DNA from: Pyrofollis japonicus
GTDB taxonomy: Archaea > Thermoproteota > Thermoprotei_A > Sulfolobales > Pyrodictiaceae
Length of the DNA stretch: 64,000 nt
NCBI RefSeq assembly: GCF_033097485.1
Contig: NZ_AP028634.1
Location: 496,001 to 560,000, forward strand
Reading direction: 5' to 3'
The position numbers and the translations under genes were made by a program. This document shows, piece by piece, positions 1 to 64,000 of this stretch (within the stretch, counting starts at the first letter, position 1; each line of letters opens with the position of its first letter). The notes below the pieces were generated by a model. It searched no databases. It was given only the letters and a program-made list of their open reading frames with translations, and was not told where the DNA came from.

Positions 1-2153
<2,153 letters not shown>

Positions 2154-2200
2154 GGGCTGCCTTGAAACTAGGTCTTTTTACGCTGCAGCCCTTGTCTTTT
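2154..2200 (+). terminator. Probable terminator after cdc48
   Basis: A 7-bp perfect inverted repeat (GGGCTGC at 2154-2160, GCAGCCC at 2185-2191) begins at the base after the cdc48 stop and is followed by TTGTCTTTT. A second T-run lies inside the 24-nt loop. Archaeal termination depends mainly on T-runs, so the hairpin may be incidental. Confidence 0.4.
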
Positions 2201-2306
2201 ACACGTTTTGTCGTATTTGCTGTGTTTGTTCCTTTGTAGCATGCTTTAGCAGAGCGAGTTCTACTTATTTAGGTGCGCTTTAGAGTACCGCACGGGGAGG
2301 ATTAGG

Positions 2307-2645
2307 TTGACGAACGAGGAGCTTCTCAACAAGATTCTGAAAAGCGTTGAAGAAATTGAGGAAGAAGCAAAGAAAGCTCTTGAAGGCATAGATAAGGATG
2401 CTGCTGAGCTGGTCCAGTTTGCTGAAAACATCGCAGCAAAGCTGAGGGCTAAGACGGAGGAACTGATCTCTCGCGCACGTAAGGATATAGAGCAACTAGT
2501 TAATGAGGAAATAGAGAGGCTTTCGAAAGAACTCAAAGAGCGCGGAGACCGCGAGATGAGAGAACTCGAGGAACTAATTAAGAAGAATCGTGGCAAGGCA
2601 CTAGAGAAGGCATTAGAGACGCTATCAAAGGTGATTAAGGCGTGA
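2307..2645 (+). CDS. atpH: A-type ATP synthase peripheral-stalk subunit H (G-like)
   Basis: This is a 112-residue, almost entirely helical, highly charged protein. It matches archaeal ATP synthase subunit H, which pairs with subunit E to form the peripheral stalk. There is no catalytic motif; the evidence is the continuous heptad-rich coiled coil plus position directly before subunit C. The start is TTG at 2307, with a good Shine-Dalgarno sequence (GGGGAGG, 2294-2300) six bases upstream, and a TATA-like CTTATTTA lies near 2262. The stop overlaps the GTG start of the next gene (GTGA), which implies translational coupling. Low-complexity coiled coils are hard to assign by sequence alone, so the call leans on context. 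Confidence 0.8.
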   Translation: MTNEELLNKILKSVEEIEEEAKKALEGIDKDAAELVQFAENIAAKLRAKTEELISRARKDIEQLVNEEIERLSKELKERGDREMRELEELIKKNRGKALEKALETLSKVIKA

Positions 2646-3658
2646 AAGTAATACCAGGCATTGGAGCAGAATACGTATACGTAAAAGCTCTTGTTCACAG
2701 GGTCCAGAGCATTGAGGAAGATCTGCGAGCAGTATTAGCACAATATACCGAAGATGAGACAACTATTCGCCTGTATCAGGCAACGCGTCTTGCACGCTTG
2801 TTGCCTGCAGGTACGGAGTTTACTGAGCCAAGGCAAGTAGAGCGTTCAGCGTACCGTCTATACGTAGAGGTATTGCAATCACTTTCGACAAGCCTATCTG
2901 AAAAAGCACTCATACTTTATAATCCATACGCGCTAATACCAATAGTTCGTGATGTTGAGCTAATACTGCGCCGCGGTCAGAGGGGAGAAGAACTACCTAG
3001 CAAAGAGGAACTTTTCTGGCCGGAGTCGCCGCAAGTACAAGAGGCCCTAAGACTAGTTGAGGAAGGAATAACTGACCCGATACAGGTGACCAGGCGACTA
3101 GGATTACAAACGTCATACAAACTCCTCTCAGCAGCGAAGACATCAGAGGCTCTAAGCACAGCATTCGATATTGAGCTACTGAAAGCCTTTGCAGACGCGG
3201 TTAAGAATGCGAAGACAAGCATTGGTAAAGACATCCTCGGAGCCAGGCTTGACATCCTCGTCGCAAAAACGATGTACTCCCTCATAGAAATGAAGCCTGC
3301 CCGCCAAGTTATAGACATCTACTTGGAAAACCTTACAACATATAAGCTTAAAGAAGGGGAAGTAAAGAATGCCGTAGAAGCCTTTGACGCCGAGCTCGCG
3401 AAGAGACTACTAGTTTCTTCACCTTATGGTACAGTATCGGAAAACCTAGGCGTTCTTGAAGGCTTTATAGCAAGAGTGAGGAAGTATTTGCGCGGCATTG
3501 ATAAGAAAATCTTCACGTGGGAACCAGTAAGCAATGAACCCATCATAGGTCTGTTAGATCTCCTTCTACTCGACGCGGAGGACGCAGTAATAATTGCCCT
3601 CATGGCTTATAGTCGTCAGCCTAAAGAGAGAGTCCTAGACCTCGTTTCATTTGCATAA
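2642..3658 (+). CDS. atpC: A-type ATP synthase subunit C (V-type d homologue)
   Basis: This 338-residue, largely helical protein has the usual length of archaeal subunit C, the funnel-shaped coupler that links the central stalk to the membrane proteolipid ring. It begins with GTG overlapping the atpH stop by four bases. The family's repeated helical segments with conserved tyrosine and arginine positions are visible (for example the AEYVYVKALVHR start). It is followed by an AT-rich, T-rich stretch (3659-3760) that could terminate transcription before the convergent subunit I gene. Confidence 0.85.
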   Translation: MKVIPGIGAEYVYVKALVHRVQSIEEDLRAVLAQYTEDETTIRLYQATRLARLLPAGTEFTEPRQVERSAYRLYVEVLQSLSTSLSEKALILYNPYALIPIVRDVELILRRGQRGEELPSKEELFWPESPQVQEALRLVEEGITDPIQVTRRLGLQTSYKLLSAAKTSEALSTAFDIELLKAFADAVKNAKTSIGKDILGARLDILVAKTMYSLIEMKPARQVIDIYLENLTTYKLKEGEVKNAVEAFDAELAKRLLVSSPYGTVSENLGVLEGFIARVRKYLRGIDKKIFTWEPVSNEPIIGLLDLLLLDAEDAVIIALMAYSRQPKERVLDLVSFA

Positions 3659-3840
3659 TTCTTTTTCATTGCTTCGCTGTAATGCTTTAATATATTAATT
3701 TATTAATCTTGTTATAGAGATAAATCATGAGCTGAGCAAGGAATCAGTCGGACTCATCTTACTTAGAAAGATTCGCTTCTGGATAGATCAACTGATTTTA
3801 AAGTGAAGCCTAGTGGATGGGGCTATAAAAATAGTTTGGC

Positions 3841-5922
3841 TTAGTCTGTGGCGAGTTTTATGTTTGCAGGTAGTGATACTGGCTGGTAGAGGCGGCCTCC
3901 ATCGATGTAGAACTTGCTGAACATTTCGTAGAAGTGAAGCCTTAGCGAGTGTGCATATGCTACTAGGGCCTCCAGGCCTATTACTAGTATATTCCCAAGT
4001 ATGTATACTATTGCGCCAACTATTGGACCGCTTATAATTGCGAGTATTAGGAAGCCAAACATGAGCCCGCTGTGTGCCAGCATCAGTCCCATAATTCGCA
4101 TGAAGGAGGCAGTATTGCCTATAGCCATTAACAGTATGTCGAATGCCTCCATGAAGCCCGTCATTGCTCTCTCGCCGAATCCTCCGTGCCCATAAACGAT
4201 TGGCGCAATCATTGCAACTAAGAGGCCTATTACGAACAACGTTCTTACCGTTGCGCCAAACACTGTGCTTGGACTTAGGGTTAGTCCTGCATCCTTGAGT
4301 ACTTGTGCAGCTGCCTCAAGGGGGTGCTCGGCATGTATCACTAATGGCGCACCCAGGAATGCCAGCGCTACGCTTCCAAAGACAAGCGTTTTGCCGATAC
4401 CTGCAACGAGGATTTCCTTGTCCCGCAAACTTATCCCATTAATTATCGAGAATATTGACGATATCGTCAAGAGCAGCGATCCCAGTGCCAGTGATACGTA
4501 GATTGAAGTATAGAGTAAGTGCTGTACAGCCCCTTCGGGCACTTCGCCGCCGTTCTTAACCATTTCTTCTGCTATTGGGTGTAGCGGGCTGGCTAGCGGC
4601 GGGTGTCCGCCCCAGATACTTGTAAGCCAGCCTGCTACGTGCGGCTCGGCGCCGAAGAATTCACCGCTGAGGAAACCAGTTATCATTGCCGCGATGCCAA
4701 AAACTATGACGAGTTTACCTAGATTAGGGTTACCCATCTTCTTATAGAACAAATAGTAACCCACAAGTGCGAGAACGAGGCCGTGTCCGAGATCGGGGAA
4801 CATTAAGCCGTAGATTATTGGGAGAGTTATCGCCATTACAGCTGCTGGCACTATTTCGCGTGGACGAGGGAAGCCACCCATTCCCATGAGGTCGGCGAAG
4901 GGAGCCAATAGGTTACCGACGCGGAAATACGAGGGCGGCAGCTTTTCCTCTTCATGCTCTTCTTCGTGTCCCTCCCTGTGACTCTCTTCATGCTCGTGTA
5001 GCGCAGCTGCATATGTTACATTGTTTTCCCTAAGCGCTTTCTCGAGACTACCTAGTTTCTCGTTTGCAACGTAGCCATGGATAAGGGCGATGGTTTTTGA
5101 AGGCTTAGTGGCCTCTAGTATCGATACCAGCCTTTTCGCGGCCTCAACGAGTCTTAGAGCCTTTCTAAGGAATGGTATATGACGTTCCAATACTATGGGT
5201 AGGTTTTCGACCTCTTCCCTGGCTTGCCGGAGTGCCTCGGCTGGTATAGGCGGAAGGTCTCTTGGGATTTCCAGTAACTCTGCGCGATAGCGTACAGCAA
5301 CTCTGCCTATATCGGCTTCGCGCCAGGCAGGATATACCGCAATGAAAGTGTGTCTATTAGGCTCCACGATCCCAACATCAACAAGAACTACAGCTTCAAT
5401 CTTAGAGGCCTCATCGCGGAACCCATCAGCTTTGTCAAGAGGTACTCTATAAATCTTAGCACGTATAATCGAGCCTTTTCGCAGCTTCTCTAAGTCAACC
5501 CTTATGAAACTATAATATTGGAGAGTGCGAAGAAGCTCGGATAGCTCCGACTCTGGATTCCTTAGCTGGGCAAGCTTCTCCGCAATCCTCTCAATATCCC
5601 TTATTGTATCGCCAAGCTGCTCCAATAGCCTCGAGAGGCCAACATCTGTCTCCTGCGCCAGCCTCAGCGCCTCTTCCTCCTCTACCTCAATAATCTTCTT
5701 CTCCGCAACTTCTAGCGCTTGTTTTATCTTCTGTTCAAGCGTATCAAGGTCTCCTCTAATACGGTGCAATAACGCCCTATAAGAGGGATCAGTTGTAACA
5801 GGTTCTGGATGGAGACATCTGCACTCTGCGAGCGCTTTCACAGCTCTTGGCAACTGTTCAACGGGTATAGCAACTACTATTTCTTGAGCCGGCCTTGCTA
5901 CGAGAACATCAGCTAATGCCAT
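3841..5922 (-). CDS. atpI: A-type ATP synthase membrane subunit I (V-type a homologue)
   Basis: This is the stator membrane subunit that forms the proton half-channels against the proteolipid ring. About 330 soluble N-terminal residues, with coiled coil around 55-125, precede seven to eight membrane helices. The essential channel arginine is in SFMRIMGLMLAHSG, and a second conserved arginine is in AHSLRLHFYEMF near the C-terminus. The 693 residues are normal for the family. Between the soluble and membrane parts (residues 309-326) sits a strikingly His/Glu-rich stretch. The gene is on the opposite strand from the other ATP synthase genes and shares its upstream region (5923-6037) with subunit F, so a bidirectional promoter is likely. 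Confidence 0.95.
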   Translation of the reverse strand: MALADVLVARPAQEIVVAIPVEQLPRAVKALAECRCLHPEPVTTDPSYRALLHRIRGDLDTLEQKIKQALEVAEKKIIEVEEEEALRLAQETDVGLSRLLEQLGDTIRDIERIAEKLAQLRNPESELSELLRTLQYYSFIRVDLEKLRKGSIIRAKIYRVPLDKADGFRDEASKIEAVVLVDVGIVEPNRHTFIAVYPAWREADIGRVAVRYRAELLEIPRDLPPIPAEALRQAREEVENLPIVLERHIPFLRKALRLVEAAKRLVSILEATKPSKTIALIHGYVANEKLGSLEKALRENNVTYAAALHEHEESHREGHEEEHEEEKLPPSYFRVGNLLAPFADLMGMGGFPRPREIVPAAVMAITLPIIYGLMFPDLGHGLVLALVGYYLFYKKMGNPNLGKLVIVFGIAAMITGFLSGEFFGAEPHVAGWLTSIWGGHPPLASPLHPIAEEMVKNGGEVPEGAVQHLLYTSIYVSLALGSLLLTISSIFSIINGISLRDKEILVAGIGKTLVFGSVALAFLGAPLVIHAEHPLEAAAQVLKDAGLTLSPSTVFGATVRTLFVIGLLVAMIAPIVYGHGGFGERAMTGFMEAFDILLMAIGNTASFMRIMGLMLAHSGLMFGFLILAIISGPIVGAIVYILGNILVIGLEALVAYAHSLRLHFYEMFSKFYIDGGRLYQPVSLPANIKLATD

Positions 5923-6037
5923 GGCTTATCCCCAGCGCTGGATGACTGCCCCTTAGACCTGTACCCGGGGACATAGCACAAGTGTGGCAAGAATTTTTAA
6001 TACATATTGTTCTAGGCCACTAGCCCGGGAACAAATT

Positions 6038-6346
6038 TTGGAGAAACGCCACATCGTTGCCATTGCGGATCCCTATACGGTGTACGCGCTTCGCCTCATA
6101 GGTGTAGAGGGCTATCCAGTGACTAGTAGCGAGGAGGCAAAGCGAATCCTCAAAAACATTGAGTTAAGAGAGGATGTTGGACTAGTACTTGTCTCGGCAG
6201 AGATATTTGACGAGATCAGTGACGCAATTTCGGCTCTCCAGCGCGGTCGCAGTGACCTCGTAGTGGCAAGGCTCCCGACTATCCGGGAGCCCGGAAAACC
6301 CATGGATGTTCAAAAGGAGCTTCTCAAGGCACTTGGAATGGGGTGA
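6038..6346 (+). CDS. atpF: A-type ATP synthase subunit F
   Basis: Subunit F is a small central-stalk Rossmann-like regulator. The start chosen is TTG at 6038, giving 102 residues beginning MEKRHIVAIADPYT, the usual N-terminus of the family (beta strand then the ADP-T turn). The frame stays open back to 5984, but that stretch contains a TATA-like TTTTTAATA (5993-6001) and reads unlike the family, so it is more likely promoter than protein. The subunit E gene starts nine bases after the stop, so F-E-A-B-D form one operon. Confidence 0.85.
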   Translation: MEKRHIVAIADPYTVYALRLIGVEGYPVTSSEEAKRILKNIELREDVGLVLVSAEIFDEISDAISALQRGRSDLVVARLPTIREPGKPMDVQKELLKALGMG

Positions 6347-6355
6347 TCCTCAGTA

Positions 6356-6988
6356 ATGCCCCGTGTGCTTGGCTCACCCGATAAGCTCTCAGACGAAATA
6401 ATAGATAAGATTCGATCCGAGATCGAGACAAAAATGAAAGAAGCCCTAATTGCAGCCCGACAGATAATCGATAAAGCTTACGAGGAATCTAGGAAGAAGC
6501 TTGAAGAAGAACTACGCCACATGAGCCGTGATGCGCGCGAACGCGTGTCATCCTTTAGCGCGAAGTGGGAAGTCGAGCACAGAAAGAAACTAGCAGAACT
6601 CCGGTCCAAGGCGGTAGAAGAAGTGCTTGCGGAGGCGCTCTCAAAGCTAAGAAGCTATGTTGGCGAAGAAGCATATACGGAGTTCCTCGCAAGAATGATG
6701 AACGACGCATTCTCCAAGCTCCCCGAAGGCGTAGAGGAAGTAAATATTATCCCCGTTAAGGGTGACGAGGAGTATGTTAAAAAGGCCTTACGCAAGGCTT
6801 CGAAACCGAAAGGAGTTAAAGTAGAAGTCGCTGAAGAGTTTGTGGAGGGTCTTGGCGGCTTCATTATACGGACACGGGGAGGAGGCTTCACGCTCGACTA
6901 TAGGCTTGACGTGGTCCTCGCACCCGTGATTGAGGAAACCCGCACAGTTATTTTGAAGACCCTGCTCGGGGGAGAAGGAACTGCTTAG
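6356..6988 (+). CDS. atpE: A-type ATP synthase peripheral-stalk subunit E
   Basis: This 210-residue protein has a long N-terminal coiled coil (about residues 15-90, rich in Lys/Glu/Arg) and a globular C-terminal half ending in GLGGFIIRTRGGGFTLDYRLD. That last pattern is characteristic of archaeal subunit E, where the C-terminal domain contacts the catalytic head. A GGGGTGAT Shine-Dalgarno sequence (6340-6347) precedes the ATG. It pairs with subunit H, encoded separately upstream at 2307. Confidence 0.92.
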   Translation: MPRVLGSPDKLSDEIIDKIRSEIETKMKEALIAARQIIDKAYEESRKKLEEELRHMSRDARERVSSFSAKWEVEHRKKLAELRSKAVEEVLAEALSKLRSYVGEEAYTEFLARMMNDAFSKLPEGVEEVNIIPVKGDEEYVKKALRKASKPKGVKVEVAEEFVEGLGGFIIRTRGGGFTLDYRLDVVLAPVIEETRTVILKTLLGGEGTA

Positions 6989-7031
6989 CACTAATCCCCC
7001 TACCCTGTAACAGTGATTATGGGTGGTAAGT

Positions 7032-8837
7032 GTGGGAGTAAAAGGAAGGATAATCCGTGTCGCAGGCCCCCTAGTCGTCGCTGAGGGTATGACAGGAGTC
7101 CAGATGTATGAGATGGTTGAGGTTGGTGAGGAGAGACTAGTAGGAGAAGTGAACAGAATAGTAGGCGACAAGGCATACATACAAGTTTATGAGTCAACAA
7201 CGGGCCTCAAGCCTGGAGACCCCGTCTATGGCACCGGTTCCCCCCTTAGCGTAGAGCTAGGCCCAGGCCTCATAGGCAAGATCTATGACGGTATACAGAG
7301 GCCCCTCGACGCTATCAGAGAGGTAGCAAAGAGCATCTTCATTACTCGTGGCATAAAGGTTCCAGCACTTGATCGTTCAAAGAAGTGGCACTTCAAGCCC
7401 TCAGCTCTTAAGCCGGGGGACAAGGTAGCCGGAGGAGACATCCTGGGAGAAGTACCGGAAACCCCACTTATAACGCATAAGGTCCTAGTCCCACCAGATG
7501 TACATGGCGTGATAAAGTGGGTTGCAAGCGAGGGAGACTATACTATCGAAGACACTATAGCAGTCGTAGATGTTCCTGGGAAGGGAGAAGTAGAGCTTAA
7601 AATGTACCACAAATGGCCCGTACGTAAGCCAAGACCGATTCTAGAGAAGTTCGAGCCCGTCGAGCCACTCATAACTGGTTGGCGAGTAATAGATACAATG
7701 TTCCCTATAGCTAAGGGCGGTACAGCGGCCGTTCCAGGCCCCTTCGGCAGCGGTAAGACAGTAACGTTGCAGAGCCTTGCAAAGTGGAGCGCAGCAAGAG
7801 TGGTCATCTATATCGGTTGCGGCGAGAGAGGCAACGAGATGACCGATGTACTTGTCACCTTCCCCAAGCTCAAGGACCCGTGGACTGGTAGGCCGATGAT
7901 GGAGCGAACAATACTCATTGCAAACACTAGCAACATGCCTGTGGCGGCGCGTGAAGCAAGTATCTATACCGGCGTAACTATGGCTGAGTACTACCGCGAC
8001 ATGGGTTACGACGTACTGCTAGTAGCCGACTCAACAAGCAGATGGGCAGAGGCACTAAGAGAGATAGCTGGCCGCCTCGAAGAAATGCCCGCTGAAGAGG
8101 GCTATCCAAGCTACCTAGCCTCAAGGCTTGCTGAGTTCTACGGCAGAGCCGGACGCGTGAAGACACTTGGCTCCCCCGAGAGAATAGGCAGCGTAACAAT
8201 CGTTGGCGCGGTATCGCCGCCAGGCGGCGACTTCACAGAACCAGTAACAGCAAACACGAAGAGATTCATTAGGGTATTCTGGGCGCTTGACGCAAGGCTT
8301 GCCTATAGTAGACACTACCCTGCAATTAACTGGATAATGAGCTACTCTGCCTATGTTGAAACTGTTGCTGAGTGGTGGCACAAGAACGTAAGCCCTAAGT
8401 GGAAACAGTACCGTGACGAGGCCTACGACATACTGCTTAGAGAGGACGAGCTAAAAGAAATAGTAAGGCTAGTTGGCACAGAAGGCCTCAGCGAGAAGGA
8501 CAAACTCATACTCGAAGTAGCTAGGATAATACGTGAAGGATTCCTCCAGCAGAACGCCTTCGACCCCGTTGACGCATTCGCCACGCCGCAGAAGCAGTGG
8601 AAACAACTAGAAGCAATAATTGACTTCTATCACGCGGCACTTGACGCAGTAAGCAAAGGCGTCACAGTCAAGCAGATCAGAGACAGCTTAGCAACGCTTA
8701 TCAGGGAACTAGTAATGACGAGGTACAAGGTTCCAAACGACAAGGTAGAAGAGATAGACAAGATAAAGAACCAACTAATAGAGGGACTGCAAAAGCTAGT
8801 AGAGGGACAAAGAGCCGTCGCAGCGCCAGCTGCCTAA
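7032..8837 (+). CDS. atpA: A-type ATP synthase catalytic subunit A
   Basis: This is the nucleotide-hydrolysing/synthesising subunit of the A1 head. The P-loop GPFGSGKT sits near residue 235 and is preceded by the roughly 90-residue non-homologous region typical of A/V-type A subunits. GERGNEM and [10 protein letters not shown] are the other catalytic-site signatures. The start is placed at GTG 7032 because GGGTGGT (7021-7027) lies at a proper distance before it; an in-frame GTG at 7023 would put the start inside that site. The length of about 601 residues is normal. It follows subunit E by about 40 bases. Confidence 0.96.
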
Positions 8838-8890
8838 TGACTCCCAAGACACTTTTACCGCTTGATCATATCTCTCGGGGGTGGGTTTGA

Positions 8891-10312
8891 TTGGCTGAGA
8901 CAAGTACCCGTGTTGTAAGGGAGTATGAAACTATACGTGAAGTAAGAGGCCCACTCGTAATAGTTGAAGGAATAAGTGATGCAGCTTATGACGAAATAGT
9001 TGAGGTTGAGCTTCCCAACCGTGAGAAGAGGAGAGGTAGGGTACTAGAGACCGCCCAGGGCTATGCAGTTGTACAAGTATTTGAGGGAACAACTGGAATA
9101 TCTGCTGTAGGCACAAAGGTTCGTTTCCTGGCAAGGACGCTCGAAGTAAAAGTATCAGATGAGATGCTTGGCAGAGTATTCAATGGACTAGGAGACCCGA
9201 TTGATGGCGGTCCGCCAATAACGAGCGGAGTCTGGAGAGATATTAATGGCGACCCGCTTAACCCGGCTGCAAGAGAGTATCCAGAGGACTTCATACAGAC
9301 CGGTGTATCGGCCATAGACGGTATGAACACTATGGTTCGTGGACAAAAGCTACCAATCTTCAGCGGAAGCGGTCTCCCGCACAACAAGCTAGCAGTACAG
9401 ATCGCTAGGCAGGCAACCGTTAGAACCGGCGAAGAATTCGCAGTAGTCTTCGCCGCAATAGGCGTTATGCATGACGAAGCACTCTTCTTCAAGAAGTTCT
9501 TCGAGGAGACAGGCGCAATCAAGAGAGCAGCACTATTCATAAACCTTGCCGACGAGCCTGCAAGTGTCCGCCTCATCACTCCTCGACTTGCACTAACCTT
9601 GGCGGAGCACTTGGCATTCGACCTAGGGATGCACGTACTCGTAATACTAACTGATATGACGAACTACTGTGAGGCTCTTCGCGAAATAAGCGCAGCAAGA
9701 GAAGAGGTACCAGGCAGGCAGGGATATCCCGGCTACATGTATAGCGACCTCGCATCAATCTACGAGCGAGCTGGTAGAGCGAAAGGAAAGAAGGGTAGTA
9801 TAACCCAGATGCCCATCCTAACGATGCCAAACGATGACATAACCCACCCAATACCGGACCTAACCGGCTACATAACGGAGGGCCAGATAGTACTCAGCAG
9901 GGAGCTACACAACAGGGGCATCTACCCACCAATAAACGTGCTAATGAGCCTCTCGCGACTAATGAAAGAAGGTATTGGCCCAGGAAAGACGCGTGAAGAC
10001 CACGCAAATGTCTCAGACCAGCTCTACGCAGCATACAGCAGAGCAGTAGAACTCAGAAGCCTAGCAGCAATAGTCGGAGAAGAAAGCCTCTCGGAGATAG
10101 ACAGGAAGTATCTAAGATTCGGAGAAGCATTCGAGCAAAGATTCCTCAGCCAAGGCTTCTTCGAGAATAGGAGCATAGAGGAAACACTAGACCTGGCATG
10201 GGAGATACTGGCTATACTGCCGGAGTCAGAGCTATACAAGATTAAAGACGAGTATATAAGAAAGTATCATCCAAAGTACCGCAAGAAACAGCAACAGCAG
10301 CAACAACAGTAA
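8891..10312 (+). CDS. atpB: A-type ATP synthase regulatory subunit B
   Basis: This is the non-catalytic nucleotide-binding partner of subunit A in the A3B3 head. [18 protein letters not shown] occupies the place of the P-loop and lacks the GxxxxGK signature, as expected for subunit B. The [14 protein letters not shown] segment is the family's diagnostic block. The start is TTG at 8891 behind GGGGTGGG. The protein ends in KKQ followed by a run of glutamines, an odd low-complexity tail that is probably disordered. Confidence 0.96.
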
Positions 10313-10375
10313 ACATCATCCTCTAACCCGGCTTTTGAGCAACCTTAAACATAAGCGAAGCGGGGCTGTAACAAA

Positions 10376-11038
10376 ATGTCATTAATGTTTGGCGGGCAAC
10401 GTGTACTGCCGACGAAGATAAACCTTATCAGGCTACGCCGAGAATTAGCCACTATGAAGAGGATTCGGAAAGTTATAGAGGAGAAGAGAGACGTTATTCT
10501 CCTCTATATCCGACAACTAGCCGTTGAGTACAAAAAGGCTTACGAAGAAGCGGCTAAACAGCTTATGGATGCATACCAGGACTTCTTCCGAGCACTCGTA
10601 TCAAGCGGTGGGCTCGAAAACATGCGCCCAATAATAGAGGCCATACCGTCAAGCCTTGAAATAGTCCAAGGCACGCGTATCCTCTTCGCCGTTAAGGCAC
10701 CTACTTTTGAGCTAGTAAAGGAGAGCATGCCTGGAGCACCTGTTACAGCGACAAGGCTTACACCGGATCTTCTCCGCGCAAGGGATAGGCTTGTCTCAGT
10801 ATTGAGTAGCTTCCTCAAAGTTGTTGGAACGGAGGCAGCTATTCGCAGACTACTGCAGGAGCTAAAAGATACACAGCGTCTACTGAACGCACTCGATTAC
10901 AGCATCATTCCTGGCTATGAGCAAAGCATAAAATACATAAAGCTAGTACTTGATGACCGCATGAGAGAAGAAGTCATTAGGCTCAAGACGATGAAGCGCC
11001 GCTTGGCAAGAATGCGTGGAGCAGAAGGGCTAGCCTAA
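10376..11038 (+). CDS. atpD: A-type ATP synthase central-stalk subunit D
   Basis: Subunit D forms the rotating coiled-coil shaft inside the A3B3 head. The 220 residues have the family layout: an N-terminal helix beginning with the block LPTKINLIRLRRELA, a short central region, and a C-terminal helix ending with basic residues (TMKRRLARMRG). It is the last gene of the F-E-A-B-D run and converges with the DTD2 gene; the 26-base gap between them holds TATTTTCTTTTC, a likely terminator. Confidence 0.92.
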   Translation: MSLMFGGQRVLPTKINLIRLRRELATMKRIRKVIEEKRDVILLYIRQLAVEYKKAYEEAAKQLMDAYQDFFRALVSSGGLENMRPIIEAIPSSLEIVQGTRILFAVKAPTFELVKESMPGAPVTATRLTPDLLRARDRLVSVLSSFLKVVGTEAAIRRLLQELKDTQRLLNALDYSIIPGYEQSIKYIKLVLDDRMREEVIRLKTMKRRLARMRGAEGLA

Positions 11039-11064
11039 GGCTTACCTATTTTCTTTTCCCGGCC

Positions 11065-11922
11065 TTAGACTTTTCCAACAAAGAGGCCATGTTTCTCACC
11101 ATAGCTCCTTACAAGCCTCTTTATAGCACCCGGGATCTTCGCGAAGAGTATGGAGTCAACAATATCCTTGCTCTTATTGACTGCCTGGTCTAGAAGATCT
11201 TCGTTAATGTATTCTAATACATACTTTGAGAAAATATGACTATAGCAATACTTCTTCTCAATAACACCACGCGTGTGCGTGGCAGGATAGTGTGTATCGC
11301 CTATACCTACTGCAACCCTTGTACAAGTGGTACTAGTCCAGTCGGAGCTAAGTACTCGGAAGACAGTCTCAGCCATAGCCTTGTGCGCATCTTCTCTAAC
11401 CCATTCTTTCTCAGAGCTACCAATCTCTATGAATACTAGTGGCTTTTTCAAGCAAGTAGGACCGTGGTGAGTCGCTTCAAGAGTCACCTGGAATTCATCG
11501 ATTAAGCCTTGCTCCTCTGCAACGATGCGATAGGTTCGGAGCAGCGCAGCTTGTAGGCGAGGCCAAGTATAAGATAGTTCCCAGGGATTTCCTCCAAGTT
11601 CTGCCTTCGGGCCAGGATTGCCAGTATAATGCACCGTGAGTGATGGTTTTCCTCCACTATGCCGGCTAAGAACTATATAAGCCTCCGCCTCCGTGGGGCT
11701 TGCCTCGTCAAGGAAGCTAAACTCAACAGTATCGGCGTCAAAGCCTGCGAGGTAAGCATTCACCTCATCGCTATAGAAACAGTTTTTAGCAAAGCGCAGC
11801 TCGCATTTATTCCACCTTGTTTTTGCTAAGAGTTTCTCCGCCGCGCCCCTACTAGCAGGGTCGCGTAACGAGTAAGCGATAAGTATAACCGGCTTCTTTT
11901 TGCCGACCGATTCTGGATCCAT
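11065..11922 (-). CDS. dtdA: D-aminoacyl-tRNA deacylase, archaeal/plant DTD2 type
   Basis: This enzyme removes D-amino acids wrongly attached to tRNA and is a zinc enzyme of the GEK1/DTD2 family. Recognisable blocks are LSRHSGGKPSLTVHYTGNP near residues 83-101, EATHHGPT near 150-157, and EIGSSEKEW, all strongly conserved in the family. The length of 285 is usual for archaeal members. It sits between ATP synthase subunits D and K on the opposite strand, interrupting what would otherwise be one operon. Confidence 0.9.
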   Translation of the reverse strand: MDPESVGKKKPVILIAYSLRDPASRGAAEKLLAKTRWNKCELRFAKNCFYSDEVNAYLAGFDADTVEFSFLDEASPTEAEAYIVLSRHSGGKPSLTVHYTGNPGPKAELGGNPWELSYTWPRLQAALLRTYRIVAEEQGLIDEFQVTLEATHHGPTCLKKPLVFIEIGSSEKEWVREDAHKAMAETVFRVLSSDWTSTTCTRVAVGIGDTHYPATHTRGVIEKKYCYSHIFSKYVLEYINEDLLDQAVNKSKDIVDSILFAKIPGAIKRLVRSYGEKHGLFVGKV

Positions 11923-12009
11923 TTGTAACCCCTCTCCGCGAACTTGATGAAATGATTAAGGTAAGCTTTTTAGTCCTTTGGCCCAGCTCTTGTTCCTCGG
12001 TGGGCCAAA

Positions 12010-12309
12010 ATGGCGCTCAATGCGAGGCTCTTAACGTTAACCCTCAGCCTTGCCCTACTAGGGTTCCTAGCAAGCATAGCTTACGCAGAGTCGGCTGCAG
12101 CTGCAAAGGCTTATGGAGCCGCAATAGCTATGGGGCTTAGCGCTATTGGTGCCGGCTATGCTATAGCTAAGGCAGGTGCGGCTGCAAGCGCTGCAACAGC
12201 CGAAAAGCCTGAAGTATCGGGCAAGCTGCTAATCTACCTAGTGCTCGGCGAAGGTATTGCGATCTATGGCCTTCTAATAGCAATATTGATACTCTTCGCA
12301 CTCCACTAA
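12010..12309 (+). CDS. atpK: A-type ATP synthase proteolipid subunit K (c ring)
   Basis: This 99-residue proteolipid forms the rotating membrane ring. It has a hydrophobic N-terminal segment ending AYAES, which could be a cleaved signal, then a single two-helix hairpin. The proton-binding carboxylate is Glu81 in VLGEGIAIYG. The first helix is Gly/Ala-rich (GLSAIGAGYAIAKAGAAASA), as required for tight ring packing. One Glu per hairpin predicts a ring of single hairpins with one site each. GGTGGG lies just before the ATG. A clear hairpin terminator follows, so the gene is probably transcribed alone. Confidence 0.95.
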   Translation: MALNARLLTLTLSLALLGFLASIAYAESAAAAKAYGAAIAMGLSAIGAGYAIAKAGAAASAATAEKPEVSGKLLIYLVLGEGIAIYGLLIAILILFALH

Positions 12310-12311
12310 GA

Positions 12312-12348
12312 GGCGTAATATACGCCGCTTTAGCAATTATTTTTTAGA
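12312..12348 (+). terminator. Hairpin terminator after atpK
   Basis: A perfect 6-bp inverted repeat GGCGTA-ATA-TACGCC (12312-12326) with a three-base loop lies two bases after the atpK stop. It is followed by GCTTTAGCAATTATTTTTTAG with a T6 run. This resembles an intrinsic terminator and would separate the strongly expressed proteolipid gene from proS. Confidence 0.6.
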
Positions 12349-12494
12349 AGCCTAGACGCCAAACCATGTTGCCCATAGTACTCGAAACATCTTTTCTCTA
12401 CCTACGTCTCAAACATGCTGGGTAGAGAGTACTCCACGTCTAGAACACCCTGCACTGCTCCCCGGGTATAGGGATTGACGTGTTGGTGTAGCCT

Positions 12495-13961
12495 ATGTGT
12501 GGTGCAGCGAGGGAAGTCCCTAGGAAGAAGTGGAGAGAGGAATTTTCTCGCTGGTTTGACTGGGTTTTAGAAGAGGCTGAGATTTACGACTATGGTCGGT
12601 ACCCCGTTAAGGGTATGGGTATTTGGCTTCCCTATGGATTCCAGCTGCGTCGCCGCATTGTTGAACTCATAAGGGATGTACTTGACTCAACGGGCCACGA
12701 GGAAATCCTTATGCCGTTGCTCATCCCTGAGACCTTGCTGCGCAAGGAAAGTGAGCATATACGGGGCTTTGAGGGCGAGGTCTACTGGGTTACTCATGGA
12801 GGCAAAGAGCCTCTTGATATAAAGTTAGCCCTACGCCCTACAAGTGAGACTAGTATATCGTATATGGAGAGCTTCTGGATAAAGAGCTACAAGCAGCTAC
12901 CAAAGAAGTACTACCAAATAGTCAGTATTTTCCGCTACGAGACCAAGGCTACGAGGCCATTGATACGCTTACGCGAAGTAACAACGTTTAAGGAAGCGCA
13001 CACAGTTCACGACAGCTTTGAGGATGCGGATCGCCAGGTTGCAGAGGCGATTGAACTCTACAAGAAGATATTCGATGAGCTGGGGATACCCTACGTTATA
13101 AGCCGGCGACCGGAGTGGGACAAGTTTGCAGGAGCGCTCTACACAGTAGCATTTGACACCGTGATGCCGGATGGCAGAACCTTACAGATAGGAACAGTTC
13201 ACCATCTTGGGCAAAACTTTACGGTGCCATTCGAGATTAGGATACAGCTCAGCGACGAGAGCCTTGACTACGCCTGGCAGACGAGCTACGGGCTAAGCGA
13301 CAGACTCGTCGCTACTACTATAGCCATGCACGGTGATGATAGAGGTGCGGTAATGCCGCCAAACGTGGCTCCAATACAGGTTGTAGTTGTCCCCATACCT
13401 GCTGGCTCGGAAGAGGAGAGGAAACAGCTTCAAGAATACCTTGGAAAGGTCTCTGAGAAGTTAAGAGAGATGAAGATACGGTATCACGTAGACGATAGAG
13501 ACGATGTACGTCCGGGTAGAAAGTTCTATGAGTGGGAGGCCCGCGGGGTACCTGTACGCCTTGAAGTAGGGCCTCGCGAGGCTAGGAACAGTACAGTGGT
13601 AATAGCGCGGAGGGACACCTTTGAAAAGATAGAAGTGAAGCTCGAGGAGCTGCCCTCTAAGCTGCAAGACGTGATGGAGGATATAAGGCGTAATCTACGT
13701 GAACGAGCATGGAAATGGCTGCGTTCAATGGTCAAGAGGGCTGAGACCATAGAAGAGGCCAAGAGGATAATTGAGGAAGAGAGGGGAATAGTTGAGCTGC
13801 CTTGGTGTGGTAGAGAAGAATGTGGGCTAAAGCTAGAAGAACTTGTGGATGCTGGGGTTCTCGGCTCGCCCCTAGAGAAACCAGAGTGGGTTAATGGTAA
13901 ACGCTGCCCTGTATGCGGCCGACCCGCCGTGACAAGTATAAGGGTTGCGAAGAAGTACTAG
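12495..13961 (+). CDS. proS: Prolyl-tRNA synthetase, archaeal/eukaryotic type
   Basis: This class II synthetase charges tRNA-Pro. Motif 2 is [17 protein letters not shown], and the motif 3 region is [22 protein letters not shown]. An anticodon-binding domain follows (about residues 290-400). The C-terminal domain has a zinc-type cysteine set (WCGREECG and CPVCG), and the protein ends in Tyr, as archaeal ProRS proteins typically do. The length of 488 is normal. The start is ATG 12495, preceded by GGTG. Its last 70 bases overlap a small gene on the other strand. Confidence 0.96.
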
Positions 13962-14103
13962 CTTCGTCACCTACTTCTATAAAGAGCCGTAGTGCTTTCT
14001 CAAGAACCTTTCCAAGATCGTTATGGCCCTCGTTTTTGGCGATCTCTTCGAGCAGTTTTGCCTCGTCCTCACTTAGTGCTACGGCTACAAGAACCTTGGC
14101 CAC
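13891..14103 (-). CDS. Small helical protein, possible ribbon-helix-helix type
   Basis: This 70-residue reading frame starts at GTG 14103, eight bases downstream of a strong GGGGGAG site. Residues 1-46 look like real protein: one beta strand ([10 protein letters not shown]) and two amphipathic helices ([34 protein letters not shown]). This beta-alpha-alpha order is that of ribbon-helix-helix DNA-binding proteins. The last 23 residues overlap the 3' end of proS antisense and look less protein-like. I do not recognise a family, and the function is unknown. It could be a transcription factor or antitoxin-like protein; no toxin partner is adjacent. Confidence 0.5.
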
Positions 14104-14543
14104 TCCGCACTCCCCCGGGAGAAACTACTGCATGGTAGTACCCTAACAAGCTACTAGCCTCTAGCCTGACAGGCAAATATCCTGAAGCCGCCATGGAGGA
14201 CTACCCACGGTAATACCAAGAACTCCGATGAAAGCGATGTGGCGTGTCCCGGAAGCGAAGGGCTTGCCTATGCGGGAAGAATACCATACCTAGCTCCACA
14301 GCCTAACTAAAGCAAGGTTTAAGCCTCGTGCTCAGCGGCCTGGCTCCGCCCATCGGGTGCGCAGAGACCCTTAGCCGCTTTTAACCGTCATCACAGCCCG
14401 TATAACTAAGAACCACAGCTAAAGGTGATATCTAGCTTTCCTCCATTAAGGGATAGAATGGCTCCAAGGGATCAGCAATTCGCTGCTAGGCATCTGGTGC
14501 AGCATAGGTAAGCGTATGGGGGCACGCTGATACGATAACACGT
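14104..14543. other. 440-base gap with paired segments, no gene recognised
   Basis: No convincing protein or tRNA is visible. A nested hairpin is present: AGCGGC (14334-14339) pairs with GCCGCT (14374-14379), and inside it CGCCC (14347-14351) pairs with GGGTG (14355-14359). It is followed by a short T-run. Signature blocks of SRP RNA and RNase P RNA were looked for by eye on both strands and not found. It may be a long leader, an unrecognised RNA or decayed sequence. Confidence 0.35.
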
Positions 14544-14555
14544 GGTGGTGAAGCC

Positions 14556-15290
14556 CTGACTTTTCGCAAGACATGGCTTCTAACGGGCTACAGTTTCGAC
14601 AACGAACCCAAAAACATTGCTGTAATCCCTATCGGCAGCTTTGAGAGACATGGAAACCACCTACCCCTAGGAACAGACACCATAGAAGCCGAGTACATTG
14701 CTTCAAAAGTAGCAGAGAAACTTGGTGCACACCTCTATCCCCCAATCTGGTATGGTTGTTCAAGACACCTTGAAGAGTTCCCTGGAACAATTAGTGTGGA
14801 TGAGGAGAGCTTTGCAACCTATGTTGAAGGAGTTCTTGAGGGCATAGTACGTCAAGGCTACCGCTTGCTCGTCGTAATCAATGGGCACGGAGGTAACACG
14901 TGTGTATTAAGAACGGTTGCTTCGAGAGTCTCAAGCAAGTCCGATACCGCGGTAATGGTTATTGATTGGTGGCGTGATGTTGCGCAAGAGGTTCGGCAGA
15001 GGCTCTTCAAATCACCCGGTCATGCCGGCGAGGACGAGACCAGTGCTATGCTCTACATAGTTCCGGAGGCAGTTGACATATCGAAGGCTATTGATTATTC
15101 TGCGCCGTTTGCTCCGAGGGTAGCAGTTTACTCGCGCAGGCTCACAAGGCTCCTTTACCCGGAGGCCGTTCTCGGAGAAGCATCCAAGGCTTCAAGGGAA
15201 AAGGGAGAAGAGTGGTTGAACTCCGTAATTAGCGAAATAGTCGAAATAGTGAGAGAAACTTATAGGGCCCTATATGGCGAAGACCAGTAA
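14556..15290 (+). CDS. Creatininase-family amidohydrolase (possible ArfB)
   Basis: This metal-dependent amide hydrolase family includes creatininase and the archaeal deformylase ArfB of riboflavin/F420 synthesis. All family motifs are present: GSFERHGNHLPLGTDT, INGHGGN and HAGEDETS, which supply the Glu, His and Asp metal ligands. The first motif lies well upstream of the first in-frame ATG/GTG/TTG (GTG 14796), so the protein must begin earlier. In the open stretch back to the stop at 14505 the only sensible start is CTG 14556, four bases after GGTGGTGA (14544-14551), a near-perfect Shine-Dalgarno sequence. That gives 244 residues, a normal family length. The substrate is unknown; ArfB is a guess from family and lineage. 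Confidence 0.85.
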   Translation: MTFRKTWLLTGYSFDNEPKNIAVIPIGSFERHGNHLPLGTDTIEAEYIASKVAEKLGAHLYPPIWYGCSRHLEEFPGTISVDEESFATYVEGVLEGIVRQGYRLLVVINGHGGNTCVLRTVASRVSSKSDTAVMVIDWWRDVAQEVRQRLFKSPGHAGEDETSAMLYIVPEAVDISKAIDYSAPFAPRVAVYSRRLTRLLYPEAVLGEASKASREKGEEWLNSVISEIVEIVRETYRALYGEDQ

Positions 15291-15301
15291 CGCGCAACGT
15301 A

Positions 15302-15895
15302 TCACGGCGCGAGGACACCGAGCCTAAGAGCATTCACGAAAGCGGCTACATGGCTAGCTAGGTAACTACATGGGCCTATAGACACGGAAATGTCTGCTTC
15401 ACTCAAAGCTTTTTCCGGCACATCGTAGTAGCTTCCAAGAAGAAATACTACACCTTCGTCTACATCGCTCCTCCTAATCCTCCGTGCCCCCTCACGCAAA
15501 GCCAATACGCGATAGCCCAAACGCTTAAGCCTCCTAACAACGAAAATAAGTGATAATGACTCGGCCCTGGCGCATGCTTTTCCTCGTAGTGCGGAGAGAA
15601 GTACTGGCGCAACCTCATGCTCATAGTATGCACGAGGAGGCATACAAGCCTCGTCAAAGACCACTAGGTCGCCGTCTTTGCCGTCACGGCTATTATCGAG
15701 GTATAGTAGGAGGGCACTATTCTGCAGTAACTGGCCACCAGGATATAGCGCCGCTAAGAGTACGCGCGAGACAACGTCAAGCCTACCATAATTGACTAGG
15801 CCCTGCCACCTCTTAGGAGGGTCTCCAGGAGGTTTCACAGAATATATAAACCAGAGGCTTCGAGCGCGTCGCGACAAATCATAGAACAAGTCCAT
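15302..15895 (-). CDS. trmY: TrmY-like tRNA pseudouridine-54 N1-methyltransferase
   Basis: This is a SPOUT-fold methyltransferase of the archaeal TrmY group, which methylates pseudouridine 54 in the tRNA T-loop using SAM. Visible features are NYGRLDVVSRVLLAAL near the N-terminus (GRLDLLCR in characterised relatives), VVRRLKRLGYRVLAL, and the knot region FLLGSYYDVPE followed by ISVSIGPCSYLASHVAAFVN. The start is placed at ATG 15895 because GGTGTT lies seven bases before it; the frame stays open to TTG 15931 with no good site. It converges with the creatininase gene. Confidence 0.78.
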   Translation of the reverse strand: MDLFYDLSRRARSLWFIYSVKPPGDPPKRWQGLVNYGRLDVVSRVLLAALYPGGQLLQNSALLLYLDNSRDGKDGDLVVFDEACMPPRAYYEHEVAPVLLSALRGKACARAESLSLIFVVRRLKRLGYRVLALREGARRIRRSDVDEGVVFLLGSYYDVPEKALSEADISVSIGPCSYLASHVAAFVNALRLGVLAP

Positions 15896-16009
15896 GTTCT
15901 CTAACACCTTGTAGCGAAAAATCTTCGCCAAATTCTTAACGGTATGAGAAGAGCTTTGTAGAACTAGTAGCTAGGCTTACTGTGAAAAATATGAAGGATA
16001 CCCAGGGGG

Positions 16010-16300
16010 TTATATTACGGGGCCTCTTACAGCCTTTCTCTCTTCTTCGGGCCTTACCTTAACTAGGCCATAGTGTACCGCACAGCTAATACAATAGCAC
16101 TTCTCAACAGGGTACTTCATTATTATGGCTCCTTTCTTCTCAAGCTCTCTAGCAAGCTGCGGGTCTAGCGGGGTGTACATCTTGGTTATGCATATGGCTT
16201 TGTCCTTCGGTACAAGTCTGCCACAGTTGTCGCACTGGACCAGACGTGTCTTACCCTTTGCACCCTTATGCCTGCCTCTGTTCTGCCTCTTCTTGGGCAT
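16010..16300 (-). CDS. rps26e: 30S ribosomal protein S26e
   Basis: This is a small-subunit ribosomal protein found in eukaryotes and some archaea. The basic N-terminus (MPKKRQNRGRHKGAKGK), the zinc-ribbon cysteines QCDNCGRLVPKDKAIC and CYCISCAVHYGLVKVR, and the 96-residue length all match. GGGGATTGAGGAT precedes the ATG. A TATA-like GATAAATAGG in the gap with the divergent HD gene suggests its own promoter. Confidence 0.95.
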   Translation of the reverse strand: MPKKRQNRGRHKGAKGKTRLVQCDNCGRLVPKDKAICITKMYTPLDPQLARELEKKGAIIMKYPVEKCYCISCAVHYGLVKVRPEEERKAVRGPVI

Positions 16301-16489
16301 ATCCTCAATCCCCGGGCACTAGTTTAGCACTCGGACACCTATTTATCTGAGCCGCCACTGCTAGTTGAAGCACAAGGAAGGCTCGTAATGCGCTATTCCT
16401 GATGCTTGAATCCAGCAATAGGTATTAGGTCTGTGCTGTTAATCGTGTTGCGGGAAGGAGGAATATAGGTATCCCTTATTTACAGCTAG

Positions 16490-18040
16490 ATGAATATGGG
16501 AGAAGAGAGAGTGGCGAGACTCTGCACTGGTGTAAAGAGCTTCAAAGACCCGGTACACGGCTACGTAGATCTATGTGCACGCCTAACCCCAATAGTTGAT
16601 TCCTGGGTTATGCAGCGGCTCCGCGGTATTAAACAGACCGCTTTTGCCCACATGGTATACCATGGCATGGAGCATTCGCGCTTCAATCATAGCCTTGGAG
16701 CAGCACATCTTGCAGGCGAGGTCCTCAACTTCATTTCGGCAAACACGAGGCTATACTTCAAGAGTGTAGGGGGAGGAGAGTTTGCGAACACATTGCTCAA
16801 CTCTTCAGAAGTATTCCAGCTCGCAGCACTGGTACACGATGTGGGGCATTTGCCTTTTAGCCACGCAAGCGAAGTAGGCATCATGGAGGCAAAGCTCATT
16901 TACCGCATCCCCGATTTCGAGAAACTTCCCTTCCGCCACGAAGCCTACACCTATAGCCTCCTAAGGCTCGTAGGCAGGCTCGCAGAGGAGGCTGGAATAG
17001 AACCTGTCTTCACGAAAAGCGTAAGCGACGACCTCAGACTCATATTGCAAGGATCAGGTTCAAAAACTATGGCCCTTGACTATGGCAGCGAGTGTGCTGC
17101 CAACGTCTTGCACCAGCTAATTGCTGGCGGACTCGATGTAGACCGCATGGACTATCTCATCAGAGATAGTCTCTATGCCGGCGTGAGATACGGAATATTT
17201 GACGTAGACCGCCTTGTCCGCGTCCTACTTGCATCTCCGCTCCTCCTCGAGAAAGGCAACAGAGGAGCAGAGGTTAGCCGAAAAGCATGCCAAGTAATGG
17301 TTATAGATAAGGGCGTCAGCATAGTCGAGGCATTTCTCCTTGCAAGGTTCTACATGTTTAGCGAAGTCTATCTTCACCGCGTAGTAGAAGCCTACAACTC
17401 GATATACGGCAGATTATTCAGCATACTCGCACGCGACGGCCTTCTAAGCATTGAGAAAAATAGTGGCGAAATAGACATACCGACACCGCAAAGCATCGCC
17501 GAGGAGAAGCAATGGGCACTTGAAGAGTGGAGGAGCCTCGACGACCTTGCAGTCATGCAGCTAATCAGAAGGATCTACCTGGGCAAGACCAAGGCCTCGC
17601 AAGAAGCAAAAACACTTACGTCAATGCTGATCGAGAGGCGCCACCCAAGGCTTTACAAGGTTATTGAGGACAAGAAGCTCTGGGGTCTCTACATAAGCTA
17701 CCTTTATGAAGGCTACGCACCGGAATGGGCTAAGCCCTTCCTCGACGAGCTCCTGGAACTTCAAAATAGGCATCCACTACTAATGGTGAGGCCGCTAAGA
17801 GTTGATGTCATAAGTCTCGACAGACTAGGTGTATATCATAGAGCAACTGGCGAGATAACCACTTTCAGCTCTACAGGCGAGGGCGGGGGACAAGAGCTTA
17901 GAAGGTTACAGAAACTAGCTGAGCTCAGTTTGTACAGAGTAGTGGTATTTGCGCGACAGGGAGAGGAGGAAATCGCGCAAAAAGCGATAAACATACTCCT
18001 AGATTTGCAAAAAGAGGGTACTCGCTCGGAAAGAGCCTAG
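16490..18040 (+). CDS. HD-domain phosphohydrolase (COG1078, dNTPase-like)
   Basis: This metal-dependent phosphohydrolase belongs to the group that includes SAMHD1-like dNTP triphosphohydrolases. The N-terminal part carries the HD metal site: the His of HGMEHSRFNHSLG (about residues 63-75), the paired His-Asp of ALVHDVGHLPFSHASE, and the later Asp in LDVDRMDYLIRDSLYAGV. The C-terminal 200 residues are family-specific. The length of 516 is usual. ATG 16490 lies about 25 bases after TATA-like ATATAGG, so the message may be leaderless. The natural substrate is unproven. Its last four bases overlap the convergent small gene. Confidence 0.88.
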   Translation: MNMGEERVARLCTGVKSFKDPVHGYVDLCARLTPIVDSWVMQRLRGIKQTAFAHMVYHGMEHSRFNHSLGAAHLAGEVLNFISANTRLYFKSVGGGEFANTLLNSSEVFQLAALVHDVGHLPFSHASEVGIMEAKLIYRIPDFEKLPFRHEAYTYSLLRLVGRLAEEAGIEPVFTKSVSDDLRLILQGSGSKTMALDYGSECAANVLHQLIAGGLDVDRMDYLIRDSLYAGVRYGIFDVDRLVRVLLASPLLLEKGNRGAEVSRKACQVMVIDKGVSIVEAFLLARFYMFSEVYLHRVVEAYNSIYGRLFSILARDGLLSIEKNSGEIDIPTPQSIAEEKQWALEEWRSLDDLAVMQLIRRIYLGKTKASQEAKTLTSMLIERRHPRLYKVIEDKKLWGLYISYLYEGYAPEWAKPFLDELLELQNRHPLLMVRPLRVDVISLDRLGVYHRATGEITTFSSTGEGGGQELRRLQKLAELSLYRVVVFARQGEEEIAQKAINILLDLQKEGTRSERA

Positions 18041-18351
18041 CCCCGGACAACTAGCGTCCTACCAACCCTCTTTACAACGCCGGCGGCTTCAAGGACCCGT
18101 ATAGCTTCTTCGGCGTCAGGGCTCCAAAGCTCTCCGCTTGGATGATGAAAGAGCCTCATCACTACTCTCTCGCCATTGCCTTTCTCGACGTACTGCTCCC
18201 ATACACGGCTTAGAACTGTGTCTATGTCGGCCTTGCCGCCGAGTTCGCGCAGAACAGCCTCAATGGCTGATGCTAGTCCTAGGTATCGGAAGCCTTTTGT
18301 CTTCTGTGCTGTTTCCACACTATCCCCTGCTATGTATAGGTATGGTAACAC
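18037..18351 (-). CDS. Hypothetical protein with winged-helix-like C-terminus
   Basis: This 104-residue protein was not recognised. It contains a predicted helix-turn-helix-like middle (AIEAVLRELGGKADIDTVLSRVWEQY) and ends in helix plus beta wing (AIRVLEAAGVVKRVGRTLVVRG), a pattern common in archaeal winged-helix proteins. The annotated GTG start has no clear ribosome site; an internal GTG (residue 12) is possible. It overlaps the HD phosphohydrolase by four bases tail to tail, and its upstream region carries large inverted repeats. Confidence 0.6.
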   Translation of the reverse strand: MLPYLYIAGDSVETAQKTKGFRYLGLASAIEAVLRELGGKADIDTVLSRVWEQYVEKGNGERVVMRLFHHPSGELWSPDAEEAIRVLEAAGVVKRVGRTLVVRG

Positions 18352-18359
18352 TATCTAAC

Positions 18360-18494
18360 ATGCAAGGCTCGTGAGGCCCCGGTCATACCGTAAATACAGA
18401 CTAAATACCTGCGGCCTACAATGGTCTCGAAGAGGCGTAGGCAACACTAATATCCTCATTACGCCTCTTTAAGGAAATAGGTCGAGCCTTGCAT
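18360..18494. repeat. 135-bp segment bounded by 12-bp inverted repeats with inner 10-bp stem
   Basis: ATGCAAGGCTCG (18360-18371) is the exact reverse complement of CGAGCCTTGCAT (18483-18494). Between them AAGAGGCGTA (18430-18439) is the exact reverse complement of TACGCCTCTT (18460-18469). The right end covers the TTG start of the acyl-CoA dehydrogenase. The layout could be a MITE-like element, a nested operator between two divergent genes, or a structured leader. No clear target duplication flanks it. Confidence 0.6.
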
Positions 18495-19403
18495 AATGTT
18501 CAGTGCCGCGATGTGATAGGCCTTGTCGAAAGGCTTGCAAACAGCCCTGCTGCGCCATGCACCGACTTTAGTGCCATAGCTCATTGCACGGCGGCATACA
18601 TACTAGACTATTTCGGTGAAACCATACAAGGATTACTAGCACCATCGCTGACCGAGCCCAAGGGTGGATCGGATCTACGTCACTTATCGACTCGCATAGA
18701 CTTTCTCGGCGGCAATACTGTAGCCGTGAAGGGCGAGAAAATATTCACGACAAATGCTACTAAAGCCGACTGGTTGATAGTACTCGCGTCCAGCGACAAG
18801 GGGCATGCAATAAGCCTCGTTAGCACTAAGGCCTCCGGGATAAGTATAGAGCCCATAAATGTTGTTGGATACGAGTGTAGCGGCATAGGAAGAGTTGTCT
18901 ACGATGATGCTGAGGGGAAACTAGTAGGTCGACCCGGCAAAGAAGCGTATAAAGCTGTGCTCCAAGCAGTAGCGTTGAGTAGGCTCCTCGTAGCAGCTCA
19001 CGCAATCGGCTTAGCTAGACAAGCTCTCAGCTACAGCATAAAGCTGCTAATTGAGCGCGGCTCCTGGGCTTATCAAGCGCCGAGACATCGAATAGCAAGA
19101 GCATACGCCTACTTAGAGACCGCTTACTCGTACGTAGAGAGGACGGCAGCCAAGATAGCGAGCAATCCTTCGTCATTTGACTGGTCCATGACAAGCATAG
19201 CGAAATACGTTGCAGTTGAGGCTGCAAAACAAGCCGTAGATGCCGCCATAACGAGTACGGGCGGCGTGGCGTTGCTAAGAGGGAGCAGCATCCTAGACTC
19301 ATTAAGCAGGATCTACGCCCTAGTATATGCTGAGGGAACACAGGATATACAATTAGAGATTATTGCGAGAAGCATAGAAAAATCCTATGAGCCAACAACC
19401 TAG
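18489..19403 (+). CDS. Acyl-CoA dehydrogenase-like protein lacking its N-terminal part
   Basis: FAD-dependent acyl-CoA dehydrogenases introduce a 2,3 double bond into acyl-CoA. The middle beta domain (SLTEPKGGSDLRHL, residues 53-66; VKGEKIFTTNATKADWLIVLA) and the C-terminal helical domain are clear. The candidate catalytic base Glu282 is in YAEGTQDIQLEIIARS, where medium-chain enzymes carry theirs. At 304 residues it is 70-80 short: the LTEP block normally lies near residue 125 but is at 54 here, so helices A-C of the first domain are missing. The first usable start is TTG 18489, inside an inverted repeat, with only 16 open codons upstream. It may be a truncated pseudogene, a specialised short form, or N-terminally displaced. 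Confidence 0.8.
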   Translation: MHNVQCRDVIGLVERLANSPAAPCTDFSAIAHCTAAYILDYFGETIQGLLAPSLTEPKGGSDLRHLSTRIDFLGGNTVAVKGEKIFTTNATKADWLIVLASSDKGHAISLVSTKASGISIEPINVVGYECSGIGRVVYDDAEGKLVGRPGKEAYKAVLQAVALSRLLVAAHAIGLARQALSYSIKLLIERGSWAYQAPRHRIARAYAYLETAYSYVERTAAKIASNPSSFDWSMTSIAKYVAVEAAKQAVDAAITSTGGVALLRGSSILDSLSRIYALVYAEGTQDIQLEIIARSIEKSYEPTT

Positions 19404-19439
19404 GACGCATATAGTGGACATGTATAGCGAGGAATGGCA

Positions 19440-20552
19440 TTACGGCCTTATGTTTTGGGCTTCTAGGCTGTCAAGAAATCTAAGCCTTTTCGGTATAGGT
19501 GGGTGATCACTAAATACTTCCTGAGCCGGGTCAACATCCGCTCTCTTTAACTCCTCAACAACGCTGTCAATGTCATCATGGAACCTTGTACCCCTCCAGC
19601 CTGGTTCGTAGAATGGGCTTGCCAGCGTAGACACTAATGCATATATGAAGAGCGCCTTAATGCTGCTACCCCGTATTGCCTCTAAGCTCCTCTTATCGAC
19701 TCCGCTGTAATAGAGGTGTATCTTCGCCAACGCTCTCTGCATAGGCCTTACACCAGCAACAAACGCTCCATGAGCATCTGCATAGTATTCACGGAGCCTG
19801 CTAAACGCCAGCACAGCCACTTGCATTATGAAGCTCATTATAACGCCTAGGACGCCTAAGGCGGCTAGTACGAGTCCACTATTGTCTCGCTCGCGATCCC
19901 TTGCAACCGAGCCCCAGAGCCCGGCCCGTATCAGCGATACACCCATGTAGTAAAGCAGGCTCGGTACGAGGCCCAGTAACAATATTATCACTGTATCGCG
20001 GTGCCTGTGGTGTCCCAACTCGTGGCCGATGACAGCCAGAAGCTCATCTCTTCCAAGCAGCCTGTAAAGGCTGTGAGTAACAGCGACATAGCGCCCTGCT
20101 AAGAAATTGCCATAAGCAAACGCGTTAGGTGGCCCCTCCACAAGCATGGCTTTGGGAGGCTTTCGCATACCCGCTCTCCGTGCAGCTTCGTTAACTATCT
20201 CCTGGAGTTCTGGTGCAGGCCTTGCCCGGTACGCGAAGTTTATCATCCATGGGGCTGCAAGATAGCTTATAATGCTCATAACTAGTATGAACGCTATGAT
20301 CCATTCAACGTAGAGTCTATAACCATATGCTGCTGCAGCCTCATAGAGAATATAAGCAGTTATCGTGCCCCCTCCTATTACGAGCAAGGCAGTTAGAAGC
20401 ATTGCAGTATAGAGACTCATTCTGCCGGCAAGGCTAGCAGCCACTCTCGGAGCAATACGGATAGCTATTACCTGTAATACCAGGAATCCGAGAATATAGG
20501 CTATCATTAGCGCCATCATTGTCAAAGGGTCATAAAAGAACCAAAACCACAT
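19440..20552 (-). CDS. htpX: HtpX-like M48 membrane zinc metalloprotease
   Basis: This membrane-bound peptidase of the Ste24/HtpX type is probably involved in membrane protein quality control. Three to four hydrophobic segments lie in the first 105 residues. The zinc site HELGH is at residues 177-181 (HELGHHRHRD), and the third ligand Glu is in FSRLREYYADAHGAF. Two further hydrophobic segments lie between (near 188-205 and 228-250). The length of 370 is somewhat over classical HtpX (about 290) because of an extended N-terminal membrane region. The gene converges with the acyl-CoA dehydrogenase. Confidence 0.88.
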   Translation of the reverse strand: MWFWFFYDPLTMMALMIAYILGFLVLQVIAIRIAPRVAASLAGRMSLYTAMLLTALLVIGGGTITAYILYEAAAAYGYRLYVEWIIAFILVMSIISYLAAPWMINFAYRARPAPELQEIVNEAARRAGMRKPPKAMLVEGPPNAFAYGNFLAGRYVAVTHSLYRLLGRDELLAVIGHELGHHRHRDTVIILLLGLVPSLLYYMGVSLIRAGLWGSVARDRERDNSGLVLAALGVLGVIMSFIMQVAVLAFSRLREYYADAHGAFVAGVRPMQRALAKIHLYYSGVDKRSLEAIRGSSIKALFIYALVSTLASPFYEPGWRGTRFHDDIDSVVEELKRADVDPAQEVFSDHPPIPKRLRFLDSLEAQNIRP

Positions 20553-20653
20553 ACTGCTTCACCCTTCATGCAGAACGAGGAAGAATAAGACAAGCCCCCT
20601 TATAATTTTGACCGTTCTTCGTTAATAATAGGAAGGAAGTGCTGAAGCAGAGC

Positions 20654-21514
20654 CTACCTACCCTCCTCGAGAAGCGCCTTGGCCTGCTCCAGTGCTCTTC
20701 GCTCCAGTGCTCGCTTCTTGCCAAGGTGTACTGCTATGTGAAGCGGTGCATAGAGGCTAAGCCCTATGAGCAACATGCCTAAGCCCGATGGGTCAGGAGA
20801 GATTATGGCACCTGTTATCATTGTTCCTAGGAATATGTACTTCATTGTTGTTGAACTAAACAGGTTTGGGTCAAGAACTCCATAAGCAAGGGCAAGGTAT
20901 ATCGCAATCGGTATCTCGAAAAGCAGTCCAAAAGCGAATGCAAGCTTTAAGGTAAAGGCTACGACGCTGCTAATAGTTACTCGTATTATTATGCCATAAC
21001 CCTCTGGCGCGAAGAGAGGATATAGTTTGTACATCATTAGGTAGATAAGTGGTGCGACAATATATATTGCGAAGAAGACTCCAAAGAGGAAAGCAGCCGT
21101 GAAGAGAGCTATGTACCGCTTCATAAACTGTTTTTCGTGGGGATAAAGGGCAGGCTCGATATATTCCCACAGCTCTTTTGCCGCGAAGGGCGCTGAGCCT
21201 ATAATTCCGAGGAGAACTGCAGAGTACGTCAGTATCTCGATGGACTCGAACTCGGAGCCAGGCATTACTATGACCGGATAGGTCTTGCCATTAAATGCGG
21301 TAATGTTGGGGGGAATAACGTGCCTGAATATTATCTTGGGGAATACTGTTATAAGTGGTGTGTAGATTTTTTCACCTCCAAGACCAGCAGGAAGAGCCGA
21401 CATTATCGCGGTAGCGAGAATGAACACTATTATTATTCTTCTCAAGCGTATCATGAGCTCTTCTAAATGCTCCCAGATAGTAGCTTCCTTATCGTGGGGC
21501 GGCTTCTCAGCCAT
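20654..21514 (-). CDS. tatC: Twin-arginine translocase subunit TatC
   Basis: TatC is the signal-peptide receptor of the Tat pathway, which exports folded cofactor-containing proteins. The N-terminal cytoplasmic signature IWEHLEELMIRLRR and six membrane helices are visible, with the expected acidic residue after helix 3 (VLDPNLFS region) and PDPSGLGMLLIGLSLY near the end. The start is placed at ATG 21514, which has AGGGGCTT upstream; the frame is open to TTG 21547. TatA lies just upstream in the same direction. Tat signals are present on the molybdopterin reductase and two ferredoxins farther along the window. Confidence 0.95.
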   Translation of the reverse strand: MAEKPPHDKEATIWEHLEELMIRLRRIIIVFILATAIMSALPAGLGGEKIYTPLITVFPKIIFRHVIPPNITAFNGKTYPVIVMPGSEFESIEILTYSAVLLGIIGSAPFAAKELWEYIEPALYPHEKQFMKRYIALFTAAFLFGVFFAIYIVAPLIYLMMYKLYPLFAPEGYGIIIRVTISSVVAFTLKLAFAFGLLFEIPIAIYLALAYGVLDPNLFSSTTMKYIFLGTMITGAIISPDPSGLGMLLIGLSLYAPLHIAVHLGKKRALERRALEQAKALLEEGR

Positions 21515-21681
21515 TTCTAAGCCCCTAGTACTACCGTTTCTAGCCAAGCAGACCGGGCCTAATTACCACTACTTCTAGCTTAGAGTACTTCTTACAATCA
21601 AAACCGCTTATATGGAGGCAGCTTCGCTAAAACTACCAAAAGGGTTTTGCTGGATCACGGACTCGCTGCTGTATTACCTAC

Positions 21682-22011
21682 TTAGTTGCCCTCGATTTTA
21701 ACGTCTTGTATGAGTCCTTTTTTCTTTGCCTCAGCAATTATTTCTGATATGAGCTCGTCTTTTTTCTTCTCTTCAGTGTTCTTGACTCCAAGCTTTTCTG
21801 CAAGCTTCCTCAGAGTTTCCTCATCTATATCGTTAAGGTTTCTCCTCGTCTTTCTCTCGTCTTCCTCGATGAGGCCTTGCGAGGCTCTGCGAAACTCGTA
21901 GAAGGCTTGCCCTATGCCCTTTGCTAGCTGCGGTAACTTCGTAGGCCCAAAGATTAGTAGGATAACGAGCAAAATTATTAGCCATTCTGTCCCGTTAAGG
22001 AACTGGAACAC
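21682..22011 (-). CDS. tatA: Twin-arginine translocase subunit TatA
   Basis: TatA polymerises to form the Tat pore. The single N-terminal membrane helix (EWLIILLVILLIF) is followed by the hinge FGPTKLPQLAKGIGQAFYEFRRA and a charged amphipathic tail, exactly the family layout. At 109 residues it is slightly long, with an extra charged helix (DEETLRKLAEKLGVK). It is upstream of tatC in the same direction with a 170-base spacer. Confidence 0.93.
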   Translation of the reverse strand: MFQFLNGTEWLIILLVILLIFGPTKLPQLAKGIGQAFYEFRRASQGLIEEDERKTRRNLNDIDEETLRKLAEKLGVKNTEEKKKDELISEIIAEAKKKGLIQDVKIEGN

Positions 22012-22169
22012 AGCCTACCCTCCTCCCCGGATTCAGTTGCAGCCTTTCGTATTCTCGGTAAGTTGGTCTGTGGAATCCCTAATATTAACTCTACGCCTCT
22101 CTTGTTCGAGCCGTTATTTTTTGGCGTAAAACTGCCCTATAGGAGGCCTATTAAATCCGTGTTGTATAA

Positions 22170-23087
22170 GTGTCGTTAATCTTAGAAGCAATGGGGTTGC
22201 TAGGGGTGAAGCAGCGCCTCGTTCCTCCACCGATATCGCTCCTCTTAGCCTTTATTGGTATCTCGTTTGCGGCTCCCCTGGCACGCCTAGCAGGCGTTGA
22301 CGGGTTTACTGCTGCTTGGTGGCGCCTCCTCGTAGGTAGCATGGTTACGCTCTTTGTGGCTGCTGCTAGTGATAAGCTTCCTCCTCCTTACCTGGTTCTC
22401 CGCAGTGTTCCTAGCGGTGTTTTCTTAGCGTTGCATCTCGCGTTATGGCTTGAAAGCCTTAGGCATATGAGTATAGCTTCGTCAACTGGAATAGTTGTTT
22501 CCTACCCTGTCATAATAGGGATTTATGAGGCTCTAATTAAGCGATATATAACAGTTCGCGGACTAGTGGGCGTCTTGCTCGGCTTCCTAGGTATAGCTGT
22601 ACTTTCAACGCCATGGGCTGGCGCAACGGTCATTGGGGCAGCTCTCTCCTTTACAGCAGCAGTTTTCGCTGCAATGTACTTCCTCATTGGCAGATCTCTC
22701 AGAGTGAGAGGAGCTTCAACACTAGAATATACAAGTGCGGCATATTTCGCCGCATTCCTAGTGCTCTTAGCGCTAACACCTCTAGCAGGGTCGGAACCCT
22801 GGAGCGTGCCAAGCCGTAGCATACCCTACTTAGTCCTGCTCGGGCTCGTTCCAATGCTCCTCGGGCATAGCACGATGAACTACGCTCTAGGCTTTTACCC
22901 GGCAACAATTGTTACAGGTGTCGCCTTACTTGAACCTTATGGTGCAAGCCTCCTTGGCTGGTTGCTTCTCGGTGAGCAGCCTCCGCTTGCAAGTATCCCG
23001 GGAACAGTTCTCTCGATTAGCGGTGCTTGGCTTGCGTTGACAAGTGCACATCCTGTACTAAAAAGGGAAATAAAAGGAGGACGGTAG
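22170..23087 (+). CDS. EamA/DMT-family transporter
   Basis: This is an integral membrane permease of the drug/metabolite transporter superfamily. About ten hydrophobic helices arranged as two five-helix repeats are visible (for example AWWRLLVGSMVTLFVAAA in the first half and the LVLLGLVPMLLGHSTMNYALGF block in the second). The length of 305 is typical. The substrate cannot be predicted. GTG 22170 is the first start; ATG 22191 is an alternative that would trim seven residues. Confidence 0.88.
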   Translation: MSLILEAMGLLGVKQRLVPPPISLLLAFIGISFAAPLARLAGVDGFTAAWWRLLVGSMVTLFVAAASDKLPPPYLVLRSVPSGVFLALHLALWLESLRHMSIASSTGIVVSYPVIIGIYEALIKRYITVRGLVGVLLGFLGIAVLSTPWAGATVIGAALSFTAAVFAAMYFLIGRSLRVRGASTLEYTSAAYFAAFLVLLALTPLAGSEPWSVPSRSIPYLVLLGLVPMLLGHSTMNYALGFYPATIVTGVALLEPYGASLLGWLLLGEQPPLASIPGTVLSISGAWLALTSAHPVLKREIKGGR

Positions 23088-23120
23088 GGAGCATCTATAC
23101 GAGTCGAAACCATCCTGCTA

Positions 23121-23753
23121 TTAGTGCTGCCTAGCCTTGGCCACGAGTTCGTAAAGGATAGTGCTCCTGGCCAAGTCCTCTAGAACCTCCAACTTGTCCA
23201 CAGCCTCGTAGACCGCCTTCTCCGGGTCATTATCTGTGCCTACTGCTACGGCTCCGTGCCCTGCGAGAATGGCTACAGAGCACTCTTTCCTCGCTAATGC
23301 GTCAGCGGTCTTCTTTGCGAGGTCCTCGGTACCCGGCTCGGTCTCCGGCACTATTGCCACGCACTCGCCAAGATAGTACCTCGCCTCAACACCTAGTAGG
23401 CCTGGGTCAAGTCTTAGCCCAAGCCTCTCCGCAAGCACAGCCAGCGGATTATGTGCATGCACTATTGCACGTACATCATCTCTCCTCCTATATATGGCCA
23501 GGTGTAGTCTATACTCACTGCTAGGCTTGCCCTCATACACGTTTGCGTTAAGATCGATGACGGCAATGTCCTCGGGTCTCAGCTTAGGTTTCACAGCACC
23601 GCTCGGCGTTATGTATATGAACGCATAGTTGTCCTGGAGCCGGTAAATAGCACTGGCATTACCTCCTCTGATATTAAGCAGTCCCCGATAATGAAGTATC
23701 TTCATCGCGTCTACGAGTGCTTCCCTTAGCCGATACAGTGGAGGCACGTGCAT
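23121..23753 (-). CDS. Class II aldolase/adducin-family protein
   Basis: These are zinc-dependent aldolases of the L-fuculose-1-phosphate aldolase group. The metal-binding His pair is in IVHAHNPLAV, the third ligand region is AGHGAVAVG, the phosphate-binding N-terminal block is RGLLNIRGGNASA, and the catalytic Glu is in PSSEYRLHLAIYRRR. The length of 210 is normal. The substrate is uncertain: sugar-phosphate aldolase, or dehydratases of the MtnB type share this fold. It is a single gene, convergent with the EamA transporter. Confidence 0.85.
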   Translation of the reverse strand: MHVPPLYRLREALVDAMKILHYRGLLNIRGGNASAIYRLQDNYAFIYITPSGAVKPKLRPEDIAVIDLNANVYEGKPSSEYRLHLAIYRRRDDVRAIVHAHNPLAVLAERLGLRLDPGLLGVEARYYLGECVAIVPETEPGTEDLAKKTADALARKECSVAILAGHGAVAVGTDNDPEKAVYEAVDKLEVLEDLARSTILYELVAKARQH

Positions 23754-23881
23754 AGCGATGCCTACACCCAGTGTCTTTCCCGTGCTAAGCTGTATGCAGG
23801 AGCAGATAACGGATAAAGGGTTAGCGATGCAAAAAGCCGCGGCTCTAACCCGGCGCCAGAGAAGGACTCTGAGAAAAAGGG

Positions 23882-24220
23882 CTAAGCCTCCGCTGAAACT
23901 GTGTCAGTTCTTCCAAGCGATGATGGTGCTTCTTCCACTGGGCTGCGGACCTCATATAGGTATCGCTCAATACTCCTAAAGCTTATCCTCATCGTCTGCT
24001 TGGCTTCTTCTAGCACCCTTCTAAGCTCCGCCATTCCATTAGGCTTGATGATTATATCGTTTAGGCTCGGCTTCCCTAGAGGAGCCCCGCATCGTGGGCA
24101 TATTCCGCCGAACTGGCTTGCCAATTCCGAGGGAGTCGGTACTCCGTAACTATTCTGGCCAACCTTAACAAAAACATGAAGTATGAAACCACATCTCTTG
24201 CAACGATAGACTATAGGCAT
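23882..24220 (-). CDS. Zinc-ribbon protein of unknown function
   Basis: This 112-residue protein begins with a rubredoxin-like knuckle (YRCKRCGF) and carries a second knuckle (ICPRCGAPLG) about 30 residues later, so it should bind one zinc. A helical C-terminal half (NGMAELRRVLEEAKQTMRISF) follows. I do not recognise a named family; such proteins often act in transcription or RNA handling. It is the next gene downstream of thiL in the same direction, separated by 322 bases. Confidence 0.7.
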   Translation of the reverse strand: MPIVYRCKRCGFILHVFVKVGQNSYGVPTPSELASQFGGICPRCGAPLGKPSLNDIIIKPNGMAELRRVLEEAKQTMRISFRSIERYLYEVRSPVEEAPSSLGRTDTVSAEA

Positions 24221-24542
24221 GCCAGGAGAACACCCGGGTCTCTGCTCTACTAGCGTTATCTAGTTCTAGTGTATAGGGTTGGTAACACTGTAGTGGGAGC
24301 AGTATTACGTTTTAATCAGTCGAGTTAAGTCATGCTCCATTTCTGCGATTAGTGTTTAGCTTACACCTCGCGGTAATACCGAATTACCCTAATCCGATTA
24401 ACGCGTGTTACAACAGTTTCCACAAATGATGTGCGAGATCACCATCCAGAAACCTGCCATGTGCTAAAATTCTTGTACAGATAGGAACATTATTACTATT
24501 AGAAGCTGAGGGCTTATACAGTCTTCCTCAAAGACTAGAAAG
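24221..24542. other. 322-base gap without a recognised gene
   Basis: This is the spacer between the zinc-ribbon gene and thiL, both on the minus strand. The sequence is moderately AT-rich and holds no reading frame of note, no tRNA signature and no strong inverted repeat that I could find. Presumably it contains the zinc-ribbon promoter. Confidence 0.4.
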
Positions 24543-25532
24543 CTATGCCTTAAAGTTGTCCCATCCCCTCCTAGCGATGAGTGAGCCACGGTACACGACC
24601 TTAGGTGCACCTTTCCTAATAACACCGATCGCCTTAACCCTTAAGCCTAGTCTTTGTGCCTCGCCAATAACATCCTCTCTACATTCCTGCTTAGCTGTAA
24701 ACACTATTTCGTACTCTTGACCACCGTAGAGTACCAAGTCTAATGGGTTAACGTTGTTTTCTTCTGCGTAGCGCAGAACTTCTTTGCTCAGAGGAAGCTC
24801 ACGGATCTCTACTGTAGAGTTTCCTGCCTCAGCAAGCTGGTATAGTGTCTCAGCAAGGCCGTCGCTGATGTCTATTGAGGCGGTTATGCAATCAGCTCCG
24901 ACGATCCGGTATAGGTCTGCAAACTCGATGCGAGCTCTCGGCCTATCGAATTCGTTGAAGAAAGAGGGATACTCATGCATGGCCTTTCTCCACGTCCCGG
25001 ATGCAAGGGAGTGAAGCACTGCTCCAGTTACTCCCAGCCGGCCAGTTGTGATGAAGACAAGGTCTCCTGGCTGTGGCCTCCTTCCAGGCGGCTGGAGCTG
25101 TACAACACCTATGCCTGCGACATCAACCCAGCCAATGTCCTTTGAGCTATTTGTATCCCCGCCTCCAAGCCATGCTCCATGGATGTGCGCGGAGTCAATA
25201 GCCCCCTTAATCACTTCATACAGCGCGTCCTCCGGTAATGATGGATTCAGTCCAACAGAGATGAGAAAGACTATTGGCTTAGCAGCCTTCGCAGCCAAGT
25301 CGCTCGCCGTAGCGGTAACCCAGAGCCATCCAACATCATAGTACCCCATCCACGGAGCCTTGCTAGTATCAATGCTACCACCATCAATCTTTACTATAAT
25401 GTTCTCAAAGCCTATCCCAGCACAGACCGCGTCATCTCCTGGAGAAAGAGTTGGGCACCGCCACTGTTTTCCAAGAATCTGGCTCATCTTTTCTAAGGCT
25501 GTTTTTTCGCCGATATCTCTCAAGAGGGGCAA
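24543..25532 (-). CDS. thiL: Thiamine-monophosphate kinase ThiL
   Basis: ThiL phosphorylates thiamine monophosphate to the diphosphate cofactor. It is recognised by LSPGDDAV near residue 30, the metal/substrate Asp in VKIDGGSID, GGGDTNSSKD, SIDISDGLAETLYQLAE, and the variant GGQEYEIVFT (GGEDYEL in most relatives). The length of 329 is normal. It starts at TTG, with GGTGT nine bases before. No other thiamine gene is adjacent. Confidence 0.93.
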   Translation of the reverse strand: MPLLRDIGEKTALEKMSQILGKQWRCPTLSPGDDAVCAGIGFENIIVKIDGGSIDTSKAPWMGYYDVGWLWVTATASDLAAKAAKPIVFLISVGLNPSLPEDALYEVIKGAIDSAHIHGAWLGGGDTNSSKDIGWVDVAGIGVVQLQPPGRRPQPGDLVFITTGRLGVTGAVLHSLASGTWRKAMHEYPSFFNEFDRPRARIEFADLYRIVGADCITASIDISDGLAETLYQLAEAGNSTVEIRELPLSKEVLRYAEENNVNPLDLVLYGGQEYEIVFTAKQECREDVIGEAQRLGLRVKAIGVIRKGAPKVVYRGSLIARRGWDNFKA

Positions 25533-25603
25533 ACTATTCTTACACCGTTTAACAAGTACCTAGACAATGCTCTGGGTGAAAAAGAGGCGCCCGGCGCGCG
25601 GTA

Positions 25604-26581
25604 TCAGAGCTTGCGCTCGGCAAGATAGCCGAACCCGCTTATTTCGAGGGCCTTGTATAATCGATGTTCAGCATCCTTGTTAGAGGCCACCAAGACACTT
25701 CCAACCCTATCCACGCGGTCTAGGCGGGCATCGGGGCGCTCTACTATAACTGTCGCTCCTGCCTCTTTGGCGAAGAAGGCTGCAGCAGCCACGTCCACGA
25801 TACGTAGCCTGCCACGGACATCTATGAATACCTCTGCTCTACCTATTCCCGTCCAAGCCATTTCTAAGCTAGCGCTTCCCAGTGCTCTAACGCTTCCTCT
25901 CTTCTCTTGCAAGGATAAATAAGTATGGACAACCTTTGCTTGCTCGGGCTCCTCAACATAGGCTAGTATGAGTCTCGGCGGCACACGGGGCCTCTGTATG
26001 TGCGAAGCCCCCTCGAAGGCCCCTATTCCTCTTGCGAAGCTCAGAACAGGCATGCTAAGTATAGGTGCAACAGCGCCAGCTAATACATCGCCTAGTCTTG
26101 GCTCTCTATCCCTGGGTATTCTTGCTATTGCGATGCTCACAGCACTCCACGGTATCATGCTTGCATAGTTCTTGCTACCATCAAGAGGGTCCACTACCGC
26201 TATGTATGGGTCATCGCCAAGCTTGACGAAGCCGTGTTCCTCGCCGATAAACAGCCCCCGGAACCCCTCCGCCTTCAGTAGCTCTATGACGTTCTCCTCG
26301 CTCTCATAGTCAATAATCATGCTCTCATCAGTATCGTAGCTATGAATATCCTTTGTCTCAAGAAGCTCTTCAAGGCCAAAACGATCTCGAAGATATGCCG
26401 CAGCCTCACCAGCTATTCTTGAGACCATCCTGCGGAGGTCTTCCGCCTCTCTTCGCTCCACTATCGGTTCTGCCAAGAGGCTCCCTCTACCCCTTTTAAG
26501 AAGAGGAGCAATTATCAGCTTCTCTCTTGCACCGAGAAAAACGCTTAGCGATACTTCTAGCATGCGGCGTGCAGCTAACAA
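25604..26581 (-). CDS. Inositol monophosphatase-family phosphatase (IMPase/FBPase)
   Basis: This Mg-dependent sugar/inositol phosphatase is of a family that in archaea often also hydrolyses fructose 1,6-bisphosphate. The metal-site motifs are GEEHGF (family GEE), VVDPLDGSKNYASMIPWSAVS (DPLDGT/S), and the C-terminal RIVDVAAAAFFAKEAGA in place of the usual WDxAAG block. The annotated first start gives 325 residues, but the family homology begins around Met52 (26428), so the N-terminal 50 residues may not be translated. It is 11 bases downstream of the DUF2797 gene. Confidence 0.88.
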   Translation of the reverse strand: MLAARRMLEVSLSVFLGAREKLIIAPLLKRGRGSLLAEPIVERREAEDLRRMVSRIAGEAAAYLRDRFGLEELLETKDIHSYDTDESMIIDYESEENVIELLKAEGFRGLFIGEEHGFVKLGDDPYIAVVDPLDGSKNYASMIPWSAVSIAIARIPRDREPRLGDVLAGAVAPILSMPVLSFARGIGAFEGASHIQRPRVPPRLILAYVEEPEQAKVVHTYLSLQEKRGSVRALGSASLEMAWTGIGRAEVFIDVRGRLRIVDVAAAAFFAKEAGATVIVERPDARLDRVDRVGSVLVASNKDAEHRLYKALEISGFGYLAERKL

Positions 26582-26592
26582 GGGATGCGATA

Positions 26593-27549
26593 TTATTGCT
26601 CCGTGATAGCTGGCACTATGAGGCCGTTCAGATCCCTATGCTGGATCTCTGACTTATGAACAACGAGCTTCGAGCCACCTATGTCCAGGAGTAGATAACC
26701 AGCCCAATAATCCAGAACACGTACTCTCTTCTCTAGAAGGTCTCCGAGGCTGCCCCTCCTAGTAGTTATAAGCCATTCCGGTATACCGTTTCTCGATAGA
26801 ATAGTATAGGCCTCGAACGATCCTTTTAGCCCGAGTTGCTCAAGCAGGGAGGCAAGCCTCTCAGCTATTTTATTCGGCGACCCAATAAGCCTCTTGAGCG
26901 CAACTATGGAGCTCTCTATGCGTTTGTTGAACCTCGCTGCCGCACCCTCTGTGCCGAGCGGCAGAGAGCCAAGCTTCTTCTCCATCTCTCTCGCCGAGAG
27001 AAGATCCCCGCTGTACACTATTGCGGCAGCAACATGGGGTTGCTCGGCTATCCGCCAGAGCCTCCTCCACCCCTGGGTAAGGCCGGCCTTGACCCTAGAA
27101 CCCCCGTAGTCCAGCACGTAGACGCTGAACTCGTAGCCTCTGAGAAGGGGCGCGACACTAACGCAGGCAGAGTCAATGCCTTGTGCACATTTCTCGTAGA
27201 GAGCCCTCCAGCTACGACGATGGACCTCGCAATACCCGTCGTGGGTCACTGCTCGCCTTGTACAGTACCTGTGTTCCTCGGGCTTGCCCCAAGGCCCCTC
27301 ATGGAAGCGGCAGATAGGACTCCCCACCGACTCTATAGCGAAGCTGGGCTCCCATACAGCGCTAACACCCTCCTCGGGGAGACGCTGGACAAGAAACCCC
27401 ACCCTCTTGATCCTTAGGATGGTAAGCTTTACCGAGACAGAGCCGCTGGAAGAACCGGAGAGCCACGCATCTAGGCCCTGCCTGCCGCTTTTCGCCCCGG
27501 CTTCCGCCTCCTTATCAACGTCAACTAGCACAGCACGTACAACGTACAC
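26593..27549 (-). CDS. DUF2797-family protein
   Basis: This 318-residue archaeal protein has an internal Cys/His cluster (CRFHEGPWG ... YCTRRA ... YCEVHRRSW) likely to bind zinc, followed by a conserved alpha/beta region (EFSVYVLDYGG, VKAGLTQGWRRLWRIAEQ). This arrangement matches the uncharacterised DUF2797 family, for which I know no established function. GTG 27549 follows AGGGTGT. It probably shares a transcript with the downstream IMPase gene, eleven bases away. Confidence 0.7.
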   Translation of the reverse strand: MYVVRAVLVDVDKEAEAGAKSGRQGLDAWLSGSSSGSVSVKLTILRIKRVGFLVQRLPEEGVSAVWEPSFAIESVGSPICRFHEGPWGKPEEHRYCTRRAVTHDGYCEVHRRSWRALYEKCAQGIDSACVSVAPLLRGYEFSVYVLDYGGSRVKAGLTQGWRRLWRIAEQPHVAAAIVYSGDLLSAREMEKKLGSLPLGTEGAAARFNKRIESSIVALKRLIGSPNKIAERLASLLEQLGLKGSFEAYTILSRNGIPEWLITTRRGSLGDLLEKRVRVLDYWAGYLLLDIGGSKLVVHKSEIQHRDLNGLIVPAITEQ

Positions 27550-27662
27550 TCTGCTACACCCTGGCTAGTCGAGGCCTCGGTAAGGCCAGGATTCGCCACA
27601 GCCCCGTCTCTGGGGCTCCGGAGGTAGCCAAAGAAGTTGCCTCATCGGCGTACACTTGGAGA

Positions 27663-28649
27663 CTAGTACCACCAAGTGTTTAGAAACTTGTGCTCGTTTA
27701 TCGGCTTAGCCTCTCCACGCGCTACGGGGCATACGGCGGCAAGGCTGCACGAGCCATTACTGCAGACTGGGTGGTTCTCGCAGCGATTACATTGAGGGGT
27801 ATCGGGGAGGCAGACCTTTCTACCCATAGTCCACAGTATGTCGTCAAGCACGAAGTCGTTAACCCTGGCCCGCGTTGCCACGATGTGCCATGCTTCCCTA
27901 ACAGCTATTCTTAGCGCGATGTCCTCCCAAGGCGTAAACTCTTCTCCTTCAACGAGCTTTGACCAAAGAGGCTCCTCTAGCTTAACGATGCCGAGTCTTA
28001 GCGCTATACGTGTAACATGGTTATCCACCGGGACACGTTGATTCCATTTATCCTTAATGGAGAGAATACCGCGCCTTTCGAGAAACTTTGCCAGCAGCAT
28101 TGGCTTCTTTTCAACAGGGTCACTGTAAGCCTCAAAAACCCTTAGCCTTTCGACAAGGCCGGGGCTCTCCGGATCCCATGAATGCAGTAATCCCCTGCTT
28201 TCCTCGATAAGGCTGTAAGCCGAGCCATTGTAGAGAAGTAGAAGTTTCCTACCAAGATCCCTTAGAAGCGCAGCTCTAACGCCTGGGTCAGGAGGGCATA
28301 CATTGCTTACACATAGCCAGCGCAGAACATCCTCCTCTCTAACCTTTACGAGGTTCTGTGGGTCAAAGAACTCCGGTTTTTCGTCGAAAACCATCTTGCC
28401 TAGTCGATAAAGGAGATCGGCCCCGTGGTAGAACTCCCCGTCGATTACTGCCTCATATGGACGTCCTGGCCTGCTTAGTCGATGATCCATCGCGACGAGT
28501 ACGAGGAAGAACCTTGTGACACTTTCTACGTCGGCATCCCGTGGAGGATAGTAGCGGGGATCGTCGAAAGAGTCAGGCGTATAACGCTTAATAACGGGTT
28601 TTAGGTTCTCAGCCACCTTTAGTGCCTGCTCGATGTTGATTGATGGCAT
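27663..28649 (-). CDS. EndoIII-like HhH-GPD protein with Fe-S loop (putative DNA glycosylase)
   Basis: The C-terminal cysteines C-x6-C-x2-C-x5-C (CLPDTPQCNRCENHPVC) have exactly the spacing of the [4Fe-4S] loop of endonuclease III and MutY. Before it, RVPVDNHVTRIALRLGIV resembles the HhH-GPD region that carries the catalytic Asp (DTHV in EndoIII; here PVDNHV). The rest of the 328 residues is divergent, and the N-terminal half is not readily recognised. Two further cysteines follow the cluster (SCSLAAVCPVA). It is likely a DNA base-repair enzyme, but the substrate is unknown and loss of activity is possible. Confidence 0.68.
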   Translation of the reverse strand: MPSINIEQALKVAENLKPVIKRYTPDSFDDPRYYPPRDADVESVTRFFLVLVAMDHRLSRPGRPYEAVIDGEFYHGADLLYRLGKMVFDEKPEFFDPQNLVKVREEDVLRWLCVSNVCPPDPGVRAALLRDLGRKLLLLYNGSAYSLIEESRGLLHSWDPESPGLVERLRVFEAYSDPVEKKPMLLAKFLERRGILSIKDKWNQRVPVDNHVTRIALRLGIVKLEEPLWSKLVEGEEFTPWEDIALRIAVREAWHIVATRARVNDFVLDDILWTMGRKVCLPDTPQCNRCENHPVCSNGSCSLAAVCPVARGEAKPINEHKFLNTWWY

Positions 28650-28675
28650 CTCCGGGCCGCCTCTTTCCCGGCTCT

Positions 28676-29284
28676 CTAGGGAGCTATTGCTCTCTCAACT
28701 TCTCGTGCAATGTAGGTGGCATGGTCAGCGACTCTTTCTAATTGCCGGAGCACTATACATGCGAGTGCCTCGTTTCTAGGCACTTGTTTGTGAGAGGCAA
28801 CCTTCTTTAGTCTAGCACGGTATGCTTGGTCTATTTGTTCATCTAGTTTCTGGACTTCTCTTGCTTCGCCCCGCTTTTTCTCAACGAAGGCGTAAAAGGC
28901 TCTCTCAACCATGTTTTTAGCGAGCTTGGCGACCTCGAGTACCTCTCCGTTAATCTTTTCACCTGGTGCAAGCGAGATCGTCAGTGCTATCTCGTTTGCA
29001 TATCTCGTTATCCTAAATAAGTCGTAGGAGACCTTGATCAGCGCCTCAGCATATAGCAGCTCATGTCCAAGGGGCTGCCACTTGGCTATGAAGAACAAGG
29101 TCTCAGTATATATGGTGTCTTTTAGGTGTTCTGCTAGAGCCGTATTAGCTGAAAGGTCTAGCGGCTTTGCCTCCTCTATTGCATTAGCAATTGCCTCTAG
29201 GCTCTCCATCGCTATTTTGAATAGCTTGCGAAGAGTAGACTCAATGTGCTCCAGATCCTCTTCCGCAGTGGGCGCGGTCGTCAC
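28676..29284 (-). CDS. phoU: PhoU-family phosphate-uptake regulator
   Basis: This is a two-repeat all-helical protein of 202 residues. Each half holds the PhoU metal-binding helices (for example EVQKLDEQIDQAYRARLKK and IVLRQLERVADHATYIAREVERA). PhoU restrains the Pst transporter when phosphate is plentiful. The GTG start overlaps the pstB stop (GTGA), so it is the last gene of the pst operon. Confidence 0.9.
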   Translation of the reverse strand: MTTAPTAEEDLEHIESTLRKLFKIAMESLEAIANAIEEAKPLDLSANTALAEHLKDTIYTETLFFIAKWQPLGHELLYAEALIKVSYDLFRITRYANEIALTISLAPGEKINGEVLEVAKLAKNMVERAFYAFVEKKRGEAREVQKLDEQIDQAYRARLKKVASHKQVPRNEALACIVLRQLERVADHATYIAREVERAIAP

Positions 29285-30048
29285 CCTATTTCACCTCTGA
29301 GATAAAGTTCGGTAAGTCTATGTCTCGGGTTAAGTGCGATCTCCCTTGCCGGCCCATACTCTATGAGTTCACCGTTATAGATAAATGCAATAAAGTCTGC
29401 GACGCGCACGGCTTGTGCAGGGGTATGAGTAACCATTATCACTGTTAGCCCTTCGTCTCTTACAAGCATTTTTATCGCTTCCTCGATCTTCCTCGCGTTA
29501 ACTGGATCAATGTTTGCGGTGGGTTCGTCTAGCAACAGTATTTTGGGCTTAAGTGCTAGCGCTCTTGCAAGGCAGAGGCGTTGCTGCTGTCCTCCGCTGA
29601 GCCGCGTAGGTGGATCATGAAGCCTGTCCTTTACCTCGTCCCAGAGCATGGCTTTCTCGAGGGCCCATCTAACAATTCTGTCAAGCTCCTCCTTGGTCTT
29701 TGCAATCTTGTGTAGTTTTGGCCCTATCGCGACGTTATCGTATATACTCATGTGTGGGAATGGGTTAGGTGTCTGTGAGACCATTGTTATGTATCGCCGT
29801 ATGCGGTAGGGGTCTTCCCTGTAGACGTCTCTGCCTAGGACATATACCTTGCCCTCGACTTTTACGTCGGGGAATAGCTCGATAAGCCGGTTTATGCTTC
29901 TCAGTAGCGTGCTCTTACCACTACCACTAGGCCCCATGATAACTGTTATTGCTGAAGCGACGGCGCGGAAGTCAATGTTTTTCAAAATATGTTTTCCACG
30001 TATCCACACGTTAAGTTTCTCTGTCCTTACTGCCTCGCCAGTGCTCAT
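29281..30048 (-). CDS. pstB: Phosphate ABC transporter ATP-binding protein PstB
   Basis: This is the ATPase of the high-affinity phosphate importer. Walker A is GPSGSGKST (residues 39-47), the Q-loop is MVSQTPNPFPHMS, the signature is RLSGGQQQR, Walker B is ILLLDEPTANID, and the H-loop is VTHT. The start is placed at ATG 30048: GAGGTGAG lies six bases upstream and the ATG overlaps the pstA stop as ATGA. The frame stays open to 30129, but that would extend it deep into pstA. The resulting 255 residues are the usual size. Confidence 0.95.
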   Translation of the reverse strand: MSTGEAVRTEKLNVWIRGKHILKNIDFRAVASAITVIMGPSGSGKSTLLRSINRLIELFPDVKVEGKVYVLGRDVYREDPYRIRRYITMVSQTPNPFPHMSIYDNVAIGPKLHKIAKTKEELDRIVRWALEKAMLWDEVKDRLHDPPTRLSGGQQQRLCLARALALKPKILLLDEPTANIDPVNARKIEEAIKMLVRDEGLTVIMVTHTPAQAVRVADFIAFIYNGELIEYGPAREIALNPRHRLTELYLRGEIG

Positions 30049-30887
30049 AGCCTCACCTCTTTCACGAGGCTGCGTACCGCCAAAAAGACGAGAAGGAATG
30101 CTATTACGAGTAGAAGGGAGCCTGCCCACGCCATGTCGTGGTAAATGGGTTGGGGCATCTGTGCGTACTGGAAAACCATTAGGGGTATTGCGTCCCCGGG
30201 CTCCAGAAGGTTGAGAATAACGGGTCTCTGGCTACACGGGAGAGCTGAGCGCGCAGCCCCTATTGTGAAGAGGAGTGGAGCTGTCTCACCCATTGCTTTT
30301 GCAAAGCCCATGAGGACGCCTGTTGCTATTCCGCGTCTAGCGATGCCGGCAATTATTCCGAAGAGAACCTCGGCTCTTGTCATCCCTATAGAGTAGCCCG
30401 CTTCCCGGTATATTGGGGGCACAGACTCGATTGCTTGTTCAACATGCACCATTACATAGGGCAGCATTACCAGGGCTAGTGCCACAGCCCCTGCGAGTAG
30501 GCTGAAACGGCCCATGGGCACGACCATGATTATGTATACTAGCATGCCGAGGAGAACTGTCGGCACTTCAAGAAGGCTTCGCGACATGACGCGTGTTATT
30601 CTCGCAATTCTTGTCTCAGGAAACTCTGCTACGAAGAACCCAGCCAGGATTGCGAGCGGGATGCCGAGAATGGATGCAGCTATAGACAGTATTGCTGAGC
30701 CTAATATTGGTGCAACTATACCGTTGCTAGTACTTGTTAGTATTGTTGTACCGTGCTTGGCTAAGGCCTCTGTGCCCTTTACGAATACCTCTGCTAATAC
30801 GTAGAATACGGGCAAAACTCCGATAAATGTTAGGGCGAAAATCGTCACAAGGAATAGTTTCTCCTTAACTAGGCGTGAATCAAGCAA
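30045..30887 (-). CDS. pstA: Phosphate ABC transporter permease PstA
   Basis: This is a membrane permease with six helices. The ABC-permease EAA loop is YREAGYSIGMTRAEVLFGIIAGIARRGI, followed by AMGETAPLLF. It has 280 residues, and its start overlaps the pstC stop by eight bases. The extracytoplasmic loop ARSALPCSQRPVILNLLEPG contains a single cysteine, and PstC has a comparable Cys-bearing loop. Confidence 0.93.
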   Translation of the reverse strand: MLDSRLVKEKLFLVTIFALTFIGVLPVFYVLAEVFVKGTEALAKHGTTILTSTSNGIVAPILGSAILSIAASILGIPLAILAGFFVAEFPETRIARITRVMSRSLLEVPTVLLGMLVYIIMVVPMGRFSLLAGAVALALVMLPYVMVHVEQAIESVPPIYREAGYSIGMTRAEVLFGIIAGIARRGIATGVLMGFAKAMGETAPLLFTIGAARSALPCSQRPVILNLLEPGDAIPLMVFQYAQMPQPIYHDMAWAGSLLLVIAFLLVFLAVRSLVKEVRL

Positions 30888-31827
30888 GCCTCTTTCTCAC
30901 CTTCTCAATCATTATGACAGCTATAGTGTTCGCTACCATACCTATAAGCAGCAGCAACAAGCCTCCGAAGAAGAGCACATTCATCATATACGGGTAGAGA
31001 TTCGCGTTAGCGAACTGGTTCGCTATAAGCGACGAAACCGTATACGCTGGTTTGAAGAGACAAGCACCAACATAGGGGGTATTTCCAACAACGAGTGCCA
31101 CGGCAACTGTCTCTCCAGCAGCTCTGCCAAAGCCGAGCAAAGCAGCAGCAATGATTCCGGGCCTAGCCAGGCCTAGCATTATCCTCGCGTACTCATACCT
31201 AGTTGCGCCTATAGCTAGTGCTGCTTCACGATAAATAAACGGTATTGAACGATAGGCGTCTCTCGCGACAGCCACCATGTATGGAAGAATCATTATGGCT
31301 AAGAGTACGCCAGCGGTTGCCAAGTTAAACCCTGTTATAGGTCTGCACGAGAAGAGCGGAATGAAGCCTAGGAGCTCGTGCAGAGGAGAGTACACGTGCT
31401 TCCTGAGCATTGGAGCAAGTACTTCCAACCCCCATAAGCCGTAAACAATCGTGGGGAGCCCAGCCATGAGCTCGATTATAGACCCTATTACTTCTCTAAG
31501 CCTCTGTGGCGCATATTCTTCAAGGACGAGGACAACGGATACTGCTACCGGTAATGCTAAGATAACGGCTATGGTTGATGAAACAAGTGTGCCGAAGAGC
31601 GGTGCAAGGAGCCCGTAGACCGAGGATTCCGGACTAGCCTCGTTAGGAGCCCACCTAGTGGCCGTGAGAATGCTTGTACCATACCTTCTTATCGCGGGGA
31701 ACGATACATAACTTATAACTATGAAAAGTAGAATAAACGTCGCCACTATTATTGACGCGAAAGGAAGCAGAGAATAGTACAACAACTTATCGCTGCGATG
31801 AAGGGGCCTCGCAGTGGCCACGCTCAT
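30880..31827 (-). CDS. pstC: Phosphate ABC transporter permease PstC
   Basis: This is the second permease of the Pst importer. The 315 residues hold six helices and the EAA loop (YREAALAIGATRYEYARIMLGLARPGI), then GRAAGETVAVALVVGN, strongly conserved in PstC. The ATG overlaps the pstS stop (ATGA). Two cysteine-bearing outer loops (FSCRPITG and GACLFKPAY) are unusual for a permease and could form a disulfide outside the cell. Confidence 0.93.
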   Translation of the reverse strand: MSVATARPLHRSDKLLYYSLLPFASIIVATFILLFIVISYVSFPAIRRYGTSILTATRWAPNEASPESSVYGLLAPLFGTLVSSTIAVILALPVAVSVVLVLEEYAPQRLREVIGSIIELMAGLPTIVYGLWGLEVLAPMLRKHVYSPLHELLGFIPLFSCRPITGFNLATAGVLLAIMILPYMVAVARDAYRSIPFIYREAALAIGATRYEYARIMLGLARPGIIAAALLGFGRAAGETVAVALVVGNTPYVGACLFKPAYTVSSLIANQFANANLYPYMMNVLFFGGLLLLLIGMVANTIAVIMIEKVRKRLA

Positions 31828-32966
31828 CGCCCCCTTATAATGTCTAACGCCTTCAAGTTGATTTCTTGCAGTTCTGTCGGTATAGGTGCATAGCCCTCTA
31901 CTATTTGGTGCTGGCCAACAGTGTTGATGTACTCTATGAACTTCTTTATCGCCTCAGCTTTTTGTGCCGGGTACTCAGCCCATACAATCATGAACGTGAA
32001 GCTTACTAATGGATAGGAGTCTTTTCCAGGCGCATAGACTATCGCGTCCAGCGCACCGCTCCAGTCAGCTAAGGGTGACCTCGGTAGGAGACCAGCCTTT
32101 ATTGCACTACTTATGGCGGCCTGCATTGACTTCACAGTAGGCTCAACGAAGACTCCTTCTCTGTTCATCACTGCTGCTATACTAAAGTTATTCTCGAGCG
32201 CGTAGCCAAGCTCAACGTATGCGATAGCTGAATCAAGCTCCTTGAAGTACTCAGCGACTCCCTGGTTTCCTTTAGCGCCAAGCCCTCTGCCAGTAGCGTC
32301 CACCGGCCACTCTATTGCTTTGCCTACGAGGGAAGACGGCCATACATCTGGTGCGGCCTTGTGCAAGAAGAAAGTAAAGACGGCAGTAGTCCCGCTGGAA
32401 TCTGATCTATGAATCACCTTTATCTCGGCATGAGGTAGGTTTGCCTTAGGGTTGAGACTCTTTATTGCATCGTCGTCCCAGTATTTTATGCTGCCACGAT
32501 ATATCTTGGCGATTACTTCACCGGTTAGGTTCAACGGTCCATCGTATCCAGGTATTTTGTAGACTATTGCTATTGCCCCAACTATAATAGGCATTTGGAG
32601 TATTTCTCCCTTGTACTGCTGATACTGCTCCTTCGTGAGCGGCGGATCCGAGCACGCGAAATCAACTACTTTCTCCCTTAGAAGCTGTGCTTGACCGGTA
32701 CCGCTTCCAGTAGGATTATAAGTAACTAGTATATCGGGATACATCCTTTCAAAGTCCTTTATCCACTCCTGCATCTGCGGATATATGAATGTCGAGCCCG
32801 AACCAGCAAGCCGGATGCCTTGTCGCTGCTCTACCGAGCCTCTACCACTATAGATACAGCATACGACTTGGAGCACTATATCAATGAGGAGAAGGCCGAT
32901 AACAATGAACAGCACCAGCATTAGGGCTTGCTCACCTACTATACCAATGCCGCGCAGCTTTACCAA
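31824..32966 (-). CDS. pstS: Phosphate-binding protein PstS
   Basis: This is the extracytoplasmic phosphate receptor of the Pst system. An N-terminal membrane anchor (ALMLVLFIVIGLLLIDIVLQ) precedes the mature domain, which opens with LAGSGSTFIYPQMQEWIKDF. Phosphate-binding blocks NPTGSGTGQAQLL, HRSDSSGTTAVFTFFLHK and the KGNQGVAEYF region are all present. The start is TTG 32966 behind GGGAGG. It is first in the order pstS-pstC-pstA-pstB-phoU, every junction of which overlaps, and is divergent from an AbrB-PhoU regulator. Confidence 0.94.
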   Translation of the reverse strand: MVKLRGIGIVGEQALMLVLFIVIGLLLIDIVLQVVCCIYSGRGSVEQRQGIRLAGSGSTFIYPQMQEWIKDFERMYPDILVTYNPTGSGTGQAQLLREKVVDFACSDPPLTKEQYQQYKGEILQMPIIVGAIAIVYKIPGYDGPLNLTGEVIAKIYRGSIKYWDDDAIKSLNPKANLPHAEIKVIHRSDSSGTTAVFTFFLHKAAPDVWPSSLVGKAIEWPVDATGRGLGAKGNQGVAEYFKELDSAIAYVELGYALENNFSIAAVMNREGVFVEPTVKSMQAAISSAIKAGLLPRSPLADWSGALDAIVYAPGKDSYPLVSFTFMIVWAEYPAQKAEAIKKFIEYINTVGQHQIVEGYAPIPTELQEINLKALDIIRGR

Positions 32967-33075
32967 TGCATGCCTCCCTTGAACCAGTATCGTTGCCCAT
33001 TGTTACCCGAAAGACTAGAGGAGTATAGAAGCCATGCGTATAGAGTACTCGTAGGTACTTAGAGTGCTTAGTAAC

Positions 33076-33093
33076 CTATATAGAACTATATAG
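33076..33093. promoter_or_regulatory. Tandem CTATATAG palindromes, divergent pst/regulator promoter
   Basis: Two copies of the self-complementary octamer CTATATAG are separated by AA. They lie in the 150-base gap between pstS (minus) and the AbrB-PhoU gene (plus). Either copy is a good TATA box for the plus-strand gene, placing transcription start near 33106-33116, and their symmetry suits binding by a dimeric regulator such as the adjacent AbrB-type protein. Confidence 0.5.
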
Positions 33094-33118
33094 TTGATTG
33101 TGTAAGTGGGTGCGTCTA

Positions 33119-34174
33119 GTGGCTTCAACTATTACTAGAAGGGTACAGCTAGTAGGTGGAAGCACGTTCGTCGTGTCGCTTCCCAAAGAGTGGGCCCGCC
33201 AGGTGGGAGTCCGCGCCGGCAGCGAGCTAGAAATAGAAATCCTTCCCGATGGCAGTCTTGTCCTCCGCCCAAAAAGTAGTTCGTCTTCGCGTAAGGCGCT
33301 AAGCGAGTACATCGTTGAGATTGGAGAAGATAGCGACTTCAACATGATTGTGAGAAGGATAATGGCAGGCTATCTTGCAGGCTTTAAATCTATACGCCTT
33401 GTTAAGAAGTCGCCTGCTCTACAGAAGCAAGTTGAGGAAATAATAGACATAGTACATAAGAGAATACTCGGGCTTGAACCACTAGAAGAAGATACATCGT
33501 CTGTCTTGCTACAAAACATCGTTGATACAAGTTTCGCTGAGATAAAGAGTTCTCTTAGAAGACTCGCAAGGGTAACCATAACTATGCATGAAGACGTTCT
33601 CCAGTGCATGTATGCTGGCAGGGAGTGCACGGAGATCTTCAGGAGCATAAGGGAGCGCGACAATTTGGCTGACAAGCTCTACTTGTTAGTGCTACGACAA
33701 CTAGTAGAAGCAACAATTGACCCCTCGGAGGCAGCAAGGCAAAGAATACTGCTACCAGAGACATTGTTCATAGCCTCTATAGCTAAAAACATTGAGAGAA
33801 TAGCCGACTATGCAACCGTTATGTCACGGATCCTCGTTGATACGGAGAGCCGTGTACCTAGCGAGATATGCGAAGTATATAATGACGCGATAGGTGTTTT
33901 AAAGATGGTGCTGCGCGCCGTAATAGAGGAAGGCAATGTGGACATCGAAGATGCATCAAAGAAGAGCGATATTATAAAGAAGAGGATAAAGGAGCTTCGC
34001 TCTAGTTCCGGCCACGGTGTCCCCTTAAGCACAGGCCTTATACTTGAGACTCTTTCAAGAATAATCGCTCACACAATAGATATTGTTGAGGCGTTGATAG
34101 ATGTTGAGGCAGTGAAGCAAGCATTTAGTAGGCGCGGAGAGGTAGCGGAGCAGGCATTTGCAAGCATGGTGTAG
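33119..34174 (+). CDS. AbrB-type DNA-binding domain fused to PhoU (phosphate regulator)
   Basis: An N-terminal swapped-hairpin AbrB/SpoVT domain (TRRVQLVGGSTFVVSLPKEWARQVGV ... GSELEIEILPDG) is followed by two PhoU-like helical repeats. Archaea lack the bacterial PhoR/PhoB pathway in most lineages, and this fusion is a plausible direct transcriptional controller of the divergent pst operon. The start is placed at GTG 33119, since TATA-like sequence at 33076-33093 would place transcription start after the first in-frame TTG (33098); GTGGGTG lies just upstream. The fusion gives about 351 residues. Confidence 0.85.
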   Translation: MASTITRRVQLVGGSTFVVSLPKEWARQVGVRAGSELEIEILPDGSLVLRPKSSSSSRKALSEYIVEIGEDSDFNMIVRRIMAGYLAGFKSIRLVKKSPALQKQVEEIIDIVHKRILGLEPLEEDTSSVLLQNIVDTSFAEIKSSLRRLARVTITMHEDVLQCMYAGRECTEIFRSIRERDNLADKLYLLVLRQLVEATIDPSEAARQRILLPETLFIASIAKNIERIADYATVMSRILVDTESRVPSEICEVYNDAIGVLKMVLRAVIEEGNVDIEDASKKSDIIKKRIKELRSSSGHGVPLSTGLILETLSRIIAHTIDIVEALIDVEAVKQAFSRRGEVAEQAFASMV

Positions 34175-34640
34175 ATACTGCTATAAATAATAAAAAACAG
34201 TTATATTGTTCTAGCTAGTTTCGATGGTCACCGTTCTAAGGCCTTAGGGTCTTCTTCCTCTTCTTGGATTTCTCTACTGCTTCGACTACTTTTGCAGCCA
34301 TTATCGTGGATAGCTCTGGGAACATTCTATCGCACCTAGAAACTTAGTGGGATAAATCGGCTTATATAGTTTTCCAATATATTGTTCTCTTACGGCCAGT
34401 ATGGTATCCTTATTTATAGACAATTGTATACGGAGCCCTAGATAAGCTCAGAAATGTAGAGTGGGACCACATGCTTAATGTAGAGGGCAAGCTCTGTCTC
34501 GCTATTTAGGCGCGTAAACTATTGCTGCTTCACAGCCGACTAGATGCTTTATAGTATCTCGCAGCACTTACGCATCGGGGGCAACTCCTGGCATAGAGAG
34601 CTTGCTTATCTGACCTCATCTTGGTAGGGGTGAGACTCTT
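34175..34640. other. 466-base gap between the phosphate regulator and ridA
   Basis: Apart from the candidate miniprotein at 34236-34325, no gene is seen. The first 80 bases are pyrimidine-rich and probably terminate the phosphate-regulator transcript. Several AT-rich TATA-like elements (CTTATATAG near 34361, CCTTATTTATAG near 34409, TTTATAG near 34550) suggest one or more promoters, the last probably for ridA. Confidence 0.4.
34236..34325 (-). CDS. Candidate 29-residue basic miniprotein
   Basis: This short frame is MFPELSTIMAAKVVEAVEKS followed by a basic tail (KKRKK). It starts at ATG 34325 with GGTGCGAT three bases upstream and TATA-like CTATATAAG about 35 bases upstream, both correctly spaced. 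The first 20 residues would form an amphipathic helix. The rival view is that the Lys/Arg tail is only the antisense of a pyrimidine-rich terminator following the AbrB-PhoU gene. Function unknown. Confidence 0.35.
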   Translation of the reverse strand: MFPELSTIMAAKVVEAVEKSKKRKKTLRP

Positions 34641-35033
34641 TTGGCTAAAAAGATCGTATATACTGATAAAGCGCCCAAGCCCGTAGGGCCTTATAGCCAA
34701 GGCGTTGTTGCTGGTGGATGGTTGTTTGTTGCCGGACAGATACCAATAGATCCCGAGACCGGGAAGCTCGTTGAGGGTGATTTCGAAGCAAAGGTTAGAC
34801 GCGTATTAGAGAACGTGAAGGCAATAGTTGAGGCGGCTGGAGGCAGCCTCCGCGACGTGGTCAAGGTAACTGTCTATCTACGGGATATTTCGCTCTTTGA
34901 TAGATTTAACAAGGTATACTCAGAGTATTTTAGCGAAGAGCCGCCTGCCCGCGTTGTAGTTGAGGTTTCGAATCTGCCTAAGGGAGTAGATTTAGAAGTT
35001 GAAGCAATAGCTTATCTGGGAGAAAAAGCTTGA
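34641..35033 (+). CDS. ridA: RidA-family enamine/imine deaminase
   Basis: RidA hydrolyses reactive 2-aminoacrylate and 2-aminocrotonate released by PLP enzymes. Diagnostic blocks are [11 protein letters not shown] near the N-terminus, [13 protein letters not shown], and [25 protein letters not shown] with the substrate-binding Arg. The length of 130 is typical. TTG 34641 follows GGGGTGAGA. Its stop overlaps the start of threonine ammonia-lyase (TTGA); that enzyme is the classic producer of the imine RidA detoxifies, so the pairing is functionally coherent. Confidence 0.95.
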
Positions 35034-36262
35034 CTAATGTAGACGAGCTTATTAATGACATATATAATCGTAGCCTTGAGGCACGCAAAGTAGTATCTAA
35101 GTATATTCATCACACTCCGCTCGACTATAGTACAACGTTTAGCCGTATGAGCGGAGCCCGGGTCTACCTCAAGTACGAGAACTTGCAGAAAACCGGGAGC
35201 TTCAAAGTACGCGGAGCACTCTACAAGCTCTCAAAGCTAGTAGGAAAAGTGGAGGGTGTTGTTGCGGCTTCTGCCGGCAACCATGCACAGGGCGTGGCCT
35301 ACGCTGCAAAGTGTTTCGGGATGAAAGCAGTAATAGTAATGCCAGAGGTTGCGAGCATCGCGAAAGTAGAGGCTACAAAAGGTTATGGAGCCGAAGTAGT
35401 GCTATATGGTACGATCTATGACGAAGCGGAGGAGAAGGCACGGGAAATAGCGCGGGAGAGAGGATACGAGTTCATACCAGCCTTCGACGACCCGGACATA
35501 ATTGCTGGACAAGCCACCTTAGGCCACGAGATACTAGAGGACCTAGAGGACGTGGATGTGGTTGTCGTCCCGATCGGTGGTGGTGGCTTAATCTCCGGCA
35601 TCTCGGTTGCACTACGCAAAAAGAAGCCAAGCATAAGAATAGTCGGGGTTGAGCCGGCTAATGTTCCAAAGTTTACCCTATCTCTCCGTGCAGGTCACCC
35701 CGTGACGGTTAAGCCTAAGCCAACAGTTGCAGATGGGCTTGCTGTGAAACGTCCAGGCCAACTAACCTTCCGCATAATCCGCGAACTCGTTGACGAAGTA
35801 GTAACTGTGACCGAGGATGAACTCTCTCAGGCTATCTATCTCCTCCTAGAGAGAGGCAAGGTGCTCGCCGAGGGCGCTGGAGCTGCATCTCTCGCGGCAA
35901 TACTGAGCGGCAAAGTAAGGGGTATCGAGGGCAAGAAAACAGTAGCAGTCATATCTGGTGGTAACATTGATCTAACAATGCTCAACCGCATATTAGTAAG
36001 AGGCCTAGCATTCACAGGCCGCATAGCGACGATATATGGCTATGTCCCGGACCAGCCAGGAATGCTTGCAAAAGTTGCCACAATAATAGGGAAACACCGT
36101 GCCAACATATTAGAAGTGTTGCACGATAGGAGCGACATACAAGCACCGACGTGGCATACGGCGCTACGAGTAATAATAGAGGTCCCGTCCAGGGAAGAGG
36201 TTAAGAAAATACTGGAAGAACTAAGCCGGGAGGGCTTCGAGTTCTACCAGATAAGCGGCTAA
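35030..36262 (+). CDS. ilvA: Threonine ammonia-lyase with C-terminal ACT domain
   Basis: This PLP enzyme converts threonine to 2-oxobutyrate and ammonia, the first step to isoleucine or threonine catabolism. The PLP lysine is Lys59 in [27 protein letters not shown] and the glycine loop [10 protein letters not shown] bind cofactor. A C-terminal ACT domain (about residues 330-405, [20 protein letters not shown]) suggests allosteric control. The length of 410 matches the short catabolic/biosynthetic form. It is translationally coupled to ridA. Confidence 0.94.
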
Positions 36263-36281
36263 GCAAAACATGTTTCTGCTC

Positions 36282-36992
36282 CTAGAAGAGCCTCGTTTGC
36301 TTCGAACATATTTTTAGAGAGGCAGCCTCCTCGGCCTCAAGAAGCACTGGAAGTTCCTCTATAAAGCCCCTAAGCTTTGAAACGGGCACGATGAACACCC
36401 CCTCAATTATCTTTGGGACATTCTCCTTAATGACTATAAGCGCTGGAACGATCCTCCAACATCCCTGTGGGAGGCCGAGCCGGTCCCAATACTTCTCAAG
36501 CCGCCTAATCCTCTCAACATGTCTCCTGGCGGCATCTCTTAGCCGACTAGGCACGGTATATTTTGGCTCCCAGTGCTTACAATCAATGGCCACGGCATGA
36601 GCCTCTGCTAGTGCAAGGACATCGAGTTCGAGTCCGCCCCTACCAGCAACACGAAGTCCGCGGTAGACACGGTATCCTGCCTCGCTGAAAGCACGTCTCG
36701 CGTATTCCTCGAAGAGTCTCCAGTCAAGGCTCTTGGATATAGCCGTCTCTGGTACTCCGAGCCTTACAGCTGTCAGTGCAAGGGCTAAGGCGTCCTCGAT
36801 GCATATTTCTCCATCTACTAGTTTAGCACCTGCACCTGGCTCAGCCGATAATAGCTCAGCGGCCCGCTTGACGAGCACGCTACGTATAAAGAGCCTCGTT
36901 GCAATAGCATCCAGGCTGACACATTTCTCGCTACGTAGCCTTAGGAGCTCGGCAACAAGTGCACCGATAACACTCCTAAGGCTATCTAGCAC
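36282..36992 (-). CDS. Putative PD-(D/E)XK nuclease-fold protein (Mrr/NERD-like)
   Basis: This 236-residue protein has a helical N-terminal half (residues 1-85) and a C-terminal half with a nuclease-type core: FEEYARRAFSEAGYRVYRGL, then GLELDVLALAEAHAVAIDCKHW, which gives the Asp ... Asp-x-Lys spacing of PD-(D/E)XK enzymes. No methyltransferase or other defence gene is adjacent, so a repair or housekeeping role is as likely as restriction. I do not recognise a named family. It converges with threonine ammonia-lyase 20 bases away. Confidence 0.6.
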   Translation of the reverse strand: MLDSLRSVIGALVAELLRLRSEKCVSLDAIATRLFIRSVLVKRAAELLSAEPGAGAKLVDGEICIEDALALALTAVRLGVPETAISKSLDWRLFEEYARRAFSEAGYRVYRGLRVAGRGGLELDVLALAEAHAVAIDCKHWEPKYTVPSRLRDAARRHVERIRRLEKYWDRLGLPQGCWRIVPALIVIKENVPKIIEGVFIVPVSKLRGFIEELPVLLEAEEAASLKICSKQTRLF

Positions 36993-37232
36993 TTCACTAG
37001 CCCCCTTACCAGGATTAAGCCCTCAGAGCAATTATGCGTTGCAAAATAATCGCCACAGTAAGGCCCGCTACTCTAGCCTTTATCATCAAGGATATCGCGA
37101 GGAGGAATATCCATGGTATAAGGGATAGGAGTTTCGGACAAAGCTGGCAGGCTGGAGGCCTCCTTCTCTAGGCGGCTTCATTATCTAATAACAGATTGAA
37201 ATAGGAGCAATGAGTTGGGAAAAAGACGATCC

Positions 37233-37595
37233 CTATGCCTCCTGCTCCTTTACGCCCATTTTCTGGAGCAGTGTCTTAAGATAGTTTATCGTTGATTGGT
37301 CGAGCTCTATCTCGCCGCGCTCGAGGGCCTCGTTGAGCCAGTCTTGTAGCTCACGGCTACCCGTGAACCCGTACGCTATGTATGCCTTAGCTATGCCGTC
37401 ATGTTGCTCTGCTAGTTTGATCTTATCCTCGAGTTCTTTAATTGTCTCGCCTTCAACGTAGAACACGAGAGCAGAAGGCTTCCCTACATCGTATATCTCG
37501 AAGCCAAGGCCCTCTAGGTATTGCTTCAGCTCGCTCCTCTTAGGCTCAGAGCGGTACTCTCCTATCACGAGGAAGAAGCCAGTCATAAACGCCAT
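37233..37595 (-). CDS. NapD-like maturation chaperone (tentative)
   Basis: This small protein of 120 residues follows the NapG/NapH-like genes. Its order of elements (FFLVIGEY strand, helix KRSELKQYLEGLGFEIYDV, strand ALVFYVEGE, helix IKELEDKIKLAEQHDGIAKAYIAYGF) is the ferredoxin-like fold of NapD, the cytoplasmic chaperone that binds the NapA Tat signal. Homology is weak, so the call rests on fold pattern and context. The extra 30-residue helical C-terminus is not typical of NapD. The ATG overlaps the stop of the NapH-like gene by one base. Confidence 0.5.
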   Translation of the reverse strand: MAFMTGFFLVIGEYRSEPKRSELKQYLEGLGFEIYDVGKPSALVFYVEGETIKELEDKIKLAEQHDGIAKAYIAYGFTGSRELQDWLNEALERGEIELDQSTINYLKTLLQKMGVKEQEA

Positions 37596-38602
37596 TACTT
37601 CTCCTCCTCGCGTACTCCTTTATTCTCCTTACCCTTTAGATTACTTGGCCCCCTTATTTTCGGTGGCGGAGGTGTAGGCCTCTTAGCGCTAGGGGATGCC
37701 ACGCTGAAGCTTAGAACTCCATAGGGGCAAGCCTCTACGCATCTAGCGCAGTGGAAGCACCTATGGTCCCTAATGTCTCTGCCTTTCTCGATGTACTCGT
37801 TGAGGATATCAATGCTCATCGGGCATACCATGCTGCATAGGTTGCAGCGGACGCACTTCTCTGGCTTAGAGATCTTTATCACGAACGGGCTATACTTGTT
37901 CGTTATGAATCCATAGAGGTTGCCTATGGGGCAGACGAAGCGACACCAGAACCTCTTTATCCCAAACACGTACTCGGCTATAATGTTCACTATTAATGCG
38001 AACCCAGTTATAGTTGACCACGCCATCACTAGACCCATGGTGGCTCCGGGGATGTTGTAGAGCACGTTCACTAGGAACTCGCCTAGTTTTGTGGCGCCTG
38101 CTACTGGAGAGTATGTTGTGAAGAATGGTCTTCCAAGCATTATCGAGAGCAACAAGTATATTATCATCATGATTGGCGGCACTATTTTCTCCGCCTTAGT
38201 GGTCTTGTGGGGCCTTTGGTATAGTGGTGCGTTGAGTCTGTTCAGTTTGCGCTCGAAGAGGCTGAAGAGAAGATCCATTGGACAGACCCAGCCGCAGAAG
38301 AATCTTCCAAGGATGCTGTAAATTGTGAAGACAACGAGTACAGCTATCACTGATTCAAGTGTCGGGCTATGTGTCGCAGCGGCTTGCTCGAGCCAGGCAA
38401 AGGGATCCATTAATGGTATTGTTTTGAGAATTCTGCTAGAAGCCAGGGAGCCCATGAGGATGCTGTAGGAGATTAGCGCCTGTATAGAGAATAGCACAAG
38501 TATTGTTAGCTGTAATAGTCTTCTCGCAACAGTGTATTTGCCGCGACGCGGTGTGCCAAGTATTATCCGGCGCAGCCTCCTGGACCAAGCACCGCTAGGC
38601 AC
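37595..38602 (-). CDS. napH: NapH-like membrane polyferredoxin
   Basis: This is a membrane iron-sulfur protein of the NapH/CcoG-like group, thought to take electrons from quinol. Four to five hydrophobic helices carry the two CxxxCP motifs (FCGWVCPMDLL and FWCRFVCPIGNLYG), and the C-terminal part has two [4Fe-4S] ferredoxin sites (CVRCNLCSMVCP and CFHCARCVEACP). GTG 38602 follows GAGGGGTGA at good spacing; GTG 38611 is possible. The start overlaps the NapG-like stop, and the NapD-like gene follows directly, giving G-H-D order. Confidence 0.82.
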   Translation of the reverse strand: MPSGAWSRRLRRIILGTPRRGKYTVARRLLQLTILVLFSIQALISYSILMGSLASSRILKTIPLMDPFAWLEQAAATHSPTLESVIAVLVVFTIYSILGRFFCGWVCPMDLLFSLFERKLNRLNAPLYQRPHKTTKAEKIVPPIMMIIYLLLSIMLGRPFFTTYSPVAGATKLGEFLVNVLYNIPGATMGLVMAWSTITGFALIVNIIAEYVFGIKRFWCRFVCPIGNLYGFITNKYSPFVIKISKPEKCVRCNLCSMVCPMSIDILNEYIEKGRDIRDHRCFHCARCVEACPYGVLSFSVASPSAKRPTPPPPKIRGPSNLKGKENKGVREEEK

Positions 38603-39599
38603 TCTTTTCACCCCTCTTAGTGCTCGTCGTAGCTGAGGCGCCTAGCTCGGTCTGTATCTTTTCCTCCGTGTAGCCCCGCACATTCTGGATATAGTCGGTG
38701 TTTATCTGAGACCGCATCACGGCTGCTGCCGGGTCCTTGCGCTCAGTCTCCAAAATCAGTTTAAGGTACTCTTCGTAGCTCATACCTGTATTCTTGTAGT
38801 TCTTGGTGCGCTCCTCGTATACCTCCTTCGGCAACACGTGGATTGCTGCACCATTTATCGGGCAAGCAGGGACACAGAGACCACAGCCCTTGCACCTATC
38901 TGGCCGCACTTTGGTATGGACACCCCACTCGTTGAACGTGAACTCGAAGACCTCGCTGCCGAAGGGGCATGCCTTGGCACAGCTCTTGCAGTCGCCGCTG
39001 TTCCACGCCCAGCAAAGATCTGGGTCGATAAGCGCTATACCCATTTGTACATCTCTCTTCGGTATCTCTGCAAGCGCACCCGTCGGGCATACAACGGTGC
39101 ACTCCATGCAAAGAGTACACGGGTAGAGCCACTGGCGGTCAACAATAGGAGTGCCAAGCTTCTTGTGCCCCGCGCTGAAGTCTGCAAGCCTTATCGCATT
39201 ATACCCCATGTAGTTGCACGCCGAGTAGCAGAGCCCGCACCTGATACAGCGCGAATAGAAGTCCTTGGTAGCACCTGGTGGGAGAAGGGGGAATGTGTCC
39301 TCCCATACGGGCTTGGTATAGGCCATTGGTTTGTCGGGCAAGAGAGGATTGGCTACAAGCTTTTTGCCGTCTTTCTCCACGACGAGGCCAACAGCCTCAT
39401 AGTACTGTAGGCGGTCCTTGTCGTTAGTTATGTCGAAGAACTCGTAGTAAATACGTCTATCTTCTTCGTCTTCGGCAACACTTGTTGTGCCTAGCATGCG
39501 GAGGAATGGTGAAGCAGCAGCGGCAGCGCCAATAACTATGCCGGTCTTTATGAATTCCCTCCTGGTTATACCTCCCCGTCTACGCTCAGCATCGCTCAA
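38595..39599 (-). CDS. napG: NapG-like Tat-exported ferredoxin with four [4Fe-4S] sites
   Basis: A Tat signal (TRREFIKTGIVIGAAAAASP) marks it for export. Four cluster motifs follow: CIRCGLCYSAC, CTLCMECTVVCP, CWAWNSGDCKSCAKACP and CKGCGLCVPACP, the NapG pattern. NapG and NapH together can feed menaquinol electrons to periplasmic nitrate reductase. TTG 39599 follows GGTGTGACT. The reductase gene lies 275 bases upstream in the same direction. Confidence 0.85.
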   Translation of the reverse strand: MSDAERRRGGITRREFIKTGIVIGAAAAASPFLRMLGTTSVAEDEEDRRIYYEFFDITNDKDRLQYYEAVGLVVEKDGKKLVANPLLPDKPMAYTKPVWEDTFPLLPPGATKDFYSRCIRCGLCYSACNYMGYNAIRLADFSAGHKKLGTPIVDRQWLYPCTLCMECTVVCPTGALAEIPKRDVQMGIALIDPDLCWAWNSGDCKSCAKACPFGSEVFEFTFNEWGVHTKVRPDRCKGCGLCVPACPINGAAIHVLPKEVYEERTKNYKNTGMSYEEYLKLILETERKDPAAAVMRSQINTDYIQNVRGYTEEKIQTELGASATTSTKRGEKSA

Positions 39600-39874
39600 G
39601 AGGAGTCACACCTTACCAAGCTTCTTCTCGTTTCAAAGACTTTCAAAAAATTATTGAATGACCCGTGAATAAGTTAGGGATGAATGCAGCCCTTTCTACG
39701 TTCTAGCCCGCTAGTGTTCGGGACGCTACTCTTGGAGAACAGATAAACACTATGACACGTGTACACGGAATCAATAATTACTACGGTGAATGGCCGAGAA
39801 AATGATAGTTATAAACTAGGTCCGGATTATGTAAGGTAAAAACACTGTGTGGGGTAGATGAGCTATTTGGTTGG
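39600..39874. promoter_or_regulatory. Spacer between reductase and NapGHD genes, likely promoter
   Basis: This AT-rich spacer on the path from the reductase gene to napG contains overlapping palindromes ACACGTGT (39755-39762) and GTGTACAC (39759-39766). On the minus strand it also has the AT-rich stretch CAATAATTTTTTG near 39645, a possible promoter element for the NapGHD-like genes. No regulator site is recognised with certainty. Confidence 0.35.
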
Positions 39875-42800
39875 TTAGAACACCTTTATGTTGTACTTCG
39901 GCTTGGCTGTCTGTACGCCTGTCAAGCACTTCTCCTTCTCGCCGCTTGGCGGTATCTCGTCTGGCCTGGCTTTTCTGACTGTTGCTGCGCATGTCTTGAA
40001 GTCTGGCTGGAAGAAGTATGGCTGTACGTCGTAGTTGTCCAGCGTTAGCGCGTTTACCAGCTTGTCCTCGTCGTACCATGGTATGAACATGTAGTCTCTT
40101 CTCGGCCCGCCTAGAGCGGTCTTCGGGTTCAGTATCTTTGCTCTTACTGTTATCTTGCCGCGTGGGCTCTCAACTACTACCCAGTCGCCCTCGTTTATGC
40201 CTAGCTTATCGGCTACTTCTTTGTGTATCTCGACGTATGCTTCTGGCTTTACTCTTCTAAGCTCTGGTACACGGCAAGTCATTGTACCGCTGTGCCAGTG
40301 CTCTACTACACGGCCAGTCGTTATCACCATTGGGTAGCCCTTAGCGTCTCTCACTACTAGCTCCTCTCCCGTTTCCTTGATCTTGTACTTTAGCGTGAAG
40401 CCTGGTGCCTCGGCGGGTGCTAGGGCTATCTGGAATATCGCCTCAACGTCGCCGAAGTTGGATTGTAGTGCCTCGCCCCATGTCTTCGTTGCTAGTACTT
40501 GCAGGCCTTTCTCCGGGTCACCGCTGGCGGGTAGGCCGGTGTACTTCTTAACTACCTTGAATGGTCCCTTTGGCGCCTCGAATACTGATATCTTGCCCTG
40601 GAACACTGCATCAGCGTCTAGCTGCTCGTACGCGATTATTACCTCCTTGTTGATCTTCACTTCGCCAGTGTTGTGGTCCATGGTTACCGGTAGCCATGGC
40701 CTCGCCCAGATGGTCATTCTGCCAGTAGGCTTTGCGTAGAAGAGCACGTACCAGTTGTCTGGCATCTTCTTCGATTTCTTCCACTCAACGTCGTCTATCT
40801 CCTCTACTAGGTTCTTCAGCACCCACTTCATGAGCACTGGGTTGTGGCTTAGCTTGCCGAGCCACTTCTTCTTGTGTATCGGGTGCACTATGTTCTCGTC
40901 GAGGCTCTTCACGTATTTCTCTATTTCTTCGGGGCTGTTCATCTTCTTTACATCGTTGTATATCTTCTTTATCACGTCTGGGTCAGGCATTAGCGGGTCG
41001 AATGGATAGGCGTACCTACTCGCGGACTCGAAGTAGTCGTACCTCTTCTTGACACTCGGGTTAGTGGCGTACTGTTCTGGCCACGGCCAGCGGAAGCCGT
41101 TGATCAAGCTCCTGAAGAGTTCGCGCTTCACGTAGCTGAAGTCATAGTACGTGTTCTTTGACAGGCTTAGTATGTCGCGGTCCCATAGCCTATTCATGAA
41201 CTCTTCGTGCCACTTCTTGTCATTGATGCTCTTCTCGACGACGTACTGTACCCATGTCTTGTTCTCGGCCTTGGCGGCCTTCACCACGTCCTCTGGGAAG
41301 AAGCCGCTAACAATGCCCTTTGGTACTAGGCCGCGGTTCTCCCACTCGGTGCCGAGCATTGCGAAGATTACTGCATCGCTTACAGCCTCACCCGGTGGCT
41401 TGATGGTGTACCTTGCAACGCTGTACCTCCTCTCGCTGCAGCCGTACTTGAACTCCTTCTCGCCCCAAGCAGCTGCTGGCAACACTAGGTCTGCCAGGTC
41501 AGTGGTACGTGTTGGATAGATGTCGCTCACAACTATGAACGGGAACGCCGGGTCATCGTCGTGAGGCTTAGCCATGCCTACCCTGAACTTGTAGAGGTTC
41601 GGCAAGCTGTGACCTGGGTTAGTCTCGGCAATCCACACGACCTTTAGCTGACCAGCACCGACGCGGCGGAACATCTCGATTACGTGTGGGCCTGGCACTG
41701 GGTGCACGTAGACCTTCTTCACTTCCTGCTCTATCACGTTGTCGGGGTAACCGCGCTCCTTGAGGTACTGTCTGGTCAGGTTCTTCCAGATGTTCTCTAC
41801 TTCCTGCCTCGCAGCAGCATTGGCTATCAGCCTACCATATGGTAGGACGTGGGCCAGACCGCCCTGGTCACGGATGCCGCCACAAGCGTTTGGCTGGCCG
41901 GTGAGGCTGAAGCTACCAGCGCCCCACTTGCCTATCTGGCCGGTGAGGGCTAGGAAGTTGATTATGCCGTTGATTGCGTGTACTCCCTGTATCTTCTGGT
42001 TGATGCCCATTGTCCAGAATACTAGTAGCCTGCCCTTTGCCATCCACTTCGCGGCAAGTCTTAGTGCTTCAACCTGGTCTATCTCGACGAAGGGGTCTTT
42101 GCCCTTTAGGTTTACCTTGTCTTCACTCAGTTCTCCCTTCTTTATAAGTTCCTCGGCAGTCTTCCTGTTGATTAGCGGCTTCTCGTCACCGAAGAGGATC
42201 TTCGCCATTATCTCGGGCTTGTATAGCTCGAGGAACTTGAGGTATAGTGCGAAGCCACGCCACCAGTCCTTCTCAATCTCGTCCTCGCTCTTGTACTCCT
42301 TACCTATGCTTGGGTACATCTTGTAGTTGGCTGCGTTGCTTGCAGTGGTACCCATATCCCATATCTTGTTAAGCGGGTCAGGTAGCTTGTTGTACTTCGT
42401 GTTATAGTCTTTGAGAGCCCATGTCTTAGCCGTGTTCGTCGGTATCGCGAAGTCTGCATGCCTCTTTAGCCACTTGAGGTCGATGTATTCCCAGTTGCAC
42501 TGGACCTTGCCCTCAGCAACGTCTATGACCTTACACTTGTCCAGCTCGAATGCCACTATGTGGGCTAGTGTGTGCATTAGTGCTACGTCCATACTCCAGC
42601 GTATTGGGAGCCATAGGTCTGCCTTTGTACCGCTTCTGGTCTTTCTTGGGTCTGCGAGGATTATCTTTGCGTTGGGGTTAGCATCCTTGACTGCGGCTAT
42701 GCGTCCAAATACTATTGGGTGTGCTTCTGCAGTGTTAGTACCGATTAGTAGGAATGTGTCAGCATATGTTCCCGGTTCATCCCTGTGCTTCCTTGCCTCC

Positions 42801-43711
42801 TTGAGGCCGCTCTTGAGCGCTATCTCGAGCGGCACATCTATGTGGTCGTAGCTTACTTCGGGCTCGTCAGCACCGTAGCTGGTTATGAAGCCGCCGACAG
42901 CGCTGACCATACACATTCGCGGGTTGCCGTCAAGGTTGTTGGTGTGTATACCTCCCTTGGTTAGCTTGTTTATGACGTAGCTCTCTTCTGTGCCCAGCTG
43001 GCCGCTACCGTAGTAGGCGAAGCTGTGTGGCCCGTACTTCTTCAGCGCGTACTCGAAGACGGCTGTGAAGAACTTTACCGCAGTATCCCAGTCAACTTCA
43101 ACGTAGTTCTTCTTTATGTGCTCAACTGTTGTCAGTGATGCATCATAGTTCTTGCTGACCTTTCTGTTCTTTACGCGTGGCGCCTCCTTAATCTCCTCGG
43201 GTGTTATAGGTGGCCTATTCTTGCCGGGTATAATCCAGTCCTTGATTACGAGAGGCTTCTTCAGCCTCTCCTTAAGTGCCTGTGTGTTGCCTCCGTGACC
43301 TATTGCTTTGTGAATGTAGAATGCCTTGGTACAAAGTGCGCCATAGTTTACGGGGTATGTTGGTATACCGGTTAGGGCAACAATGTCCTTAGCTAGCCCG
43401 GTCTGAGGGTCTGCTATGATCTGTGCTTGTACACCGCAACCGGTTCCACAGAACCTGCATGGGCCTATTGGAACTGTTGTGAGCTTTGGCTTGGCTGTGG
43501 TTGTTGGCTGAGTTGTGGTCGTCTGTCCGGGGGTAATCGTAGTAGTGATTGTCTCGGTCTTCTTTATGAGAGAAGTTATGGTCTTCGGCACTGCCTTAAT
43601 GGTCTTTTCTTTCTCGGTGAACCCGAAGTAGGAGGCAACACCGCCAACTATTGCTAGTGCGGCTCCAAGGCCTATTGCCTTCAAGATATCTCTACGAGTT
43701 TCATCCGGCAA
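39875..43711 (-). CDS. napA: Tat-exported molybdopterin reductase, Nap/Nas-type nitrate reductase
   Basis: This is a bis-MGD molybdoenzyme. A Tat signal (ETRRDILKAIGLGAALAI) and a Thr-rich linker (residues 43-80) precede a [4Fe-4S] site at Cys85, Cys88, Cys92 and Cys127, with the conserved Lys after the fourth Cys. The likely Mo ligand is Cys267 in NPRMCMVSAVGGFITSYGAD, the Nap/Nas form (NarG uses Asp and a His cluster ligand). At 1278 residues it is about 450 longer than bacterial NapA, with insertions through the middle. Nitrate as substrate is inference from this block and from NapG/H/D neighbours; polysulfide or other oxyanions are alternatives. The start is TTG 43711 behind GAGGTT. Confidence 0.82.
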   Translation of the reverse strand: MPDETRRDILKAIGLGAALAIVGGVASYFGFTEKEKTIKAVPKTITSLIKKTETITTTITPGQTTTTQPTTTAKPKLTTVPIGPCRFCGTGCGVQAQIIADPQTGLAKDIVALTGIPTYPVNYGALCTKAFYIHKAIGHGGNTQALKERLKKPLVIKDWIIPGKNRPPITPEEIKEAPRVKNRKVSKNYDASLTTVEHIKKNYVEVDWDTAVKFFTAVFEYALKKYGPHSFAYYGSGQLGTEESYVINKLTKGGIHTNNLDGNPRMCMVSAVGGFITSYGADEPEVSYDHIDVPLEIALKSGLKEARKHRDEPGTYADTFLLIGTNTAEAHPIVFGRIAAVKDANPNAKIILADPRKTRSGTKADLWLPIRWSMDVALMHTLAHIVAFELDKCKVIDVAEGKVQCNWEYIDLKWLKRHADFAIPTNTAKTWALKDYNTKYNKLPDPLNKIWDMGTTASNAANYKMYPSIGKEYKSEDEIEKDWWRGFALYLKFLELYKPEIMAKILFGDEKPLINRKTAEELIKKGELSEDKVNLKGKDPFVEIDQVEALRLAAKWMAKGRLLVFWTMGINQKIQGVHAINGIINFLALTGQIGKWGAGSFSLTGQPNACGGIRDQGGLAHVLPYGRLIANAAARQEVENIWKNLTRQYLKERGYPDNVIEQEVKKVYVHPVPGPHVIEMFRRVGAGQLKVVWIAETNPGHSLPNLYKFRVGMAKPHDDDPAFPFIVVSDIYPTRTTDLADLVLPAAAWGEKEFKYGCSERRYSVARYTIKPPGEAVSDAVIFAMLGTEWENRGLVPKGIVSGFFPEDVVKAAKAENKTWVQYVVEKSINDKKWHEEFMNRLWDRDILSLSKNTYYDFSYVKRELFRSLINGFRWPWPEQYATNPSVKKRYDYFESASRYAYPFDPLMPDPDVIKKIYNDVKKMNSPEEIEKYVKSLDENIVHPIHKKKWLGKLSHNPVLMKWVLKNLVEEIDDVEWKKSKKMPDNWYVLFYAKPTGRMTIWARPWLPVTMDHNTGEVKINKEVIIAYEQLDADAVFQGKISVFEAPKGPFKVVKKYTGLPASGDPEKGLQVLATKTWGEALQSNFGDVEAIFQIALAPAEAPGFTLKYKIKETGEELVVRDAKGYPMVITTGRVVEHWHSGTMTCRVPELRRVKPEAYVEIHKEVADKLGINEGDWVVVESPRGKITVRAKILNPKTALGGPRRDYMFIPWYDEDKLVNALTLDNYDVQPYFFQPDFKTCAATVRKARPDEIPPSGEKEKCLTGVQTAKPKYNIKVF

Positions 43712-43873
43712 GGATATAACCTCGCAAAATGACTTGTTTTCTACACCTTAACGCCGTAGGGGATTCTTTTGCTGACGGCCTATATTAGCGAGTTCCCTAA
43801 GGATTTCGGAGGCGAAACTAACACTGTATAGAGGATAGACTAGGCTTATGCGGCCTAGATGGTGGTGGGGTAG

Positions 43874-44827
43874 GTGCCTAAGACGACCCGGTATCAGGAT
43901 AAAGAGTTCATTATTGGCCCCGGTCTAGACGAGCTATTAGAACCTGATACGAACATCATACTCCTCGACCCAGACTTTGCGGAAATGTATGGCGACTACA
44001 TATTCCTTGGATACAATACATATAGTGAGCAAATTCACGCAGACAGAGCTGACCTCGTAGGACTCTACACGGCATATATTCTTCTTTCAAAGGGTAAGAG
44101 CGTCGTCGTCTGCGGGAAGTCACCTATCTTTTGTACACCAGTATTGGCCGCATACATTCTAATAGAGAAGGACGTTGAGCCGCTTAGCGCCCTTAAGGAG
44201 GCGTGGAAAACACTACAGCCGCTCTACGAGAGTACTTCGACCAGGGTATCAGCTCAAATATATTCGGCACTTAGCGCTCTCCGCAGAGTAGTAAATATCC
44301 TAGGCAAGGAGGTCTTCACTACAATATTCTCGCTTGCAAGTAACTATGAGTATGGCTACGGAAGACTAAGCTACGGCGAAACAATAACGTGGACTAATAA
44401 CCTAAGGGGAAGCGATGACGCGATAAGCGCTGCAGCGTTGAGCTTTCTAGCACTTAGCCTACACGGAGCACCAGCCGAAATACTCCGTTACCGGTTAGAA
44501 GCAGTAGGCGAATCCTCGCTCCTATCCCTGCTAGGCCCTAGAGCTGAAAGAATACTCGCTATACTCAGGAGACTAGCCTCAGAGAACCTTGACGAAGACT
44601 CCGCGCTTCTAAGGCTCGTAATAAGCCTAGGCCCGGGCACGGAGTCAGTGAACCATGTCAACCTAGATGATAGTAAGCTAATAGTCTACTGCACTGGTGA
44701 AGAACCAACAAAGGAGTGTATGACTAAGGTGAGCGAGGCCGACAAAGTCCTCCAAAAAGGAATCATACGCATAGCCTCTATCAAGGTTGTGCCAGGAAAA
44801 CCAGAGCCAATACTAATCAGTGCCTAG
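43874..44827 (+). CDS. Hypothetical protein, possible degenerate dual-specificity-phosphatase fold
   Basis: This 317-residue protein is divergent from the molybdopterin reductase. Residues 75-110 (SKGKSVVVCGKSPIFCTPVLAAYILIEKD) resemble the P-loop strand-loop-helix of tyrosine/dual-specificity phosphatases. The His-Cys-x5-Arg signature is broken, because no Arg is at the expected site. The rest is largely helical, with leucine/alanine-rich repeats at about 180-240. GTG 43874 follows GGTGGTGGGG. It is convergent with the next Fe-S gene, stops touching. The function is not known; position suggests a role in assembly or control of the nitrate system. Confidence 0.6.
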   Translation: MPKTTRYQDKEFIIGPGLDELLEPDTNIILLDPDFAEMYGDYIFLGYNTYSEQIHADRADLVGLYTAYILLSKGKSVVVCGKSPIFCTPVLAAYILIEKDVEPLSALKEAWKTLQPLYESTSTRVSAQIYSALSALRRVVNILGKEVFTTIFSLASNYEYGYGRLSYGETITWTNNLRGSDDAISAAALSFLALSLHGAPAEILRYRLEAVGESSLLSLLGPRAERILAILRRLASENLDEDSALLRLVISLGPGTESVNHVNLDDSKLIVYCTGEEPTKECMTKVSEADKVLQKGIIRIASIKVVPGKPEPILISA

Positions 44828-45813
44828 GACTTATACCCCAGGGCCTCTAGAAGCATAGAGGCAACCCTATCCTCGTCAACCTTTTCTCTGCCAAAGCCCG
44901 TATAGGCGTACGCGCTGGCCTCGCTCAGAGAATCCGAGACTGTAATACCGATTTCTCTTAACTCCTTCACCGCAATGAGGGCGGCCTCACCGCTCCTACA
45001 ATCTCTGCAAACACTTTCATCGAAGAACACGTGAACATAGAGCCCGAGGCTCCTCAAAGCACTTAGAAGCCTCGGAAAGAGCCAAGCAATACAAGGGACG
45101 TGAACGGCTATAAGCCTCGCAGGGCTCGCCTCAACTACCCTATCTTCAAGTGCCTCTAACGCCTTCCTGCACACAAACACTACTCCATCAATCTTCTTAG
45201 CTGCCGCGAAACTATATACATAGGCCATCGAGGAGGCACCAGTCCATACAGGAAGCCGGGTAAAAGCCCCTATACATCGATGGGCACACAGCATGCATCC
45301 TCTGCACTTATTTTTCTCCAGCCCTTTTTCCCCGAGCGCTCCATACGGGCATGTATTAGCACACTCGGCTGCGCGCTCGCTCCTAATGCTGGGAAGAATG
45401 ATATACTTAGGCGAGACAATGAAGGCGCTTCTTAGAAGTTCACGCCTAGAGACAGCTGGGTGTATTTTCTCGGCTCTCCTCCTTTCTCCCGAGGTCAGAG
45501 ACAACAAGCCTAGATGGAAACTGATAACCTCGTCAATGTTGAGACCCGAGAGCATAATCTCCGGGACACCAGTAAACTCTAGGAGAAACGGATTATGGCC
45601 AAGTGATTCAACTTCCTCAAGAAGTCTTGCCGAGCCCTTGAAGCTAGTGGATACAATTAGCACCAGTCTCTCCTTGTCTTCACTCCATATTCCTCGAAGA
45701 ACTTCAAGTACTTGGTCAACGTTGTCGAGGCTTGTGTCGGCTCGATGGGTACAGAGAGGCGATTCAAGCCCCGAAAGGCAGAGTATACTTATATCTTGGT
45801 CAGCGTTAGCCAT
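44824..45813 (-). CDS. Fe-S protein with internal RR-x-LLR segment, paralogue of the 50997 gene
   Basis: This 329-residue cytoplasmic-looking protein lacks a signal or membrane segment. Its order is an alpha/beta N-terminal domain (to about 105), SRRELLRSAF near 126, a cysteine set CANTCP plus CRGCMLCAHRC (probably one [4Fe-4S] cluster), and a C-terminal domain with VVFVCRKALEAL, VHVPCIAW and VCRDCRSGE, reminiscent of MvhD-like electron-transfer domains. GGAGGAGGA precedes the ATG. The layout recurs in the larger protein at 50997. A role as an electron-transfer or assembly partner of the adjacent reductase is inferred only from position. Confidence 0.65.
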   Translation of the reverse strand: MANADQDISILCLSGLESPLCTHRADTSLDNVDQVLEVLRGIWSEDKERLVLIVSTSFKGSARLLEEVESLGHNPFLLEFTGVPEIMLSGLNIDEVISFHLGLLSLTSGERRRAEKIHPAVSRRELLRSAFIVSPKYIILPSIRSERAAECANTCPYGALGEKGLEKNKCRGCMLCAHRCIGAFTRLPVWTGASSMAYVYSFAAAKKIDGVVFVCRKALEALEDRVVEASPARLIAVHVPCIAWLFPRLLSALRSLGLYVHVFFDESVCRDCRSGEAALIAVKELREIGITVSDSLSEASAYAYTGFGREKVDEDRVASMLLEALGYKS

Positions 45814-45980
45814 TCTCGTCCTCCTCCAACATTATGCACAAGAACCCGTAGCGTTCATGCCTCATTCTATCTCAATGTATGCAAGAGCGTTCCAGGCGTA
45901 GTACTGGTCTAGTTCTAGAAGAAATAGAGGTATAGAAAAACACTATTTAGTTACGACGAATTTGCAGTGTTAGTCGTCTA

Positions 45981-46700
45981 TTACTTCCTTGTTGCTAGTA
46001 GGTATGCTGCAACGCCTAGTATGAATAAGAGTATGGCGACAGTTATTGCTAAGGCTGTATTGTGTTTCTCCTTGATCTGGGTTGTTGTCTCGCCTGGCAC
46101 TATAGTCGTTGTTGTCTCTTCAACTACTTTGGTCGTCGTAGTGACTATTGGCTTTGCCCCTGCCCCTCCAGCTGCTCCGCCAGCTCCACCGGCCGGCTTG
46201 ACTGTGAACGTCTTGTGAGCGTATGCGTCGCCGTTGAAGCTTCCATCACCATTGGCGGCTAGTACGGAGATTTCAAATGTTACTGGCTGTGGAGACGAGG
46301 GCGCTTTCCACTCAAAGCTCCATTCACGCTTCTTAGAGCCCTCCTTAGTGTGGGTCAAGACCTTGCCTTCTGGAAGCTCTGCTATGAAGGTATCCTTCTC
46401 ATCAGTCACTATTATCTCGCCGCCGGAAACCTTCACTGCAAACCCGCCGCACGCGACGCTAGGATTACAGTCGGGCCCCTTCGTTATCTTTATTGTGATC
46501 TTGTATGTCTTCCCAGGCTCATATGTCTGTGGCAGCCCCTCTACAGTGAAGTCTGCAGGCCTTTTGTCGGCGCCTACATGGCATTGAATACACTTCATAG
46601 CGGGCGCTCCATTGCTCATGGCTTTTGCATGGTGATAACCAGCTAACCCGACTAGTATTATGAAGCCCGCGAGAACGGCCAAGACGAGTATCTTCTTCAT
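45981..46700 (-). CDS. Membrane-anchored mono-heme c protein with choice-of-anchor-V/Reeler-like domain
   Basis: A signal segment (residues 1-25) leads to one heme-c motif CIQCH (37-41). This is followed by a beta-sandwich domain opening FTVEGLPQTYEPGKTYKITI, the pattern of choice-of-anchor-V or Reeler-like domains. A Gly/Ala and Thr-rich linker and a C-terminal membrane helix (TALAITVAILLFILGVAAYLL) finish it. The start is ATG 46700, with GGTGGTG upstream, rather than the longer frame to 46745. It should face outside the cell. It is divergent from the tetraheme cytochrome gene; the function is presumably electron transfer, or possibly ligand sensing. Confidence 0.75.
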   Translation of the reverse strand: MKKILVLAVLAGFIILVGLAGYHHAKAMSNGAPAMKCIQCHVGADKRPADFTVEGLPQTYEPGKTYKITIKITKGPDCNPSVACGGFAVKVSGGEIIVTDEKDTFIAELPEGKVLTHTKEGSKKREWSFEWKAPSSPQPVTFEISVLAANGDGSFNGDAYAHKTFTVKPAGGAGGAAGGAGAKPIVTTTTKVVEETTTTIVPGETTTQIKEKHNTALAITVAILLFILGVAAYLLATRK

Positions 46701-47056
46701 AGTCTTCTTACACCACCATTCATTAATACTTGTGCCGTTAAACACCTTAATTAGCCTAAAATATAATTTAGTTGGGCCAGAAATCTTCGGTACCGGACCA
46801 CCCTTCCTTATTACATATTCATATCATATATTCTAGTCTAGTTCTCGATAAAACGCTATAACTGTATCCTAGGCCCCAGGGAGGTCTCGCCCAGGAGCCT
46901 ATTGTTTGAATTCTTTGCATGCAGATGCGTTATCCAAACTTTTACGGGTCAATACCTTAATCCCTACACTGGTCTCCTTAGGCGCTTGGTAAGCAGGTAG
47001 GCAATAGCATTCTTTTCTAGCGCAGTACGTGAAGTAATTGGGGGGTGTAGAGTGGC
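46701..47056. promoter_or_regulatory. Divergent promoter region between two cytochrome genes, with 32-bp inverted repeat
   Basis: The 356-base gap between the minus-strand mono-heme gene and the plus-strand tetraheme gene holds AT-rich elements (AAAATATAATTTAG near 46758, CATATATTCTAG near 46828). It also holds an imperfect inverted repeat at 46870-46901 (arms TAGGCCCCAGGG and CCCAGGAGCCTA, two mismatches, eight-base loop). No gene is seen. Confidence 0.5.
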
Positions 47057-47767
47057 TTGAAGCATGGTAGCTTGATACCAGTAGTCGTAGTAGCACTGCT
47101 TGTACTAGCCCTAGCTTCACTAACAGTATCTGCTAAGGCAGCAGATAGTGCTAAGAAAGACAAGGAGTACTATAAGACAATATACCCGTGTACTAAGTGT
47201 CATGCCGGGTTAAACCTTAACGGCATGTCGAAGAAGAGCAGCTTCCACAAAATAGATCTAACCAAGGGGGCTCACAGAGGGCTGTACTGTGCTAACTGTC
47301 ACGTAGCTCCAACGATGATACAGCTCCACGGTGACGCATTTGTCTTCATACCAGGCTATCACAATCGCAGCCTAGTCATGCAGACAAACAAGCTCTGCGC
47401 AATATGTCATCCCAAGGAGTACAAGGACTATATGAACCTAGTGCACGCTAACAAGACCTATGTATGCCCCGGCGGTAAGGTTGAGATAGTGCATGGCTAC
47501 AAGGACATAAACTATGATTTTCACATCTGTCCCAACGGCTACAAGAACCTAAAGACAGTGCCTGCTAGGGCATGCGTTGAGTGCCACGACCCACACGACC
47601 CAGTCTTCAAGCCGCTCAACATATTGCCGAAACCCTCAGAGAAGCCTGCGCCACCGCCACAGCGCGACATAGCTATAGGCAACGTACTAGCAATAATAGG
47701 TGCGCTCGTACCCATAGCTTTTGCACTTGTTGCGAGATTTTCCGATAAAACGCCTTTAGAGGGGTGA
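47057..47767 (+). CDS. Membrane-anchored tetraheme cytochrome c
   Basis: Four CXXCH heme motifs are at residues 45-49 (CTKCH), 78-82 (CANCH), 114-118 (CAICH) and 173-177 (CVECH). An N-terminal hydrophobic segment (8-26) acts as signal or anchor, and a C-terminal helix (208-226) as anchor, with the hemes outside. Further His residues could serve as distal ligands. It is not clearly a NapC/NirT protein. TTG 47057 follows GGGGGTG. It heads a tight run with the ferredoxin, NrfD and mono-heme genes (gaps of 7, -8 and 47 bases), so it is likely part of one membrane complex that takes electrons from quinol. Confidence 0.88.
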   Translation: MKHGSLIPVVVVALLVLALASLTVSAKAADSAKKDKEYYKTIYPCTKCHAGLNLNGMSKKSSFHKIDLTKGAHRGLYCANCHVAPTMIQLHGDAFVFIPGYHNRSLVMQTNKLCAICHPKEYKDYMNLVHANKTYVCPGGKVEIVHGYKDINYDFHICPNGYKNLKTVPARACVECHDPHDPVFKPLNILPKPSEKPAPPPQRDIAIGNVLAIIGALVPIAFALVARFSDKTPLEG

Positions 47768-47774
47768 TTGCTCA

Positions 47775-48869
47775 ATGAGTGTCGGTCCGCGCCGGGAAGG
47801 CAGCGGTAATGGTTCTCCAAAGGTGGATGAGTCTAGGCGTAATCTGCTCAAAGCAATGGCTGTTGGGGCGGGAGCTGCTGCTCTTACAAGTGTAGCTGCG
47901 GTTGATAAGGAGAAGTTCAAGAAGGCGCTAAGAAAGGTTTCAATTGAAGACCTACTAGGCGTGCCAGCAGACGTTGAGGCAGGCTCAACACTCGAGATGA
48001 GGGCTAAGAAGAAGGAGAAGGAGCTCAAGGAGTGGTGTCGCAAGGAGGCGGAGAAGATTTGTCAGGAGAGGGGTGATGCATCCGAGGACTGTAAGCTGGC
48101 GAGGCAGAAGTGCGACTTAATCACCGTGAAAGCTACTCCGGCAAAGAAGGGCGTAAGATACGCTATGGCTCTCGATGTTAACAAGTGTATTGGTTGCCGC
48201 CGCTGCGTCTACGCGTGTGTCATGGAGAACAACCAGGCAAGGAACCTAGGCATCGAGTGGATAAGGGTTCTCGAGCTAGACAGAATGGAGTTCCAAGATC
48301 TCCTAGGCTCCGAGTGGTACTATGGAAACGAGGCGCCAAAGAAGGAGAACGTCTACGTGCCTATAGCCTGTATGCACTGCGAAAACCCACCATGCGTCAT
48401 GGTGTGCCCAGTAAAGGCTACGTGGAAGGAGCCAGACGGCATAGTGGTTGTTGACTACGATGTGTGTATTGGCTGCAGGTATTGTGCCACAGCCTGCCCC
48501 TATGGCGCGAGGCGCTTCAACTGGGCAAAGCCCTATGTACCGGTCCAGGAGCTCAACCCCAACATGCACATCCTCGGAAACGTGCCGAGACAAGTACACG
48601 TCATGGAGAAGTGTACTTGGTGTATACAGCGCACACGCGACGGCGGTGTACCAGCATGCGTAGAGGCGTGCCCTGTAGGAGCAAGAGTATTCGGAGACCT
48701 CAACGACCCCAACAGCCCAATACGCAGAATAGCAGAGGAATACGGCCTCTTCGTGCTCAAGCCCGAGGCTGGTACGAAGCCACGTTTCTTCTACTTCTTC
48801 GGCCCATCCCGTACACCGCCTCGTGAAGAAGCCAAGAGTGAAGGCAAGGAGGTGAAGGAGAATGCCTAG
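47775..48869 (+). CDS. Tat-exported four-cluster ferredoxin (NrfC/DmsB/PsrB type)
   Basis: This iron-sulfur electron-transfer subunit has the Tat signal SRRNLLK (residues 20-26) and a hydrophobic stretch to 43. A charged Cys-containing insert (about 70-115) precedes four cluster sites: CIGCRRCVYACV, CMHCENPPCVMVCP, CIGCRYCATACP and CTWCIQR ... CVEACP. Such proteins link an NrfD-type quinol oxidase to a cytochrome or molybdoenzyme. It overlaps the NrfD gene by eight bases. Confidence 0.9.
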   Translation: MSVGPRREGSGNGSPKVDESRRNLLKAMAVGAGAAALTSVAAVDKEKFKKALRKVSIEDLLGVPADVEAGSTLEMRAKKKEKELKEWCRKEAEKICQERGDASEDCKLARQKCDLITVKATPAKKGVRYAMALDVNKCIGCRRCVYACVMENNQARNLGIEWIRVLELDRMEFQDLLGSEWYYGNEAPKKENVYVPIACMHCENPPCVMVCPVKATWKEPDGIVVVDYDVCIGCRYCATACPYGARRFNWAKPYVPVQELNPNMHILGNVPRQVHVMEKCTWCIQRTRDGGVPACVEACPVGARVFGDLNDPNSPIRRIAEEYGLFVLKPEAGTKPRFFYFFGPSRTPPREEAKSEGKEVKENA

Positions 48870-50115
48870 GCAGGATGGATGGTGGGAGACGATCAAATAC
48901 ATAATAGTTGAGGCCCTCAAGGGTAGCAGGCGATACTACCTAGCAGCTGCCGGGCTACTGCTCCTAACAATCTACGGGCTCTACCTATGGATATTCATCC
49001 AGCACGCGCCAGTATTCCTCGGCACGGACTATGGAGGACTAATACTGACAGGGATGAACGACTCGGTGGTATGGGGTCTTTACATATCGTTCTTCGTGTT
49101 CTGGGTCGGAGTGGCAGCAGCGGGTATAGCGTTCTCGATAGCAGCCTATGTCTTCAACCACCCGGAGTTCAAGAAGATAGCAGTGCTCGGAGAAGTACAA
49201 GCAATATCAGCGCTAACGATAGTATTAATGCTGATCGTCGTTGACCTAGGAAGACCAATAAGGGCCCTCTTCGAGATGCCACTGCTGCCAAACCTGCGCT
49301 CAATGCTTGACTGGGACTTCATAGTGATAACAACGTATCTGCTCATAAACCTAGTGGGAGCCCTAGTAACGATACACTACTATAGACGAGACAAGGCGTT
49401 GCCCAAGAAATTCCTAGTACCGTTCATGGTGATTGCGGCGCCTTTCGCCATAGGCATCCACACGGTAACAGCGTTCATCTCACAAGCGCTTACTGCCAGG
49501 CCGATATGGAACTCCCCACTACTGGCGCCACGCTACGTTGCCACAGCGTTCGCAGCCGGACCAGCAATACTACTGATAGCACTGTACCTCGCCGAGCGCT
49601 ACATAGAGGGCTTCAGCGTAAGCATAGAGGTATACAAGAAGACACTATACCTCGTAGCTGGCGCAACAATAGTAGGACTCTACTTCACGCTAAGCGAAGC
49701 CCACGAGATATTCTGGTACACAACTGAGCCAGTAAAGTGGGCTCAGGCAAAGGAGCTATTCTACGGCCCACACCTGCCATACCTAGCAGTACTAACATGG
49801 CTCTGGATAGGGCTTGGCGTCGCGGCAGTAATACTGGCACTAATACCGTCAACACACAACAGTAAGGGAGCAATAGCATTCATATCGCTACTCGTCGTAG
49901 TAGCAGTGATAGCCGAGAAGACGCTAACAATAGTCATACCGGCATATGAGCCAAGCACCCTGGGCGAGATAAGGCCGTATCACCCAACACCCATAGAGTA
50001 CGGCATCACACTCGGAGTGCACGCGCTGGGACTGCTGATATACCTACTACTAGCAAAGCCAGCGATAAAGGCAATAATGACCCACTATTTCAAGCCTGGC
50101 GCGCACCATCACTAA
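48862..50115 (+). CDS. nrfD: NrfD/PsrC-family membrane subunit (quinol oxidoreductase)
   Basis: This integral membrane protein of 417 residues has about ten helices. It begins MPRQDGWWETIKYIIVEALK, and its first outer loop and helices (TGMNDSVVWGLYISFFVFWVGVAAAG) match the NrfD family. Family members bind quinol without heme and pass electrons to the partner ferredoxin. A near-perfect GGAGGTGA precedes the ATG, inside the ferredoxin gene. The C-terminus is His-rich (GAHHH). Confidence 0.92.
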   Translation: MPRQDGWWETIKYIIVEALKGSRRYYLAAAGLLLLTIYGLYLWIFIQHAPVFLGTDYGGLILTGMNDSVVWGLYISFFVFWVGVAAAGIAFSIAAYVFNHPEFKKIAVLGEVQAISALTIVLMLIVVDLGRPIRALFEMPLLPNLRSMLDWDFIVITTYLLINLVGALVTIHYYRRDKALPKKFLVPFMVIAAPFAIGIHTVTAFISQALTARPIWNSPLLAPRYVATAFAAGPAILLIALYLAERYIEGFSVSIEVYKKTLYLVAGATIVGLYFTLSEAHEIFWYTTEPVKWAQAKELFYGPHLPYLAVLTWLWIGLGVAAVILALIPSTHNSKGAIAFISLLVVVAVIAEKTLTIVIPAYEPSTLGEIRPYHPTPIEYGITLGVHALGLLIYLLLAKPAIKAIMTHYFKPGAHHH

Positions 50116-50162
50116 TTTTATGAATTTTATGCAAAATAGTCCACATGGCTGGGGGTGGTTGA

Positions 50163-50825
50163 ATGATGAACGTAAGATCACTAATGGTGTTGGCCCTGGT
50201 TGCAACGATAGTGATTTCCATAGGTATATCGGCTGCCCAGGTTGATGAGGCAAAGGTTAAGCAGATCTTCCAGGCAAAGTGCAGCAGCTGCCACAATGGC
50301 GGAATGGCTCCAACGTTTGAAGGCGTTGTTGAGAAAATGAAGGAGTGGGCCAAGAAGTACAAGAGCCTAGACGAAGCCGTTGCCCACGAATACAAGTTCT
50401 CCGGCGGCGCAAAGAGCTACGACCAAATGATGCAGGCAATGAGGAACTTCGCTGGCGGGCTAAGCGACCAAGACTACAAGCTCCTCTACGAGTACTTCAA
50501 ACAAGTATTCGAGCAAGCTAAAGGAGGCGGAGGAGCCAAGACAACGACTCAGCAGAAGACACCGACAGCAACCAAGACTACTACGACAACTACAACGACG
50601 ACAACCACAACCACTACAACAATACGTTTACCAAAAGAGGTATACACAACGCCTCCGCCAACACTAACCGATACTGCGTGGAAGACTGTAAAGCCCTACA
50701 ACGAGGAGCTCTACGAATCTCTGCCGACCGGACTATATGTTGCAGTAATAGTACTTGTTGCAGGGATAGCGCTAGCACTGATAGCCAAGTATCGGCCAGA
50801 TGCAATACCGTCCATAACCGACTAG
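50163..50825 (+). CDS. Mono-heme cytochrome c with poly-Thr linker and membrane anchor
   Basis: A signal peptide (about 1-25) precedes a small class I-like cytochrome domain with heme motif CSSCH (residues 40-44) and the C-terminal helix GGLSDQDYKLLYEYFKQVF. A Thr-rich linker with a run of at least 15 threonines follows, and a membrane helix (LYVAVIVLVAGIALALIA) anchors it. The Thr run is written with mixed ACA/ACT/ACG/ACC codons, so it is selected at the protein level, perhaps as an O-glycosylated spacer. GGGGGTGG precedes the ATG. It is the last gene of the cytochrome-ferredoxin-NrfD run. Confidence 0.88.
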   Translation: MMNVRSLMVLALVATIVISIGISAAQVDEAKVKQIFQAKCSSCHNGGMAPTFEGVVEKMKEWAKKYKSLDEAVAHEYKFSGGAKSYDQMMQAMRNFAGGLSDQDYKLLYEYFKQVFEQAKGGGGAKTTTQQKTPTATKTTTTTTTTTTTTTTTIRLPKEVYTTPPPTLTDTAWKTVKPYNEELYESLPTGLYVAVIVLVAGIALALIAKYRPDAIPSITD

Positions 50826-50996
50826 CCAGGCCTTCGGCAGAGTAGTTTTTTAGCACATGTGTTTTGCTCCTTAAGCCTCACCCTCTTTTATTTAGCCTTC
50901 TTCAGCTTCTTAGTGTGTTGCATCAAGTGGCTTAGCACTGGAGCCATATAGGCTGGTGCCCTTATAGCGCATAGTTCGAGCCGTGTTAATGGTGTT

Positions 50997-52562
50997 ATGG
51001 TGTTTTACGGGTCAGTATTCTTTACCAGGAAAGTGCTGTGCAAGAATTACCCCGGGGCACTAAGATTGGTCAAACTAATAGTTGTAGGCGACCATGAGGC
51101 CCCAGGAGCTCTAAAAGCGGATAGCTGGGAGGAGGCAGTTAAGCAAGCGAGAAACCTCGCTGTCGAACAAGGCGAGAAGGTTGTACTGGTCGGCCGAGAC
51201 GCGTGGCGCATTTATGCCGACCTGGCCTCCGATATGAGGATGAGTGGCGAGAACTACTACTTGCTCGACGCTCTTGATCCACGTGAGGCGGAGCTAGCGG
51301 GGCTTAGCTGGGGCCGGATCCTCCTCGCCAGAGTAGCTTATACTGTGAGGCGTGAAGCCGAGCGGGCTTTCAGCGAGCTGGGCGGGCCCGAGAAACGTGT
51401 TACTCGCCGAGCCCTCCTAAGGGGGGCAATAGTTGAGGCAAGCATGGAGTATACCGAGAAACCCATTGAAGACCCTAGTCTGTGCTCGAAGAAGGCCCTT
51501 AGAGCATACTGCGATAGTTGTCTCAATGCGTGCAGTATTGAGGGAGGCTGCCCTGTCTCTGCCGCTCTCTGCGGCATCGAGCTCCTATACCTTCCGGGTT
51601 ACTCGAGGTCCGGTCTACGTGATGCACTGCGAAGCCTTGCACCAATCGAGAAAAACGGGTATGCTGTCTTCGCCCCCCGCTCAGCCGTGCATGTACTGAT
51701 TGAACGCCTTGCCGAGAAGAAGCCCGGTAGCCCCGTGCTCTTCTTCCCCGTCTCCTGCCCCTACGTTGTCGGATTAGAGGAGCTTCTAGCTCTCCACGCG
51801 ATCGGCCTAGAACCGGTTATTGTGGAGGCTGGCTGGGAGCCCGAGGTCAAGAGGTGCAAGGAGTCTGTGAAGCCGTATAAGGATATGGTCGAATCCGACT
51901 ACGTCAAGATAGCTGCCTCGAAACTGGTATATGGCCTCAACGAAGCATTGGAAAAAATCGTGTCGAACAAGCCTAGTCCTCTCCGGGTAGAGAAGCCGGA
52001 AGAGCTTCTGCCTAGGGGGCTCCGCCCGCTCGCCCTAGCAGTCATAAAGGGCAAAGGGGTAGCCGCCGACCTTGCTACAGGGTTTAGCGGAGTACTACGA
52101 GTAGATACTGAAAAGTGTACTCTTTGCGGGGCCTGCGCCTACGAGTGCCCAGCAGGCGCACTCCGCGTAAAGGAGACAAAGGAGCTATCAGCACTATTGT
52201 TCCTCCATGACCGCTGCATAGCCTGTGGCTACTGCGAGGAAGTATGCCCCGAGGACGCGCTAACCGTATCCAGGGCCGTCAACGCGCAGCTAGTGAGCGC
52301 CTGGGCCCCTCTAGCGCTCAAGGAGAGCCTGCGCTGCATTGTATGCGGGAAACCAATAGGCTCAGCATCCATGATTGAAAAAGTTATCGAGAAGCTGATA
52401 CTGAAGGGCTTCAAGCCGGAGACAATGCCCACGCTGCTCATGTGCGAGGAATGCAAACAGAAATATGCTCTAGGGATGATAGACGAGAAACAAATAGACT
52501 ACGAGGCATTGCGCAGAATAGTGTCCCGCGTGAGGCGGAGACTCGGCCTCGAATCAGCGTAG
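50997..52562 (+). CDS. Large Fe-S protein with two ferredoxin clusters and zinc-knuckle tail
   Basis: This 521-residue protein has no export signal. Order: an alpha/beta N-terminal domain; TRRALLRGAIVEAS; a Cys-rich block (CSKKALRAYCDSCLNACSIEGGCP); an alpha/beta domain (PVLFFPVSCPYVVGLEELLAL); then two [4Fe-4S] motifs, CTLCGACAYECP and CIACGYCEEVCP. Finally CIVCGKP and MCEECKQKY suggest a zinc or extra metal site. The layout repeats that of the 329-residue protein at 44824, with an added 2[4Fe-4S] module. The function is unknown; it is probably cytoplasmic electron transfer linked to the neighbouring respiratory genes. It converges with ccmB. Confidence 0.68.
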   Translation: MVFYGSVFFTRKVLCKNYPGALRLVKLIVVGDHEAPGALKADSWEEAVKQARNLAVEQGEKVVLVGRDAWRIYADLASDMRMSGENYYLLDALDPREAELAGLSWGRILLARVAYTVRREAERAFSELGGPEKRVTRRALLRGAIVEASMEYTEKPIEDPSLCSKKALRAYCDSCLNACSIEGGCPVSAALCGIELLYLPGYSRSGLRDALRSLAPIEKNGYAVFAPRSAVHVLIERLAEKKPGSPVLFFPVSCPYVVGLEELLALHAIGLEPVIVEAGWEPEVKRCKESVKPYKDMVESDYVKIAASKLVYGLNEALEKIVSNKPSPLRVEKPEELLPRGLRPLALAVIKGKGVAADLATGFSGVLRVDTEKCTLCGACAYECPAGALRVKETKELSALLFLHDRCIACGYCEEVCPEDALTVSRAVNAQLVSAWAPLALKESLRCIVCGKPIGSASMIEKVIEKLILKGFKPETMPTLLMCEECKQKYALGMIDEKQIDYEALRRIVSRVRRRLGLESA

Positions 52563-52610
52563 CAATTATCCAGTGCAGTGTTTTTCCTCTAAAGCACCAT
52601 GGTCTCTCAC

Positions 52611-53300
52611 TTATATTTCTGAGAGCGGCCTCGAGAGCAGAGTAGCTATCACTATGAACGCAAGGGTCATTCCGAGAGCTTGAAGCACTTCCCCCGGCCC
52701 CGCGATACCGGTAGCTGTTTTTGCTAAGACGCGGTCTGCGCTCTGGGCGAAGGGGACAAGGAGGCCAGCCAGCACTATCATCGAAAGCAAGCTCCTAGCC
52801 TCACTATACACTATCATGAACGATGTAAGAGCAGCAGCAGCTGCAAAGTAGAGTCCTACTACAAGGCTTGCAGCTAGAAACATCGGGTTAAGAATGATCG
52901 TTATCGATGAGAAGAACACTGCAGCCCCAATATAGAACAGCAAGAGGACAACAACCACGATGTAAATGTAGACTAGTTTTGCGAGAAACAATGACTCGGG
53001 AGCAACCGGTGAAGCCCTTAATCCATCCAGAGTCCCCTTCTCCGCCTCCCTGACCACGGCTATGAACCCAGCAGCAATAGCCACTATGAACAAGGTTGCC
53101 ACTTCTCCTGCAACGATTACGAGTGGAGCATCGAGCTGAGAAGCAAGTAGCGCAAGAGGCCCGGATACGATATAGGCTACTACTAGCCCTATGAGAGAAG
53201 ACACTATGGCGAGCGATGCTAGCTCGTGCCATCGTCGACTCGTAGTCAGTAAGTCCTTTCTCAGAAGTGCTATTGTTTGGCTCGTCGCCAAAAACCGCAC
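52611..53300 (-). CDS. ccmB: Cytochrome c maturation membrane protein CcmB
   Basis: CcmB is the membrane part of the CcmAB ABC transporter that releases holo-CcmE. The 229 residues hold six helices and the characteristic loop REAEKGTLDGLRASPVAPESLFLAKLVY. GTG 53300 has no strong ribosome site. It is the last gene of the ccm operon, separated from ccmA, its usual neighbour, by ccmC and ccmE. Confidence 0.85.
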   Translation of the reverse strand: MRFLATSQTIALLRKDLLTTSRRWHELASLAIVSSLIGLVVAYIVSGPLALLASQLDAPLVIVAGEVATLFIVAIAAGFIAVVREAEKGTLDGLRASPVAPESLFLAKLVYIYIVVVVLLLFYIGAAVFFSSITIILNPMFLAASLVVGLYFAAAAALTSFMIVYSEARSLLSMIVLAGLLVPFAQSADRVLAKTATGIAGPGEVLQALGMTLAFIVIATLLSRPLSEI

Positions 53301-53393
53301 CAGGTAAGTGCTGGAGCCGGAGAAGGAGCCTTATAAAGACATGTACGAGGATGTAAGGGAGGAAGGCTAAAATAACTATGGGTTTGACGCGTC

Positions 53394-53801
53394 CTAGGTC
53401 CTAGCTGCTGGTTGTCCGTAGTTGCTGTGGCAGCCCTGGAGCACATTAGTTACTATGAGGACCTTGTTGTTGGGGTCATAGATGCCCTCTAGCACGACGT
53501 TGTCTCTATCCCATTTAAGGTACTGTATTGGCCCGTACTTGTCCTCGATTATCTTTGCATCCGCCACTGCGAGCAGCTTAGCGCCGTTCTTGCCGCTTAG
53601 CAGCAGGTAGAGCTTCTTATTGGCAGCATCGTACTGGAGGTTCTCCAGGTATCCGCGCACTGTTACCTTTGCCTCATGGTTCAGCTTCAGTACTTGCGAT
53701 ACATCCATGTACGCGCTGCTCTTCACGGCATAGTAGCCTATGAGGGCGAAGGCGGCGAAGAGTACCAGGGAGGCAATGAATAGCTTGGCTTTACGCTCCA
53801 T
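53394..53801 (-). CDS. ccmE: Heme chaperone CcmE, CxxxY variant
   Basis: CcmE binds heme covalently outside the cell and hands it to apocytochromes. It has an N-terminal membrane anchor (6-24) and an OB-fold domain (AKVTVRGYLENLQYDA ... NVVLEGIYDPNNKVLIVTNVL). In place of the usual HxxxY heme-binding motif, it has Cys124-His-Ser-Asn-Tyr128 (CHSNY): cysteine occupies the histidine position, as in the archaeal/deltaproteobacterial CcmE group. The length of 135 is normal. GAGGGGTAA precedes the ATG, and the gap to ccmC is only four bases. Confidence 0.93.
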   Translation of the reverse strand: MERKAKLFIASLVLFAAFALIGYYAVKSSAYMDVSQVLKLNHEAKVTVRGYLENLQYDAANKKLYLLLSGKNGAKLLAVADAKIIEDKYGPIQYLKWDRDNVVLEGIYDPNNKVLIVTNVLQGCHSNYGQPAART

Positions 53802-53805
53802 GCTG

Positions 53806-54846
53806 TTACCCCTCTACTTGTTTTCTCCGCAGTACTGTATAAGCTAGCCCCGAAATAAGTAGGGAGTAGAGCACGAGATTTGCTATGACGCAGCCCGGCA
53901 CGAGTATCTTTACTTTCTCGGCATGGTTATCGCTGAGGCCGAGTAGTTTTACTACGTGTCCCCCTAGCGCTATTTTACCGTCTACAATATAGCTGGAAAG
54001 ATCCTCGGAGATCGATATATTAGCGTACTTGCCTCCAAGTCTTACTAGGAGGGTCGCGTTATCTGGTGCGCCGAAGACCGCGTATACACGGGTAACAGTG
54101 CCACCGCTGTATTCTGCTGCGAGATACGCTGCAACGCCTATCATAAGTATTGCCGCGATAACAGCGCTTATCTTCAGGACTCGTCTCTCAGTTAGCCCAA
54201 GCTTATTTCTCTCAACGTAGAGCTTAGTGGCGAGGAGGCCGATGAGTAGGACTAGGAGTAGTTTGGTATAGAAGTATGCTCGAACCTCTGGCTGCTCCAT
54301 GAATCCTTGCAGTAGCGCCTTTGTAGGGTGTAGACTCGATGCGGCTATTCTGGGGGCAGCATAGCTTATCGGAACCATGGAGTAGGCTGCTATAGCATAG
54401 GTCGCTGATACGACAGGGGCGCGGTCTGGATCACTAATGCTCGCTCGGAGGGCGAAATAGACAAGATACGCAATAAAGAGTAGCAGGACACCTGTCTCTC
54501 TGGGATCCCAGTTCCATGCAGCACCCCACGATTCTATCGCCCATAGGCTTCCAGAGATGAGTGTGTACGCTGCATACATCGACGCTACTACTATAAATGC
54601 GTAAACGTAGTGGTCGTAGACCTCTCTTCGCCTCATTAAGAACAGTATGGCTGCGATGAAGGCGCCAGTGTAGAGAACATAGCTGTTGATTGCAACTGGT
54701 ACATGGATATAAATGTTGAGATATGCTGCTGGGCTACCGAGCGTGACAAACGCAGGATAGGGCGCGCGTAAAACAGCGAGCACAGTGGTAATTGCATCAG
54801 CTATGAGTACTAGCGCGAGCAGGTACACGAGCCTCCGGGTCTCCAT
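53806..54846 (-). CDS. ccmC: Heme-handling protein CcmC with extended C-terminal domain
   Basis: CcmC loads heme onto CcmE. The tryptophan-rich signature WGAAWNWDPRE is at residues 107-117, and the two heme-axial histidines are in YIHVPVA (His48) and SLHPTKA (near 172). At 346 residues it is about 100 longer than usual; the extra part after the sixth helix (VTRVYAVFGAPDNATLLVRLGG ...) looks like a small extracytoplasmic beta domain closed by a further membrane helix. GAGGAGTGAG precedes the ATG. Confidence 0.88.
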   Translation of the reverse strand: METRRLVYLLALVLIADAITTVLAVLRAPYPAFVTLGSPAAYLNIYIHVPVAINSYVLYTGAFIAAILFLMRRREVYDHYVYAFIVVASMYAAYTLISGSLWAIESWGAAWNWDPRETGVLLLFIAYLVYFALRASISDPDRAPVVSATYAIAAYSMVPISYAAPRIAASSLHPTKALLQGFMEQPEVRAYFYTKLLLVLLIGLLATKLYVERNKLGLTERRVLKISAVIAAILMIGVAAYLAAEYSGGTVTRVYAVFGAPDNATLLVRLGGKYANISISEDLSSYIVDGKIALGGHVVKLLGLSDNHAEKVKILVPGCVIANLVLYSLLISGLAYTVLRRKQVEG

Positions 54847-54932
54847 GCCAGCTCACTCCTCTCTAACCGATACCCAGCGAGTACGATTGCCGAGGCTCGG
54901 AAAAACACGTATACGCCGAAAATACTGGGGAG

Positions 54933-55586
54933 CTAGCCCTTGGCCTCAACAAGGCGCCCGTCAACTATCTCGTAAACCTTGCTGGCGGCCGCTATTAGCT
55001 CTTCCTCGCCCTTAGGAGTAGCTGCCACAATGCTTCCGCCTAGACCAACGTACTCGCGCAGAATACTGATGAGCACTGAGCCAGCAGAGCGATCAAGACC
55101 CGTCAATGGTTCGTCGAGCAAGAGTAGCGGCGGATTACCTAGCATAGCTCTCGCTATATCTGTCCTCTTTCGCCACCCAAAACTTAGCCACGCAGCCAGC
55201 TGCCCTAGTCTCTCGTGGAGCCCGAGCCTCCTAGCCACTGGATCACGAGCGGCATTGTATCCTTCCAGCCCGGCGAGCGAGGAATAAAAGCTTAGATTCT
55301 CGCGGACGGTGAGCTCGTCGTAGAGAAAGCTCCAGTGCATTACTACTCCTCTACACCTCTTAGCCCTAAGGCTCCAGGGCTCATATCCGCAAATTCTTAC
55401 GGTGCCCCGGGTGGGGCGAAGAAGCCCTGCTAATATCTTCAAAAACGTCGTCTTGCCACTACCATTAGGGCCAACTATTACTACGAATTCGCCCTTGCCC
55501 ACATCGAAGTCTATGCCTTGTAGCACCCACATCTTCGGCCTATATGCCTTCCAGAGCCCCCGAACCTCTACCAGCTTCTCACTCAT
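54933..55586 (-). CDS. ccmA: ABC transporter ATP-binding protein CcmA
   Basis: This is the ATPase that powers release of holo-CcmE. Walker A is GPNGSGKTT (39-47), the signature region is WLSFGWRKRTDIARAML (a degenerate LSGGQ, as often in CcmA), and Walker B is LLLLDEPLTGLD. The length of 217 is typical. The ATG overlaps the ccmF stop as ATGA. Confidence 0.9.
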   Translation of the reverse strand: MSEKLVEVRGLWKAYRPKMWVLQGIDFDVGKGEFVVIVGPNGSGKTTFLKILAGLLRPTRGTVRICGYEPWSLRAKRCRGVVMHWSFLYDELTVRENLSFYSSLAGLEGYNAARDPVARRLGLHERLGQLAAWLSFGWRKRTDIARAMLGNPPLLLLDEPLTGLDRSAGSVLISILREYVGLGGSIVAATPKGEEELIAAASKVYEIVDGRLVEAKG

Positions 55587-58500
55587 CGTCCTCCACGCCT
55601 CAGCGCCAACGCCATGCCAGCCAGGTAGAGCGCTGATATAGCCATGAGCACGGGGCCTAGCCAGACAAGCCTTGCACCGGGCACTATCTTTACTTTTACT
55701 GTTAACCCGTCTCTCAGTATTGTCGAGTTCCTGGGGTCGTACTTTGACGCCAACAAGTATACGTCGACGAGGCTTCCTTCGAGCATTGATTGTGCTTGCT
55801 GTGGGTTGCCCAGGTTGCCGAGGAGATCGGATTGATAACCCCCTATCATTACGGCGGCTAGTGCTAGTCGCTCCGGCGGTGTCAGGTTCTTGAAGGCTTC
55901 GTGCAGGTAGTAAATGAGTAGTTCGTGGTACGCTATTTGGCTGCCGTAGAGGAAGCTATTGATCATTGGCGGCTCTAATACTATGTATACTTCGTCTATT
56001 CCCTCGCCTGGATGAATAACCTTTGGGACTAGGCCATGTATACCCTGTATCTCTCCGTAGGCCTCGAACCTTATCCGCTCCTTAACAAGCTTCTCTGACC
56101 CGCCCCTAGATATCTTAAACACGACATCAAGCCACGCCGTTTCGGGCACGAGCTTCGGAGCCTTCACGTAGGCTTCGCACCCATTGGCTGCAAACGATGC
56201 ACCCGAGTGGATCGTTTTTAGGCAGTCGGGCGAGAATGCGAGCTTTAGCACGTTTTCAGGCTCCTTTAGTAAGTCGTAGAGCCCGGTCTCCTTAATAGCA
56301 TCAATGACCTTCTTGTAGCTCGGCGTGGACTCAGCAATATAGTACGTTATTACACCGCTCGGTATCTCTGCGGGAATGCTTGCTATCTTGGTGCCATTTA
56401 CCTCTAGTGTACCGCTCTGTGTATCAAGTATAGCCATCTTACCCCCAATAGTGTTGTTATACGTGTGTAGAGGCTCGCCTTTGCCACCAGTCAGTAATTG
56501 CTCCGATAGAATTGTTGCATTACTTATAATGAGCGTTATGTTGCCAATACTTATTCTGAGAGGCTCTGTAAAGCTAAATGCTAGGAGATCGTGAACTCCC
56601 AGTACGGCTGGCAAGAAGTTTGACACATTTCTCTCAAACACGGCTTTAAGCTCGGCCGCCTGTATCGGCATAAATAAGTAGAAGCTGCCATTGTCCTGGT
56701 TCAGCATTGGTCGAAGAGTAATATTGGTTAACTCGATCTCCACGGGCTCGTTCTGGGCTATGACGAGTGTCGTGTTTGTTGCAAAGTTTATGTACTTTAC
56801 AGTAGCCCTGCCTCTTGCAACAAACGTACCGGGTGCAGGAATTGTGCCTCTGAGTGCTAGCTTAAGTAGTGTCTTGGCAGTAGTGTTTGTCTCGTACATC
56901 TTCTTACCGTTCTCGTACTCTTGTATGAGCCGTGCAAAGTCTTGTGCAAGCGTAAACAGTGCGACTTGTCCATAATAGTAGCTCGCCGTGTGGTTAACGT
57001 ACCTGGTGTAGATGTCTACCTTCGAGTCGCTGATTCCGAAGCTGAATCCCTCGAAGGATAGCTTGAAGCCTCCGGGAAGCACTATTGTGTCTCCAGGCTT
57101 TATGTGGTACTCCTTCATATAGGACTCGTTGAACGCATATGTACCGCTAAGCAGCACACCTATTACCGTTATTGCGAGTCCGAGATGGAGTAGCGATAAG
57201 CCGCTGAAGCGATCCCTTAGGAGTATTAGTAGTCCTTTCTTCGCACGAATAACGATATAGGTTATTGTTGCCGCGGCGGCTGTGCCGGCCCATGGGAGCC
57301 CGAACAGCATCATTGCGTTGGTTGCATCAGGGCTTAGCGGCGCAATGTCAATCTTATCGGTGTAGCCGGCAGCTCCTAGTACAGCAGCTGTGGCGCCAAC
57401 GGTCACGAGGAGGGCGAAGTAGCCTCTCCAGCCAAGCCACTGGCCAAGGAACGCAGCAGGTATGGCGGCGAGCATGACTATGAGCAGCGGGTATAGGACT
57501 GGGTGGAAGAACTTTATCCCAGCACTCATCTGCGGCACGCTTGCACTCTTTCCGGCAACAGTCATGGATGCTGGTACTAGTAGGGTACTGTAGACAAAGA
57601 GGCTGGCAATTATCAGCGAGATCGCGGCCACTAATAACCCTACGCGATAGATTTCGAGGCTCCTCACGCTACGGACAAGCTCTCTCCATCCATCCTCAAC
57701 CTTCTTGTATAGCGCGAGACCGGCTAGTACGAGCCATGCATAGGCGGTTGCTAGCAGTATTAGTGCGCCGAGGCTTGGCGCCGCGAAGCTGTGTAGAGGG
57801 CTCAAGCCAGTACGCGTCACGTACATTGCCAGGAATACCGAGGAGGCTAGTAAGGCCTCGGAGGCCGGGGCAAGGCTAGGAGCAACAACGAGTAGGTGCG
57901 GCAGTATCGTCGCAGCGAGCCAGACCATTAGCTCGCTGGTCTCGACAGGGTCCCAGGCCCAGTATCCTCCCCAGCCGAATGTCTCGTAGCTCCAGTATCC
58001 GCCTAGTAGAATTCCCAGAGTCAGCAGTGCCCACCCTATCTCGAACAATATGTAGCCCTTCCTACGCATACCGGCGAGCAGCGCAGCAGAGGCCACTGCT
58101 AGCAAGGCGTAGCCGCTGAACGTTGACAAGGGGTGGGGGTAGAGCCACGGGCTCTTGAGTAGCGGGTTGAGGCCGGCGCCACTGACAGGCTTCTGTGGTA
58201 GGACAGTGAACGCGTCGTTGAGGAACGCGGCTGCGAGACCTATTACTGTTATCGATGCAAGCGCGGCTTGTAGCCAGCGAGACGTCTCGCTCCTCAACAA
58301 GTAGAGGCCGCCGAGGCTAGCTATCAGTGCGAATAGGAAGAGGCTCCCACCGCCGCCAGCCCAGGCGGCTGCAAACCTCATCCAGGTGGGTAGGCCTGGG
58401 CTAGTGTTCCAGAATACCTCGTGCAGCGTGAAGTCGAGGGTGACGAAGGGTATCCAGTATATGAGCCAGCCTATAGCAACTAATAGAAAACCGATACGTA

Positions 58501-58618
58501 GGTACTTGGCCGCATCTCTGCCGCGGACAATGGACTCATAGATGGCGTATAGGAGTACGAGCACAGCTATCAATGGGAGTATGCCGGTATAGTGTAACGG
58601 GCCTATATGGAAGCTCAC
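55583..58618 (-). CDS. ccmF: Heme lyase CcmF, large form
   Basis: CcmF attaches heme from CcmE to CXXCH motifs of apocytochromes. The WWD-type domain WGGYWAWDPVETSE is at residues 216-229. Flanking His residues and about 14-15 membrane helices are visible. At 1011 residues it exceeds bacterial CcmF (about 650): residues 500-985 form a large extracytoplasmic region that ends in one last membrane helix. That region may take over the role of CcmH/CcmI, which were not found. GTG 58618 follows GAGGTGA. Confidence 0.92.
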   Translation of the reverse strand: MSFHIGPLHYTGILPLIAVLVLLYAIYESIVRGRDAAKYLRIGFLLVAIGWLIYWIPFVTLDFTLHEVFWNTSPGLPTWMRFAAAWAGGGGSLFLFALIASLGGLYLLRSETSRWLQAALASITVIGLAAAFLNDAFTVLPQKPVSGAGLNPLLKSPWLYPHPLSTFSGYALLAVASAALLAGMRRKGYILFEIGWALLTLGILLGGYWSYETFGWGGYWAWDPVETSELMVWLAATILPHLLVVAPSLAPASEALLASSVFLAMYVTRTGLSPLHSFAAPSLGALILLATAYAWLVLAGLALYKKVEDGWRELVRSVRSLEIYRVGLLVAAISLIIASLFVYSTLLVPASMTVAGKSASVPQMSAGIKFFHPVLYPLLIVMLAAIPAAFLGQWLGWRGYFALLVTVGATAAVLGAAGYTDKIDIAPLSPDATNAMMLFGLPWAGTAAAATITYIVIRAKKGLLILLRDRFSGLSLLHLGLAITVIGVLLSGTYAFNESYMKEYHIKPGDTIVLPGGFKLSFEGFSFGISDSKVDIYTRYVNHTASYYYGQVALFTLAQDFARLIQEYENGKKMYETNTTAKTLLKLALRGTIPAPGTFVARGRATVKYINFATNTTLVIAQNEPVEIELTNITLRPMLNQDNGSFYLFMPIQAAELKAVFERNVSNFLPAVLGVHDLLAFSFTEPLRISIGNITLIISNATILSEQLLTGGKGEPLHTYNNTIGGKMAILDTQSGTLEVNGTKIASIPAEIPSGVITYYIAESTPSYKKVIDAIKETGLYDLLKEPENVLKLAFSPDCLKTIHSGASFAANGCEAYVKAPKLVPETAWLDVVFKISRGGSEKLVKERIRFEAYGEIQGIHGLVPKVIHPGEGIDEVYIVLEPPMINSFLYGSQIAYHELLIYYLHEAFKNLTPPERLALAAVMIGGYQSDLLGNLGNPQQAQSMLEGSLVDVYLLASKYDPRNSTILRDGLTVKVKIVPGARLVWLGPVLMAISALYLAGMALALRRGGR

Positions 58619-58652
58619 GTTGCTTCACCTCGTTCCCGCAAGCATTTATTCC

Positions 58653-60224
58653 TTATACGAATCCAAGGCTGTAGAGGAGCAGGTAAACACCTGATGCGAG
58701 GAGAACTCCTCCGCCGAGCAGGTCAAGAACCTTCTTACGCTCCATTATCCTGTTCACTATTCCGGCCCCAAGCCTAGAGACGGCGTAAAGGACTATTGCT
58801 AGTGGAATGCTTACGCCGAGAGCAAAGCTCGCGGCAACAAGCACGCCAGACAATCCTGCACCACTACCCGCTACGAGAAGCAATGAACCGACGACAAGCG
58901 GCAGGCTACACTGTACTGCTAGGAAGCCGTAGGCCGCGCAGAACCCGATCACTCCTCCTCTCCGAAGACTAAACATGGCATCAAGCTCTACTGGTACCCC
59001 GAACATGCTTGCAGCGCCGGCGGCAATTATTGCGAGAGCTATCACGGGTAGCAATACTTGCTGAACACCTGCTGCAAGTGCTCCCGCAACAACGAAGAGC
59101 AGGCCAATTGCGATAACGCCCGCGAATGATGCGAGGCCGCACGCGCCACAAGTTGCCGCGCTGAGCCTTCTGCCACTGACACTCATTGTAGCGGCTTGTG
59201 TGACGAGAAGCGGCAGGACGCAGGGAGAGAATGCAGCGACAAAGCCTGCAACAAAAGCAGCTATTGCACCAACAATGCTTGTAGCAGTCACGCTCTGCCT
59301 TGAAGGCCTACTAGTTATGGGGGTCGCCTCGCCCTCAACACTGGTAGTATTTGCGCTGATAAGCTGTGCGGCTTTCGAGAGGTTAAGGCTCGGAGGCGTC
59401 CGGTTTAGAAGCACATGCGAAATGTATGAGAGGAGATACGAGGTTCGGTCAAGCTCGTAGGCAGAAATATCAACGTATTTCCTCATAGACAATATTGCGT
59501 CCTGGAGGCCGCTGTAGTCTCCATAGTATTCCTCGAGGGTCTTGTTCTGGGAAATAGCTTGTAGTATAGTGTTTGCGAGGAAGTCGTTCATAGTCTTCCT
59601 GTTCTGTAGCCACTGTCTCAGGGAAGCTGCGTCAAGGCCCGGTATTATCCCGTGGCATGCAGAGCATTTGTTGTTGAAAACGTTGAGCCCCTCCTTTGCA
59701 AGGTTCTCGGGGGTGAGCTGCTTAAGCCCAGCAGCCCCTATAGCCCATGAAAGCATGGCGCTAGTAACGTTATCAGCCACGAACGCGCCTATGTGGCGTG
59801 CAACGACCTTCCCGTTGACAAATACGATGAAGGTTGGTGTGTCGAAGACACTGTATCTCCGGAACACTGGGTCTGTTTGAGCACCGTACATTATGTGGTA
59901 AAAGGAGACCGGGAGACTGTTGCTCATCTCCTCGAGCCTAGCCCAGTAGGGATACATTCTCTTACATACAGGGCACGTAGGCGACTCAAACATGACTGCT
60001 ACCGGCTTCTTCGAAGAGCTTATCAGCTTGTCGAAGGCAGCAGCGCTGGGAATAGAATTGCCCTCTACCTCCAAGTACACCTTCGAGACGCTGTTCATGT
60101 AAGCTACTAGCCCGAACACAATCACGCCTGCAAGCAGTACAAGGCCTATCAGTATTAAACCGCTCTTCTTCTGCCTCTGGAAAGCCTTTAAGTCAAGCCT
60201 CATTGATTTCCGCCGAAACGGCAA
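58653..60224 (-). CDS. Thioredoxin - cytochrome c - CcdA/DsbD fusion protein
   Basis: Three modules sit in one chain. Numbering is from the first in-frame TTG at 60257. A membrane anchor (33-54) is followed by a thioredoxin domain with active site CPVC (95-98) and cis-Pro in DTPTFIVF. Next is a mono-heme cytochrome domain with CSACH (198-202). Last is a CcdA/DsbD-like six-helix domain (from about 325) with its redox cysteines in SPCVLPLL (346) and VQCSLPLVVG. It probably carries reductant across the membrane to reduce apocytochrome cysteines, combining the CcdA and CcmG jobs. TTG 60224 is preferred because GGAGGAGGA precedes it. It heads the ccmF-A-C-E-B operon. Confidence 0.9.
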   Translation of the reverse strand: MPFRRKSMRLDLKAFQRQKKSGLILIGLVLLAGVIVFGLVAYMNSVSKVYLEVEGNSIPSAAAFDKLISSSKKPVAVMFESPTCPVCKRMYPYWARLEEMSNSLPVSFYHIMYGAQTDPVFRRYSVFDTPTFIVFVNGKVVARHIGAFVADNVTSAMLSWAIGAAGLKQLTPENLAKEGLNVFNNKCSACHGIIPGLDAASLRQWLQNRKTMNDFLANTILQAISQNKTLEEYYGDYSGLQDAILSMRKYVDISAYELDRTSYLLSYISHVLLNRTPPSLNLSKAAQLISANTTSVEGEATPITSRPSRQSVTATSIVGAIAAFVAGFVAAFSPCVLPLLVTQAATMSVSGRRLSAATCGACGLASFAGVIAIGLLFVVAGALAAGVQQVLLPVIALAIIAAGAASMFGVPVELDAMFSLRRGGVIGFCAAYGFLAVQCSLPLVVGSLLLVAGSGAGLSGVLVAASFALGVSIPLAIVLYAVSRLGAGIVNRIMERKKVLDLLGGGVLLASGVYLLLYSLGFV

Positions 60225-60425
60225 GTAATGAATCCTCCTCCTCTCTTTCGTGCCCAATGGTTATGGCTCGTTGCCTAAATCCTGCTTATTACTGTGTCCC
60301 CGAAATATGTTTTGACACGATAGAAACCTAATGGTGTAAACCTTGTTGCATAATCCGCACTGACTCCAGGTAACAAAAGAGAATAGGGGGAGAGGTTATG
60401 CCGCAGAGCTACTCTCGAGTGAAGG

Positions 60426-61274
60426 CTACTTTGTTTCGGCTAAAATAACTGGCTTCTTTTCCTCACTCTTTTCCTCAGCCTTGTTCTTTACGCCGAAGTG
60501 GCTCTCAACAAGGTCACGGTACACGTTCTTGTTCATTACTAGGCCGACGAGATAATGTGGCAGCTCATGCCTCAGAAACGCCTCAATCACTTTAGCCTCC
60601 GCCTTGCGTAGTAGCTCTGCTAGCGTCGATACTGAGAGGCCGAGCTTTGCAGCAAGCTCTTTTAGGCTGGTGCGTCGCGGGAACTGGTAGTACCCCATTA
60701 TGTAGGCATATAGTATTGCAAGTTCTTGCTTCTGCGTCAACATGTAGTCGTAGCCGTTAACCTCATGCGATAACAGTATCTTGCATCCCTTTTGCTTTAG
60801 CTCGGAGATTACCTTGCTCTTTGCAACCATGAGTTCGCAGAGAAGCCCGTATGGCGTAATAATAGTGGTCTTTACCATTGATCCAGGCATCGGGCGAAGC
60901 AGTGGGCACTGCCTGCCCTCCCTTATGCATGGACACTTATCCTTCTCTATGATTATCCGGTATACCGTGTTAAACTTGTTGCTAAAGATCTTCTGGAACG
61001 CTATGCCTTCCTCCTGTTTTAGCTTGTTCTCAAAGGCTTCGAGGAGGCCGCTAGCACCGCTTACGCGTATCCAGACCTCGGTAAAGCCCTCCTCGGTGTA
61101 GTGGTATGCACGGAGCACCCGACCAGCGATACCGGAGGTCATTCCGAGAATAGTGTCAAAGACGTTTCCATCATTGTCCTGCGGGGCGTACCTCATAGCC
61201 TTCGCTAGTACGTTTTGGAGTGGGCAGTTCTGCGTATTATGGAGGCAATATACGACTAGGGGTTCATTGGTCAA
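60426..61274 (-). CDS. Bat-type HTH regulator with NarO-like cysteine motif
   Basis: The C-terminal part (about residues 178-240: LTQKQELAILYAYIMGYYQF, then TSLKELAAKLGLSVSTLAELLRKAEAKV) is the bacterio-opsin-activator helix-turn-helix. Cysteines 17, 114, 116 and 123 give the pattern C-Xn-C-X-C-X6-C, close to C-Xn-C-X-C-X7-C of haloarchaeal NarO, the activator of denitrification genes. Three more cysteines are at 10, 146 and 164. It probably binds an iron-sulfur cluster and senses oxygen or redox state. TTG 61274 follows a perfect GAGGTGAT. It lies just upstream of the ccm operon on the same strand; an 18-bp palindrome is in its promoter. Confidence 0.85.
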   Translation of the reverse strand: MTNEPLVVYCLHNTQNCPLQNVLAKAMRYAPQDNDGNVFDTILGMTSGIAGRVLRAYHYTEEGFTEVWIRVSGASGLLEAFENKLKQEEGIAFQKIFSNKFNTVYRIIIEKDKCPCIREGRQCPLLRPMPGSMVKTTIITPYGLLCELMVAKSKVISELKQKGCKILLSHEVNGYDYMLTQKQELAILYAYIMGYYQFPRRTSLKELAAKLGLSVSTLAELLRKAEAKVIEAFLRHELPHYLVGLVMNKNVYRDLVESHFGVKNKAEEKSEEKKPVILAETK

Positions 61275-61398
61275 ACAATCACCTCAGGCGCGGTGAATGG
61301 GGCCGCTTCTTTCTATTCCAGGATGCTTGGTTACTAGGTCTCTTATACTACCTTTCCGACCTTCCTTAGTATCCGGGGGGTTAGCAATAACCTTTTCC

Positions 61399-61416
61399 TA
61401 TATTCTCGAGAATATA
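61399..61416. promoter_or_regulatory. 18-bp perfect palindrome upstream of the NarO-like regulator
   Basis: TATATTCTCGAGAATATA is an exact palindrome in the 227-base gap between the gluzincin stop and the regulator start, 125 bases before the latter. Its AT-rich ends could also serve as a TATA box. It is a natural candidate for an autoregulatory operator. Confidence 0.55.
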
Positions 61417-61501
61417 TAGAGACTAGTAATATAGAAACCCGTTATTGATTAAACTATATGGATATAACCAATATGATTGGATTCACCCTTATACCATTAA
61501 T

Positions 61502-62974
61502 TCATTTTCGATTATTCGCATATTTGTAGTAAAATAGCACTAGGGCAACTACCACAGCGACGCCTAGAACGATTCCCCAGTCCACGCTCGTGGCGCGTTT
61601 CCCGGAGTCATTGTATTCCCGCCTTATTCCTATACCGGCGTAGCTATTATTCAGCAACGAAGTACACGAATGTTTTTGCTTCTTAACGTTTTTCGCCCTG
61701 CTTGTCCTGGCTAGGCTTTTTTCCTCGTAGCTTACACTGGTCGTTGTTCTAATAGTAGTAGTCGTAGTGCTTTCTCCTTGCCTTCCTAAGGCAACTATGT
61801 GCTTGGCCTGTGTCTGTCCGATTAGCGATGAGAGGCTATACTGGTCTGAATACAACAGTATTCTCCCCATCTCCTTCTCTAACGCCTTAGTACAGTTCAT
61901 CTCGTCGGCAATGCCCCTCATCCCCTCTAGTAGGTCAAGTATAGAGGCGTCCTTAGCCCCCTCATCATAGAGCAGTTTTAGCGCCTCCGTGTAGATGTCC
62001 TTATTGCACGCTAGGAGTGATGCAGCTCTCAGCGAGGCGTGTAGCTTAAGCCACACGTAGTACGGGTTAAGCGTCTTCGCTGCCTCCTCGTAGCTGAGTG
62101 ATAGCTTGTAAAGTGTGGCATTGCACTGCCTTAGGGCAAGCAGGGAGAGAAGCTCGGCAGCACCCTCAGTGAGACTAGGATCCCCCCTGAGCTGGCCTTT
62201 CCCTATCCAGCTATGGACAACCTCGTGCGAAACTATGTGAACTGCGGCACTCCTATCATTACCCGGTTTTATGTAGACGACGCCCCCGAGGCTATACCCT
62301 GTCCCAGTAAGTACTAAGGGGTGCTCGCTCGGAGGCACCAATACAAGTACTACGGGGCTTCGATTACTAGGCCCGAAAACCTCGCTCATGTACTCCTTTG
62401 CACAGATAAGTGCATTAATAATGTCGCTCCCTATTGCCTTGCCCAGTGGCTCAACGACAAAAACACCGCCAAGACTCTCGACACCATACTTGTTCTTCGA
62501 CGCTATTACCACACCGTCATAGATGTAGTCCGAAACGAGGCCTTGGAGAGGCAGGATATAGGAGCCGTTAGCACCATATCCTCTCCTATCCATAGAACTA
62601 AGCACAGTATAGTTCTCTGGCACCTCTATCCCAATCAATATACGATCGCTTGTCCCCGGACTCAGTGTCGCTATTAGATAAGTCAGCCTCGGGCAGACAT
62701 TGTCAACAACATAGTAGAGGGGAAGCACAATAAGGTCTTGGGAAACAGCACGGGTCTCCCTAAAATAGGGATTAGGGCTCAATATCCCCTTGCATCGAAA
62801 CGAGTTACCATATATTGACCCGTTTATAGAGACAAGCCACGAGTGATTGGCACGCGAGAACTCCAAGAAGAGGTAGTTAGAAGGCTTACCACCCTCGCTC
62901 AGCGAAGAGGACGCCAGCACAAATAATGAGGCTAAGGCCGCTAAGATCAACGTTATTCGTGTGAGTCGCGACAC
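61502..62974 (-). CDS. Secreted membrane-anchored gluzincin-type metalloprotease
   Basis: A signal peptide (residues 1-27) and a C-terminal membrane helix (WGIVLGVAVVVALVLFYYKY) bracket an extracellular domain. The zinc motif HEVVH is at 250-254 (HIVSHEVVHSWIGKG), followed by LTEGAAE with a Glu at 270 and another at 274, the M1/M61-like order. A Thr-rich linker (about 395-412, STTTTTIRTTTS) leads to the anchor. The length of 490 is shorter than M1 aminopeptidases. It may trim extracellular peptides or process surface proteins. GTG 62974 follows AGGGGAT. Confidence 0.78.
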   Translation of the reverse strand: MSRLTRITLILAALASLFVLASSSLSEGGKPSNYLFLEFSRANHSWLVSINGSIYGNSFRCKGILSPNPYFRETRAVSQDLIVLPLYYVVDNVCPRLTYLIATLSPGTSDRILIGIEVPENYTVLSSMDRRGYGANGSYILPLQGLVSDYIYDGVVIASKNKYGVESLGGVFVVEPLGKAIGSDIINALICAKEYMSEVFGPSNRSPVVLVLVPPSEHPLVLTGTGYSLGGVVYIKPGNDRSAAVHIVSHEVVHSWIGKGQLRGDPSLTEGAAELLSLLALRQCNATLYKLSLSYEEAAKTLNPYYVWLKLHASLRAASLLACNKDIYTEALKLLYDEGAKDASILDLLEGMRGIADEMNCTKALEKEMGRILLYSDQYSLSSLIGQTQAKHIVALGRQGESTTTTTIRTTTSVSYEEKSLARTSRAKNVKKQKHSCTSLLNNSYAGIGIRREYNDSGKRATSVDWGIVLGVAVVVALVLFYYKYANNRK

Positions 62975-63127
62975 TCTGCTATCCCCTTATAGATCCTTGT
63001 CTGAGCCATGGCTTGTCTAAGAAAGTGGTCCTCCGTATCACTTAGAACTAGCTTGAGAAGAAGAGGGGTTATGAATTGTAAAAAAGGGTATTTGGCCTTG
63101 CTTTCAAAACGGTGCTTGTTTGCCTCG

Positions 63128-64000
63128 TTACTTCCTCTTATACATCACTGCGACTACTGCCGCTGCTAGCGCTATCACGATCGCTATTACTCCTAGCGTG
63201 AACGCTGCCTTGGCCATGCCTTCTACGCTGCTCCTTAGGTCCTTGACCTCCTTGCTTAGCTCTGTTGCCTTCTCGTGTGCCGCGCTCGCGGTCTCCTTGG
63301 CCTCCTCTGCTGCCTTCTTAGCCTCCTCGGCGGAGGAGGCTGCCTTCTGTACCTGTGCTTGTAGTGCTTGTATCTTGTTGAGTGTCTGCTCTATGTCGGC
63401 GAGCATCTTCTGTATGGCCTCCTTCTGTGGCCCGGCTGGTAGCTGCTCTGCTAGCTGCTTGATCTCTGCTAGTAGCTGCTGTACGCTCTCCTTTACCTCT
63501 GCTATGCTCTCCTGGGTCTGCATTGCGCTCTGGCTGAAGTCTGTCTCAAGCTTGCTTAGCTTCTCAGCTAGTGCTGGCACCTGTGCTTGTAGCGCCTCTA
63601 GCTGTGCTTGTAGTGCCTGCAGCTGCTGCTGTAGCTGTGCGATCTGTGTCGCTAGGCCTGGCTGATATGGTGCTCCGCCTGCCTGGCCCTTGAGGGCAGC
63701 TATCTCCATCTTTAGCGCCTTAACCTTTAGCGCCATGTCGAAGTACTCTACCATCTTCATTAGCGCGTCCATTGTATCTACTATACCGAACCAGTGAGCG
63801 TAGTCTGGGCCCATCATGAAGGCGCCGTTTCTCCATCTCCTACCCTGGTGGTGCCAGATGTAGTACCACTGGAACTCCATGTACTCGTCTATGATGTTCT
63901 TCTTGTCTTGTATGCCGAGCTTCCAGGCCAGCTGTAGTATGTTGAACGCGAAGTGTGCCACTATGTCGTAGTCTATCATGTTCTGGTCAGCTGTCCTGAA
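63128..64000 (-). CDS. C-terminal part of HAO-like multiheme cytochrome with coiled-coil membrane tail (5' end outside window)
   Basis: The frame is open through the window edge (residues FRTADQN precede the first Met at 63979), so the heme-bearing N-terminal part lies outside. The visible start, EYMEFQWYYIWHHQGRRWRN followed by GAFMMGPDYAHWFG, matches the C-terminal block of octaheme hydroxylamine-oxidoreductase-family proteins. After it comes a long coiled coil (about 85-255, Gln/Ala/Leu rich), then a membrane helix (AFTLGVIAIVIALAAAVVAVMY). HAO relatives in Epsilonproteobacteria reduce nitrite; others oxidise hydroxylamine or hydrazine. No CXXCH is visible in the part shown, so the heme count cannot be checked. 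Confidence 0.72.
   Translation of the reverse strand, partial: FRTADQNMIDYDIVAHFAFNILQLAWKLGIQDKKNIIDEYMEFQWYYIWHHQGRRWRNGAFMMGPDYAHWFGIVDTMDALMKMVEYFDMALKVKALKMEIAALKGQAGGAPYQPGLATQIAQLQQQLQALQAQLEALQAQVPALAEKLSKLETDFSQSAMQTQESIAEVKESVQQLLAEIKQLAEQLPAGPQKEAIQKMLADIEQTLNKIQALQAQVQKAASSAEEAKKAAEEAKETASAAHEKATELSKEVKDLRSSVEGMAKAAFTLGVIAIVIALAAAVVAVMYKRK

Follow-up and report, generated by a model that had tools for sequence, protein, structure and literature searches.

Two respiratory loci lie side by side in a 27-kb stretch of the Pyrofollis japonicus genome, within the 64-kb stretch of DNA analysed (the window). The stretch divides into two separable units, A (37233-46745) and B (47057-65773, overrunning the end of the window). 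In the reading that we prefer, with confidence about evenly balanced, unit A is a Nap system with no recognised NapB or NapC, and the octaheme cytochrome of unit B is the likely nitrite reducer in species that have Nap. Gene content and conserved synteny stand far beyond the level expected by chance. The first-pass annotation had described one compact 27-kb nitrate island; as a single functional island this is rejected, the halves being unlinked or solitary in relatives.

Pyrofollis japonicus is a deep-sea, heat-loving archaeon with a closed genome of 2,005,174 bp. It has been described as fermentative and is not known to respire nitrate. No tRNA or Rfam features were found within the 64-kb window. 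Where genomes are given by code, G000 is the P. japonicus genome, G004 a genome of the same genus (99% complete), G013 an 88% complete genome and G054 a draft.

The Nap unit

Unit A includes a NapD-like protein, NapH, NapG, a Tat-exported NapA of unusual length, two uncharacterised proteins and a membrane-anchored Reeler-fold monoheme cytochrome:

37233-37595, minus strand: NapD-like protein of 120 aa, a probable Tat chaperone for NapA (weak PF03927; conserved place)
37595-38611, minus strand: NapH, four TM segments and two 4Fe-4S motifs, predicted quinol dehydrogenase (profile and TM scan)
38595-39599, minus strand: NapG, Tat-exported polyferredoxin (NF007012 profile; RR motif)
39875-43711, minus strand: NapA, 1278 aa, Tat signal (best profile model NapA, 367 bits; best PDB match 2jio)
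43874-44827, plus strand: uncharacterised 317-aa protein (conserved beside napA)
44824-45813, minus strand: uncharacterised 329-aa Cys-rich protein, probable Fe-S protein (conserved beside napA)
45981-46745, minus strand: monoheme cytochrome c with a Reeler domain and a TM segment at each terminus (PF02014, 27 bits; one CXXCH)

Judged from its sequence, the molybdoenzyme at 39875-43711 is a NapA-like protein, albeit a non-standard NapA, and a predicted nitrate reductase. An earlier description as a Tat-exported Nap-type reductase stands, and the label "Nas-type" is dropped because the best models are NapA ones. NapA is the best match of all families yet falls below the curated cut-offs (367 versus 904 bits for NF010055, and 352 versus 931 for TIGR01706), and the closest solved structure in a PDB search is the NapA of Desulfovibrio desulfuricans (2jio, E 3e-113). 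The 4Fe-4S motif comprises C85, C88, C92 and C127, and the molybdenum ligand C267 is followed by M268; all six residues are invariant in the 11 orthologues aligned. Orthologues of this NapA are 68-90% identical, and a single scan of genome contigs with the NapA query matched only two MAGs.

The NapG- and NapH-like partners are present as a quinol-dehydrogenase pair by best model, both under equivalog cut-offs (NapG: NF007012, 103 bits, cut-off 269; NapH: NF007013, 158 bits, cut-off 234, and TIGR02163, 156 bits). The third partner originally proposed, NapD, is weak by profile, with PF03927 expectation values of 0.067 here and 0.004-0.005 in orthologues, all below the cut-off. Its place is conserved, however, beside NapA, NapG and NapH in Pyrodictium delaneyi, Pyrolobus fumarii, G013, Ignicoccus hospitalis and G054. 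NapB and NapC have no Pfam match among the window proteins, as had been noted before.

The remaining members of the unit are best defined by their neighborhood. No Pfam family matched the 317-aa protein, the gene for which adjoins napA in G002, G007, G011, G013, G015, G016 and G025; the 329-aa Cys-rich protein has very weak Fe-S profile matches, and its gene adjoins napA in G002, G011, G013 and G016. The Reeler gene, part of the Nap unit and absent from the first-pass annotation, neighbors napA in G002, P. delaneyi and P. fumarii, and G013 has a haem-less remnant of it. Its product is a candidate electron donor to NapA, replacing NapB. P. delaneyi and G013 keep NapA, NapG, NapH, NapD, the 317-aa protein, the Fe-S protein and the Reeler cytochrome as one set; other genomes keep part of it.

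The cytochrome locus and its octaheme

Unit B combines a tetraheme/DsrO-like/NrfD/monoheme module, archaeal cytochrome c maturation (Ccm) genes, a regulator, a metallopeptidase and an octaheme cytochrome:

47057-47767, plus strand: membrane-anchored tetraheme cytochrome c (four CXXCH; TM at both ends; PF14522)
47775-48869, plus strand: DsrO/TtrB-like ferredoxin, Tat-exported (NF045797 DsrO, 190 bits, cut-off 200)
48862-50115, plus strand: NrfD/DsrP-like quinol-interacting membrane protein (PF03916, 117 bits; NF045798 DsrP, 229 bits, cut-off 350)
50163-50825, plus strand: monoheme cytochrome c, C-terminal TM (PF00034, 31.7 bits; one CXXCH)
50997-52562, plus strand: probable cytoplasmic Fe-S protein (Fer4 domains; retained only in G004 among the compared regions)
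52611-60257, minus strand: cytochrome c maturation genes (Pfam; NCBIfam CcmF/NrfE; motifs; synteny in G004, G005, G011 and G014), as follows
52611-53300, minus strand: CcmB
53394-53801, minus strand: CcmE, CxxxY type
53806-54846, minus strand: CcmC
54933-55586, minus strand: CcmA
55583-58618, minus strand: CcmF
58653-60257, minus strand: thioredoxin/CXXCH/CcdA fusion
60426-61274, minus strand: HTH_10 regulator, Cys-rich in its N-terminal half (CxCx6C; PF04967, 62.5 bits)
61502-62974, minus strand: HExxH metallopeptidase-like membrane protein (conserved HExxH; weak PF01433)
63128-65773 in window-equivalent positions (L004:4129-6774), minus strand: octaheme HAO-family cytochrome, 881 aa (eight CXXCH; PF13447; PDB 4qo5)

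The module of tetraheme, ferredoxin, NrfD and cytochrome c is present at 47057-50825 as first described. Among window proteins, the tetraheme matches PF14522 and DmsE-like models and not the NapC family, and DsrO and DsrP are the best of all families for the next two proteins, both under cut-off. Orthologues of this module in Ignicoccus have been annotated as polysulfide or sulfur reductases (PMC2614490, PMC4429474). The module is not dedicated to nitrate, because it is present without napA in relatives and is intact in Pyrodictium occultum beside a decayed octaheme. The maturation genes form an archaeal variant of the Ccm set, CcmABCEF with a thioredoxin-haem-CcdA fusion; neither CcmH nor CcmD was seen among them, which qualifies the "full" operon previously reported. 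The regulator gene predicted earlier encodes the HTH_10 protein, the cysteine motif of which is partly conserved among orthologues. It adjoins the octaheme/peptidase pair in G004, G007, G011, G013, G014 and G018, and its association is with the octaheme rather than Nap; the peptidase likewise accompanies the octaheme.

The HAO-like cytochrome of the first-pass annotation does belong to the octaheme HAO family (PF13447, 75.3 bits, cut-off 21.9), but its gene runs beyond the window. Only the C-terminal third (63128-64000) lies inside, and all eight CXXCH motifs were seen in the flanking sequence. The protein carries a coiled coil and a C-terminal TM anchor, and its PDB matches are 4qo5 (best, E 7e-75), 6h5l and 1fgj. 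An HAO-like Asp-His pair, D412-H413, is invariant among orthologues. The site resembling the cross-linking tyrosine of oxidative HAO (clade III), a presumed site as the PDB alignments stopped short of NeHAO Tyr467, is Tyr in 10 of 15 sequences and Phe in the other 5; this variation makes a cross-link unlikely as a family trait. The best PDB match, the archaeal HAO-family octaheme IhOCC (Igni_0955), is rejected as an orthologue, the 4qo5 sequence being the product of another I. hospitalis gene, a paralogue. The two proteins fall into separate clades (support 100/100 and 97/96), and IhOCC has no Asp-His pair and a Trp at the Tyr position. AlphaFold models were poor (pLDDT 62 and 59) and fold searches, although topped by HAO-family and NapA entries, gave low TM-scores; structural claims are therefore withheld.

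Linkage of the two units and the fate of nitrite

P. delaneyi and G013 each have the two units at unlinked places, with Nap and unit B 640 kb apart in the former. In Pyrodictium abyssi, G004 and G038 the octaheme and NrfD module are present and napA is absent. This split and solitary occurrence breaks the stretch as one unit. (In G004 the octaheme match is interrupted early by a single in-frame stop, which probably precedes the genuine start.) On the other hand, napA and the octaheme are neighbors in P. fumarii, where 2.3 kb separates them, and in G018. An octaheme of the same clade occurs in all of the more complete genomes with NapA: G000, G007, G011, G025, G035, G054 (a fragment, in a draft) and G013 (88% complete). 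P. occultum carries broken copies of the octaheme, regulator and peptidase genes, but its NrfD module and the majority of its Ccm genes are undamaged.

Profile searches found no match to NrfA (PF02335) in G000 or eight relatives, confirming its absence, and none in the P. japonicus genome to the sirohaem reductase family NIR_SIR, NirS, Cu-oxidase_3/NirK or a COX1-type haem-copper NOR. The genome does encode Hcp (PF03063, 616 bits, G000:C1:1679401-1681080). Because other nitrite reductases are absent by profile, nitrite-to-ammonium reduction has a single recognisable candidate, the octaheme, which may act with Hcp. The octaheme also stands beside napA in P. fumarii, an organism reported to form ammonia from nitrate (PMC3156397). 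The earlier proposal of nitrate ammonification is retained in weaker form for the octaheme, but not for the NrfD module.

In the scheme that we infer, NapA would reduce nitrate to nitrite outside the cell, drawing electrons from quinol via NapH and NapG and probably also via the Reeler-fold cytochrome. Unit B would be a cytochrome locus of general use, in which a quinol module of the DsrO/NrfD type and Ccm genes are joined to the trio of octaheme, regulator and peptidase; the tetraheme and NrfD proteins may feed the octaheme. In species with Nap the octaheme would most likely act on extracellular nitrite, yielding hydroxylamine or ammonium; any hydroxylamine could be taken on to ammonium by Hcp. 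Several observations count against this scheme. The octaheme and NrfD module occur without Nap; proteomics of P. delaneyi found Nap at the same level on nitrate and iron, and Pyrde_0485 of unit B was up on iron (PMC8105010); and I. hospitalis has Nap and both octahemes, yet does not respire nitrate (PMC2614490).

Some of this evidence would suit a nitrate role for unit A only, with the tetraheme/DsrO/NrfD module and the octaheme as parts of general or sulfur/iron respiration, adjacent by chance. We consider this possible but rather doubtful. It accommodates unit B without napA, the intact module beside a decayed octaheme in P. occultum, the kinship with DsrO and DsrP, the sulfur-related names in Ignicoccus and the response of Pyrde_0485 to iron, and a sulfur role has been suggested for other HAO-family proteins (PMC9213671). 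It does not account for an octaheme adjoining napA in two genomes and retained in every more complete genome that carries this NapA, nor for the dearth of other recognisable nitrite reductases.

It is unlikely, in our estimation, that the octaheme is instead a detoxifying NO or hydroxylamine reductase protecting cells that produce or encounter NO and nitrite, and not an energy-conserving ammonifier. Of nine genomes screened, the eight that have Nap or a COX1-family NOR candidate possess an intact octaheme, and P. occultum, which has neither, possesses a broken one. This fits such a role as well as the preferred scheme, but the pattern comes from nine genomes with one single negative. Linkage to a Cys-rich regulator, a potential carrier of a sensory Fe-S cluster, also fits detoxification, whereas purification of the I. 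hospitalis orthologue from soluble and membrane extracts (PMC4429474) suits a respiratory role. Least probable is that the long NapA acts on another substrate or as an electron sink. An orthologue in I. hospitalis, which does not respire nitrate, and some 430 residues extra relative to D. desulfuricans NapA point that way, but the signature residues are invariant, and nitrate respiration is known in both P. fumarii and P. delaneyi, with nitrate reductase activity reported in extracts of the latter.

Known systems and what is new

Both loci have published counterparts in relatives, Nap as Nap-like. The Nap cluster of P. delaneyi (Pyrde_1154; Pdsh_02795, 02785-02770) and Igni1377-1380 of I. hospitalis likewise contain NapA (78% and 70% identical, respectively), NapG, NapH and a NapD-like protein, but in P. 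japonicus Nap adjoins the octaheme locus; next to the Ignicoccus cluster no Reeler gene was found. P. delaneyi Pyrde_0485-0496 has all of the tetraheme/DsrO/NrfD/monoheme, Ccm, regulator, peptidase and octaheme genes in common with unit B, away from Nap and with gene order partly altered. The napCMADGH operon of D. desulfuricans shares NapG, NapH and NapD, and its monomeric NapA works without NapB. That NapA, however, has 723 aa versus 1278 here, and NapC and NapM are unrecognised among the P. japonicus window proteins, which include the Reeler monoheme cytochrome instead. The reverse-HURM system of Nautilia profundicola (Nap, HaoA, Hcp), which takes nitrate to ammonium (PMC3701875), also pairs Nap with an octaheme and Hcp and has no NrfA; unlike that system, a CycB/NapC-type tetraheme is unrecognised among the window proteins, and the archaeal octaheme comes from another clade.

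What is new is that the Reeler cytochrome is linked to Nap, that the octaheme belongs to a clade apart from the crystallised IhOCC, and that it has decayed together with its neighbors in P. occultum. As a caution, the neighboring NrfD and Ccm genes should not be tallied as nitrate genes. For the nitrate-to-ammonia route of hyperthermophilic archaea such as P. fumarii, the gene pattern gives a candidate nitrite reductase, the octaheme, and a candidate donor, the Reeler cytochrome. More tentatively, Pyrodictiaceae and Ignicoccus may share an ammonification free of NapB, NapC and NrfA, in which an oversized NapA is fed by the Reeler-fold cytochrome and a membrane-anchored, non-IhOCC octaheme reduces nitrite. 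If true, this shared route would explain ammonia formation by P. fumarii at growth temperatures above 100 °C.

Two loci within one stretch

Within bases 496001-560000 of one 2,005,174-bp contig, ORF calling and family searches recovered the genes named in the first-pass annotation, apart from the corrections stated here. These genes are real, and most are already known from sister genera. The HAO-like cytochrome gene is present, but it overruns the window end by 1.77 kb, with all eight haem motifs beyond it; the sequence of the Nap/Nas-type reductase resembles NapA, although its score is far under the curated NapA cut-off. What had been described as a single 27-kb island is instead two loci, as comparison with relatives (20 regions, ten relatives) splits the stretch:

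37233-46745: Nap cluster of seven genes, encoding NapD-like protein, NapH, NapG, NapA (39875-43711), two further proteins (one of 317 aa, one Cys-rich) and a Reeler-domain monoheme cytochrome
47057-65773: tetraheme/DsrO-like/NrfD/monoheme module, Ccm genes, and a three-gene group (the trio) encoding an HTH_10 regulator, an HExxH peptidase and the octaheme cytochrome
63128-65773 (window-equivalent; L004:4129-6774, minus strand): octaheme cytochrome of the HAO family

In Pyrodictium delaneyi, the positions are 1.135 Mb for napA, 0.484 Mb for NrfD and 0.497 Mb for the octaheme gene. In the relative G013 all three are dispersed, and in Ignicoccus they are also separate. The octaheme and NrfD occur without napA in P. 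abyssi, in G004 (99% complete, of the same genus as the window's Pyrofollis japonicus) and in G038, and the octaheme is found in every more complete genome carrying this NapA. The trio holds together even where the remaining genes of the second locus relocate, adjoining napA in Pyrolobus fumarii and G018 and accompanying the Ccm genes in G013. The Ignicoccus octaheme occurs without the regulator and peptidase.

The peptidase (61502-62974) is a HExxH metallopeptidase-like membrane protein beside the octaheme gene in the compared Pyrodictiaceae regions. A thioredoxin/CXXCH/CcdA fusion (58653-60257) is a maturation protein bearing one haem motif of its own. Next to the octaheme, both here and in G004, is a 656-aa PAPS-reductase/ferredoxin-like gene (L004:6946-8916, window-equivalent 65945-67915); in two Ignicoccus genomes distant homologues of it hold that place.

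An enlarged NapA and its neighbors

NapA contains approximately 430 residues that are additional to those of D. desulfuricans NapA, mainly at 392-547, 889-983 and 1007-1124 in an alignment of the two; many inserted residues are invariant across the clade. The NapA proteins named in a recent review reach 924 aa at most. Among 398 genomes sampled from the phylum, matches at E <= 1e-100 are confined to Pyrodictiaceae and Ignicoccus. The structure models of NapA and of the octaheme were both of poor quality.

All seven cluster genes are grouped in P. delaneyi and G013, and six of seven in P. fumarii, with the G013 Reeler gene apparently truncated and lacking its haem. Ignicoccus monoheme cytochromes of the Reeler kind have been modelled on the reelin-N fold by Kletzin et al. 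(PMC4429474); the linkage of such a cytochrome to Nap is, as far as could be found, new.

Residues and distribution of the octaheme cytochrome

In a tree, octahemes of this type form a clade separate from those resembling IhOCC, the I. hospitalis octaheme in PDB entry 4qo5, which is encoded by a gene in the genome G035. The orthologues share with HAO an Asp-His pair, whereas IhOCC lacks it. In 5 of 15 orthologues, Phe stands in place of the GPDY tyrosine, the residue taken to correspond to the cross-link Tyr of HAO; if that correspondence is right, the cross-link cannot be a family-wide requirement. Reductive octahemes are regarded as lacking it (PMC8940962). A third octaheme type with a very long branch, P. 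delaneyi L117:1340-3328, is probably Pyrde_0784, reported to be 60-fold higher on iron.

Nine genomes were screened for the octaheme and for Nap or a COX1-family protein, the latter taken as a NOR candidate. Eight of them (P. japonicus, G004, P. fumarii, P. delaneyi, G013, P. abyssi, G025, which is probably I. islandicus, and I. hospitalis) have an intact octaheme, and all eight carry Nap or the NOR candidate. In P. occultum, which has neither, it is split into four frames; frameshifts also disrupt the genes for its HTH_10 regulator, its peptidase and the thioredoxin-CcdA protein (L098, G005:C1:438000-457500, 9783-17294), and the neighboring NrfD, DsrO, tetraheme, CcmA, CcmB, CcmC, CcmE and CcmF genes are unbroken. 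This distribution suggests an N-oxide-related function of the octaheme, with P. occultum a single negative case carrying the risk of draft-level frameshift errors.

Nitrate use and the fate of nitrite

In P. delaneyi proteomics, Nap levels were the same on nitrate and iron, NOR was up on nitrate, Pyrde_0485 was up on iron, and the octaheme Pyrde_0496 was detected in both conditions (PMC8105010). Ignicoccus has Nap genes, yet does not respire nitrate. P. japonicus encodes two more molybdopterin oxidoreductases (G000:C1:59509-60963 and 1924996-1926498), possibly counterparts of the iron-raised P. delaneyi enzymes.

As in the first-pass annotation, no NrfA was recognised, here in the whole genome. 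Profiles for NIR_SIR, COX1, cytochrome d1 and Cu-oxidase_3 also gave no match in P. japonicus, and all five profiles gave matches in control genomes. The octaheme is therefore the sole recognisable candidate for nitrite reduction in this organism, which also encodes the hydroxylamine reductase-type protein Hcp. P. fumarii converts nitrate to ammonia, and the NOR-bearing P. delaneyi is reported, in work cited in PMC5556600, to reach N2. Judged from gene content, it is plausible that P. japonicus would carry out nitrate ammonification via Nap and the octaheme, a route for which bacterial precedent exists.

Follow-up and report, generated by a model that had tools for sequence, protein, structure and literature searches.

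A conserved thioredoxin–cytochrome c–CcdA fusion protein encoded beside ccmF in Pyrofollis japonicus and related archaea

The window analysed in this study is a 64,000-nt stretch of the Pyrofollis japonicus genome (assembly GCF_033097485.1, contig NZ_AP028634.1, positions 496,001 to 560,000, forward strand). A single-frame gene on its minus strand encodes a protein which combines, in this order, a K/R-rich N-terminus with one membrane helix, a CPVC thioredoxin, a CSACH domain and hydrophobic stretches with SPCxxP and QCxxP motifs (Table 1). Its stop codon lies at positions 58655-58653. The longest open reading frame opens upstream, at the in-frame TTG 60257, and the initial annotation began at 60224, which is not a likely start; the ATG at 60203 is the conserved one, since relatives start at the identical MRLD. 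The open reading frame and the family profiles confirmed that thioredoxin, cytochrome c and CcdA follow each other in one frame, as had been read from the sequence alone. The gene was also correctly placed at the head of a ccm operon: ccmF, ccmA, ccmC and the genes for CcmE-like and CcmB-like proteins lie downstream on the same strand, in the order fusion-ccmF-ccmA-ccmC-ccmE-ccmB.

Table 1 Features of the fusion gene, the ccm operon and the related stand-alone cytochrome c (window positions)
Feature	Position	Strand	Basis or remark
Thioredoxin–cytochrome c–CcdA fusion gene, 516 aa	58653..60203	(-)	single frame, ATG start
N-terminal membrane helix, about residues 12-40	60084..60170	(-)	hydropathy; helix 12-44 in structure model
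Thioredoxin domain, about residues 46-160	59724..60068	(-)	PF00085 and model fold
CPVC active site, C77 and C80	59964..59975	(-)	Cys in every sequence covering both sites
Cytochrome c domain, about residues 162-270	59394..59720	(-)	conservation, profiles, model
CSACH heme-attachment motif, C180, C183, H184	59652..59666	(-)	invariant 23/23
W198	59610..59612	(-)	invariant 23/23
M240, expected (putative) sixth, distal heme ligand	59484..59486	(-)	invariant 23/23; also in cut G018 sequence
CcdA-like membrane domain, about residues 302-514	58662..59300	(-)	family profile
C328 of SPCxxP, first canonical CcdA Cys	59220..59222	(-)	invariant 26/26
C355, extra membrane Cys	59139..59141	(-)	paired with C422
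C422, extra membrane Cys	58938..58940	(-)	paired with C355
C432 of QCxxP, second canonical CcdA Cys	58908..58910	(-)	invariant 26/26
ccmF, 1011 aa	55583..58618	(-)	34 nt downstream of fusion; four heme-handling His H162, H241, H276, H478
CcmF H676	56591..56593	(-)	long, poorly conserved segment between TM-His2 and C-terminus; follows heme-type partner
ccmA, ABC ATPase	54933..55586	(-)	Pfam
ccmC, cytochrome c assembly family	53806..54846	(-)	Pfam
ccmE-like gene, CHSNY close to C-terminus	53394..53801	(-)	operon place, conservation beside ccm genes, CxxxY variant of the CcmE motif (presumed)
ccmB-like membrane gene	52611..53300	(-)	ABC2_membrane under cut-off; adjoins ccmA in relatives
Stand-alone monoheme cytochrome c in FeS-NrfD-multiheme set	50163..50825	(+)	heme-domain profile match

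CcmE and CcmB were assigned by gene position and similarity to relatives only. The CcmE-like product had no match in Pfam, and its CHSNY is presumably the CxxxY variant of the CcmE motif. The four CcmF histidines were named by alignment to 6zmq together with their E. coli positions. CcmF with the P-His and TM-His pairs lies beside CcmA, B, C and E, and CcmH (PF03918) was absent from both the fusion and the whole genome in a search in which the E. coli control was positive; the set thus corresponds to the archaeal type of System I without CcmH. The only CcdA-type region found in the whole genome was that in the fusion, and no second CcdA was detected. The promoter scan provided nothing useful. 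An HTH_10 regulator with a Cys-rich middle is encoded at 60426-61274; in many relatives it is a neighbour of the fusion or of another ccm gene, and it is a candidate regulator of cytochrome maturation.

Residues 1-16 of the fusion contain five K/R and one D/E. The thioredoxin domain was assigned from both sequence and fold: PF00085 matched with 41.9 bits against a cut-off of 23.5 (E 1.1e-10), and the modelled domain superimposed on thioredoxin 4ulx with Z 16.7 (105 residues aligned, rmsd 1.7). When the full fusion model was searched with Foldseek, nearly all of the 50 matches listed were thioredoxin domains. CcmG belongs to the redoxin models. At E <= 0.1, the Pfam families listed for the thioredoxin part were PF00085 and PF13098 alone, and neither the redoxin/AhpC-TSA families, typical of CcmG/ResA, nor SCO1/SenC matched the fusion.

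Single-sequence Pfam searches were weak for two of the three domains, and family profiles were therefore used for each domain. PF13442 (Cytochrome_CBB3, cut-off 27) scored 19.6 bits on the whole fusion (E 0.0012) and 21.5 bits on the isolated heme domain from the window, both under the cut-off, and matched 16 of 23 heme-domain members at E <= 0.01. The heme-domain profile found CcoP chains as the leading PDB matches (E 0.00035 to 0.00055) and, weakly, the cytochrome part of the Sco1 fusion 2l4d (E 0.033). In all 23 sequences spanning the heme domain, the domain columns C23, C26, H27, W41, M83 and L101 are invariant, at a mean column identity of 39%. Every sequence thus has the CXXCH and the distal ligand that are expected of class I cytochromes c (C, C, H and M, 23/23), with the methionine as the presumed ligand. 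Modelled alone, the domain reached a mean pLDDT of 93. In a structural second look, all 50 matches listed were cytochrome c chains or proteins containing one (c6, cd1 nitrite reductase, photosystem II c550 and others), the best among them being cytochrome c6 with a modest Z of 5.6 (rmsd 3.4, 77 residues aligned). Foldseek alone found no PDB match of the heme domain at E <= 0.001, so that the model lends support to a cytochrome c fold without settling it; the conserved motif is the stronger evidence. Judged from sequence, the fusion likely carries covalently bound heme. The linker that follows (residues 271-310) appears flexible, with pLDDT block means of 42-60.

The membrane domain was related to CcdA by its profile. 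The profile of 26 sequences (alignment A4, 26 of 27 sequences, G098 being left out for its misplaced start) matched the solved CcdA structure 5vkv with E 1.6e-12, the sole PDB sequence at E <= 1. Both cysteines expected of CcdA, in SPCxxP and QCxxP, are invariant (26/26). In Pfam, no CcdA family matched the whole fusion at E <= 0.1; DsbD_TM (PF02683) reached 13.4 bits on the isolated domain from the window, under its curated cut-off of 27.1, and matched 12 of the 26 family members at E <= 0.1 (best 2.4e-05). The additional residues C355 and C422 probably form a second membrane Cys pair: among 34 sequences with both columns filled, both cysteines are present in 23 and neither in 11, independently of the heme.

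The initial annotation had allowed for a sequencing frameshift that joins separate genes. This is not what was found: the heme-type protein occurs in 25 genomes and is split in only one of them, G005, where the gene runs in two overlapping frames. That single case could speak for a frameshift or an assembly error as the origin of the fusion, but three further neighbours are broken in the same assembly (L041, 9282-15878, where each is split over frames), which suggests indel errors in G005. The fused frame was found in independent assemblies down to 34-38% identity, and an artefact is practically negligible as an explanation.

At E <= 1e-20, the family profile matched 38 genomes out of 229 in the class, of which 25 carry the heme-type protein and 13, G080 among them, a thioredoxin-CcdA protein lacking an intact heme domain. 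CXXCH is visible in 23 of the 25, the sequences of G018 and G102 being cut by contig ends; G102 was entered as heme-type on the strength of its final heme-domain helix only. The heme-free class was assigned from the sequence, for G081 from the profile match ranges. Among 398 genomes drawn from the phylum, 24 matched at E <= 1e-15; of the matches listed, those from beyond the order extend over thioredoxin and/or CcdA positions only. The scan of contigs detected 19 loci, in Pyrodictiaceae, Pyrodictium, Thermodiscus, Acidilobaceae, Aeropyrum, other Desulfurococcales and unplaced Thermoproteota; the first pattern scan of genome contigs had given nothing useful, and the plasmid search gave two records with thioredoxin only. 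Bacteria were covered by the pattern scans of contigs and the plasmid search, which fusions too distant for the patterns could escape, also in other archaeal phyla. One MAG, G016, has two near-identical fusion loci on separate contigs (L037, L111), which are perhaps strain variants.

At 20 of the 24 testable loci, ccmF follows directly downstream of the heme-type gene, on the same strand and within about 115 nt; the other four are those of G035, G025, G159 and G113, and the locus of G157, which runs off its contig, was not counted. Heme-free thioredoxin-CcdA genes occupy the same position at 9 of 11 examined places. The gene of an Aeropyrum MAG (G080; L070, 5983-7302), in which the heme domain is eroded, with CGDCH kept and the Trp and Met positions lost, is likewise directly upstream of ccmF and is a possible intermediate of heme loss. 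G011 and G014 have a heme-type and a heme-free copy, each with its own ccmF, the second, heme-free module lying at another place of the genome (L048, 9385-13585; L049, 9170-13381). These two organisms thus appear to have two parallel cytochrome synthases in one genome. Heme-free thioredoxin-CcdA proteins are found both in relatives and as second copies, mostly beside ccmF. The heme is therefore an optional extra of the thiol-reduction module in a CcmH-less System I variant and is not needed for the basic task. Gain or loss of the heme domain required 6 changes on the thioredoxin-CcdA tree (built without the heme-free G081, G109 and G110) and 3 to 4 changes on the CcmF trees.

CcmF was compared between the two kinds of partner. 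P-His1, TM-His1 and P-His2 are kept in 37/37 sequences and TM-His2 in all 36 sequences with the site. The idea that the cytochrome domain replaces heme b of CcmF was rejected, because these histidines are kept whatever the partner. When the CcmF columns were scanned in the first set of sequences, one column stood out, H676, which was His in 23/23 proteins with a heme-type partner and in 1/11 others (a difference of 0.91 in a scan of 925 columns), whereas the best column in the thioredoxin and CcdA parts of the partner (354 columns) reached 0.77. Relabelling of clades, done with this first set, gave an equally extreme column in 3 of 462 cases including the true one. After control CcmFs were added, His676 was found in 24/24 heme-type and 3/22 other sequences, and the column still ranked first of 923. 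A clean rule that ties His676 to the heme was nevertheless rejected, as two added CcmFs carry His without having a heme-type partner. The three exceptions are G007, G010 and one of the two CcmFs of G024; in the CcmF tree, G007 and G010 group together and the G024 CcmF adjoins those of heme-type loci, as if His had outlived a lost heme domain. The tree test gave 3 independent contrasts, 2.5 of them in the same direction, too few for significance. We therefore take H676 as a hint, short of proof, that the fusion may touch CcmF.

These CcmF counts leave out G158 (partner unknown), both CcmFs of G080 (heme domain eroded; one CcmF cut), fragments short of the column (G098 C114 and one G096 piece) and matches lacking usable length (e.g. 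G095 and G101). For G010, the N-terminal piece was swapped for fragment C283, taken as the same gene by its place at a contig end. G098 C29 was taken as the remainder of the heme-linked CcmF of that genome, and G016 C65 was entered as heme-free on account of 96% identity to the heme-free partner in G011.

The heme-domain profile had two matches in the whole genome, the fusion and a stand-alone monoheme cytochrome c in the same window; cytochromes of this kind also ranked next after the fusions among the 1315 ORFs of the loci. The fused domain and a respiratory-type monoheme cytochrome are thus relatives. The set at 47057-50825 (a tetraheme cytochrome, an FeS protein, NrfD and the monoheme cytochrome) is conserved beside ccm genes in many relatives; its nearest NCBIfam models are DsrO and DsrP, both under the cut-off. 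The NrfD complex was considered as a specific electron partner of the fusion. This is unsupported, because the complex is common to heme-type genomes and to the heme-free G007, G010, G012, G038 and G047. A Reeler-domain protein (45981-46745; PF02014 above the cut-off) has one CIQCH and, at its C-terminus, a hydrophobic stretch; it is similar to the spondin/reeler-type monoheme candidates of Ignicoccus in the available text of Kletzin 2015 (PMC4429474). The molybdopterin oxidoreductase at 39875-43711 has 1278 aa, its best NCBIfam models being NapA types, all far under their cut-offs.

The full-text literature search found no description of a heme-bearing thioredoxin–cytochrome c–CcdA fusion, in agreement, within the scope of that search, with the initial annotation, which did not recognize the combination as a described protein. 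The fusion is a real and conserved architecture in a known pathway, and apparently an undescribed one. According to the accessible sections of the Pyrodictium delaneyi genome paper, a gene located between the ccmF and ccmB locus tags belongs to the 'CcdA superfamily' and is a predicted functional CcmH homologue; these sections mention no heme for it and it is absent from their heme-protein table (PMC5556600). By gene order, this gene should be the fusion. The main text of Kletzin 2015, as far as available, mentions neither CcdA, DsbD nor a fusion (PMC4429474).

Each part of the fusion has known counterparts. With CcdA/DsbD-type reductases (5vkv), it shares the two membrane cysteines in SPCxxP and QCxxP and the profile match, and it differs in the N-terminal thioredoxin and cytochrome c and, in part of the family, in the C355/C422 pair. 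Like CcmG/ResA and the reductive role of CcmH, it has a thioredoxin fold with CPxC on a membrane anchor and a gene that adjoins ccmF, but its thioredoxin belongs to PF00085, not to the redoxin families, is covalently tied to its own CcdA and is accompanied by a heme domain. In Sco1-cytochrome c fusions, a thioredoxin-fold assembly factor is fused to a class I cytochrome c, and their role lies in the assembly of the copper centre of cytochrome oxidase; 2l4d ('SCO1/SenC family protein/cytochrome c'), the weak match of our heme-domain profile, is bacterial and lacks a CcdA domain. System I without CcmH is said to have been described in archaea by Allen in 2006. The CcmABCEF set, the CxxxY-type CcmE and the lack of CcmH found here are common to the archaeal systems described in the available parts of two papers (PMC9084895; PMC4429474). 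According to the first of them, CcmG and CcdA of M. acetivorans are encoded by separate genes, unlike in the fusion, and whether archaea have replaced CcmD/H/I remains unclear (PMC9084895). DsbD has also been proposed to pass electrons to an extracellular non-thiol cofactor, a flavin located in separate proteins according to the excerpt available, versus a fused heme c here (PMC8238504).

In the sections of a paper on heme ligation available to us, ligation requires both reduced heme and reduced thiols; CcmF heme b is the proposed reductant of incoming heme, and CcmG/CcmH reduce the thiols (PMC10746174). Data from Shewanella, again from a partly available text, suggest electron transfer from the cytochrome c NapB to CcmG when DsbD is missing, i.e., a cytochrome c apparently reducing a Ccm thioredoxin, although the potentials look unfavourable to the authors (PMC8782879). 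NapB is a separate protein that acts in a rescue path, whereas heme, thioredoxin and CcdA are in one chain here. These ligation needs and the NapB-CcmG precedent make a heme-thiol link in the pathway plausible in either direction. Of the two explanations offered in the initial annotation, electron exchange between heme and thiols thus stays plausible and has a precedent, while the redox switch gained no specific support, as heme-free versions of the same protein also adjoin ccmF.

We infer that the fusion works with CcmF as the reductant of apocytochrome thiols, and that its heme exchanges electrons with the thiols, with CcmF or with respiratory cytochromes; in this full form we give the reading a probability of about one half, and its first part, a thiol reductant beside CcmF, is by itself likely from motifs and gene position. 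The fusion would be the dedicated reductant of the CcmF cytochrome c synthase in an archaeal System I variant without CcmH. Electrons would pass from a cytoplasmic thiol reductant to C328/C432 of CcdA, then to the CPVC of the tethered thioredoxin and finally to the CXXCH disulfide of the apocytochrome beside CcmF. The heme would most likely act as a one-electron port between this thiol relay and CcmF (near H676) or respiratory cytochromes, and through this port both heme iron and thiols could be kept reduced for ligation. As the heme domain itself needs covalent heme, the machine would have to mature a part of itself. Several observations count against this reading, among them the heme-free thioredoxin-CcdA proteins beside ccmF and the occurrence of H676 in three CcmFs that lack a heme-type partner. 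In addition, ccmG and ccdA of M. acetivorans are dispensable under reducing conditions, as stated in the part of the paper available (PMC9084895). A bolder version is tentative and clearly less probable: the fused heme c might dock close to H676 on the outer domain of CcmF, passing single electrons between the thiol relay and the heme under ligation. One protein would then supply both reductants, the system would be autocatalytic, since the first cytochrome it makes would be its reductase, and the fusion would make up for the CcmH that these archaea lack.

Electrons might also flow the opposite way, the heme draining them from the thioredoxin to the respiratory chain, so that the protein would oxidize or isomerize secreted thiols in the manner of DsbB, and CcdA would provide a balancing input. 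The closest relative of the fused domain is indeed a respiratory-type cytochrome beside NrfD/FeS genes, and a His/Met cytochrome is usually a stronger oxidant than a CXXC thiol pair. However, CcdA moves electrons outward, the gene is linked to that of CcmF, an enzyme which needs its substrate thiols reduced, and heme-free versions hold the same place; we consider this direction improbable. Hardly a better case can be made for a mere docking domain, in which the cytochrome fold and its heme would hold CcmF or the apocytochrome and take over some of the tasks of CcmH/CcmI, with no electron transfer of note. The lack of CcmH in the genome, the flexible linker 271-310 and the association of H676, which would suit a contact, agree with such a role, but it leaves unexplained why the heme ligands and cysteines are strictly conserved amid a varying rest.

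Still less probable is a built-in test substrate, i.e., a self-matured CXXCH domain which serves as a sensor or switch and enables the reductase only if heme ligation works, as in the redox switch of the initial annotation. A substrate-type domain inside a maturation protein encoded beside CcmF invites this idea, but the heme-free relatives, apparently also partners of CcmF, manage without the domain, which looks like a functional cytochrome, its Met being invariant where the distal ligand is expected.

At stake in the preferred reading, the thiol reductant of CcmF with an electron-exchanging heme, is how heme is ligated without CcmH in archaea and where the reduction of heme and thiols at the synthase comes from. 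A conserved protein tied to ccmF and predicted to combine a thiol relay with a heme would offer a direct entry to heme-thiol electron exchange in cytochrome assembly, with the heme-free copies of G011 and G014 as a natural control. The assembly line for c-type cytochromes in these archaea appears to contain, and to depend on, one of its own products.
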